Virus record (IMG/VR): IMGVR_UViG_3300049456_000013
Coordinates: 1-34,680 of that record
Strand: one strand, 5' to 3'
Source of the DNA: a virus
Length of the DNA: 34,680 nt
In this document: positions 1-34,680 of the stretch, piece after piece
How the letters are laid out: each line of letters starts with the position of its first letter
How positions within the stretch are numbered: the first letter of the stretch is position 1
Notes under the pieces: model-generated
Databases searched by the model: none
The model's input: the letters and a program-made list of their open reading frames with translations, nothing else
Told to the model about the DNA's origin: nothing
Program-made: the position numbers and the translations under genes

Positions 1-1
1 G

Positions 2-370
2 CGCGATGGCAAGGATATCGTTGCTCATCGTGCGTCTTGGGAGATTGTGAACGGTGTCGTCCCTAATGGTTTGCTCGTCCTGCACAAATGCGACAATTCT
101 TCTTGCATAAATCCTGACCATCTTTTGCTCGGTAACAGTCAAGACAATTCCGATGACAAGGTTGCGAAGGGCCGCCATTCGCACGGGGCATCGCATTCCG
201 CCGCAAAGAAGAATCCAGCGCGTGGATCTTCCAATGGAAATTCCAAGCTAACCGAATTGGATGTACGAGAAATTAGAATGATCCGTCGTCCTCAGCGGGA
301 GATCGCAGGAATGTATGGTGTCACGCAGGCAACTATTTCACATATCAAGCTCGGAAAGACTTGGAAATGA
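2..370 (+). CDS. HNH endonuclease, 5'-truncated
   Basis: The frame is open from the left edge, so the true start is outside the window; 122 residues are visible. The visible part runs RDGKDIVAHRASWEIVNG, then the HNH core with VLHKCDNSSCINPDHLLLG, then DNSDDKVAKGRHSHG. This is the zinc-finger HNH_3-type pattern with the Cys pair and Asn-Pro-Asp-His-Leu. The C-terminal part (KLTELDVREIR...QREIAGMYGVTQATISHI) reads as a helix-turn-helix for DNA recognition, as in free-standing phage homing endonucleases. The stop overlaps the next start by ATGA. A GTG at 47 is in frame but lies inside the conserved domain, so it is not the start. The family call is firm; the target is unknown. Confidence 0.88.
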   Translation, partial: RDGKDIVAHRASWEIVNGVVPNGLLVLHKCDNSSCINPDHLLLGNSQDNSDDKVAKGRHSHGASHSAAKKNPARGSSNGNSKLTELDVREIRMIRRPQREIAGMYGVTQATISHIKLGKTWK

Positions 371-624
371 CTGGCTATAGCAATGTTAATAGGGGCGCGA
401 TCTGGAAGAACCGCGACAAGAAAGAAGACAAGCATCCGGATTTCAAGGGCAGCCTCAACGTCGATGGTGTCGACTATTGGGTATCGGCATGGAAGCGCAA
501 GGAAGATGCGCCAAACAATCAGCCGGCGCTCTCGTTCAGCATCAAGCTCAAGGAAGAAAAGGCCGAGCAACCTGCACCGGCGAAGCGCAAGAACGAGGAT
601 ATGGACGATGAGATCCCCTTCTGA
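367..624 (+). CDS. Small protein with SSB-like acidic C-terminal tip
   Basis: This 85-residue protein starts at the ATG inside the ATGA overlap with the upstream HNH gene. It begins MTGYSNVNRGAIWKNRDKK and has a central stretch typical of small phage and plasmid proteins (HPDFKGSLNVDGVDYWVSAW). It ends in DDEIPF, which closely resembles the acidic tip single-stranded-DNA-binding proteins use to recruit partners. A role in phage replication or recombination on ssDNA is a reasonable inference, but a complete OB fold cannot be proven from the sequence alone. A TTG at 361 is in frame but would add only two residues. Confidence 0.7.
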   Translation: MTGYSNVNRGAIWKNRDKKEDKHPDFKGSLNVDGVDYWVSAWKRKEDAPNNQPALSFSIKLKEEKAEQPAPAKRKNEDMDDEIPF

Positions 625-742
625 GAGGCGCTACGGACCATGGAAGCCCGACACGACGCCGCCGCCGGACGATCAGGTGAAGCCGGTTATCGAGAGCATC
701 TGGTGGATTTGGATCAGATTTTTGACGCGGAGCGACAAATGA
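608..742 (+). CDS. Small hypothetical protein, 44 aa
   Basis: ATG at 608 overlaps the end of the preceding gene by 17 nt. The product runs MRSPSERRYGPWKP, a proline- and acid-rich middle, then a Trp-rich hydrophobic segment (VIESIWWIWIRF) and a basic tail. The Trp-rich part could lie at a membrane surface. The stop forms an exact ATGA overlap with the next start at 739. That overlap is the main reason for preferring this reading over a longer competing frame from 640. No family recognised. Confidence 0.55.
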   Translation: MRSPSERRYGPWKPDTTPPPDDQVKPVIESIWWIWIRFLTRSDK

Positions 743-918
743 AAATCAAAATCAGTTCAGAAGAGTCGCAGGTTGCCGGGTTCATAAGCTGGGAACGTCT
801 TGCCAAGACAACGTTCCATGGTTCCGCCGAATTGCATCCAAGAGAACGCATCACCTATTTCGAGATCAGCGAACGCGGCATCAATTACTTTGTCACAACG
901 CTCGGAGCAAAGCCATGA
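739..918 (+). CDS. Hypothetical protein, 59 aa
   Basis: The product starts MKIKISSEESQVAGFISWERL and ends ISERGINYFVTTLGAKP. A start at 640 in the same frame is possible, but it would cover the whole 608-742 gene and yields a low-complexity N-terminus. The ATG at 739 gives ATGA coupling on both sides (739-742 and 915-918), so it is chosen. No known domain; small, soluble, mixed charge. Confidence 0.6.
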   Translation: MKIKISSEESQVAGFISWERLAKTTFHGSAELHPRERITYFEISERGINYFVTTLGAKP

Positions 919-1310
919 ACTCACGGGAAGAATTGCTGGCGCTGGCGGATTGGATTGACGGCGTGCGTGGTGCGCCAGCCTCAGTCGATGATTTGGTCAG
1001 ATGGAGCGGCCTTGCGAGATCACTGGCTAACGGCGTTTCTGCCCAACGACCGTTGCCTGACCCAGACAAGGTGGCCGCAGCAATTTACACCGCGCCGGGC
1101 CTTTACTTATCCCCGGCAGACTCGAAGAAAGCTGCCATCGCCGCCATTGAGGCGATGTCTAGCCAATGCGCGCACATTCAAGAATTAGAAACGCAACTAG
1201 CGCAAGCCCTTGCGGGCGAGGCTACGTGGAAAGCTTGCGCAGAAGGATGGCAGGAGCGCGCCGACGCATCCACGGTCACATCGACTGACCATTGCAAGGA
1301 TTCGAAATGA
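915..1310 (+). CDS. Hypothetical phage protein, 131 aa
   Basis: The protein begins MNSREELLALADWIDGV and has an N-terminal helical region. Its second half is Ala/Glu/Gln-rich and likely helical or coiled (IQELETQLAQALAGEATWKACAEGWQERAD). Such helical accessory proteins are common in rhizobial phage early operons. It overlaps both neighbours by ATGA. No function can be assigned. Confidence 0.7.
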   Translation: MNSREELLALADWIDGVRGAPASVDDLVRWSGLARSLANGVSAQRPLPDPDKVAAAIYTAPGLYLSPADSKKAAIAAIEAMSSQCAHIQELETQLAQALAGEATWKACAEGWQERADASTVTSTDHCKDSK

Positions 1311-1522
1311 GCGAAATTCAGGTTTCATACGATCTCGCGCGAGAAGACAGCGACCTTACCGTCGTAACAGTTAGTCGCGTTTTCGAAAACGGCTTTAAGG
1401 TTCTGTTGCATCTGCAAGGCGACGATGCCGTAGCTTTCATTGACGCGTGGAATTCGCGCGGAGAGGTCGAGCGGCAGGAATCAACGCTCACCTCCACCGA
1501 CCGTTCAGGAGAAAAATCGTGA
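1307..1522 (+). CDS. Hypothetical protein, 71 aa
   Basis: ATG at 1307 (MSEIQVSYDLAREDSDLTVV) is chosen over an in-frame TTG at 1292 because it gives the ATGA overlap seen throughout this operon. The product is acidic, with alternating strand-like segments (TVVTVSRVFENGFKVLLHL). Its stop forms a GTGA overlap with the DUF2493 gene. No recognisable domain. Confidence 0.62.
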   Translation: MSEIQVSYDLAREDSDLTVVTVSRVFENGFKVLLHLQGDDAVAFIDAWNSRGEVERQESTLTSTDRSGEKS

Positions 1523-1914
1523 GGCTAGTCATATCTGGAGGTCGCTACTTTAACGACGTGGCGCTGCTTTGGCGGACACTGGATGAGCTTCATGAAAAGG
1601 AAGCCGTGATGCTTCTTGTCGAGGGAGCGTCAGACGATGTTACCGGACCGTATATCGGAGCCGATTATTGGGCTCACCAATGGGCGTTAGCACGTCAAGT
1701 GCCATGTCTTCGCGAACGGGCCGAATGGAAAAAACACGGCAGGGCCGCTGGACCGATCCGCAATGGCGCGATGATCACGAGTTATCTGCCGGACCGTCTC
1801 GTTGCATTTCCGGGAGGACGAGGCACCGCCAATATGATCTTGCAAGCCAAGAAAGCCGGCATCGTCGTCCAGACCGTAGATCCCACAACGCTCACTCCGG
1901 CAGACCGCGCATGA
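1519..1914 (+). CDS. DUF2493 / YspA-like SLOG-family protein
   Basis: GTG at 1519 within GTGA gives a 131-residue protein starting VRLVISGGRYFNDVALLW. It has the hallmarks of the DUF2493/YspA branch of SLOG Rossmann-like proteins: an N-terminal strand followed by SGGR, LLVEGASDD...GADYWAHQWA, AAGPIRNGAMI, and PGGRGTANMILQA. SLOG domains bind nucleotides or nucleotide-derived ligands, and many sit in phages and defence islands. The specific ligand is unknown. A longer in-frame start at 1447 would overlap the upstream gene heavily and is rejected. Confidence 0.85.
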   Translation: MRLVISGGRYFNDVALLWRTLDELHEKEAVMLLVEGASDDVTGPYIGADYWAHQWALARQVPCLRERAEWKKHGRAAGPIRNGAMITSYLPDRLVAFPGGRGTANMILQAKKAGIVVQTVDPTTLTPADRA

Positions 1915-2462
1915 AGATGACGCGCATATTCGCTATGCCGAACTCGGAGACCTTCACGGTCGCTCCGATCGGAGATTTTGTGAAGCGCTACTTGGTGGAT
2001 TCGAAAATCAGCATTGATCCGTTTGCGCGAAACAAGACGTGGTTCACGCATACGAACGACCTCAACCCGGCCACCACAGCCCAGCACCATATGGACGCTG
2101 AAGCGTTCCTGCGAAAGATGAAAGTTGATGGCGTGACTGCTGATCTAGGGATATTCGACCCGCCCTATTCACCGCGGCAAATCTCTGAGTGTTACAAGGC
2201 GATTGGTCTCAAGGTCGGGATGGAAGAAACCCAAAATGGCAGGCTCTACAAGCGCGTGCGGGACGCGCTGGATGAGCTTCTACCGCCCGGCGGCATTGTC
2301 CTGTCGTTCGGCTGGCAGTCGGCTGGGATGGGCAAGGGCCGCGGTTACGAGATGATTGAGATCGCCCTCGTCAACCACGGCGGAAGTCACAACGATACCA
2401 TATGCGTCGCCGAACGGAAGACAGCGCTCACTTCGCAAGTGTGCGCAAAGGATGAATTTTGA
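1911..2462 (+). CDS. Putative DNA adenine methyltransferase (DPPY)
   Basis: This 183-residue protein starts at the ATG in the ATGA overlap (MKMTRIFAMPNSETF). It carries IDPFAR (about residues 35-40), matching the AdoMet-binding DPF motif, and IFDPPYSP (about 81-88), the DPPY catalytic motif of N6-adenine and N4-cytosine methyltransferases. A LLPPGGIVLSFGW segment follows, as in phage-borne methylases. No restriction partner is adjacent, so it is an orphan enzyme. The likely role is protection from host restriction or epigenetic marking of phage DNA (inference). Frame upstream of 1911 is open but belongs to the DUF2493 gene region. Confidence 0.85.
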   Translation: MKMTRIFAMPNSETFTVAPIGDFVKRYLVDSKISIDPFARNKTWFTHTNDLNPATTAQHHMDAEAFLRKMKVDGVTADLGIFDPPYSPRQISECYKAIGLKVGMEETQNGRLYKRVRDALDELLPPGGIVLSFGWQSAGMGKGRGYEMIEIALVNHGGSHNDTICVAERKTALTSQVCAKDEF

Positions 2463-2629
2463 TCGCGATCGAGACCATCACTCCGAAAGAACTTGCGGAT
2501 CAGCTCGGCTGGACCGAAAGAAGGGTGCGCATCCTGGCGCGCCGTATTGGTGCGTGCCGAATTTTGGGTGATCGTATGGCCCTCCTTAAGGAGGATGTCG
2601 ATGCAATCTTGGGAGGACCGTTGCGGTGA
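2459..2629 (+). CDS. Small helix-turn-helix DNA-binding protein
   Basis: This 56-residue gene has a TTG start (2459) whose last two bases fall in the methyltransferase stop, giving TTGA. Its end forms GTGA with the next gene. The sequence (TPKELADQLGWTERRVR, then ILARRIGACRILGDRM and a final DVDAILGG) is the MerR/excisionase-type HTH layout common in rhizobial phages. It may act as a transcription or excision factor close to the integrase. It is too short, and its start too unusual, for routine gene calling. Confidence 0.75.
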   Translation: MIAIETITPKELADQLGWTERRVRILARRIGACRILGDRMALLKEDVDAILGGPLR

Positions 2630-2829
2630 AAAAAAGATTGTTCGATGTCGACGGCTATCCCTGCTCACCAACCTATCTGGAAGAAGAAGCTTGGTATTAT
2701 GTCCAAAAAGACGGCCTCGTAATATGCACTTCATGGAAGTGGAAGCCTGGCGAGGCCGTGACCGTGCGTTGGCGCACGATAAAACGCGCACTCGCTGATC
2801 ATGAGGCGGCGAAGGAACGCAAGTCATGA
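2626..2829 (+). CDS. Hypothetical protein, 67 aa
   Basis: GTG at 2626 (GTGA overlap) begins MKKRLFDVDGYPCSPTYLEEE. The product is rich in Trp and charged residues (WYYVQKDG...TSWKWKPGEAVTVRW). It overlaps the next gene by ATGA. No domain recognised; the context is the HTH-excisionase-integrase block. Confidence 0.65.
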   Translation: MKKRLFDVDGYPCSPTYLEEEAWYYVQKDGLVICTSWKWKPGEAVTVRWRTIKRALADHEAAKERKS

Positions 2830-3065
2830 CCGACATAGACCGCAAACAGGCAGCCCTCTGGATCGACGATGCGGAGCTGATCCGGCGCATGGGCGTGCCG
2901 GAGAAGATCGCCCGGGAGACATTGCGAGTTCTCGACGCCAAGCGGCAATTCCCGGCGAAACACCCGCTTTGGGGCAACAGGCGCTATTGGCCCGCGGTTC
3001 AAGCCTATTTCGATCGGCAGTACGGGGTTAAGGTGGACGCTCCGAAGCAGAGGGAACGAGCATGA
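2826..3065 (+). CDS. Putative excisionase-like DNA-binding protein
   Basis: The protein has 79 residues (MTDIDRKQAALWIDDAELIRRMGVPEKIARETLRVL...). The segment from about residue 15 to 60 reads as a compact winged-helix/HTH: IRRMGVPEKIARETLRVLD, a KRQFPAKHPLWGNRRYWP wing, and a short helix. It directly precedes the integrase with an ATGA overlap, the usual place for a recombination directionality factor. The excisionase role is inferred from position and fold-like pattern, not from a clear family match. Confidence 0.62.
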   Translation: MTDIDRKQAALWIDDAELIRRMGVPEKIARETLRVLDAKRQFPAKHPLWGNRRYWPAVQAYFDRQYGVKVDAPKQRERA

Positions 3066-4312
3066 CGCCGCATCCGATCATCCCCGACGCCCCCGGCCTC
3101 GTCTGGCGCCCTCACAGGCTCGGCTGGAAAGCCTTCTGGCAATGCCGCACCGATCTGGTGAACAAGGGATTCACGCCCAAGAGCATCCTGCTGTGGTCCG
3201 GCGCTGAGCCTTCCAAGACGGAAGTGGCCTTCATTCAAGACCGCTGCCGGCGGCTGCAGGATGAAATGCTGTTATTCGGCCGCGGCGGGCTGCCACAGGC
3301 CAATCCCTTCGATGGGTCGCTCAAGTCGCTGATCAACTGCTACCAGACCGATCCGGATTCCCGCTACCACAAGAAGCGGTATCACGTCCGGCGCGGTCAC
3401 GACAGCACGCTCAAGCGCATTGCGGAGCGGCATGGACATGAGGATCTGGCCGACATCAAGGGCCGTATCCTGATCGCTTGGCACAAGGATTGGAGCGACG
3501 GCGAGGCCAAGCTGTCGATGGGACAGGCGTTCATCCAACTGCTCCGCGCGTTGTTCGTGTTCGGGGCGACTATCCTCGAGGATGAGGAATGCGACCGCCT
3601 CTGTAATCTCCTGCACAAGATGCGGTTCAAGGCCCCGAAGAAGCATAGCGAGTCCCTAACGGCGGATCAGGCCGCCGCCGTCATCGCCGAGGCGCACAAG
3701 ACCGGCTGGCATTCGGTCGCGCTCGCCCAGGCCATTCAGTTCGAGGCGCTGTTGCGGCAGAAGGATGTGATCGGGGAATGGGTGCCCCTTGCCGAGCCGG
3801 GAACGTCCGATGTCACCAACGCCGGCTTGAAGTGGCTACGCGGCCTGCGCTGGTCCGAGGTCGACGCCAATTTTGTTTTGACCCATGAGACAAGCAAGAA
3901 AGACAAGCCGCTTGTCGTCAGCCTGACCGGCGCCCCGATGGTGGCGACCGAGCTTATGCGGATGGTTGGGGTGGGCCTCCTGCTGACCCGCGATATGTTC
4001 CCGGCCGCCGGCCCGATCATCGTTGCCGAGGATAGCCTGCCGTTCACGTCATGGGTGTTCCGCAAGCGCTGGCGCCTCCTGGCGAACGCGGCCGGCATCC
4101 CGAAGAACGTCAAGAACATGGACAGCCGCAGCGGTGGGATCACGGAGGCCGAGGAATCCGGTGCGCCGATCGATCATATCCGGCGCGCGGCAACACACAG
4201 CGATGTCTCGACGACCGAGGGCTACATCCGCGGCAAAGCTAACGCCAACGCCGCCAAGAACGTCATGCAGATGCGCGCGGCGCACCGGAACAAACCGAAG
4301 GACGATAAATGA
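3062..4312 (+). CDS. int: Tyrosine recombinase (phage integrase)
   Basis: This 416-residue protein starts with ATG in an ATGA overlap. The C-terminal catalytic domain shows the first Arg in EALLRQKDV (R232), a probable hairpin Lys in THETSKKDKP (about 279-280), the second Arg in MDSRSGGITEA (R356), H379 in AATHSDVSTT and the nucleophile Y388 in EGYIRG. The position three before R356 is Met, not the His of the classic HxxR box. Related alphaproteobacterial integrases also use a D-x-R-x-G-x-I-T-E-A form. It catalyses integration and excision at att sites and implies a temperate life style. It sits in the middle of the early operon, not at an obvious element end, and no attP or tRNA was found nearby. 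Confidence 0.92.
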   Translation: MTPHPIIPDAPGLVWRPHRLGWKAFWQCRTDLVNKGFTPKSILLWSGAEPSKTEVAFIQDRCRRLQDEMLLFGRGGLPQANPFDGSLKSLINCYQTDPDSRYHKKRYHVRRGHDSTLKRIAERHGHEDLADIKGRILIAWHKDWSDGEAKLSMGQAFIQLLRALFVFGATILEDEECDRLCNLLHKMRFKAPKKHSESLTADQAAAVIAEAHKTGWHSVALAQAIQFEALLRQKDVIGEWVPLAEPGTSDVTNAGLKWLRGLRWSEVDANFVLTHETSKKDKPLVVSLTGAPMVATELMRMVGVGLLLTRDMFPAAGPIIVAEDSLPFTSWVFRKRWRLLANAAGIPKNVKNMDSRSGGITEAEESGAPIDHIRRAATHSDVSTTEGYIRGKANANAAKNVMQMRAAHRNKPKDDK

Positions 4313-4452
4313 TACATCACCCGCTCGCGGTCGCTGTTGTGGCCCTCGTGTTGGCCCTTCTCCTTGCCATTGCTGCGCTGCAGGGGCCGTTGAAATCATA
4401 CGTTCCAGACTGCAGCAAAACCTCGTTCGGCTTTTGCTATAATCGTCATTAA
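4309..4452 (+). CDS. Small single-pass membrane protein, 47 aa
   Basis: ATG at 4309 overlaps the integrase stop by ATGA; TAA is at 4450. The product has a short N-terminus (MIHHP), one hydrophobic segment of about 18 residues rich in Ala, Val and Leu, and a short tail with two cysteines (PDCSKTSFGFCYNRH). It could be a membrane anchor or an uncleaved signal peptide with a small disulfide-bonded domain outside the cytoplasm. The overlap and membrane pattern support it; function unknown. Confidence 0.65.
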   Translation: MIHHPLAVAVVALVLALLLAIAALQGPLKSYVPDCSKTSFGFCYNRH

Positions 4453-4470
4453 CAAACCGAAGGATCAATA

Positions 4471-4725
4471 ATGTCAGACTTTATCCAATATCGCCGAACG
4501 CAGATCGCTGAGATGACTCCGTGGGAACCAGGGTTTGACATGTATGGGGTTAGCATTTCATCTCCCGACAGGGATAACGGCTCACCAAGAAATGGTGACA
4601 TGATCGCTCGCAACCCGAAGAACCACGACGACATGTGGTTGGTCGCAGCCCAATATTTTGCCGATAACTTCGAGGAATATCATCCCCTGTTTGTGGTGGA
4701 TGCTTACCTACCTGAACAAACATAG
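4471..4725 (+). CDS. Hypothetical protein, 84 aa
   Basis: A Shine-Dalgarno-like GAAGGA lies a few bases before ATG at 4471. The acidic product (MSDFIQYRRTQIAEMTPWEPGFDM...) ends in an aromatic segment (WLVAAQYFADNFEEYHPLFVVDAY). It resembles small acidic phage proteins that regulate or protect host functions, but no family can be named. Confidence 0.7.
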   Translation: MSDFIQYRRTQIAEMTPWEPGFDMYGVSISSPDRDNGSPRNGDMIARNPKNHDDMWLVAAQYFADNFEEYHPLFVVDAYLPEQT

Positions 4726-4905
4726 AACCGAACTAAGCGCGAACTGATGACTGACCTAATGACTGTCCTGAAATTTTTCGCCAACAATCGCAGTTAGTTG
4801 TAGGACGCGTCATTCCGGACATAGCAGCGGAACACCGTTGAAATTGTTGAGGCTACACAGCGAACTGAGACTTGAACAACGGCATAGGGCCATAGGGAGC
4901 AGAAG

Positions 4906-5133
4906 ATGCACATCGTTTCCGACAAATCGCTACAGCGACCTGATTACGTCTATTCCGAATCTGGCGTTGGATATCCTGCCGACGCCGATCCGGCGATCAA
5001 CTGGAACCACGTCGATGGGCCACTGCTCTATTGCCGCAACGGTGCGATACATTGGCTAACCATCGTCGATCGGTTCCGCTTCTGGATGGGCTGGGACGAT
5101 ATCTATTCGCTCGAACGAAAATATATTTACTGA
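4906..5133 (+). CDS. Hypothetical protein, 75 aa
   Basis: ATG at 4906 follows a GGGAG element 8-10 nt upstream. The product (MHIVSDKSLQRPDYVYSESG...) is rich in Trp and Tyr and ends in RFRFWMGWDDIYSLERKYIY. No domain recognised. It is preceded by about 180 nt without a convincing gene. Confidence 0.65.
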   Translation: MHIVSDKSLQRPDYVYSESGVGYPADADPAINWNHVDGPLLYCRNGAIHWLTIVDRFRFWMGWDDIYSLERKYIY

Positions 5134-5172
5134 CCATACAGCGAGACGAACCTTAACAGCGGGGAGATGATG

Positions 5173-5514
5173 ATGGGAAGCACTTGGGAAAGCCTGATTA
5201 ATGCGCTGATCGACGGCCGGGATGCAGACTACCGGACTGAGCCGGAGCGCGATCAAGCCCGGCGAGACAATCTCGAATGGATCGTGCAGACGATGCTTGA
5301 AAAGCTCAGAGACGAAGAACAAGCACAATCACAGTTGTCGGAACCAGATGTATGGCAGTGGCGAGCCTGCATTGGTGGTCAATGGGGAAGCTGGCTCATT
5401 CTTGATCAACCAGTCGAGAAGTTTAGGGAATCTCAGAGATTTAACCTAGACAATGGAACATACGAATTGCGTCCACTCTACGCGCGCAGTCCTGATGAAG
5501 GAATGACCAAGTGA
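5173..5514 (+). CDS. Hypothetical protein, 113 aa
   Basis: Three ATG codons stand in a row at 5167, 5170 and 5173, directly after GGGGAG. The third gives the best spacing from the ribosome binding site. The protein (MGSTWESLINALIDGRDADYR...) has a charged helical first half and a Trp-rich second half (DVWQWRACIGGQWGSWLIL). Its stop forms GTGA with the next gene. No known family. Confidence 0.65.
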   Translation: MGSTWESLINALIDGRDADYRTEPERDQARRDNLEWIVQTMLEKLRDEEQAQSQLSEPDVWQWRACIGGQWGSWLILDQPVEKFRESQRFNLDNGTYELRPLYARSPDEGMTK

Positions 5515-5771
5515 ACCAGCCCCTAGACGACATCCACAAAGCGCTTTTCGAACCCAAAGAAAGCGACGCTTACGACAACCTTGAGGGCGCGCTAATCGAT
5601 ATCGAGCGGTTGAGCGAACAGGGAAAACCAACGGACGCCGTTTGCATTCGCACAATACGGCGCGTGCTCACGCAATTGCACGCGGTGCATAACGTTTTTA
5701 CTGCGCTACACAACGGTGCTGGGGAGGGAATGACCCCAACGGTCACGAATGGAGAACGATCAAATGGGTGA
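5511..5771 (+). CDS. Hypothetical protein, 86 aa
   Basis: GTG at 5511 overlaps the previous stop (GTGA). The product (MNQPLDDIHKALFEPKESDAYDN...) is predicted helical, with two amphipathic stretches (LEGALIDIERLSEQ and IRTIRRVLTQLHAVHNVFTALH). It overlaps the next gene by 8 nt. No family recognised. Confidence 0.65.
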   Translation: MNQPLDDIHKALFEPKESDAYDNLEGALIDIERLSEQGKPTDAVCIRTIRRVLTQLHAVHNVFTALHNGAGEGMTPTVTNGERSNG

Positions 5772-5955
5772 AGAAGCGGATGCGGACTGGCAGGACGGAC
5801 TTGTCGAGTGGGGACGTGAGGATGCAAATAGTTCGATCCTTGATCAAGCATGGCGTCGCGAGAGACGGCCTGACCGGCGCTGCGCCCACGGCAAACTGTT
5901 CACCGAGAGCTGCCCGGGGTGCGGCTACATCCATCCGCGCGATGCGCAGTCATGA
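5764..5955 (+). CDS. Small putative zinc-ribbon protein, 63 aa
   Basis: ATG at 5764 is preceded by GGAG at a proper distance and is preferred over an in-frame ATG at 5749. The N-terminus is acidic (MGEEADADWQDGLVEWG). The C-terminus holds C-A-H-G...C-P-G-C-G, a Cys/His cluster (RRCAHGKLFTESCPGCGY) suited to one zinc ion. Small zinc ribbons of this kind are common in phage early regions, often of unknown function. Confidence 0.65.
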   Translation: MGEEADADWQDGLVEWGREDANSSILDQAWRRERRPDRRCAHGKLFTESCPGCGYIHPRDAQS

Positions 5956-5973
5956 CCGATGATAGGACAAATC

Positions 5974-6405
5974 ATGCAGCCTGATTATTGCTTCGGCCTG
6001 ACGGCCACGCGCCACGGAATGAGCGGAGAGCAGAAGGGCGCGCTCCGTATCTTTTTGGCCGGTAGCAAAGGCAAGCTGCACCATGGGCTTTGCATTGGGG
6101 GTGATGCAGACGGTCACCATATTGCCCGTGACCTCGGCTATTGGATTGTGGGCCATCCTCCGACAAACCAGACTTTGCGCGCCGATCTTAAGTGCGACGA
6201 ATTGCGGCCTGCGTTGCCATATCTCGCCCGCAACAAAAATATCGTCAACGAAACGATCGCGCTCATCGCCGCGCCCTCCGAGCCAGAGGAACAGCCGAGC
6301 GGGGGAACTTGGTCAACCGTCAGATATGCGCGCCGGATTGGTAGGCCGATTGTGCTGATTCTTCCAAACGGCAAAATCCAGCAATCCCACCCGCACCATT
6401 CCTAG
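5974..6405 (+). CDS. SLOG-like Rossmann-fold protein
   Basis: ATG at 5974 follows AGGAC at about 6 nt; an upstream in-frame ATG at 5959 is an alternative. The 143 residues show FGLTATRHGMSGEQ (start of a Rossmann-like fold), HHGLCIGGDADGHHIARDLG (acidic/His ligand site), GHPP, LARNKNIV, and SGGTWSTVRYARR near the C-terminus. This order matches SLOG-family nucleotide-binding proteins and is the second such gene in the operon (compare 1519-1914). The ligand and role are unknown. Confidence 0.72.
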   Translation: MQPDYCFGLTATRHGMSGEQKGALRIFLAGSKGKLHHGLCIGGDADGHHIARDLGYWIVGHPPTNQTLRADLKCDELRPALPYLARNKNIVNETIALIAAPSEPEEQPSGGTWSTVRYARRIGRPIVLILPNGKIQQSHPHHS

Positions 6406-6423
6406 GCTGAGATTGTAATTTAG

Positions 6424-6600
6424 ATGAGCAACAAATATCGATGCGCAAAATGCAGTGGCTTTTTCGAATACGGATGGTCAGATGATGAGGCCAGAGGCGA
6501 ACTTGCACAAACGTTCGCCATTCCTGTTGAGGAATGCGAACTGGTTTGCGATGACTGCTACAAGCAAATCATGGTTTGGCACGACGCTCGGTCAGAATAG
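6424..6600 (+). CDS. Small Cys4 zinc-finger-like protein, 58 aa
   Basis: ATG at 6424, TAG at 6598. The product begins MSNKYRCAKCSGFFEYGWSDDEAR and ends ECELVCDDCYKQIMVWHDARSE. Two CxxC pairs about 35 residues apart form a likely zinc site; the SDDEAR...CDDCYK arrangement is frequent among phage proteins. It is the last plus-strand early gene. Its final 32 nt overlap, antisense, the end of a putative minus-strand gene. Confidence 0.75.
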   Translation: MSNKYRCAKCSGFFEYGWSDDEARGELAQTFAIPVEECELVCDDCYKQIMVWHDARSE

Positions 6601-6664
6601 CCAAGGCTGCAAGGGCCGCGACAACACTCAAATACATCGCGGCCCAATGCAGCCAGAACGTCAC
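6569..6664 (-). CDS. Tiny putative membrane protein, 31 aa
   Basis: GTG at 6664 overlaps the stop of the next gene upstream by GTGA. The product (MTFWLHWAAMYLSVVAALAA..., ending ILTERRAKP) is a single transmembrane segment with a basic tail, so an N-out, C-in orientation is likely. It ends antisense inside the plus-strand zinc-finger gene. Support is the overlap and hydrophobic pattern only. Confidence 0.45.
   Translation of the reverse strand: MTFWLHWAAMYLSVVAALAALAILTERRAKP
6605..6654. terminator. Large inverted repeat at convergent operon ends
   Basis: GGCTGCA (6605-6611) pairs with TGCAGCC (6648-6654), and GGGCCGCGA (6613-6621) pairs with TCGCGGCCC (6637-6645). The stem is 16 bp with a small internal mismatch and a 15-nt loop. 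It lies exactly where the plus-strand early operon and the minus-strand lysis operon converge, so a bidirectional terminator is the simplest reading. Neither side has a long T run. The repeat also falls inside the 31-aa minus-strand ORF, so it may be partly coding. Confidence 0.6.
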
Positions 6665-7077
6665 GTCGTCGGGATGGGCGTGGGCGCTGGGGTGGGCGTC
6701 GGCACAGTGCCAGGCGTAGCGATAGCTGCCGCAAGGGCATCATCGTTGGTCTGGATGCCGCCGGCCAGCGCGTCAAGCTGGTCCTGCACCTTCTGAGCTT
6801 CCACAGGGTCGTTAGCAGCGAGCGCTGCGGCAAGCTGCGCCGAAAGGTCCGTGATCTTGGCGCCGAGGCTTGTCAGCATCTGAAGGGCGCTGTTGGTCAC
6901 GGTCGTCTGTGCAGCCGTAGCCGCGATCATCTTGGTAAAATCCAAAGCCATTTCACTCTCCATTCGTCGTTCGGTACGTAACAAAAGGGCCATCATCTCG
7001 CGGAGTTCGATCGCCCATGGTGGCGCCTCATCCCATGGATCGCCGCTTTCGTGGTAGTCGTATCCAAATATCCTCAT
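6661..7077 (-). CDS. Hypothetical protein with helical core and Pro/Thr tail
   Basis: ATG at 7077 follows AGGAG; the frame is open further upstream but without support. The 138 residues start MRIFGYDYHESGDPWDEAPP, continue into an amphipathic helical region with many Ala, Gln and Leu (VTNSALQMLTSLGAKITDL...), and end in a Pro-Thr repeat (TPGTVPTPTPAPTPIPTT). An internal ATG (about 6951) preceded by GGAGAG could give a shorter form starting MALDFTKMIAATAA. Similar helical proteins with TP-rich tails occur in rhizobial phages; function unknown. Confidence 0.7.
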   Translation of the reverse strand: MRIFGYDYHESGDPWDEAPPWAIELREMMALLLRTERRMESEMALDFTKMIAATAAQTTVTNSALQMLTSLGAKITDLSAQLAAALAANDPVEAQKVQDQLDALAGGIQTNDDALAAAIATPGTVPTPTPAPTPIPTT

Positions 7078-7127
7078 GGAGGACTCCTGTACTACAAACT
7101 GATGATGGTGGAACGATGCCCAGCGTT

Positions 7128-7319
7128 TCACCGAACGCCCTTGATGCAGACGACCACCTTGCCCTGCATTCCCTTCGGGGCGTCCCACATGGTCTTGAGC
7201 CCCGCGCGCTGGCACGCATCCTCGGTCTCGTAGGTCTTCCCCAGCGTGTTGCTGTTGGGGTCGCACAGCCCGGGGTTGGCGCAGAAGAACACCATCACCC
7301 AGACGATTGCGCTATCCAT
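7128..7319 (-). CDS. Small exported or membrane protein, 63 aa
   Basis: ATG at 7319. The N-terminus is hydrophobic (MDSAIVWVMVFFCANPG) and could be a signal peptide or anchor. The rest has four cysteines in total across the protein (FFCANPGLCDPNS..., EDACQRAG, VVVCIKG), suggesting disulfide bonds outside the cytoplasm. It overlaps the upstream 29-aa gene by 8 nt. Function unknown. Confidence 0.62.
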   Translation of the reverse strand: MDSAIVWVMVFFCANPGLCDPNSNTLGKTYETEDACQRAGLKTMWDAPKGMQGKVVVCIKGVR

Positions 7320-7401
7320 TGGGCACCCAGGTCAGCGCGATGACGATCATGATCACGGCGACAGTCACAAGGCCGAGGACGAAGTTTCGATTGTAGGTCA
7401 T
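7312..7401 (-). CDS. Tiny membrane protein, 29 aa
   Basis: ATG at 7401 lies in an ATGA overlap with the gene before it, and AGGGATG stands about 7 nt upstream. The product (MTYNRNFVLGLVTVAVIMIV, then IALTWVPNG) is nearly all one transmembrane helix. It is tightly nested between neighbours, as are most genes in this cassette. Function unknown. Confidence 0.5.
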   Translation of the reverse strand: MTYNRNFVLGLVTVAVIMIVIALTWVPNG

Positions 7402-7523
7402 TGCTCAACATCCCTTGCAGATGCTTCGAGGTGGCGGTTCGGCCGGCGGTAACGAACAGTCAGTGACACCGCCGACGTATCGGCAACCTTGTGCGGGAAC
7501 GTCCGAACCCGCTCCGTCGTCAA
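7398..7523 (-). CDS. Small hypothetical protein, 41 aa
   Basis: TTG at 7523 overlaps the preceding stop (TTGA), and the stop overlaps the following start (ATGA). The product (MTTERVRTFPHKVADTSAVS...) is basic and soluble, ending EASARDVEQ. The evidence is only the two exact overlaps and the lack of another reading for this gap. Confidence 0.45.
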   Translation of the reverse strand: MTTERVRTFPHKVADTSAVSLTVRYRRPNRHLEASARDVEQ

Positions 7524-7693
7524 CGAATGGGACTCCCGAATTCGTGTAAGCCAAGGATGCCTACGAGGATAAAGAGGATGAACCAGCCACCCCACGGAGC
7601 CCACGTATTCGATTGACCGTAAGGACTGACACCCCAGCAACCAAAAAGCAGAGTGAGCACGTAGATCAGCCAGAACCAGATATTGGCACCCAT
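7520..7693 (-). CDS. Two-helix membrane protein, 57 aa
   Basis: ATG at 7693, TGA at 7520. The product has two hydrophobic segments: NIWFWLIYVLTLLFGCWG (residues 4-21) and WGGWFILFILVGILGLHEFG (34-53), joined by a short polar loop (VSPYGQSNTWAP). Small two-helix proteins beside phage lysis genes are often holin-related, and this sequence resembles small membrane proteins in rhizobial prophages. The holin role is only a possibility. Confidence 0.68.
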   Translation of the reverse strand: MGANIWFWLIYVLTLLFGCWGVSPYGQSNTWAPWGGWFILFILVGILGLHEFGSPIR

Positions 7694-7695
7694 AG

Positions 7696-7863
7696 CTATT
7701 CTCCTTCTTCCTCTATCGTGATCCGGTACGTCGTGCCGGCCTTCAACTCTCCCAACTCTTTCGCAATCGCACCCATCAGGTGACCCTGCGGCTCAAACTT
7801 CAGAAGCACATACTTTGCGCCGTTCTTCGAGATCGACGCGGCGCACTCGGCCTTGAACTGCAT
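7696..7863 (-). CDS. Small hypothetical protein, 55 aa
   Basis: ATG at 7863, TAG at 7696, with 2-nt gaps on both sides. The product (MQFKAECAASISKNGAKYVL...) reads as alternating strands and a helix (LKFEPQGHLMGAIAKELGEL), ending TYRITIEEEGE. It looks soluble and acidic. No family recognised. Confidence 0.6.
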   Translation of the reverse strand: MQFKAECAASISKNGAKYVLLKFEPQGHLMGAIAKELGELKAGTTYRITIEEEGE

Positions 7864-7864
7864 G

Positions 7865-8482
7865 TCAACGCCGCGGAGTCTGTTTTGTTCGAAGTGCCGG
7901 AACTAGCACAGCAGCAAGCGCGATCAGCATCATCAATCCCGCGACTATCCATCCAACTACGTCACTCCGGCCGGCTCCGACGCCAGATGAATTTACGCTA
8001 TTGCTTTCCAGTGCAGCCAAACGCGTAGTGACGGCACCGAATTGCTGCTGCAGGCTGCGGCCTGATTCAGCGGCGGTTGTGGCGACCAGATTGCGAAGAT
8101 CGTCTGCGGACTTTGTGACCTGGACGCTAAGAACCTGAGCCGAATCCTGTACGGTCTTGGCGAGTGTCGTCGCCGTAGCCACCGCCCTTTCGTTCTGCAC
8201 GGCAACCGCTGTGGTATCAACTAATCGAATAGCATCGATGCGCTTTGCTTCCGCGACCCTGAGCTGCGTCTCGTAATCGGCACGCAATGCCATGATCTCT
8301 TTAAGATGCGCGTCGCGAAGTTCTCCTATCTTGGCGTCCAAGGCCCGCAGATCATCCTGTCTCTTATCTGCCGCCGAACTGAGCGCCTTGACGTTCTCGG
8401 TCGGGTCGATAACGGGTTTGTCCTGCGCGAAGGTCGGTCCTGGCGCCAGCAGTGCGATAACTATCCATGGCCACCTCCTCAT
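7865..8482 (-). CDS. Exported coiled-coil protein with C-terminal membrane anchor
   Basis: The 205 residues start with a signal peptide (MRRWPWIVIALLAPGPTFAQ, likely cut after FAQ). A long Ala-, Asp- and Arg-rich helical region follows (SAADKRQDDLRALDAKIGEL and on), and a transmembrane segment near the C-terminus (VGWIVAGLMMLIALAAVLVP) with a basic end. This is an export-plus-anchor layout with a periplasmic coiled coil. A role in envelope disruption, comparable in idea to spanins, is possible but unproven; no family match is claimed. Confidence 0.75.
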   Translation of the reverse strand: MRRWPWIVIALLAPGPTFAQDKPVIDPTENVKALSSAADKRQDDLRALDAKIGELRDAHLKEIMALRADYETQLRVAEAKRIDAIRLVDTTAVAVQNERAVATATTLAKTVQDSAQVLSVQVTKSADDLRNLVATTAAESGRSLQQQFGAVTTRLAALESNSVNSSGVGAGRSDVVGWIVAGLMMLIALAAVLVPALRTKQTPRR

Positions 8483-8491
8483 ACCTGCACA

Positions 8492-8695
8492 TCAAACCTT
8501 GGACTTAAGCTGACTCTTGTTGAACACGTCAGTCAGCAACGCCACCAGAGGCTCGTCAGCCTTGACGTAGGGCTTCAGGGCCTCGGACAGTCGATCCACG
8601 CTACGCGCCACGCCAGCCGCAGCCACAGACACGCTATCGGCGATCTCGTGCCGATGAGGCATGCCAGTTATCGTTTCGATAAAGCGCGCGCGCAT
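8492..8695 (-). CDS. Hypothetical protein, 67 aa
   Basis: The start is taken as ATG at 8695 (MRARFIETITGMPHRHEIAD), just after the stop of the holin-like gene. The frame is open upstream but covers that gene. The product has a helical middle (SVSVAAAGVARSVDRLSEAL) and a charged tail ending KSQLKSKV. No family recognised. Confidence 0.6.
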   Translation of the reverse strand: MRARFIETITGMPHRHEIADSVSVAAAGVARSVDRLSEALKPYVKADEPLVALLTDVFNKSQLKSKV

Positions 8696-8703
8696 GGCCC
8701 AGC

Positions 8704-8916
8704 TCACTGCTGACCGGAAGACTTGAATATAGTTGCTAACTGACCAACGCCGGTCTCCAACTTGGTCATCGTAATAACCGTGTCTTTGGCTAATAGTTTC
8801 AGTTCTGCTTGAGCGTCCTTCCGCTCGTCTCTCTCTAACCACCAAAGTATGGCGAAAACTGCGGCGAGGGGCGCTCCACCAACTTTCACGTATTCCAAGA
8901 ATTCGATCAGCGTCAT
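8704..8916 (-). CDS. Holin-like single-helix membrane protein, 70 aa
   Basis: ATG at 8916. The N-terminal part carries one transmembrane segment (GGAPLAAVFAILWWLERDER). The rest is a helical cytoplasmic region (AQAELKLLAKDTVITMTKLE...). Size, single helix and place in the lysis cassette fit class III-type holins or lysis regulators. Other candidates lie nearby, so which one sets lysis timing cannot be told. Confidence 0.65.
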   Translation of the reverse strand: MTLIEFLEYVKVGGAPLAAVFAILWWLERDERKDAQAELKLLAKDTVITMTKLETGVGQLATIFKSSGQQ

Positions 8917-8952
8917 TTGGCACCAATCTTCACCTTTGCCTGTTGACGCACA

Positions 8953-9192
8953 TCACACATCGTCAGGCTGTTCGGGCGGCAACGGTGCCTGAATGCGCGC
9001 CGATACGGTAGAGATCTGAGCCTTGAGCGCGTCGAGATCGGCCGATGTGATGACCTTCTTGTTCACCAGATGATCCCAAATGCCCAGCGCGAGCGGCTGA
9101 ATGACCTGCTCCAATTTGATCGCCGTCGGCGCAAGGGTGACCGCGGCTCCGAGGACTTCCTCGATGATCGCAATGATGGCTGCGGAGTTCAT
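8953..9192 (-). CDS. Hypothetical protein, 79 aa
   Basis: ATG at 9192. The N-terminus is moderately hydrophobic (MNSAAIIAIIEEVLGAAVTL), followed by a helical region with SADLDALKAQISTVSARIQ and a Pro-rich end. The hydrophobic part contains two Glu residues, so a true membrane span is doubtful; a membrane-surface helix is possible. No family recognised. Confidence 0.62.
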   Translation of the reverse strand: MNSAAIIAIIEEVLGAAVTLAPTAIKLEQVIQPLALGIWDHLVNKKVITSADLDALKAQISTVSARIQAPLPPEQPDDV

Positions 9193-9193
9193 G

Positions 9194-9586
9194 TTACGGA
9201 TTCCCTTGCTGGATCTGATACAGGGCTGTGACGGCCGACTGCGCGGCTGATATCACCGAGGTCGCATCGATCATCGGGTTGGCGAGAACGAATGCCTCAG
9301 CCCGGCCGAGCGCAATCTGCGCGGCGCGTTCGGCGTTCTGCATCTTCACCGCGATGGAGCGGCGCGAGCAGAGATTGGTCACGCTCTCCAGCTTGGTCTT
9401 GGTGCAGCGGAAGCCGTCCCGGTAGCGCTGGATGTAGATATCGACGCCGGCCTGCGCGATCGCATAGGTTGCCTCGATGTCGTACAGGCTGGTCGGCGAG
9501 ATCGGATTGGGGATGCTCGGGCCGACGGTGGTGTTGCATGCTCCAAGGGTTAGCGCCAGCGTGAGGGCAAGGATGATGCGCTTCAT
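9194..9586 (-). CDS. Putative phage lipoprotein, 130 aa
   Basis: The signal (MKRIILALTLALTLGACNTT) ends in the lipobox LGAC, so signal peptidase II cleavage and lipidation at Cys17 are expected. The mature part has a helical region (LYDIEATYAIAQAGVDIYIQ) and a Cys pair (FRCTKTKLESVTNLCSRR). It lies beside holin and endolysin genes. Phage lipoproteins of this type may serve in lysis (outer spanin) or superinfection exclusion; the sequence does not decide. Confidence 0.78.
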   Translation of the reverse strand: MKRIILALTLALTLGACNTTVGPSIPNPISPTSLYDIEATYAIAQAGVDIYIQRYRDGFRCTKTKLESVTNLCSRRSIAVKMQNAERAAQIALGRAEAFVLANPMIDATSVISAAQSAVTALYQIQQGNP

Positions 9587-10077
9587 GACTTGGCCACCGA
9601 TGCTGCTGCTACGGTGCCAGCGACCACCGTGGTATTGCCTGGCATGGTGTCGGCGAGAGCTTTGCCTTCTGCCGTGGGCTCAACCACAACGGCCTTGACC
9701 GGCGAGTCCGGCTGCTTGGCGATGGTGTCGACGACCGCGACCGCATTGGTTTGCGTATGCGTGAACATCCCCCAGACAAGCGATGCTATGGAAACGATGA
9801 CTGAAAGCGTCGTCGGGCTGTTGAGGACACTGGTTACCTGATCGATGGTGAACCATCCCTTCGCGGCGAACCAGCCGGCGACAACGCCGCCAAAGGTCGC
9901 TATCAGCCAGCGGACGGAGCTTTTAACCTGTTCTGTGTTCACATGGTTTCCCTTCTGGGTTTGCTTGGTTTCGTGTAGCGCTCGGATAATCGCCTCGATA
10001 TCGGCATCGGATTGCATCTCCGGATCAAAGTTCGTGGCCCCCTGCGAGAGATCGAAATAGCTGCGTTCCTTGTTCAT
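9583..10077 (-). CDS. Holin of the Pam3-gp28 type, with possible dual start
   Basis: Two starts are plausible in one frame. ATG at 10077 (MNKERSYFDLSQGATNF...) makes 164 residues and forms ATGA with the upstream gene. GTG at 9942, preceded by AAGGGA, makes 119 residues starting MNTEQVKSSVRWLIATFGG. The shorter form looks like a complete small phage holin: a helix (SSVRWLIATFGGVVAGWFA), an amphipathic link (FTIDQVTSVLNS), a second helix (LSVIVSIASLVWGMF), then a soluble C-terminal tail. The extra 45 residues are acidic and polar. Similar sequences are annotated as Pam3-gp28 family putative holins. A long/short pair would recall holin/antiholin pairs; this is inference. Confidence 0.72.
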   Translation of the reverse strand: MNKERSYFDLSQGATNFDPEMQSDADIEAIIRALHETKQTQKGNHVNTEQVKSSVRWLIATFGGVVAGWFAAKGWFTIDQVTSVLNSPTTLSVIVSIASLVWGMFTHTQTNAVAVVDTIAKQPDSPVKAVVVEPTAEGKALADTMPGNTTVVAGTVAAASVAKS

Positions 10078-10172
10078 TGCTTCAGGTATCCCGTAAGCCA
10101 ATTCATGCCTTCAAACAGCACGATGTACGCGACGAACAAAGAGGTCGAGATGAGCAGAAACCGCCACAGCAT
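10074..10172 (-). CDS. Tiny membrane protein, 32 aa
   Basis: ATG at 10172 overlaps the preceding stop (TGATG) and the stop overlaps the holin gene start (ATGA). The product (MLWRFLLISTSLFVAYIVLF, then EGMNWLTGYLKQ) is a single hydrophobic helix with a short tail. Function unknown; it is one of a run of coupled tiny membrane genes after the endolysin. Confidence 0.58.
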   Translation of the reverse strand: MLWRFLLISTSLFVAYIVLFEGMNWLTGYLKQ

Positions 10173-10282
10173 CAGCACTCCGGAATGTCTGGCGGGGGTT
10201 TCTTGCTGGCCCAGTATCCCATGACGGCAACCAGAACGATGGCGGCGGCGATGAAGGCCAGCGCGATTTGGCCGTCGCTCAC
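10172..10282 (-). CDS. Tiny membrane protein, 36 aa
   Basis: GTG at 10282 overlaps the endolysin stop (GTGA). The product (MSDGQIALAFIAAAIVLVAV, then MGYWASKKPPPDIPEC) has one transmembrane helix and a Lys/Pro-rich tail with a final Cys. The order endolysin then tiny membrane proteins then holin suggests a lysis function, not proven. Confidence 0.58.
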   Translation of the reverse strand: MSDGQIALAFIAAAIVLVAVMGYWASKKPPPDIPEC

Positions 10283-10761
10283 GGATGCACCCGGGCGGCC
10301 TGATAGTGCATCGCGTCTATCGATCCGGAGGACCAATCGCCGCCCCAGATCCAGCCTTCCTCGAGGAATTTGATGGTTATGAGGGACTGATGATTGAAGA
10401 AATGGGACTGCGAATGCTGCTGATTATCCTTGGCGTCCCAGTCCAAGGCGGCCCCGAGCGCGTGCATGGATAGGCTGTTGCCGCCCCGCTTGTTGCGGAC
10501 CACAAAGGAGCCATCAAAAATGTCGTAGCGGAAGCCGGAGATGGTCTGCTGGCTACGGCCGGCCGCGTCCCAGATGTTGCCCAGCACCCTTTTCAGGCTG
10601 TCCGCGCACCGCTTATTGACCGCGATCTGGGACTTGTTGGAATGCTGGAGGTTCCAAGGGCACTGGATATAAACGATGTTTTTGGCCTCGAACCCGGCCG
10701 AAAACGGGTTGCCGTAGAAGGCAACGGCGTCTCTTTGCAATGGCCATACGTTCTTGGTCAT
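10279..10761 (-). CDS. Endolysin, M15 peptidase family
   Basis: ATG at 10761 lies 28 nt after the conserved late element at 10790-10802; a GTG at 10791 inside the element is in frame but unlikely. The 160 residues carry the zinc-peptidase pattern: SMHALGAALDWD (H100, D107 as metal ligands) and, near the end, IDAMHYQAAR (D149, H152). This is the M15 (VanY/L-alanyl-D-glutamate peptidase-like) layout. It should cut peptide bridges in peptidoglycan at lysis. There is no signal peptide, so it depends on a holin, and candidates follow directly downstream. Confidence 0.88.
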   Translation of the reverse strand: MTKNVWPLQRDAVAFYGNPFSAGFEAKNIVYIQCPWNLQHSNKSQIAVNKRCADSLKRVLGNIWDAAGRSQQTISGFRYDIFDGSFVVRNKRGGNSLSMHALGAALDWDAKDNQQHSQSHFFNHQSLITIKFLEEGWIWGGDWSSGSIDAMHYQAARVHP

Positions 10762-10789
10762 GGCCTGACGGTGGCTGCGCTGGTATGCC

Positions 10790-10802
10790 ACAGCAACGTA
10801 CC
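10790..10802 (-). promoter_or_regulatory. Late element copy 1, before the endolysin
   Basis: GGTACGTTGCTGT on the minus strand, exact 13-bp match to the set of seven. It is followed by GGCAT and, after 28 nt, the endolysin ATG. On the other side lie two tiny plus-strand ORFs. Most likely a promoter core or regulator site for the lysis operon. Confidence 0.72.
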
Positions 10803-10833
10803 CCTAGCTTGCTCGCAGCGAGGTTGTGCGGTA

Positions 10834-10962
10834 TTGGGCTACATGGTCATTTGTTGGATTGTAGCAGGGGTCACGGTGGCGTGTGTCGCCGTCCCGCTGG
10901 CTTTGCTGGCGTTCTTGGCCTACGCCGCGACGTTAGCGGACGAGATGCTGGAGGGCGGTTGA
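10834..10962 (+). CDS. Tiny membrane protein on the opposite strand, 42 aa
   Basis: The start is TTG at 10834 with GAGG about 10 nt upstream, or ATG at 10843 (39 aa). The product (MVICWIVAGVTVACVAVPLA, then LLAFLAYAATLADEMLEGG) is one long hydrophobic helix and an acidic tail. No minus-strand frame explains this gap. Being opposite to all late genes is unusual, so confidence is limited. Confidence 0.45.
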   Translation: MGYMVICWIVAGVTVACVAVPLALLAFLAYAATLADEMLEGG

Positions 10963-11039
10963 TGCTTTACGTTGGCTTGGCGTTGATCGTCGTTTTCGTC
11001 ATCGCGGTGCTGTTCTTGCGCGCGATGATCTTCGGATGA
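10962..11039 (+). CDS. Tiny membrane protein on the opposite strand, 25 aa
   Basis: ATG at 10962 overlaps the previous stop (TGATG), with GGAGGG 6-7 nt upstream, a good ribosome binding site. The product (MLYVGLALIVVFVIAVLFLR, then AMIFG) is a single hydrophobic helix. Its stop abuts the end of the convergent tail-fibre gene. The coupled start is the main support. Confidence 0.45.
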   Translation: MLYVGLALIVVFVIAVLFLRAMIFG

Positions 11040-11981
11040 CTAGCGTGTCCGCCATGCGTGCAGCACGCCATAAATCGTGGACGTGGACACGCTGAACGCC
11101 ACGTTCACCGGACAGAATATGGTCGTCGCCGATGCAAGACTGACTCTGGTTGGCATCGTAGCCAACGCCTGATTGCTGCCCGCGGAAGCATTGAAGTTCT
11201 GGAATCCATTTGACCCAGCGCCAACACCGTTGGTCCCAATAACACCTCGCGCCGGCAATGTGGCAGACGTTCCGTTGATGGCGACTTCCAGCGTTGTCAG
11301 AACAGTGGTGCCACCGTTCAGTGTGATGACAGTGCAGGATACCGCCCAATCCCCCGCCGGAAGGCTGGTAAGCTGCGCTAAATTGGCCGTCACGCCATTG
11401 GATACCGAGATGGCAGAACCGACCGGAACGATCGTTTCTCGATATTCCCCGACGTTTCCGGCAGTCGCGTTGTCATTGGTCGCGGTGCCGGGAAGCTGGC
11501 CGGCGGCAGGAAACCCGGAAATATCCGAAGTCGCAAGCTGGGCAACAGTAAAAGCACCTCCCGAACTCGTTTGCTTGACGACCTGAGATGCGCCGCCGGT
11601 CGCAGAGAAGTTAGTCGTCCCGGCAGGGAAGGTGATGACGCTGGCCGCTGCAATCGCAGGCGCGTTTAATGTGAGCGCTCCCGAGGTCGCTCCAGCTAAC
11701 GCGAGATCATTCGGATTGTGAAGCTGTATCGCGCTCCACGTATTGGCAGTATTCAACAATGGGACGAATGCGCCGGATGTCCCGATGCTGTTAAATGCCG
11801 CCGTTCCCAGCGCGCCAGCGCCGCAGATTGGAGATGCGGCCGCGCCGTTCCCGACAACGGGAACATTGAGCAGGCATTGCGCCACCGTGTTGCTGATGTT
11901 CGGCTTGGTCGTGACCGGCTGCGCCAATGCGGCCGATGCGATGAAGCAACCGACGAATGCGAGTAGTGCGAGCTTTTTCAT
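11040..11981 (-). CDS. Tail-fibre-like protein with signal peptide
   Basis: ATG at 11981 gives 313 residues starting MKKLALLAFVGCFIASAALA, a clear signal peptide with cleavage near ALAQ. The body is rich in Ala, Gly, Thr and Ser in strand-like stretches. The C-terminal ~140 residues begin at VGEYRETIVPVGSAISVSNG and contain LPAGDWAVSCTV and TIYGVLHAWR. That is the pattern of a beta-sandwich domain found at the end of many proteobacterial phage tail proteins. The gene follows the tailspike gene by a 2-nt gap after its stop. Export signals are unexpected in virion proteins (see findings). Confidence 0.78.
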   Translation of the reverse strand: MKKLALLAFVGCFIASAALAQPVTTKPNISNTVAQCLLNVPVVGNGAAASPICGAGALGTAAFNSIGTSGAFVPLLNTANTWSAIQLHNPNDLALAGATSGALTLNAPAIAAASVITFPAGTTNFSATGGASQVVKQTSSGGAFTVAQLATSDISGFPAAGQLPGTATNDNATAGNVGEYRETIVPVGSAISVSNGVTANLAQLTSLPAGDWAVSCTVITLNGGTTVLTTLEVAINGTSATLPARGVIGTNGVGAGSNGFQNFNASAGSNQALATMPTRVSLASATTIFCPVNVAFSVSTSTIYGVLHAWRTR

Positions 11982-11983
11982 CT

Positions 11984-13642
11984 TCAACATCCTAAAGCGT
12001 TCAACGCGGCGGTGCCGGAGATGTGGGTCGTGCAGCCGTTCCATGAATTTGTAATGCAAGACAGCGTGGTGGTTGCGTTCGATGTGCAAGCATAGTTGGC
12101 CGGAACTCCGAACCGATTGCCCTGCATTATTGGATTCGAATTGTTTGCACCAATCCTGACCAAGGTGGGATTTCCGATGCTGGCATTTGCCTGGACCTGA
12201 TTATTTTGGATGACTGCGTTATCGATCGTGCAACCTCCGGCTACAAGATCGACGATAGCATTGTTAGTCTCGGTGCTGGTGACCTGTTGTTCAAACTCGT
12301 TGTTAGTGATTCGGGGAGAGACTGCACAACCAAGGACTAAGCCTCCGCCGGTGCCGCTGGCATTGTTGCCATCTATGATAAGATTCCCAGCGCCTGCGAT
12401 TTGGTCCCCAGAGATGGCAGCGTTGACACCGCTCATAAGGTTATCTCGAATGCGGATCGTGTCGCCGATGCTATCAAAGCGGACGCCGCCAACAACGACG
12501 CTTTCCATCAGGGTGAAATTGAACGTGCCGCCATTGGTGTTCGCAGGCAGATTGTGCAGATGCAGCGCATACGCACCAGTCACGGTGGACTGGAGAAAGA
12601 GATGATTAAGCACGATATCCGCCATCTCGGTGTCGGCAGCGGAAGTCGAATCGAAGACAATAGCATCACGTCCAGGCGTGCCGCCGTTGGGAAGAATTCC
12701 ACAATTAGTAATCGAATAGCCGCGCGTGACGGTATGGGGCGCTGGCTGGATCAGCAGGACATCGCGTGTGTTCGGTACAGTGCTATCGACAAGGAAGCCG
12801 GATGTGTACATGCCGGTGCAGATGAGATTGATGGGCATAGTCCGCGTCAGAATGGCTGATCCTGAACCAATGACCTTGCAGAGGGCTGGAATGAGAAGCG
12901 ACCCCCCGGCGGGAACAGTCGACAGCGCAAGATTAATGGCTGTGGTGTCGTCGGTCGTGCTGTCGCACTTTGCACCGTATGCCGCATCGGTAACGCTTGG
13001 AATGCCGGTGGCAATCGCAATGTTTTGCCCGGCTTGAGTAAGGCTAATTCCCGCACCGGATGAAAGCGTGACGGCACCTGACAGGGGCGATCCCGCCTTG
13101 CCTATCGATCCGACGCCAGCGAGCGTCGATGATGTCGACCATTTTGCTTCGACGACTTGGGTATTGAGGGGGATCGCGGCGGTGAAAGTCACCAACGATC
13201 CAGACAGCGACCATGTATTTATATTCTGCCAGACGCCATCAAATAAGATGATCAGGACGTCAGGCGAGGCCGGCGCCGATGAAAGCGTGAGGGAGGTAGT
13301 GGTGCCCGCCGTGAAGTTGGTGACAGCTAGGAAGTCCTGCGTGTGCGGCGTATTAGCCGTGATGCAAACCGCGCCATTGTCGACCAGATTGCCGGAGGCA
13401 TCGATCTTGACGCAATCGCCCGGCGTCAAGGAGCCGGTGGTTGTGGCGAACGTGGTGCCATTGCCAGATCTCGGAAAGGTGCTCTGGAAGGTCGCAAACG
13501 GGATGGCCTGCGATGGGCCTGGCTGCCCGACGATCCCGATGCGCCCTATGACGGTGTGATCGGGGACCGTGGGGAATTGCTGAGCGCAGGCAGGAACCGC
13601 GAACAGGGCGAGGATGGCCGCGAGGGCTGATTTGATGCGCAT
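11984..13642 (-). CDS. Tailspike-like protein with beta-helix and signal peptide
   Basis: The 552 residues start with a signal peptide (MRIKSALAAILALFAVPACA, cleavage near CAQ). Next comes a segment typical of alphaproteobacterial phage tail fibres (HTVIGRIGIVGQPGPSQAIP). A pectate-lyase-type start follows (YGAKCDSTTDDTTAINLALS), then repeats of the IRIRDNLMSG and PRITNNEFEQ kind that build a right-handed beta-helix. The likely role is binding or cutting surface polysaccharide at the tail. It lies 28 nt after late element copy 2, without a good Shine-Dalgarno sequence. Confidence 0.85.
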   Translation of the reverse strand: MRIKSALAAILALFAVPACAQQFPTVPDHTVIGRIGIVGQPGPSQAIPFATFQSTFPRSGNGTTFATTTGSLTPGDCVKIDASGNLVDNGAVCITANTPHTQDFLAVTNFTAGTTTSLTLSSAPASPDVLIILFDGVWQNINTWSLSGSLVTFTAAIPLNTQVVEAKWSTSSTLAGVGSIGKAGSPLSGAVTLSSGAGISLTQAGQNIAIATGIPSVTDAAYGAKCDSTTDDTTAINLALSTVPAGGSLLIPALCKVIGSGSAILTRTMPINLICTGMYTSGFLVDSTVPNTRDVLLIQPAPHTVTRGYSITNCGILPNGGTPGRDAIVFDSTSAADTEMADIVLNHLFLQSTVTGAYALHLHNLPANTNGGTFNFTLMESVVVGGVRFDSIGDTIRIRDNLMSGVNAAISGDQIAGAGNLIIDGNNASGTGGGLVLGCAVSPRITNNEFEQQVTSTETNNAIVDLVAGGCTIDNAVIQNNQVQANASIGNPTLVRIGANNSNPIMQGNRFGVPANYACTSNATTTLSCITNSWNGCTTHISGTAALNALGC

Positions 13643-13670
13643 GTCGGAGGGTGGCTAGATGGAACTCCCT

Positions 13671-13683
13671 ACAGCAACGTACC
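13671..13683 (-). promoter_or_regulatory. Late element copy 2, before the tailspike
   Basis: GGTACGTTGCTGT on the minus strand, exact match, followed by AGGGAG. The gap to the tailspike ATG is 28 nt. It forms a same-direction pair with copy 3, about 400 bp away. Confidence 0.75.
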
Positions 13684-13711
13684 TCAAGACATAGCTCCGG
13701 CTCCGTACCCT

Positions 13712-13731
13712 CCCCTCCCGATAGGGAGGGG
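13712..13731. repeat. Perfect 8-bp inverted repeat, 4-nt loop
   Basis: CCCCTCCC, loop GATA, GGGAGGGG. A strong hairpin in the noncoding gap between the tailspike and ejection-protein genes. Neither strand has a T run after it, so a classic intrinsic terminator is not supported. Hairpins of this composition are common between genes in GC-rich alphaproteobacteria. Confidence 0.7.
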
Positions 13732-14017
13732 CCACGGTCTCAGGGAATACTTTATCCGCGTATAGCTGCTCTGCCTGTTAACGGTGGCCGGCCGCCTCCC
13801 CGCCCAAGCCGGGCCAGCAAATCGAGGGGGTCGATCGAGCAGTTTTCCCTCAGCGCGCATTACGCATTCGGGCCGTCGGAGTCCCTTTCGGGCGAGTTCC
13901 GGCGCGGACGATGGTTTCCTGAGATAGCGCTCGGCTGGAAGGTTGCGACATCCATGCAAATGCATTAGATATGCGTCACTACCCGATTGGGGCTTTAGCT
14001 CTCAGGTCGCCCTAATC

Positions 14018-14049
14018 TGAGCCGGCACGTTATCAGCGTGGCCGGCTCA
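14018..14049. terminator. Strong hairpin after the ejection-protein gene
   Basis: TGAGCCGG...CCGGCTCA with a further CACG/CGTG pair inside gives a 12-bp stem with one bulged base and a 7-nt loop. It lies about 50 nt beyond the stop of the 1155-aa gene and after late element copy 3. It could end the structural transcript or shape RNA made from copy 3. No T run follows on either strand, so the terminator call is tentative. The rest of 13,732-14,017 holds nothing I can support. Confidence 0.5.
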
Positions 14050-14086
14050 CCAATTTCTGGGGTCAGATTTGAGCGGCCGGCGCCCA

Positions 14087-14099
14087 ACAGCAACGTACC
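14087..14099 (-). promoter_or_regulatory. Late element copy 3, directly after a stop codon
   Basis: GGTACGTTGCTGT starts at the base after the TGA of the 1155-aa gene. No gene starts at the usual distance; the next credible start is the tailspike at 13642, which has its own copy. This may be a duplicated or non-productive site. Confidence 0.68.
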
Positions 14100-17000
14100 T
14101 CAGCCGCGAATGCCCATAGTGCCGGATTCAGAAGGGCCAACCGTCAAACTCGGATCCTTCAGCTTGGTCGGCTTCTCGCCGCGGATCTTGGCCACGCGAT
14201 CCTCGACGCCCTGCTGGATGATCTGGGGATACTGCATCTGGATTGCGGCGCCGGCTGATTTACGGGTCGCATCGATGGTGGCCTTGAACATCTGCTGCCG
14301 GACGAACGGCGGCATTTCGTGCCAGCCTGGTTGCTCGACGAAATGGGTCAAGGCTTCCCGGGTGAACGCGCCGGCCGTGGACTGGTAGGCATCATAGATT
14401 TTTGGCGGCAGCTTCACGCCAGCGATTCGGTTCTGCGGCGGCGCCGGGTGCAGGTCGAGGGTCTGCATTTCCTGCGCGATCGGATCGACCACGGCGTTGC
14501 GGTGCTGGATGATGGCGGACAGGCCTGGCGCGTTCGGGACGTCACCGCCATAGCCGGCATTGGCCACCGGCAGGCCGAGCCAGTCCCGTTTCAGGTCGAG
14601 GCCCTGACGCTGAGTCGGGATGTAATAGCGCAGCCCGTCGACGACGCTCTTGGTCTCCCGCATATACGGATCCATGGCGCTGGCGACTTGGCGCTGCATC
14701 GACGAATACGGCAGCAGCGAGCCGGCGAAGTTAGCGACGAACTTCGCGCCCTTTCGGTCTGGCTCGTTGATGGCATCCATCAGGCCGGCGAGCCCCTGCA
14801 TGCCGACTTCATCCTCCATCAGCCGGCCGGTCGAATGCACGGTCATGCCGATGGCCTTGGTCAGTTCTTCCCAGTCAGGCTTAACGTGCGGGATCACCTC
14901 GGCCAGGTTCGAATACAGGCCCAGCATGGTTCCGAGCGAGCCGAACCGATTGAACGAATACCAGTAGTCCCCGATCCGGATCGAATAGGGCTGGTGTCCG
15001 GTCGCGGTCCACTGCGCGCGCTCCTTTGGATCGGTCGGGCCGAACCCGGTCATGCGCTCATTCAGCACCTGATTTACCGCCCACGCGCCGACCGCAGAAC
15101 CGACCACCATGCGGGCGATCGCCATATCCTGCTTGGCCGCTCCGGCCTCGCCCGACAGCGCCGCCCGGGTCTCCTTATCTAGAAAGGCCGCCGGCGTACC
15201 CTCGATCGACCGTTTCAGGATGTTGAGCGGGATATGGGTGAACGGCATAACGAGCTGCCCGACCTTGGTCGAACTCACGAACGATGACAGCTTCTTGCCG
15301 GTCTCGCCGAGTTCGCTGATATAGGTAAGCCGGTAGCCTTCCTCGATCGCGTTGTTCATCATATCCGGCGTGGGACGGTCGGCCGCGGATGCGCGCCGGT
15401 TCCAGAACGCATCGTCTGATAGCTTCAGGCCATCAGCCGCAGCCGCCCGATAGGCCTGCGCCTCAATCGAGGCCCGGTAGCCCAGAGCATTGAAGAACGA
15501 ATGGATGGCGCTGGCACCGCGGCTGGGCGCGCCGATGACCGCCCCAAGGTTCCCAGGGATCGGCCGCTGCTGGAAGGCCAGGTTCTTGTTCTGCTTGGGA
15601 ATAATGCTCTGCGCCAGCTCGCCCGGTAGCGCAGTCTGCAGGCCGGTCTTGGCCGCCGCGACCCCGGCCTTGATGGCATCCGGCACGCCGGCGATGATGC
15701 CCCATGTGCGCGCCGCCGCCTCGCCGGCATAGACGCCCTCGACGTCGCCCATCAGGCCGCGCCGCACCGCGCCGACCACGCCCGCCACCGGTGTGACCAC
15801 GGCGCTCTCGTAGGCCGCAAACGCGCCATTGGCGACGATGTACTTGGCATGGGTGATAGGGCCCGAGATCAGGGCGTTGATCCAGTAGAACCGGAACTTG
15901 TCCCATGCCGACGGCTTGTTCATGTCGCTCAGGAAGCGCGCCGCGCCAGCGCCGTCCATGCCATCGATCGCATCGGCCAGCTTCTTCAGGCCCTCCGGCG
16001 TCTGGTCCTTGTCCTTCAGGAACTCGGTGAAGCCGCCTTCTTCCTTGGACTTCTGCAGGAATTCCTGAAACACGTTGCCGGTGCGGCCCCATTCGGCACG
16101 GTGCCCGACCACCTGCTCGACCCACGTATCGCGCCGCAGCATGGCTTCCTGCAGCTTCATCAGGCTTTCCGGCGAACCGTCGGTCTTCACCTCGCGCGCG
16201 GCGGCGCGAACGTTATCGGTCGCGGTAAGCATGGCCTGCATGGCATTGCGGACCTGATTGTCGTTCTGTAGCAGCCGGCCGATCCCTTCCGGATTGAGCC
16301 CTGCCTTGTCCACCCCGGCCGCGTCCGCGATTGCCTCGAACTGCTGCAACGGGATTGTCCCCTGGCGCGCGGCCTGAAACTCTCCGTTCTGGTCCGCCGC
16401 GTCCGTGATCAGTTGCTTGGCATCGGCTGGCGTATTGATCTTGCCGACGAACTCATCGAACCGCTCGCGCCACGGATTGGGCTTATCGCCCGGCAATTCC
16501 TGAGTGACCTTCTCACCCTTCGGTCCTTCTGCATTCGCCGACGTCACGCGCTCTGCAACCTCCTTCGGCGTGCCTTCGGTGATCGGTGGTTTCTCGGGAC
16601 CGATAACGCCGAGGTCAGAACCCGCTTTGGTCAATACCTCAACTGGATCTACGACCTGCACGTCGTTATAACTAGACGCCTCAAGCCCAAACTGCGGCTG
16701 CTCGGCTGAAAATCTCGCGCGTGCCGGTTCATTCCTTGTGGCATATTTCAACGCCTCTTCGCGGTTCAGAAACGTGCCATCGGGCTTGGCGTAGCCCATC
16801 GATGCTTCAATTTCAGGAGGCGTTGGCCCGTCAGAGTTGACTTCCTTTCGCGTCATCAGATCAGAATGCACTTCTCCGACAGCGCCCATCTTGATCGTTC
16901 CGTCCGGCATTTTGCGCGCGACAACGAGATGAGGCTGTTCAGTCGCAACAGCGTCCTTGCTGATCCCCAGAGCTTCAAGAGGTGCCGCGATCTCGGGCGC

Positions 17001-17567
17001 TGACAATGGAATAAGCGCGGCCCCGACAGGTCTATCCTTTGGCAGTCCCGACCGCATCTCGACCTTGCCGAGACTGCCCGGCGATCCCATGAAGGCCTCT
17101 GGGATCGCTGCGATCTCGCGACCAAACTGTCCTCCACCGAGGGCTTCCATCGTCGCAGCCTGTCCTCCCCGGAAAGCCCCGCTCAACCCGCGCGCAACTG
17201 CATCCAGCGCGGTCGCTGTATTGACGATCACGCCCTCATTGAATGCCTGAAATGGGTTCTCGTAATGCGCCTGTCCGGCCGGTGCGAAGATGCCTTTCTC
17301 GGAAAGCCATTGCGTGCTCTCCTTCGACAGTCCCAGCCGTTCCGGTCCCCATGCCTCGCCGAACCCCTCGCCGAATGCGCGCATGATCGATCCGGTGCTG
17401 GTCGAATTGATCATCGGCTTGGCGGCTTCCGACCAACCATTCGGGCCGGAGATCGGCGCCGCGGGACCAGCGGGCGCGCCAGCCTTGGGCACATCTTCCC
17501 AGCCATCACCAGCGGGCGCAGCCGGAGGTGCAGCGGCGGCGGGAACGTCGACCCAATCGTCCGCCAT
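14100..17567 (-). CDS. Large internal virion/ejection protein, 1155 aa
   Basis: The protein starts MADDWVDVPAAAAPPAAPAG, with a second W-E-D-V-P copy soon after (DGWEDVPKAG). It is long, largely helical and Ala-rich. A hydrophobic stretch near the middle (WINALISGPITHAKYIVANG, AVVTPVAGVVGAVRRG) could contact membranes. By place and size it corresponds to the largest T7-type internal core protein (gp16-like), which is ejected to form a channel across the envelope. I see no clear lytic transglycosylase motif. The start overlaps the stop of the 558-aa gene by one base (17567). Confidence 0.8.
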   Translation of the reverse strand: MADDWVDVPAAAAPPAAPAGDGWEDVPKAGAPAGPAAPISGPNGWSEAAKPMINSTSTGSIMRAFGEGFGEAWGPERLGLSKESTQWLSEKGIFAPAGQAHYENPFQAFNEGVIVNTATALDAVARGLSGAFRGGQAATMEALGGGQFGREIAAIPEAFMGSPGSLGKVEMRSGLPKDRPVGAALIPLSAPEIAAPLEALGISKDAVATEQPHLVVARKMPDGTIKMGAVGEVHSDLMTRKEVNSDGPTPPEIEASMGYAKPDGTFLNREEALKYATRNEPARARFSAEQPQFGLEASSYNDVQVVDPVEVLTKAGSDLGVIGPEKPPITEGTPKEVAERVTSANAEGPKGEKVTQELPGDKPNPWRERFDEFVGKINTPADAKQLITDAADQNGEFQAARQGTIPLQQFEAIADAAGVDKAGLNPEGIGRLLQNDNQVRNAMQAMLTATDNVRAAAREVKTDGSPESLMKLQEAMLRRDTWVEQVVGHRAEWGRTGNVFQEFLQKSKEEGGFTEFLKDKDQTPEGLKKLADAIDGMDGAGAARFLSDMNKPSAWDKFRFYWINALISGPITHAKYIVANGAFAAYESAVVTPVAGVVGAVRRGLMGDVEGVYAGEAAARTWGIIAGVPDAIKAGVAAAKTGLQTALPGELAQSIIPKQNKNLAFQQRPIPGNLGAVIGAPSRGASAIHSFFNALGYRASIEAQAYRAAAADGLKLSDDAFWNRRASAADRPTPDMMNNAIEEGYRLTYISELGETGKKLSSFVSSTKVGQLVMPFTHIPLNILKRSIEGTPAAFLDKETRAALSGEAGAAKQDMAIARMVVGSAVGAWAVNQVLNERMTGFGPTDPKERAQWTATGHQPYSIRIGDYWYSFNRFGSLGTMLGLYSNLAEVIPHVKPDWEELTKAIGMTVHSTGRLMEDEVGMQGLAGLMDAINEPDRKGAKFVANFAGSLLPYSSMQRQVASAMDPYMRETKSVVDGLRYYIPTQRQGLDLKRDWLGLPVANAGYGGDVPNAPGLSAIIQHRNAVVDPIAQEMQTLDLHPAPPQNRIAGVKLPPKIYDAYQSTAGAFTREALTHFVEQPGWHEMPPFVRQQMFKATIDATRKSAGAAIQMQYPQIIQQGVEDRVAKIRGEKPTKLKDPSLTVGPSESGTMGIRG

Positions 17568-19243
17568 CAGGGTTTCACCTCATGGCCCTTGGCGTCGTAA
17601 ATCGTGCCGCTGGTCTGATCGCGCCATAGACCCTTGGCCTTGTTGAACTGCAGCGACGCCACGCCATTGAGCGCGATCGGGACCGGCACATCGCCGACCA
17701 TGCGGGTCTGCTGGTTCGATGGCTGTACCGCTGGTTCGGGCTTGGCACCAATGCCGCCGGCTGCGCCGACGTAATCCTGCATGCGCTGGCCCTGCGTGCG
17801 CTTGAACGGCGCCATAGCTTGGCTGATCATCGAGTTCGGATCTTTGACGTCGAGCGCATTCGGCGGCAGCGTTCCGGCCCGCTCCTTCGCAAGATACTGC
17901 GGAATGAAGGTCTGCATGAACGTCGAATAGTTTGCAGTGCCTACAGAATCCTTTCCTGGTAATCCTGGCACGTTGACAATCAGCGCGTCCTGCACTGCCT
18001 TCGATGTCGAGTCCCACACTGGACCTTTAAGCGGCGCCGTCTCAAGTTCAGTAACTAGACGCTCCATTGCCTGAAATGAATTATTGCTGAGTTGTCCTTT
18101 AACTTGCGCTTTCATCAGATCGATACGCGTGGTCGGCTTGTCAGAATCGAACAGACGATCTGTCAGATCCTTTTTGATGATTGGATCATCGATGACGTTT
18201 TCTGCCTTGGCATTCTGCTGATGCTCACCCCAATCAATCAGCGCGCGCGCGGTGCCCGCTGGCGCATCCGGCATCTTCGCGATTTCAAGCGCATCGGAAA
18301 AGAAGTCAGGCTTGATCACCGGGCGCGAGGTCTGAGGATCGATCGTGACGTTCTTCGTCAGGTTCTTGTTCGCCGCCTGCTCTGCCGCACGCTCGTTGGT
18401 CTGGCGCGTGTAGGTTTCGAGTTGCTTGTTCTGCAACGTGTCGACCTTGGCCTGCGTCTGTGCGGCCTTCTGAAACATCTTGATCTCAGCGCCATTGATG
18501 TACTCAGGGTATTTTTTCTGAATTGCATCGAGGTCGACGTTCGGATTTTTCTGGATCATGCCAGACACGGCGGCCTTGACGATCTGTTCCTTGGCCTGCT
18601 GCGATAGTTGCGAGTTCACCTTTGCCGACGTCTCTGCATCGAGGTTCGGGCTGCTGCTGGTCATCCCACCGATGGAATGATCGACGGTCTTGAGCGCGAA
18701 ATCCAGCGATGATGGATCAGATGCCGCCGCGCTCGAAAGCTGGTTGACGGTCTGATGCACGTTCTGCTGCACGGCAATGCCTGCCAGCGTTGACATATCC
18801 GAGGCCGTCTTCTCGAACATATGCTTGCGGTACTGATCGGTGAACTGCTCGGCCCACTGCTGACTACGCTCGGTGTTGAAGCCAGATTTGAATTTCTCAA
18901 GCGCCGGTTCAAGCGTCTCAGTCAGGAACTTTTGCGCAGTCGCAGGATCGTTCGGGTCTGAGTTCTTGGCGGTTTCATTCCATTTGGTGTTGGCCTGAGC
19001 AACAATATCCGTGCCGTTCTTCGCGCCAGCGCTGATCTCGCGATGGGTCATGTAGTCTTCAGCAACTTTTCCAACATCAACAATGGTTGAGCCGATGCGC
19101 TGGCCGGTTCCTGCGATGGCTTCGGCAGCCTGATTGTAGAATGCGCCGCCGCGCCGGGCGACCTGCAAGCGCGCATCGACGCCGGTTTCGGTTGGATTGA
19201 GACCGAGACCTTGGGGCGCGTTGTCTTCCCTTATATTGGCCAT
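17567..19243 (-). CDS. Internal virion protein, 558 aa (gp15-like position)
   Basis: The protein begins MANIREDNAPQGLGLNPTET and is rich in Gln, Ala, Lys and Asp. Long helical stretches (NTERSQQWAEQFTDQYRKHM, QTQAKVDTLQNKQLETYTRQ) fit an internal core or ejection protein. It lies between a 163-aa and a 1155-aa gene, the same order as T7 gp14-gp15-gp16. The assignment rests on order, size and composition. Confidence 0.75.
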   Translation of the reverse strand: MANIREDNAPQGLGLNPTETGVDARLQVARRGGAFYNQAAEAIAGTGQRIGSTIVDVGKVAEDYMTHREISAGAKNGTDIVAQANTKWNETAKNSDPNDPATAQKFLTETLEPALEKFKSGFNTERSQQWAEQFTDQYRKHMFEKTASDMSTLAGIAVQQNVHQTVNQLSSAAASDPSSLDFALKTVDHSIGGMTSSSPNLDAETSAKVNSQLSQQAKEQIVKAAVSGMIQKNPNVDLDAIQKKYPEYINGAEIKMFQKAAQTQAKVDTLQNKQLETYTRQTNERAAEQAANKNLTKNVTIDPQTSRPVIKPDFFSDALEIAKMPDAPAGTARALIDWGEHQQNAKAENVIDDPIIKKDLTDRLFDSDKPTTRIDLMKAQVKGQLSNNSFQAMERLVTELETAPLKGPVWDSTSKAVQDALIVNVPGLPGKDSVGTANYSTFMQTFIPQYLAKERAGTLPPNALDVKDPNSMISQAMAPFKRTQGQRMQDYVGAAGGIGAKPEPAVQPSNQQTRMVGDVPVPIALNGVASLQFNKAKGLWRDQTSGTIYDAKGHEVKP

Positions 19244-19251
19244 CTGCGTTC

Positions 19252-19743
19252 CTATACGAACAGCGTGGCAACAGCCGCGACGCCCTTGATTGCGCTAGTC
19301 CAGTCAGCACCTGTCGCGGCCTTGTCCTCAGCGTCGGCGGCCATGCGCGCGGCCTGCGACATCGTGGTGAACGAGTCCTGCTGCTCTTTGTAACCGGCCT
19401 CAGTGATCAGTCCCTGCTCTGCGCCGACGGCCTTGGTGAGCGCACCCTGCTGGGCACTGTCGCGCATCAGATCGAGCGCGGAGCCCGATGCAGCAAACCC
19501 GGCACCAGCGACATCCGCCTGCTGCCCGCCGATCATCTTGAAGTTTTCGCGGTCGAGCTGCGCCTGCTTGATCGCGGTCGATGTCTCCGTGAACTGTTCG
19601 TTCTGGCCGGCAAGTACGGCGGCGCGATCGTAATTCTGCGCCTCGAACCGATCGCCCGTCGCCTTGGAGCGATCGGCATCGGCGGCAAACAGGTCTCCGA
19701 CCGCGCCGCTGATGTCCGTGAATGTGCTGCCGCTGAGCGCCAT
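19252..19743 (-). CDS. Internal virion protein, 163 aa (gp14-like position)
   Basis: ATG at 19743 overlaps the HNH gene stop (TAATG). The protein (MALSGSTFTDISGAVGDLFA...) is Ala/Gln-rich and helical. Residues around GGQQADVAGAGFAASGSALD and LMRDSAQQGALTKAVGAEQG are typical of the smaller internal proteins of podoviruses. These form the outer-membrane part of the ejection channel in T7-like systems. Its C-terminus is mildly hydrophobic (AIKGVAAVATLFV). Confidence 0.75.
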   Translation of the reverse strand: MALSGSTFTDISGAVGDLFAADADRSKATGDRFEAQNYDRAAVLAGQNEQFTETSTAIKQAQLDRENFKMIGGQQADVAGAGFAASGSALDLMRDSAQQGALTKAVGAEQGLITEAGYKEQQDSFTTMSQAARMAADAEDKAATGADWTSAIKGVAAVATLFV

Positions 19744-20213
19744 TATTGGTCCTCCAACTTCTGAAGGTGGAGAACGAGGGCTTTCAATTCTTCCAGAGTT
19801 GCATCTTTTTTCAGATCATTTGCTCGCCATGAGATGACCTGCACATTTCCTCTTACGTAGCCAAGTTTAGGCTGAATTCGGTCTAGGCTAGGAGAGTTTG
19901 GCAAATTCCTTTTCGTCTCTTGGTTTTCACGCATAGTGACGAAGATGGGAATTCCCAGCACCGGACAATGAGTAGGTACAACGATATCCGAAACATCTAT
20001 GTCGAATGGAATATTCTTTTTTTTTGCTCTAACGCGAGCGCTGCAAAGCAGAACCCTTTCAATATTTCTGAAATTATATTTGAGTGCCCAGCCACGAAAT
20101 TTTTCCCGGTTCGCCATGTAATAGCTTTTGCTATAGCGTCCAAATACTCCGGGTTTGCGCCCACGCTTGCGCTTTTGTTCTTCGTTTGTAGATATGGTCA
20201 TTTCTTCGGTCAT
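19743..20213 (-). CDS. HNH-type endonuclease inserted in the tail module
   Basis: ATG at 20213 forms ATGA with the nozzle gene stop, and its own stop forms TAATG with the next gene. The 156 residues have a basic N-terminus (EEQKRKRGRKPGVFGRYSKS), CPVLGIPIF, then SPSLDRIQPKLGYVRGNVQV and WRANDLKKDATLEEL. This CPVLGIP...SLDRI...GYV.GNV pattern is common in stand-alone phage HNH/endonuclease VII-like enzymes. The DNA is visibly richer in A+T than its neighbours, including a run of nine T around 20,020, which suggests recent acquisition. Such genes often home into intergenic junctions. Confidence 0.82.
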   Translation of the reverse strand: MTEEMTISTNEEQKRKRGRKPGVFGRYSKSYYMANREKFRGWALKYNFRNIERVLLCSARVRAKKKNIPFDIDVSDIVVPTHCPVLGIPIFVTMRENQETKRNLPNSPSLDRIQPKLGYVRGNVQVISWRANDLKKDATLEELKALVLHLQKLEDQ

Positions 20214-23200
20214 TGGTCTTGTGTCGCCAAGTTGTTGCCTACCGCGACAATGGTTGCCGGCCACGGCCGCGAGACGCGCCAGTAACAAGCCTCATCATAG
20301 GCTTCATCAGAGAGCAAAGAATCCTGGTGCAGTCCGGTGAATGTCGTCAGTGGCGGGATCGGATCAGACGTATCGGTCTTGAAGATCGCCGCAATTAACT
20401 GGTCTGACCGGACGCCAAACGACAGGCCGAACGAATTGACCAGCTTTACCGCAAATCGATGCGCCCGCGTCAGCACGCCGAATGCCGGGCCGTTGCGCGC
20501 GCCCGTGTCGGCCTGCGCGATCATGTGCATCAATTGGCCGTCGCTGTTATAGGTGAAGCCGACCAGGATTTTCGGATTGGCGGTGATGAAGTCTTGGGTG
20601 AACAATCCGCGGCCCGGTCCGGCCGATATGCTGTCTCCGTAAGGTACGAACGTAGAGCCGTTGCTGACGATGAAATCGGTAAACGGCGCGGCTGGCGTGG
20701 CCGCATCGCCGCGGTCTCCGCAATCCAGGCCGGATGCAAAGATCTGCACGGTCTTGCCGTTGAGGTGAGATAGCCCGTTGAGTGTGACGCCAAGCGGATT
20801 TGTGGTATTGATCGATGACGCATAGACGGCATTGTCTAGGAACCACGATGAGGCCAACGGCGCGAGCTCGTCCTGTGCATCGGTCATAACCGACACATGT
20901 CGTATGCCATTCGTGGGATCGTTAGTGACCATGGTCAGCGTGTCGAGATTGCCACCAACCGAAGGGCCGGCACAGATACTCTCGACGACGCGGTTTGAGC
21001 CAAGCGCATGGCGATGCCAGCCATAGAATGTCGGCGGCTGCGCTGACGCCAGCGAATCCCGCTTGTAGGTGATGCCGAACAGGCTTCCTGCGGTATCACG
21101 GCCCCAGATGATCGGGTTGACGGCCGAGGTGTAGGCGAGCTCAGCGACTCCCTTGCTGGTAAGATTCTGCGCCTTGTCGGCCAGATTCGGCGCGGAGAAC
21201 TTGCCGGAATAGACATCGGGGAAATACTCCAGCAGCTTCTGCGCAAAGCGCTGCACGAAGATCGTGGTGTGTTCAGTGCGGCACGGCTGGATATTGGCGC
21301 CGCCGTGGCCGGTGACGTTGCGCGCGCTGATGTTGTTCGGTGCGATCGATCCCGCGGTCGGAGCCACCACCAGCCACTCGCCGGCCTGCGTTCCCATCTT
21401 GACGCCCTGCAGATCGCCGTCCATCCACAGGATAGGGTTCACACCATTGGAGTTGAATGTATAGGAAATCGCGCTGCTCGCCGCTACCGCGCCGTACTGA
21501 TCCGTTGGCGCAAAGTTGACGGTGCTGCCGACAATGCCGTTCGACACGCAGGCATCGAAGCGATTGCCGACGGCACCGCCCAAGAATAGCCGTCCGTCAT
21601 TATAGAGGCCGCAGGTCGGCCATCCCGTGGTGTTCGAGTATACCCCAAGCCGCCATGTCAGGATCGGGTTGGTGTAAAGCAGCGGCGCGCCTAGGATCTC
21701 GACATTCGCGCCCGCGCTGGTGCCAGTGCCCGTGGGGCTGAAGAATGACACTTCTGAGATGATATTAGCAAAGCTATAGCTCTGCGAACTTGGACCACCG
21801 TTAGCGGTGACCTGCGCATTAGTGACCTGCTCGACCCAGACATAATTCCAATTTGTCGCCTGATCAGTGGAGACGAGGGTGATCGCCGAACTGCCAACGA
21901 ACACCTGCCCGCTAGTTGCGAGAACCGTTCCATCACCGGAATTGACGGGTGCCGTCGTCTTTCCCCGGAGATTGAATGTAACCCCGGTGATACCCATCGG
22001 CCATGTTCTGCTGGCGAAGTCGACAGAATTGCCGAACGCGAACCCCTGGTCGCTGGTCGGATAGATCGTCGCCTGCTGGATTTTCTGGGCCGATGCTCCG
22101 GAGTAGTTCTTCCCGACAAAACTGCGGAAAAAGATTGGAGTGCCAGCGCCGGTCACGCCACCCGTGAATATCTGACCTGCGGAAACCGTGTAATTCTGCG
22201 AGAAGGCGCCATCGAACGCCGCGGCCAATCCGCCGTAATTAGTCATCGATCCGATGTTGACAGAACCGGCCAGCGCCCGATCAATGATATTGGATAGCCC
22301 CGTGATCTTTCCCCAGCTCCAGATCGCCGCACCCTGCGGAACGATCTGCCAGTTGGTGAGGTCAGCACCCGGCGCGTGGTTGAGGTTGCCAGAAGTCAGC
22401 GATTGCCAATAGGTCGAAGCACCGGGAATACCGCTCTGGTTATAGGTAACGACGGTGCCGATGGCATATGTCGATGCCGCAAGCCATATTGCCGGTTCTG
22501 ACAATAGCCGCACCAAGCGCCCGATATCGGTGCCGAGAAATCCCTGTCCATTATTGATGGCGGCGTTAGCCGTTGTTGTGGCCCAGAAAGTTGGGCTTGA
22601 GGCCGGCGTGTTGTTGACGTTCTGATCCTGCAGCGAAATGTAGTTGATGCCGGCCGAGGTGATGAATGAACCGAGCGCGTAGGCCTTGGTGGCGTCATAT
22701 GCGGGGAAGGCAAGCGTCAGCGAGATCACGCCGGACTTGGCCGATGGCGTCGCCTGCACGCCATTGGTGAAGGGATCGAGATAGGGACCATCGTTGAACA
22801 CCGCAGGCGCCAGCGCAAACTGCGGATCGACGCCAGCAGATGGTTGCTTGGTAACCGTCAGGGCTTGCGGCGCAATGGTCGGCGTCAACAGAATATCGGT
22901 AGTTTCAGCCTGCACGGAACGGATAGGAGACCATGATCCAGAGACGTATGGCGTGGCCAATTCCTGAATGCGCGCAACCGTCGCACCGGCAACTAACGCC
23001 CCGAGCGTTGCCCCATCGAGAGTAATGCCGGTGACTGCATCGGCTAGCGAGAAATGGGTGCTATCGATCTTGGTGGCGAGGAACTGGCGGTTTTCCAATA
23101 GCGAAGCGGACGGACTGGAGAAGATCAGCGTGTCGCCGGTCGCCCATGTGGTGGCGCTGGTGGTCTGAACTACGGCCGGATTGGCGGCGGAAACCGCGAC

Positions 23201-23512
23201 AACGACCTGGGGATCGGCGGTAGGTATCAGCCGCGCGCCGCTGCGAAAGCGCATGAAGCCGTCGGTGAGTTCGAATGTCACCGCGGCGGATTGCTGAAAG
23301 TCGAACTTGATGACGCGACCTTGCGTCCCGCCGCGCGTGGTGCCAGCGAATTGCGTGCCCGGCCGCCGCGTCCATGCGCCGATTTCGATCGGGAATGAAT
23401 TCAGGCATTCCCGCAAGCTGTTGCGATAGTCCGGCTTGTCAAAGCGTCCCTGCGCAAATTGCGAGACAAGACCGCCGAGGAAGTGGGGAATGGCAAATGC
23501 GGCCTGTGCCAT
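20210..23512 (-). CDS. Tail nozzle protein (tail tubular protein B-like), 1100 aa
   Basis: The start MAQAAFAIPHFLGGLVSQFA, followed by RFDKPDYRNSLRECLNSFPI and GAWTRRPGTQFAG, is the typical N-terminus of podoviral tail tubular B/nozzle proteins. The protein is longer than T7 gp12 (about 790 aa). Inserted modules, including AYDATKAYALGSFITSAGIN and WLAASTYAIGTVVTYNQSG, resemble chitin-binding-type carbohydrate modules. The nozzle seals the tail tip and contacts fibres. It follows the adaptor gene by 2 nt. Confidence 0.85.
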   Translation of the reverse strand: MAQAAFAIPHFLGGLVSQFAQGRFDKPDYRNSLRECLNSFPIEIGAWTRRPGTQFAGTTRGGTQGRVIKFDFQQSAAVTFELTDGFMRFRSGARLIPTADPQVVVAVSAANPAVVQTTSATTWATGDTLIFSSPSASLLENRQFLATKIDSTHFSLADAVTGITLDGATLGALVAGATVARIQELATPYVSGSWSPIRSVQAETTDILLTPTIAPQALTVTKQPSAGVDPQFALAPAVFNDGPYLDPFTNGVQATPSAKSGVISLTLAFPAYDATKAYALGSFITSAGINYISLQDQNVNNTPASSPTFWATTTANAAINNGQGFLGTDIGRLVRLLSEPAIWLAASTYAIGTVVTYNQSGIPGASTYWQSLTSGNLNHAPGADLTNWQIVPQGAAIWSWGKITGLSNIIDRALAGSVNIGSMTNYGGLAAAFDGAFSQNYTVSAGQIFTGGVTGAGTPIFFRSFVGKNYSGASAQKIQQATIYPTSDQGFAFGNSVDFASRTWPMGITGVTFNLRGKTTAPVNSGDGTVLATSGQVFVGSSAITLVSTDQATNWNYVWVEQVTNAQVTANGGPSSQSYSFANIISEVSFFSPTGTGTSAGANVEILGAPLLYTNPILTWRLGVYSNTTGWPTCGLYNDGRLFLGGAVGNRFDACVSNGIVGSTVNFAPTDQYGAVAASSAISYTFNSNGVNPILWMDGDLQGVKMGTQAGEWLVVAPTAGSIAPNNISARNVTGHGGANIQPCRTEHTTIFVQRFAQKLLEYFPDVYSGKFSAPNLADKAQNLTSKGVAELAYTSAVNPIIWGRDTAGSLFGITYKRDSLASAQPPTFYGWHRHALGSNRVVESICAGPSVGGNLDTLTMVTNDPTNGIRHVSVMTDAQDELAPLASSWFLDNAVYASSINTTNPLGVTLNGLSHLNGKTVQIFASGLDCGDRGDAATPAAPFTDFIVSNGSTFVPYGDSISAGPGRGLFTQDFITANPKILVGFTYNSDGQLMHMIAQADTGARNGPAFGVLTRAHRFAVKLVNSFGLSFGVRSDQLIAAIFKTDTSDPIPPLTTFTGLHQDSLLSDEAYDEACYWRVSRPWPATIVAVGNNLATQDQ

Positions 23513-23514
23513 GG

Positions 23515-24798
23515 TCAGCGCCGCACGGTTATTAGATCGTCGTCCGGCTCGTCCGCATATCCAGCCTCGACGCCATCCAGCGTCAGCGCCATGCCCTCGA
23601 ACTTGGCGTAGGCCTTGGCGACGATCTCAAACTGGCCCTTGTCCTGAGTCACGGTATCGCAGATCGCGACCGCAAGCCGCAGCGCCAGGCCCTCGCAGAA
23701 CGTCACCTTCATCAGCGAGACGTCGGTGATATTGACCACGAAGCGCAGCAGGATCGGTCCGGTATCGCTAGAGACGATGTATTTTCCGGAGATGATCCAG
23801 TCGTCATAGCAGAATCCGGTCGGCCCGCCCAACCAGGGAACGCCGCTTTTCTGGTTCTGCGGCGCGCGGCGCAGAAAGCCGGCCGGCAGCAGGAATAGTC
23901 TATTCGCCGTGTTCTGAGACGATGGGCCGGTGGCGGCGGGATATAGCACATTCAGCTTGGTCAGCCCGACGCCGAACGGGAATTCCTTGCCGCCGATCTG
24001 CAGCCAGTTCAGCGAGCCCGAGCCGCCGACAAAGGTCCGAGTCCACGGAACGAGAACGCCGAGATTGGTCCAGTTCGCGCCGGTGTCTAGCGTCGGATCG
24101 TGGCCGATGTTGCCGGATCCGACCGACTGATAGATCACGCCATCGGAGCCGGCGACCTTGTTGGTGATGGCATAGGTCGTGCCGACAGCCCACGGCAGCG
24201 GCGCCAGATCCGGTTCGTTGTTCAGATTGAGATCGATCAGCGACATGTAGGCGACGCTGAGAAACGTCACGACCTGGTTCTTGAAATAGGTCACCGTCGC
24301 GTCATAGGCCGTCGCTGTTCCCGGCACGTCCTTGTTGCCGTCGACGCGCGACTGGTAGACGCGGTTGGTGCCGTCGCCCGGCGTGGTGTAGACGAGTTCG
24401 CCGTTGAAATAGGCGATGCCGGAATTGTATAGCGAGACCGAGAGCGGCCCAAAATAGGGCTCCCAGAAATTTGTCAGAAGCGGATCGTTGTTGAGATTGT
24501 TCGGGATGTTCGAAATCCACAAACTACCGGACTGATCGGCCACGATGGATCCGTAAAAGTACGTCGTCAGTTGCGACCACAGCGCCGGATTGAGCAGCAT
24601 CGTGTTGGTGTCGATGGCGCGGAGGCACTGGTCCTTGGTGGCAAAGGTCCATGTGCGCTGCGACAGCTCGGCCTTGCGGACCTGATCATAGCGTTTGGAG
24701 GCGGTGTTCTTGTTGCGAATACTGTCGCCGGAAAGGTTGGCGCCGCACCACGCCAGCGCGGCATCCCAGATATCCACCGGCGCGAGAAAATCACCCAT
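23515..24798 (-). CDS. Tail adaptor (tail tubular protein A-like), 427 aa
   Basis: The start (VDIWDAALAWCGANLSGDSI, SKRYDQVRKAELSQRTWTFA) matches podoviral tail tubular A/adaptor proteins that join portal and nozzle. The protein is about twice the length of T7 gp11. The extra length holds two module-like segments (AYDATVTYFKNQVVTFLSVA and WAVGTTYAITNKVAGSDGVI) similar to those in the nozzle protein. The gene starts 29 nt after late element copy 4 and lacks a clear Shine-Dalgarno sequence. Confidence 0.82.
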   Translation of the reverse strand: MGDFLAPVDIWDAALAWCGANLSGDSIRNKNTASKRYDQVRKAELSQRTWTFATKDQCLRAIDTNTMLLNPALWSQLTTYFYGSIVADQSGSLWISNIPNNLNNDPLLTNFWEPYFGPLSVSLYNSGIAYFNGELVYTTPGDGTNRVYQSRVDGNKDVPGTATAYDATVTYFKNQVVTFLSVAYMSLIDLNLNNEPDLAPLPWAVGTTYAITNKVAGSDGVIYQSVGSGNIGHDPTLDTGANWTNLGVLVPWTRTFVGGSGSLNWLQIGGKEFPFGVGLTKLNVLYPAATGPSSQNTANRLFLLPAGFLRRAPQNQKSGVPWLGGPTGFCYDDWIISGKYIVSSDTGPILLRFVVNITDVSLMKVTFCEGLALRLAVAICDTVTQDKGQFEIVAKAYAKFEGMALTLDGVEAGYADEPDDDLITVRR

Positions 24799-24827
24799 GC
24801 CGCGACGATGCGGGCGGGTGTGGCCTT

Positions 24828-24840
24828 ACAGCAACGTACC
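24828..24840 (-). promoter_or_regulatory. Late element copy 4, before the tail adaptor
   Basis: GGTACGTTGCTGT on the minus strand, exact match, 2 nt after the stop codon of the 94-aa gene and followed by AAGG. The gap to the adaptor ATG is 29 nt. Confidence 0.75.
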
Positions 24841-24842
24841 CT

Positions 24843-25127
24843 TCAGGCAGGGATACGGCAGATCATCGCGGAGACCGCCGTGAAGGTGGCGATGACGAAT
24901 TCGTACTGGCCGGGCGGCAGGTCAATCACGACATAGCCGGTCACGGCGGCGAACGCGGCATGGACGGCAATGAAGGTCGAGCCATCGGGCCCCAGCATCT
25001 GCAGGCCCATGGTGCCGGTTCCGGTCGCGCTGGCCGCGATCGCGTACTTGCCGCCGCGCAGCGCAAATGGCGCGGTGGTGGCGCCAATGCCGGTGAACTT
25101 GACGGCTTCGGTTGATGTCGTGGTCAT
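24843..25127 (-). CDS. Hypothetical structural protein, 94 aa
   Basis: The protein (MTTTSTEAVKFTGIGATTAP...) is strand-rich, with Gly/Thr/Ala repeats (AASATGTGTMGLQMLGPDGS) and DLPPGQYEFVIATF. It looks like a small beta-sandwich, such as a head decoration or tail-fibre-associated protein. The start overlaps the previous stop by ATGG/TGA spacing of a few bases. No family is named with confidence. Confidence 0.7.
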   Translation of the reverse strand: MTTTSTEAVKFTGIGATTAPFALRGGKYAIAASATGTGTMGLQMLGPDGSTFIAVHAAFAAVTGYVVIDLPPGQYEFVIATFTAVSAMICRIPA

Positions 25128-25336
25128 GGTGGCAATTGCCCGCCGAGCTGTCGTAAAAACTGCATCAGCGCGCCGCGAACCAGCGTCTGGGTCGAGAACT
25201 TGGCACTGTCAAAACTCACCGTCATATCGCCGGATGCCGCAGCGCCCGGCGTGATGAAGTGATGATGATCCATGAGGTCGGTCTTCTTCGAGGCACCCAG
25301 ATCGAGCCCGAAGTTGACAAACTGGTTCTGGGCCAT
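25124..25336 (-). CDS. Hypothetical protein, 70 aa
   Basis: The product (MAQNQFVNFGLDLGASKKTD...) has a His-rich stretch (DHHHFITPG) and a helical end (TLVRGALMQFLRQLGGQLPP). It lies among head and connector genes and overlaps the next gene by 4 nt. Virion role likely by context; no domain recognised. Confidence 0.68.
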   Translation of the reverse strand: MAQNQFVNFGLDLGASKKTDLMDHHHFITPGAAASGDMTVSFDSAKFSTQTLVRGALMQFLRQLGGQLPP

Positions 25337-25339
25337 GGG

Positions 25340-25906
25340 CTACTCCATGTATTCGAGTTTCGCCATTAGGAAGCCGCCGGTGGTGATCGTGGTCGTGACC
25401 TTCAGGAAGATGTCGAAGAAACCGCCGGGGTCCGCCGTGAACTGGGTGGCTCCGAGCGTCACCAGGTTCTGCCACATCGGGATGTTGCACATCGGAGGCG
25501 TGAACGTGCCCCTGAAGGTGAACTCCAGGGGAGGCGCCGCCGCAGCCGCGAATATGGCGACGGCTGCTCCGAACAGCTTGTTGTCGACGGGGCCGGCGAG
25601 CTGCACGGGCAAGCCCGTGGTGAACTGCGCCGAGGTGCCGTCCACGGTCGAGTCCGAGAACGCGACGTTGATGTCGGCCGCGCCGGCGGTGGCGATCGTC
25701 GAATAGATCCACAACGCCTTGACCTTGGCGTTGGTCGGGAAGCGGCAGAGCCTGTAGGTCGACGTGTTGTCGTCCGCAGTGACCGGAGACACGAAGTCGT
25801 TGACGTTCCAGATAAAGCCCGGCGCGCCCTCGCCGATCGTGTTCGGAACAACCGGAGTCGCATCGAGGTTCGTGATCGAGAGAGATTTAAACTGATGGCC
25901 AGCCAT
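25340..25906 (-). CDS. Putative head decoration/structural protein, 188 aa
   Basis: ATG at 25906 follows GGAGAATAGAAT. The protein (MAGHQFKSLSITNLDATPVV...) is strand-rich throughout, with many Ala/Thr/Phe and no long helix. Its place two genes after the capsid fits a decoration or head-completion protein, inferred from context. Confidence 0.65.
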   Translation of the reverse strand: MAGHQFKSLSITNLDATPVVPNTIGEGAPGFIWNVNDFVSPVTADDNTSTYRLCRFPTNAKVKALWIYSTIATAGAADINVAFSDSTVDGTSAQFTTGLPVQLAGPVDNKLFGAAVAIFAAAAAPPLEFTFRGTFTPPMCNIPMWQNLVTLGATQFTADPGGFFDIFLKVTTTITTGGFLMAKLEYME

Positions 25907-25918
25907 ATTCTATTCTCC

Positions 25919-26152
25919 TTAGCCGGTGACAACGAAGCCAGCGGAGCCGACCTGCTGGGGGTTCTCAAAGAAGCGCTGAAGCGCCATCAATGCCTTGATG
26001 ATCTCGACCCGTGTCGGGGTCGTCGGAACGGTCACCGCATCGCCGACGCGAAGCTCGATGAACACCGATCCGCTCGACGCCGTGCCGGTCGTGAAGTCGA
26101 TATACTTCTCACCCTCAAGACCGCGGGTGAGGCTGACGAAATGATCTGCCAT
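25919..26152 (-). CDS. Hypothetical head-region protein, 77 aa
   Basis: ATG at 26152, just after the capsid gene. The product (MADHFVSLTRGLEGEKYIDF...) has a strand-rich start (VFIELRVGDAVTVPTTPTRV) and a helical end (IIKALMALQRFFENPQQ). It may be a small head accessory protein; no family named. Confidence 0.66.
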   Translation of the reverse strand: MADHFVSLTRGLEGEKYIDFTTGTASSGSVFIELRVGDAVTVPTTPTRVEIIKALMALQRFFENPQQVGSAGFVVTG

Positions 26153-26162
26153 GTCACCCTCC

Positions 26163-27083
26163 TTACGGCGTCACGTCGGCCGCAGCCGAGGTATCCGCGC
26201 AGAGAACCTGAAGCAGCCGGCCCGGCTCAAGCCGCGTCGAGCCCGACGACATCATGGTGTAGATCTGGTACGGCAGGCCGGTCAGATCCTTGCGCTGGCT
26301 GACGTCGTTCTGGGTATCCTTCCAGATGCCGAGATAGAGGCCCGACTTCACATAGGCCATGTTCTGGCGGACGTTGGAGGTCGAGGTCAGCCGCTCCGAA
26401 TACTTGATGTCGAAGCCGAGGAAGCGCGACACCACGCCGTCGGTCAGCACCGGCCGGTCGTTGAATTCGGTCGAGACCACCTGCACCTGGTTGAGCAGGT
26501 CGGACTCGCCCTGGCTGTTGGTGATCCAGGTCTTGGCCTCGTCCTGCGGCACCTGCGCCTTGCGAAGGATGCGCTTGGCTTCGATCATCTTCGCCACCGT
26601 CAACCCGGAGGCCGCAGCCGATGCGAAGGTCGAGGCGACCTGCCATGACGCGGTGGAAAAGGTCTCGTTGGTGAAGGCGTTCGGCGTGTTGCCGTCGCCG
26701 AGAAGGGCGGTCGCAAACGCGGCGCCGATGATGCGGTCGTCCCATTCGCGGGCGACACCGGCAGCAGCGGCTGCGACTTCCTGCGAGGTCGGGTCGATCG
26801 CGGTCTTGAGCTTGTCGAAGGTGTCGACGAGCTGCTGACAATCTTTGTCTACCGGGAGAACCCAGCGGCGGGTGAAGTCGACATCCTGGCGCGCGATCGG
26901 GGCGAAGCGGCCCGCGGGCGTCTTCATCTGGACTGCGCCGGCATACTGGATCGGCGAGGCCTGCTTGCCGACGTGGTAACCTTCCATGACCGTGCCGCGC
27001 AGCATCGATTGCGTCTGCTGCAGCTTCAAGACAAGAAGGTCGGAAAATTCGGTCGTAAATAGTTTGGGCAGATTCTCGGACAT
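26163..27083 (-). CDS. Major capsid protein, 306 aa
   Basis: ATG at 27083 (MSENLPKLFTTEFSDLLVLK) is chosen; an in-frame TTG at 27104 would add seven residues. The sequence (QQTQSMLRGTVMEGYHVGKQ, QDVDFTRRWVLPVDKDCQQL, REWDDRIIGAAFATALLG, LTVAKMIEAKRILRKAQVP) matches the phage capsid family seen in BPP-1-like podoviruses. It builds the T=7-type head shell with HK97-like fold (family knowledge). Order scaffold-capsid supports the call. A long leader of about 190 nt separates it from late element copy 5. Confidence 0.85.
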   Translation of the reverse strand: MSENLPKLFTTEFSDLLVLKLQQTQSMLRGTVMEGYHVGKQASPIQYAGAVQMKTPAGRFAPIARQDVDFTRRWVLPVDKDCQQLVDTFDKLKTAIDPTSQEVAAAAAGVAREWDDRIIGAAFATALLGDGNTPNAFTNETFSTASWQVASTFASAAASGLTVAKMIEAKRILRKAQVPQDEAKTWITNSQGESDLLNQVQVVSTEFNDRPVLTDGVVSRFLGFDIKYSERLTSTSNVRQNMAYVKSGLYLGIWKDTQNDVSQRKDLTGLPYQIYTMMSSGSTRLEPGRLLQVLCADTSAAADVTP

Positions 27084-27170
27084 GGCTATCCCGCTATTGG
27101 TCAAGGGTGAACGTCAGCGGTCTTGCCCATGCGAGAAGTCGCCGGGGACCATCAATCCATTCAGCCTTGT

Positions 27171-27230
27171 CCTTGCGGGGGCCGTACTCTTTATATGTGT
27201 GCCCTCGGCTTGTCCCTTGCGGGGGCCGTA
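27171..27230 (+). repeat. Two 16-bp direct repeats in the capsid leader
   Basis: CCTTGCGGGGGCCGTA occurs at 27171-27186 and again at 27215-27230, each preceded by CTTGT or CTTGTC. On the minus strand this falls in the leader between late element copy 5 and the capsid start. A nearby GGGGA/TCCCC inverted repeat lies at about 27,244-27,258. No reading frame explains the segment. Confidence 0.75.
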
Positions 27231-27271
27231 TGCGGGCTGTCGACGGGGAAGATGTCCCCGCCGGAACTCTT

Positions 27272-27284
27272 ACAGCAACGTACC
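27272..27284 (-). promoter_or_regulatory. Late element copy 5, upstream of the capsid
   Basis: GGTACGTTGCTGT on the minus strand, exact match, just after the stop of the 59-aa gene and followed by AAGAG. The capsid start lies 188 nt further on, so this copy has a long leader. Confidence 0.72.
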
Positions 27285-27287
27285 CGC

Positions 27288-27467
27288 TTATTTCTTGCGG
27301 ACGTGCTTGGCCAGTTTGCCGATCTTTCGGCCCTTGTCGGCGGCCTGAAAATCAGACGCCACCTTCTCTGGCGCGGGCTTCTTGCCGTGCGCGCGGAGCT
27401 TGGCGCGACCGGCCGCGGTCTTCGACATCGCCATGAAACCTGCTTGCGCTTGTGAAACGCTGGGCAT
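27288..27467 (-). CDS. Small basic DUF3008-like protein, 59 aa
   Basis: ATG at 27467 gives MPSVSQAQAGFMAMSKTAAG and ends in a Lys-rich tail (DKGRKIGKLAKHVRKK). The start, the middle K-K-P-A-P-E-K-V-A-S-D-F and the basic end recall small DUF3008-type phage proteins common in head gene clusters. It may bind DNA, inferred from charge. Confidence 0.68.
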   Translation of the reverse strand: MPSVSQAQAGFMAMSKTAAGRAKLRAHGKKPAPEKVASDFQAADKGRKIGKLAKHVRKK

Positions 27468-27469
27468 GA

Positions 27470-27790
27470 CTACCTCCCTCGAAGATCGATCATCTGATCG
27501 CGCAGCGCGCCCTTGGCCTTGTTGAAGCGCCGAAGCGCCTCGGGATCGCGCATCTGCGCCGACTGCAGGCCGCCCTTCATCGGATGCGCGCAGACATTGA
27601 TACCGGAGATCACGCAGCCATCGGCGTTGCAGCCGTCGCAGCATTCGGTCGTGGTAATGCCGGCGAACTCGGAAGGCACCTTGACCGGCGCCTTTTCCTC
27701 GATGCGCGCGCGCGGGAATGCGCGCTTCTTCTTCGCCTTCTTCGCGGGCTTCGTCTTAGGGGCTTCGATCTCGTTCATGGCTTCGTCCAT
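27470..27790 (-). CDS. Small Cys-rich head-region protein, 106 aa
   Basis: ATG at 27790 shares its A with the stop of the scaffold gene (TGATG). A Lys-rich N-terminus (TKPAKKAKKKRAFPRARIEE) is followed by a Cys cluster (TTECCDGCNADGCVISG, then VCAHP) that may bind zinc, and a charged C-terminus. Location between scaffold and capsid suggests a role in head assembly, but no family is recognised. Confidence 0.65.
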   Translation of the reverse strand: MDEAMNEIEAPKTKPAKKAKKKRAFPRARIEEKAPVKVPSEFAGITTTECCDGCNADGCVISGINVCAHPMKGGLQSAQMRDPEALRRFNKAKGALRDQMIDLRGR

Positions 27791-28686
27791 CACGCTTCTC
27801 CGTCGATCATCATGTTGAGATTCTTCCATTCGGTCTTGGCCTGCTGATCGCCCGAGTTGAGGCGCGCGACCCAGGCCTTGTCGGCGAACAGTTCCTGCTT
27901 GCGCGACATCGCGCCTTCGCGCGTGGTGACCTTGCCGTTGCCCGCAGATTGACCGCTCTCGACAAAGACATCTTCCTTGCGGGCGTTGCCGATCTTGCGA
28001 AGAGCATCCATCACTGAGGAATAGCCCATCAGGTTTTCCAGCGCGGCCACGCCGGCCTCGTCGATGCCAAGCCGGTTGGCGCCTTCCTTGGCGGCGAGCA
28101 GATTGAAGCGATAGGTGTTGGAGTCCTTCGCGCCCCAGTTCTTCTCCAGCTTGCCGCGTTCCTCCGCGAGCTTGGCTGTGTTCAGCGTGCTCTCGGTGGT
28201 ATCAGCGGATTCCAGAAACTTGACCACGCTCTGGACGATCGCGCCGGCCTTATCCTTGGGCACGAAGGCCGCGGCAAGACCGGCCCGCATCGCATCGGCA
28301 AAGGCCGGTTCGAGGTCCGCTCCGGCGAACTTGATGCCGGAGAAATCGTACTCCTTGGCTTCCTTCGGAGCGCCTAGCCGCTGCCACATCGCAGCGATTT
28401 CCTCCGGCCTGGCATCGGCTTTGGGCATCCGGATGATCTGGTCCGGCGGGGCGCCGATATGTTTTTCAGCGGCGCGGTATTGCTCCGTCAGCTTGGTGGC
28501 GAGCGCCTTGGGGTCGGTGAGATCGTAGCCCTTGTTCTGCCAGAAGCCGAGGGTTTCGGCCTCGATGCCGGCGTGCCACGCGGGCGCAGGAGGTGCGGGT
28601 GGGGCCGGAGGCGGAGGTGCGGGCGGTGGGGGTTCACCCTCGAAATGAAAACGCGGGCGGCCGGTGTGATAGTTAAGGTAGTTCAT
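27790..28686 (-). CDS. Putative scaffolding protein, 298 aa
   Basis: ATG at 28686 follows AGGAG. The N-terminus has a Pro/Ala-rich stretch; then come charged helical segments (WHAGIEAETLGFWQNKGYDL, LAEERGKLEKNWGAKDSNTY) and a Lys-rich end (AKTEWKNLNMMIDGEA). Acidic, helical proteins in this place between portal and capsid are scaffolds in BPP-1-like phages. Confidence 0.78.
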   Translation of the reverse strand: MNYLNYHTGRPRFHFEGEPPPPAPPPPAPPAPPAPAWHAGIEAETLGFWQNKGYDLTDPKALATKLTEQYRAAEKHIGAPPDQIIRMPKADARPEEIAAMWQRLGAPKEAKEYDFSGIKFAGADLEPAFADAMRAGLAAAFVPKDKAGAIVQSVVKFLESADTTESTLNTAKLAEERGKLEKNWGAKDSNTYRFNLLAAKEGANRLGIDEAGVAALENLMGYSSVMDALRKIGNARKEDVFVESGQSAGNGKVTTREGAMSRKQELFADKAWVARLNSGDQQAKTEWKNLNMMIDGEA

Positions 28687-28954
28687 TGCCTTGTGCTCCT
28701 ATAGCGGGCGTGGTGTATTTCTCGAACAGGTCTTCCACCGTGAGGTCGAGATGATCACGGATGCGTAAAAAAACCTCCCTGCGGCCCTCCAATACATAGG
28801 TGCGGTCGCGGTCGCCGGGGATCACACAGGTCTCGCGCGCGCGACAGAACTGTCCGAGATCCAGCAATAGAGCCTTGCCGGCGTCGGTATTGAAGGCGAG
28901 CTGATAGGCCCTTTGGCGATCGGCGAGGATGGCCTTGAGTTCGTCCGGCGTCAC
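28673..28954 (-). CDS. Bbp19-like phage protein, 93 aa
   Basis: The sequence (MTPDELKAILADRQRAYQLA, AGKALLLDLGQFCRARETCV, YVLEGRREVFLRIRDHLDLT) matches the Bbp19-type family of Bordetella phage BPP-1, a small head-region protein of unknown exact role. It overlaps the portal stop by 4 nt and the scaffold start by 14 nt. This match supports the BPP-1-like classification of the module. Confidence 0.8.
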   Translation of the reverse strand: MTPDELKAILADRQRAYQLAFNTDAGKALLLDLGQFCRARETCVIPGDRDRTYVLEGRREVFLRIRDHLDLTVEDLFEKYTTPAIGAQGNELP

Positions 28955-30702
28955 ATCCCACCGCCGCCGGGTTGCTCGAGCGCACCGCTCTTTGCTGCGA
29001 CAGCCCTCGCCTTGATCATGGCGGCGGCGGCGGGCGCGGCGGCTACCTTCTGTTGCTCGGCCTGCTGCTTGGCGCGGTTCTGGCGCTTGGCGGCGATAGC
29101 CTGGCCGTCCGCCATCCAGGCTTCCGGCACATTATTGATGCGGGCGATCTCCGGGGTTGCCACATCGAAGTCGAAGGGATCCAGCAGGGAAGCGTCCTGC
29201 GTCACGTTGACGAGCTCGCGGACCTGCTCGATGGTTCGGAGGAATCCCGCGGCCTTGCCGGCGCTGGCCGCCAGCGACAGCGGCGAGGTGTCGGTGACCT
29301 CGTAATAGCCCCGAGCTTCCTTGAGCCGCGGCGGCATCGGATCCAGCATCCGCATGTCGGTCAGAAGATCCAGTTCGCGCTCGACCAGCCCGCCGACATA
29401 TTCGGTGTGCTGCCGACCGAGGGTTGGGGCGACCAGCATTCCCTTTTCATTCACAAGTTCAATGACTTGCGTGGCCGTCATGTTCGGGTTTTCGGAGAGC
29501 ACCTTGAACAGGCTGACGAGAAACACGTCATCGATGATGGTGCGTTCTTCCTGCATCATTTCCAGCGTGATCTTGATATCGCCGGTCGGGAGAACATGCA
29601 CCAGCGGCTTGCCGTCCGAGGTGACGCCGCCGACATTCTTGGCGCCCGGCCGCAGGCTCATGCCGACCAGACCGTCGTCGGCCATCAAGAGCACCGGATC
29701 GGCAGCGCGGTGGCCGCTCTTGAGGAAGATGGTCTTCTCGAGGTTCAGGGTTTTCAGGGACGGCAGCACCAGTTGCGCCGGCCCGCGGCCCTCGACCTCT
29801 CCCGGGGTCTGGTCATATCGCGATACCGCATAGGGGAAGGTGCGGTAGCCGCCCTCGGCCTGCATCAGGCAATTGCCCTCGACCGACACATAATAGGACG
29901 TGAACGGCAGCGAGCGCTGGTCGATCGCCTGCGGATCGTAATCATCGGTGCGCGGCCGGACGCAATGCAGGAAATTGTAGCCCCACTGCGAATCCTGCAT
30001 CAAAGGCGAGCGAAGCCCTTCCGGCAGGTTCTCGAGGCCCCATTTCTGCACGGCCTGGTACGGCGTCAGCCGGAACCAGCGGATCATGCGGTCGACCTTG
30101 CCCTGGTGGTTCTCGCCAAAGTAGGTCTCGCCGAGGGGAACGGACTTGTAGCGCAGGCCGCGGATGCCGCGATCCCAGCGGCTGTCGTACTTGTCCACGT
30201 ACATCGTGGCGTTGCCGAAGGCGCCGAGCGATTGCCAGTTGTTGTAGTTCTGCGCCGCGAAATTGGCGTTCGCCGCGTATCGCATCCGGAACAGGAGTTT
30301 TGTGGTGTTCTCGAACCACAGCCGGGTGGCGCGGTCCTTCATGACGTATTCGTCGCTCGAGAGCCCGTGCCAGAACATATTGCGCGGCGTCACCAGCGAA
30401 TCGGCGATGGCGCAGAAGCGGTGCAGGGCGAGCGCGCCTGTCGCATCGACCTGCTGCTGGGTCTTCTTGGCGCCGGGGTAATTGTAGTTGGTATAGAAGA
30501 AGGTATTGCGCGACGTCGGCAGGATCAGGTCGGCGACTTCCTCCCACTGACCGGCGAAGGTCGAGCGGCGGATCTGGTACTGGGCGAACTCGCGCTGGAT
30601 GCCTTTAACGATGGAAGTCTCGCGATCCGAGATACGGCGCGATGGGCGAATGGCCAGTTCTGTCGCATAAGGGACGACCTCAGTTGACGAGGTGCTTGGC
30701 AT
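28951..30702 (-). CDS. Portal protein (head-tail connector), 583 aa
   Basis: ATG at 30702 follows AAGGGA. The protein shows the podoviral head-tail connector pattern (QWEEVADLILPTSRNTFFYT, FCAIADSLVTPRNMFWHGLS, AFGNATMYVDKYDS, PYQAVQKWGLENLPEG, GRGPAQLVLPSLKTLNLEKT). It forms the dodecameric portal through which DNA is packaged and ejected. The C-terminal end is Ala/Gln/Lys-rich and helical, as usual. It overlaps the upstream 154-aa gene by 23 nt. Confidence 0.92.
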   Translation of the reverse strand: MPSTSSTEVVPYATELAIRPSRRISDRETSIVKGIQREFAQYQIRRSTFAGQWEEVADLILPTSRNTFFYTNYNYPGAKKTQQQVDATGALALHRFCAIADSLVTPRNMFWHGLSSDEYVMKDRATRLWFENTTKLLFRMRYAANANFAAQNYNNWQSLGAFGNATMYVDKYDSRWDRGIRGLRYKSVPLGETYFGENHQGKVDRMIRWFRLTPYQAVQKWGLENLPEGLRSPLMQDSQWGYNFLHCVRPRTDDYDPQAIDQRSLPFTSYYVSVEGNCLMQAEGGYRTFPYAVSRYDQTPGEVEGRGPAQLVLPSLKTLNLEKTIFLKSGHRAADPVLLMADDGLVGMSLRPGAKNVGGVTSDGKPLVHVLPTGDIKITLEMMQEERTIIDDVFLVSLFKVLSENPNMTATQVIELVNEKGMLVAPTLGRQHTEYVGGLVERELDLLTDMRMLDPMPPRLKEARGYYEVTDTSPLSLAASAGKAAGFLRTIEQVRELVNVTQDASLLDPFDFDVATPEIARINNVPEAWMADGQAIAAKRQNRAKQQAEQQKVAAAPAAAAMIKARAVAAKSGALEQPGGGGM

Positions 30703-31144
30703 CGGGATCCCTTGGGTCCATCGTCGGATCGAGGCGGCGGTCGGCGACCACCCATCGCTTCACGGCAGAGAACAGTTCGACGCGATCGGCATCATTCAGC
30801 TTGAGCTGATCGGCCAGGCGGCGGAAATCATTGCGCAGGCCGGCTTCGCTCCGGTATAGCACCATGTCCTTGACGATCCGGCCGCGCATTCTGACGTCGG
30901 CAACCACGGCGCCGGTTTTCGCGATCCGGGCCGCGGTCGTGAGAAACGGCTCGGTGATCGAGCGAAATCCGGGATAGAGCGTCGCCAGCAGCGCCGGCAT
31001 CGCGTCATCGAAATTATGCGCCAGCACGGAAAGTACGATGGCCTTCTGCCAGCTCCGCGCGCCCATCAGGCACCGCGCCTGCCATGTATCCTTGATGTCG
31101 AAGGTGATCTCGACGTCGGGATCAATAGCCAGCGCTTTTGCCAC
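30680..31144 (-). CDS. Hypothetical head-region protein, 154 aa
   Basis: The protein (MAKALAIDPDVEITFDIKDT...) has a helical core (SWQKAIVLSVLAHNFDDAMP, RRLADQLKLNDADRVELFSA) and a charged end. It starts inside the previous gene and ends inside the portal gene, so expression is likely coupled with both. Function unknown. Confidence 0.7.
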   Translation of the reverse strand: MAKALAIDPDVEITFDIKDTWQARCLMGARSWQKAIVLSVLAHNFDDAMPALLATLYPGFRSITEPFLTTAARIAKTGAVVADVRMRGRIVKDMVLYRSEAGLRNDFRRLADQLKLNDADRVELFSAVKRWVVADRRLDPTMDPRDPDAKHLVN

Positions 31145-31322
31145 TCATGCCTCCGAAGATCGAGCCGACAGCCAATGATCCGGCGGGCCCCAGCATTTGC
31201 TGCTGCTGCATCATCGCCATGCGCTTCTTGCGTTCCTCGTCGGTTTCCGCGCCGACCTGCTGGCCAAGGGCACCGCCGAGTCCAAGATCAGCCGCGGCGC
31301 CGGGAGGTGCATTAGGCGGCAT
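31122..31322 (-). CDS. Small hypothetical protein, 66 aa
   Basis: ATG at 31322 overlaps the previous gene by 11 nt. The product (MPPNAPPGAAADLGLGGALG, GAETDEERKKRMAMMQQQQM, LAVGSIFGGMSGKSAGY) has a charged helix followed by a Gly-rich hydrophobic end. Small proteins of this kind stand before portals in podoviruses. Function unknown. Confidence 0.66.
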   Translation of the reverse strand: MPPNAPPGAAADLGLGGALGQQVGAETDEERKKRMAMMQQQQMLGPAGSLAVGSIFGGMSGKSAGY

Positions 31323-31773
31323 GGACTTCTTTCGCGTCTTTGGCCTTCTGCGCGGCGAGCCGGTCGGCCTCGGCCTTGTCGTTCGCAGCCGCGGTGGCAA
31401 CCGCCTTGTCGGCGACGTCGGAGGCTTTCTTGGAAGCATCATGCTTCTGTTCGGCGTCCGCGAGCGCCGCGCTTGCATCGGCCGCGGCCTTCTCGGCCTT
31501 CACCAGATGCTCCAGCGAGGCGTAATGCGCCTTCTGATGCGGGTTCATGTTGGCGTAGGGCGATCCGACGCCGCGCTCGATCTCGCCATTGATGCGGGGC
31601 ACGTCCTTGCCGAAGTGCTTGTCTTCGAAGGCGCGGAGCTTGTCGCGCGCGGTGCCGGGAGTTGCGGATGTGCCGGGCTTGTTGAAGCCGACCGGTTCGG
31701 GCTTGGGCTCGGCCGGCGGGGTCGCATAGCTCGGGGTCGGGGTATTGAAGTGCGGGGCGGTATCGTCGGCCAT
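31312..31773 (-). CDS. Ala/Lys-rich helical protein, 153 aa
   Basis: ATG at 31773 follows GGAG at 7 nt and is preferred over an in-frame TTG at 31836. The N-terminus is Pro/Thr-rich and disordered. The C-terminal half is a long Ala-, Asp-, Lys-rich helical stretch (VKAEKAAADASAALADAEQK and on) that should form a coiled coil. First gene after late element copy 6. A head assembly role is possible; not assigned. Confidence 0.68.
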   Translation of the reverse strand: MADDTAPHFNTPTPSYATPPAEPKPEPVGFNKPGTSATPGTARDKLRAFEDKHFGKDVPRINGEIERGVGSPYANMNPHQKAHYASLEHLVKAEKAAADASAALADAEQKHDASKKASDVADKAVATAAANDKAEADRLAAQKAKDAKEVHAA

Positions 31774-31872
31774 GGGAAGCTCCAAAAAGGCGGCGGGTCT
31801 GACCGCGCGCCAAGTCAAGGGAGGAACGCCGGCCAAGAACCGGGCAATCGCAGCAGGCGCTTGAGTGTGGCG

Positions 31873-32064
31873 CTACAGCAACGTACCAGCGGCCTGGGCC
31901 GCCTCGATCGCCGCCGGGTCTGTGCCGTTGATGATGTGGGTCTGCAGCACCAGCTCGATCTCGCGCGCGCGGTCAGAGGGCACATAGCTGCCGGCGGGAT
32001 ATTTCTTGAACAATGCAGCCCGCATGCGGTCGAGTTCGGCTATGGTGTAGATGCGCGATGCCAT
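31873..32064 (-). CDS. Small hypothetical protein, 63 aa
   Basis: ATG at 32064 follows AGGAG. The product (MASRIYTIAELDRMRAALFK, REIELVLQTHIINGTDPAAI) is short, helical and ends in GTLL encoded by the late element. It directly follows the large terminase gene. Similar small proteins stand there in other podoviruses; function unknown. Confidence 0.7.
   Translation of the reverse strand: MASRIYTIAELDRMRAALFKKYPAGSYVPSDRAREIELVLQTHIINGTDPAAIEAAQAAGTLL
31875..31887 (-). promoter_or_regulatory. Late element copy 6, overlapping a gene end
   Basis: GGTACGTTGCTGT on the minus strand, exact match. It encodes the last residues G-T-L-L of the 63-aa gene, and its final T begins the TAG stop. Next gene starts at 31773 (101 nt) or at TTG 31836 (38 nt). 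Confidence 0.72.
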
Positions 32065-32075
32065 GGTCGCTCCTG

Positions 32076-33521
32076 TCAGAAGATGTCGAAGTCGGTGCCG
32101 TCCGCAATGCCGCCCGTGTCGCGGTTGGGCTTGGCACTGCCCAAACCGACGGCGCGGCCGAAGCGTTTAGCCATCACCGCAACCCGCAGCGCCGACATCA
32201 GGTCATCCTTGATCTTGACGATCTGGCCGTCCTTGCGGTGATAGAAGCGGCGTTCCTCGAGCAAATCGGAAAGATGGCTGGCATATTTCAGCCGGCCGCT
32301 TTTCTCGCGGTCGTCGATCTCCAGAATCCCCGCCTCGGTCGAAATGCCGCCATCCGCCCAGGTCGCGTGATCCGGTAGCATCAAGAGATCCTGCTTCTTG
32401 TACATCATGGCCAGCGGCTCGCCAGAGCCCTTCTCGCGGTCGCCGCCGTCCTTCGGCCAGGCCACGGGAACACCGGCCGCAACCTGCTTGATCGCCGCCG
32501 CGTGCTGGATCGGCAGGGCATCCGCCACCCGATAGGTATGATGGACATGGATCACATCGTTATCGCGGTCCCACAGGATCAGCACCGCCGCAAAGGGATG
32601 CCCGATGCCAAAATCTATCCCGGTCAGCTTCGACCAGTGCGCCGGCACATGCTCGATCATGGCCTCGGTGATGCTTTCTTCCGGCGACATGAAGATGCGT
32701 CCGCTTCCCAGCATCGGCACGCCGCGGGCGCGTGCCTCGCGCTCATGCGACAGATACCCCGACAGCATCCGCGCCTTCGTCTCCGGCGTGATATGCGTCG
32801 CCTCATCGATCGTGATCGTCGTCACGGCGCGGTCGTTATCCGGCTCGTCAAGGTAGCGGATCACCACCGACGAGCGCCCCTCCAGCGGAGTAAACGTCAG
32901 CCACACGATGCCGTCACGCTCGCCGATCCGGGTCAGGCCCTCGCTATAAATATCCAGCGGCGGTTCCTCGTCGAACCACATCCAGTCGAGCCCCTCGCCC
33001 TGGAACTTCTGCCGTCCCTGCTCATACGATTTGAACTGCGCGATCGAGATTCCGCCGGAGACGTGACGGACCTGGATCGTGTCATAGGCATCCGTGACGC
33101 CCCGCGCGAGCGACTTGTCCACAAGGTCCGCCTTCGCGATCATCCCGGAACCATAAGCACTCTCAACACCGTACTGCCCGCAGAGCTTGGTCTGGCAGAC
33201 GTTCCGCGTATCCAGCGACGTCACGCCGGCGATCCAGCCCTTGGTCGGGTAGTCGAACCGACGCCCCTTCCACCACGCCGGATACTTCCCCGTCAGATGG
33301 CACGCCGCCTCAAACGCCCCGGTTTCTGATTTTCCCAAACGATTGCCCGCCATTAGCAGCCGCTCACGATGCCGCGCCCCTTCAGCCAGGAAGGCCATCT
33401 GCTTCGCGTAAGGCTTGAACGACAGGATCCGGCCCTGATACGTCAGCCGCTCAACCTCGGCCTCCAGAGCCTCCGCAAGCGCTACCTTGGCGGCAATGGC
33501 TTCACTCGCCATTATTGTCAT
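32076..33521 (-). CDS. terL: Terminase large subunit
   Basis: The start is taken as ATG at 33521 (MTIMASEAIAAK, 481 aa); ATG at 33512 is also possible, and a start at 33569 in the same frame overlaps the upstream gene too far. The ATPase domain has Walker A MAGNRLGKSETG (about residues 57-68) and Walker B LDWMWFDEE (about 179-187). The nuclease domain opens with TGIDFGIGHPFAAV (about 301-314). It pumps phage DNA into the head and cuts concatemers. The 5' end overlaps the 62-aa gene by about 20 nt. Confidence 0.93.
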   Translation of the reverse strand: MTIMASEAIAAKVALAEALEAEVERLTYQGRILSFKPYAKQMAFLAEGARHRERLLMAGNRLGKSETGAFEAACHLTGKYPAWWKGRRFDYPTKGWIAGVTSLDTRNVCQTKLCGQYGVESAYGSGMIAKADLVDKSLARGVTDAYDTIQVRHVSGGISIAQFKSYEQGRQKFQGEGLDWMWFDEEPPLDIYSEGLTRIGERDGIVWLTFTPLEGRSSVVIRYLDEPDNDRAVTTITIDEATHITPETKARMLSGYLSHEREARARGVPMLGSGRIFMSPEESITEAMIEHVPAHWSKLTGIDFGIGHPFAAVLILWDRDNDVIHVHHTYRVADALPIQHAAAIKQVAAGVPVAWPKDGGDREKGSGEPLAMMYKKQDLLMLPDHATWADGGISTEAGILEIDDREKSGRLKYASHLSDLLEERRFYHRKDGQIVKIKDDLMSALRVAVMAKRFGRAVGLGSAKPNRDTGGIADGTDFDIF

Positions 33522-33690
33522 CCCGCACACAAATCTCGGCGCGGAACCCAATCGGATTGGAAAGGCCATCCTTCGGCCGCAACCGCGGCGTCACCGGGCC
33601 ATCGTCCGGAACACGGTAACGCGAGGTCACCCCATACTTCGGTTGCCGGATTGGCTTGCCGCTCGGGTGCCTGGCACGCTGCTCGGTCAT
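33502..33690 (-). CDS. Small hypothetical protein, 62 aa
   Basis: ATG at 33690 forms ATGA with the previous stop. The product (MTEQRARHPSGKPIRQPKYG...) is basic and likely disordered, ending EICVRDDNNGE, and its 3' end overlaps the large terminase start. Function unknown. Confidence 0.62.
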   Translation of the reverse strand: MTEQRARHPSGKPIRQPKYGVTSRYRVPDDGPVTPRLRPKDGLSNPIGFRAEICVRDDNNGE

Positions 33691-33887
33691 TGCGGTGCAT
33701 CAAATTCGACGTTGATGCCAAGCGCGCGCAGCATCCCGGTCGCGAGCTCCAAGCCCTGCTGCGGCGAAAGCTCGATGCGGCCGCGGCCGTCAATATCCAG
33801 CCACACCCCGCCATTCAGCGACCTGCCACCCGTCATCCGCCGCTCGCCCGGCAGCACAATCCCCTTAGTCAGTGCCATCGGTTTCAT
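33687..33887 (-). CDS. Small hypothetical protein, 66 aa
   Basis: ATG at 33887 forms ATGA with the small terminase stop. The product (MKPMALTKGIVLPGERRMTG, LSPQQGLELATGMLRALGIN) is mixed alpha/beta. It stands between the terminase subunit genes; function unknown. Confidence 0.66.
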   Translation of the reverse strand: MKPMALTKGIVLPGERRMTGGRSLNGGVWLDIDGRGRIELSPQQGLELATGMLRALGINVEFDAPQ

Positions 33888-34438
33888 TCCTTCACCTCCA
33901 CAAATTCCCCCTCCGTCACCGGAGCCTCCAAGGCCGCCAGCAGCATCACAGGGTCAAACCCCAGCGCCGCCAGCTTCTTCGCCGCCAGCCGGATCCGATC
34001 CTCCGACCCCCGATCCGTGGTATCCCGGAACTCCTGCTTCACGCTGATCTTCTGCTCGACCGCAAAATCATTCATCCCGGCCAGCCACACCGCCGCCTTG
34101 AACTGGTCCCGGTGATCATCGCGCCGCACAATCTTCTTGATCGTCGCAACGCCCAGCATCGACCCAGACCGAATCTCCCGGTCCGCACACTCCCGGATCG
34201 CCGCCAATACCTTCTCATCATGAAAACATCGGTGAGCAGATACCCTCAACGCCCCATGGCTGCGGTCCGAGTAGCCGGCCGCCTTCGCTATTTGCCAATC
34301 CTTCGCAAAAGGATACATCACCGCAGCCATCGCAAATCTACGTTGCGCTGCGGTAAGTGCAAGCATCGCCTTACCTAATCCGGAAACCTCCGGATCTGGA
34401 ACCGCCGATACACCCTCAGTAACTCCGGGAATGCCCAT
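33884..34438 (-). CDS. terS: Terminase small subunit
   Basis: The protein (184 residues) is predicted mostly helical. A DNA-binding HTH-like section (TAAQRRFAMAAVMYPFAKDW, then QIAKAAGYSDRSHGALRVSA) is followed by a helical central part (KVLAAIRECADREIRSGSML) and an acidic tail. Size and place before terL fit a small terminase, which recognises phage DNA for packaging. It begins 27 nt after late element copy 7, again without a clear Shine-Dalgarno sequence. Confidence 0.85.
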   Translation of the reverse strand: MGIPGVTEGVSAVPDPEVSGLGKAMLALTAAQRRFAMAAVMYPFAKDWQIAKAAGYSDRSHGALRVSAHRCFHDEKVLAAIRECADREIRSGSMLGVATIKKIVRRDDHRDQFKAAVWLAGMNDFAVEQKISVKQEFRDTTDRGSEDRIRLAAKKLAALGFDPVMLLAALEAPVTEGEFVEVKE

Positions 34439-34465
34439 GCTAACAAGTTACGCGGCAAAGATGCC

Positions 34466-34478
34466 ACAGCAACGTACT
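34466..34478 (-). promoter_or_regulatory. Late element copy 7, before terS
   Basis: GAGTACGTTGCTGT on the minus strand: the 12-bp core GTACGTTGCTGT is exact, with A in place of the first G of the pair. It is followed by GGCAT, as in copy 1, and the terS ATG after 27 nt. The remaining 34,481-34,603 holds no gene I can support. Confidence 0.7.
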
Positions 34479-34602
34479 CCGAAGATTCCCAAAAAATCCG
34501 GGTAAAATTCAGGAAATGGAACTCTCAAGCTAGAGCCGGGAAATTTCGGAGAACGGCGCGTGAATGGCGGTCTACGTCGATGATCGTGGGGGATTGGGAT
34601 TT

Positions 34603-34633
<31 letters not shown>

Positions 34634-34680
34634 GGTTTGGGCAAACCACACAAAAAACACCCAAACCCACCCACACCCCC

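Follow-up and report, generated by a model that had tools for sequence, protein, structure and literature searches.

The stretch of DNA analyzed here (hereafter the window) is a 34,680-base IMG/VR virus record that breaks off shortly upstream of the gene for the terminase small subunit (phrog_51, 33884-34438). Its minus strand encodes terminase, portal (phrog_332), major head (phrog_3437), endonuclease VII-like and internal virion proteins as well as an endolysin, and an integrase gene is found on the plus strand; these genes mark the phage as temperate and podovirus-like. The first predicted late promoter lies around 200 bp from the window end, beyond which around 10 kb of the genome are missing. 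The contig end itself (about 34603-34680) consists of a run of around 25 C and then C/A-rich sequence of low complexity; this is probably an artefact of sequencing or assembly, so that the final ~80 bases are best treated as unreliable. A 571-aa open frame on the plus strand (28972-30687), antisense to the portal gene, is most likely a shadow ORF arising from high GC content. A host was sought by searching species genomes with the capsid protein: a first scan gave no match and a second retrieved only distant relatives (36-41%). The early regions of three related contigs, L151 (G012), L142 (G005) and L173 (G007), encode small helix-turn-helix (HTH) proteins, some of them resembling GcrA, a cell-cycle regulator of Alphaproteobacteria, which is a possible hint at the host class.

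The late genes of the window are punctuated by a short asymmetric element. A first-pass annotation had reported seven exact copies of the 12-mer GTACGTTGCTGT, all on the minus (late) strand and all at junctions of minus-strand late genes, and each of these statements was confirmed, with no copy on the plus strand (Table 1). We also searched the window for copies with one or two mismatches and found none. As had been claimed, six copies extend by a preceding G (an A takes its place at 34466), and the two bases following the core (GG, AG, TG, AA, AA, AG and GG) are never C at the first position and always a purine at the second. By chance, a given 12-mer would be expected around 0.004 times in 69 kb (both strands counted), in agreement with the earlier statement that the expectation is far below one. 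The suggestion that these following bases would suit transcription starts was not borne out, as transcription is predicted to begin around 40 bp beyond the first G of the core. Two copies reach into reading frames: that at 31875 overlaps the stop of a short ORF (31873-32064), and that at 10790 falls inside the longest stop-to-stop endolysin frame, yet upstream of the endolysin ATG. A -10 box was found at six of the seven copies, one of the six being weak, and four copies run straight into start codons, namely those of the terminase small subunit, the tail gene, the 552-aa late gene and the endolysin.

Table 1. Element copies, associated -10 hexamers and predicted starts in the window.
Feature	Position	Strand	Remarks
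-35-type element GTACGTTGCTGT, predicted late promoter 1 (terminase small subunit)	34466..34477	-	preceded by A
-10 hexamer TAACTT, predicted late promoter 1	34445..34450	-	
Predicted start of late promoter 1	34438		A of the terminase small subunit ATG
Palindrome TAACTTGTTA	34441..34450	none	over the -10 box of predicted late promoter 1
Element copy after terminase large subunit	31875..31886	-	no YANNNT box in the canonical register
Element copy upstream of major capsid gene	27272..27283	-	leadered mRNA expected
-10 hexamer CATCTT	27249..27254	-	for the copy at 27272
Element copy upstream of tail gene (23515-24798)	24828..24839	-	
-10 hexamer CATCGT	24805..24810	-	predicted start 24798, the A of the tail gene ATG; predicted leaderless
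Element copy directly after stop of internal virion protein gene (14100-17567)	14087..14098	-	
Weak -10-like hexamer AAATCT	14065..14070	-	nearest ATG-started ORF (13684-13965) ~100 nt downstream
Element copy upstream of 552-aa late gene (11984-13642)	13671..13682	-	
-10 hexamer CACCCT	13648..13653	-	ATG at 13642, 6 nt past its last T; predicted leaderless
Element copy upstream of endolysin gene (10279-10761 from its ATG)	10790..10801	-	
-10 hexamer CACCGT	10768..10773	-	predicted start 10761, the A of the endolysin ATG; predicted leaderless

Searches of IMG/VR with the capsid and portal proteins retrieved >100 related contigs, of which 23 long ones (37.5-46.8 kb) were fetched whole, giving 24 long contigs with the window. 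In many of the long relatives, word counts ranked GTGCGTTG-like words with the most frequent repeats, and motif discovery across relatives, a check that the first-pass annotation had asked for, showed that the element is conserved as GTRYGTTK. It is present in 21 of the 24 long contigs, the window included, with a strand bias to the late direction and a load of 3-10 copies per genome. The form GTRCGTTG, with the same bias, was found in 18 of the 24, again counting the window; among the remaining six, three carry internally uniform variants (ATACGTTGCC in G014, GTGTGTTG in G015 and GTACGTTTCTG in G016) and three (G018, G021 and G022) lack the element. Such repeats were also sought in BcepC6B, BUCT708, Mwe-JY08 and ct8d5349, and no junction-site element was detected; the sole strong repeat candidate, in ct8d5349, was rejected as a set of short tandem repeats clustered within 0.5 kb rather than junction sites.

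Alignment of 121 sites on the core revealed weak conservation 28-35 bp downstream and an excess of ATG codons 39-42 bp downstream (59 of 121 sites compared with ~5 expected). Expectation-maximisation with free spacing on these 121 sites yielded the box C-A-T-C-N-T, whose A (93%) and last T (96%), four bases apart, are the only near-invariant positions; the log-likelihood was 405, compared with 55-65, around a seventh, for shuffled controls. This YANNNT pattern is the sequence signature of a sigma70 -10 element. The box occurs at 121 of 140 sites in the 21 genomes, as against 17% of random positions, and when counted from TTGCTG as the -35 register the spacer in these genomes is 15-19 bp with a mode of 17, as for a host-type -10 box. 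A scan of the left arm for consensus sigma70 promoters gave promoter-like sites no more numerous than expected by chance. Many element sites overlap or adjoin the stop codon of the preceding gene, and no other downstream sequence is conserved.

The position of the start codons is striking in this regard. Counting only ORFs of at least 50 aa, 56 start codons lie exactly 7-8 nt past the last T of the box, which is the expected +1 position, and Shine-Dalgarno sequences of at least four contiguous bases are depleted ahead of such starts (4 of 67, compared with 15% at random positions). At about half of the sites the mRNAs are thus predicted to be leaderless, with 5' ends at the start codon or no more than 1-2 nt from it. 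A further feature, present in 12 of the 21 genomes, is a palindrome TAACN1-3GTTA on the -10 box or spacer of one late promoter, probably an additional operator serving a lysogeny repressor or autoregulation.

We then compared sequence identity between sites of the same genome with that obtained after shuffling of genome labels. Sites were more alike within genomes at positions -3 to -1 (z 9.5), in the core (z 11.6, a value partly built in as the variants had been searched for per genome) and at +8 to +11 (z 11.0). The -10 box was barely genome-specific (z 1.9), and the spacer and flanks were no more alike within a genome than between genomes (z 0-0.6). Unlike flanks beside a like element argue against recent duplication of whole promoters. 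As the -35-like element is genome-specific and the -10 box hardly so, the upstream half would be read by a genome-specific factor and the -10 box by a shared one, which would imply two readers, the host housekeeping RNA polymerase and a phage-specific activator. Possibly, the reader of the upstream element instead varies between hosts rather than being specific to the phage.

In search of this reader, profiles for all gene clusters were compared with all ORFs of the long contigs. One non-structural late-direction gene was found in all 17 long GTRCGTTG relatives and in G014-G016 (20/20) and is absent from all three contigs that lack the element, a pattern that rests on three negative genomes, two of them alike, and that is shared by two other families, one among the head genes and one an antisense ORF. 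This gene encodes an HTH protein of ~175 aa and closes the early rightward operon, where it follows replication-like genes and one for a RusA-type resolvase; the first late promoter comes shortly after it, and in several genomes its stop codon is overlapped or closely followed by the first element. In L206, the closest relative of the window by terminase small subunit (68%), a GTGCGTTG promoter follows the HTH gene (3511-4041) and shares the TAANTTGTTA palindrome of the window. The first-pass annotation had recognized no partner gene, and the reason is that the window ends ~200 bp ahead of the first late promoter, so that the HTH gene of this phage would lie in the missing ~10 kb.

Searches of Pfam and PHROGs assigned no family to the candidate activator. 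Residues 25-90 of its AlphaFold model form a confident CI/Xre-type HTH (pLDDT ~95), followed by a helical C-terminus. The best matches listed for this domain by VIA (Z up to 8.7, rmsd 1.9 over 71 residues) are mostly Xre-type HTH folds, the nearest being HipB, C-proteins and lambda CI, with CI bound to sigma region 4 at Z 8.2. Foldseek gave no match at E <= 0.001 with the model and many Xre-type HTH folds at high probability. The recognition helix is more variable than the mostly constant GTGCGTTG core, and relatives of the protein occur in the partial contig L119 and in Microcystis phage Mwe-JY08, yet no element was detected in either. The gene position resembles that of lambda Q; despite this, the many promoters argue for an activator of initiation. 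On the strength of these genomic and modelling results, the lambda-CI-like HTH protein is our best candidate for the reader of the element, and it is a previously uncharacterised DNA-binding protein.

Taken together, we consider it likely that each copy forms the -35-like half of a late promoter in which a host sigma70 -10 element is combined with a CI/Xre-type activator bound at the element. Host housekeeping sigma70 RNA polymerase would read the YANNNT box 16-18 bp downstream of TTGCTG, and the canonical -35 hexamer would be replaced by GTACGTTGCTGT, bound by a phage-encoded activator. This activator, a product of the last part of the early rightward operon, would most likely be the lambda-CI/Xre-type HTH protein that relatives encode just ahead of their first late promoter; docking on or near sigma region 4, it would switch on all late units together, and at around half of the sites the transcription start would fall at the start codon, yielding leaderless late mRNAs. 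Promoter activity, the use of host sigma70 and the role of the HTH protein as reader are what we infer from the comparisons described above. A broader proposal, which we hold only tentatively and judge somewhat less probable than its converse, is that members of this CI-like family, not described before, each take over -35 recognition for host sigma70 unaided, evolve together with their own 12-15 bp elements and switch late genes to leaderless mRNAs across a large group of uncultivated, temperate podovirus-like phages.

Among the hypotheses offered by the first-pass annotation, a site for a phage late activator is supported by the -35 position of the element, its genome-specific variation and a candidate gene with matching presence and absence. 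Position and spacing would also fit recognition of both boxes by a single alternative sigma factor, either a highly divergent phage protein or one of the host, with the element as its -35 box. Small HTH proteins matching sigma region 4 in some relatives would be in keeping with this reading; we rejected them, however, as unrelated proteins that are heterogeneous, below the cut-off and not common to all relatives. The Pfam profile for sigma70 region 2 (PF04542) matched none of the 24 contigs, while 11 of 14 control genomes were positive, and the -10 box is an ordinary YANNNT that is not genome-specific, whereas the upstream element is. We therefore regard an alternative sigma as unlikely. Less probable again is an asymmetric, stoperator-like repressor site that would keep late genes silent in the prophage and lie on late promoters by coincidence. 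An asymmetric element oriented with transcription at the gene junctions of an integrase-bearing phage is what such a site might look like, but the element keeps a fixed spacing of 16-18 bp to a -10 box, with a start codon at the expected +1; moreover, the early genes of the window contain no copies, and the palindrome at the terminase promoter is a better candidate for a repressor operator.

The fixed distance to gene starts could also reflect a signal acting in RNA, either associated with translation starts or an antitermination site, rather than a promoter. We give this very little weight, as the element lies ~40 nt upstream of start codons and outside the Shine-Dalgarno region, the A/T box at flexible spacing has no obvious explanation at the RNA level, and many sites overlap or adjoin preceding stop codons, with nothing else conserved downstream. 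The least credible of the readings is that the missing part of the genome encodes a single-subunit RNA polymerase with the element as its promoter, for which the several identical sites before late genes would speak. Promoters of such T7-type polymerases are contiguous, whereas the site described here is bipartite, with -35/-10 sigma70 anatomy and a spacer varying from 15 to 19 bp. No early ORF in complete relatives is large enough for such an enzyme: none exceeds 365 aa in the complete G019 (45.8 kb, with a 127-bp end repeat) and none exceeds 431 aa in the early region of G005. A search with the PF00940 profile, whose control was weak, also found nothing.

Of the systems described previously, T4 middle promoters and GafY, which acts through RpoD, appear to be functionally closest to the one proposed here, although it differs from that of T4. 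At T4 middle promoters, sigma is appropriated by AsiA/MotA, the MotA box replacing the -35 element while the sigma70 -10 is kept (PMC2988021). Both arrangements would thus place a phage element in lieu of the -35, retain the host -10 and serve many promoters with one element. However, the MotA box has its centre at -30 and lies 12 ± 1 bp away from the -10 (PMC2988021), whereas the element described here has a different sequence, lies at around -40 to -29 and is spaced by 16-18 bp, which does not agree with the MotA spacing. The candidate is also CI/Xre-like by its model, the genes are late and often predicted to be leaderless, and no AsiA-like partner was identified for it. GafY, a phage-derived protein of the Caulobacter gene transfer agent, is reported to contact RpoD domains 3-4 and to aid RNA polymerase at the degenerate -35 of phage-like structural genes, binding far upstream and requiring IHF (PMC11150451). 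The present element itself occupies the -35 position, with no such far-upstream, IHF-dependent layout. Mu C and other phage late activators show how one phage protein can serve several late promoters through host RNA polymerase (PMC4461284), as proposed here, although our system differs in its proposed binding site, an asymmetric element of 12-13 bp that takes the -35 position.

In being short, asymmetric, aligned with transcription and found at gene junctions, the element resembles the stoperators of cluster A mycobacteriophages, which are repressor sites across the genome (PMC9283540), and the start-associated sequences of cluster K, 13-bp repeats that occupy the ribosome-binding position and have been proposed to function in initiating translation (PMC3203893). 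Unlike stoperators, its copies in the window are confined to late-direction junctions, with a strong late bias in relatives, and unlike the cluster K repeats it is locked to a -10 box, with start codons 39-42 nt downstream. The element thus belongs to neither of these two classes.

A literature search, covering open-licence papers only, found no description of this promoter system. The analysis outlines a complete late-transcription circuit from sequence alone, comprising element, -10 box, predicted start and candidate activator, for a large group of uncultivated phages. The natural element variants and their matching proteins form a ready set for work on activators that replace -35 recognition by sigma region 4, and leaderless late mRNAs, as predicted here, would be relevant to the translation of phage structural genes in the host.

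Other repeats were noted in these genomes. The leader between the predicted promoter at 27272 and the capsid gene (about 27145-27220) contains two near-copies of TACGGCCCCCGCAAGG(G)ACAAG, and a similar word, CCCGCAAGGAC, occurs three times in the relative L048. Finally, GTAACCGTTACGCAA repeats lie 123 bp apart in L176 (G013; 31479/31602 when oriented) and L182 (G015; 3574/3697 when oriented), where they encode a repeated VTVTQPLRN peptide within a replication-like gene and may possibly represent origin iterons as in lambda O.
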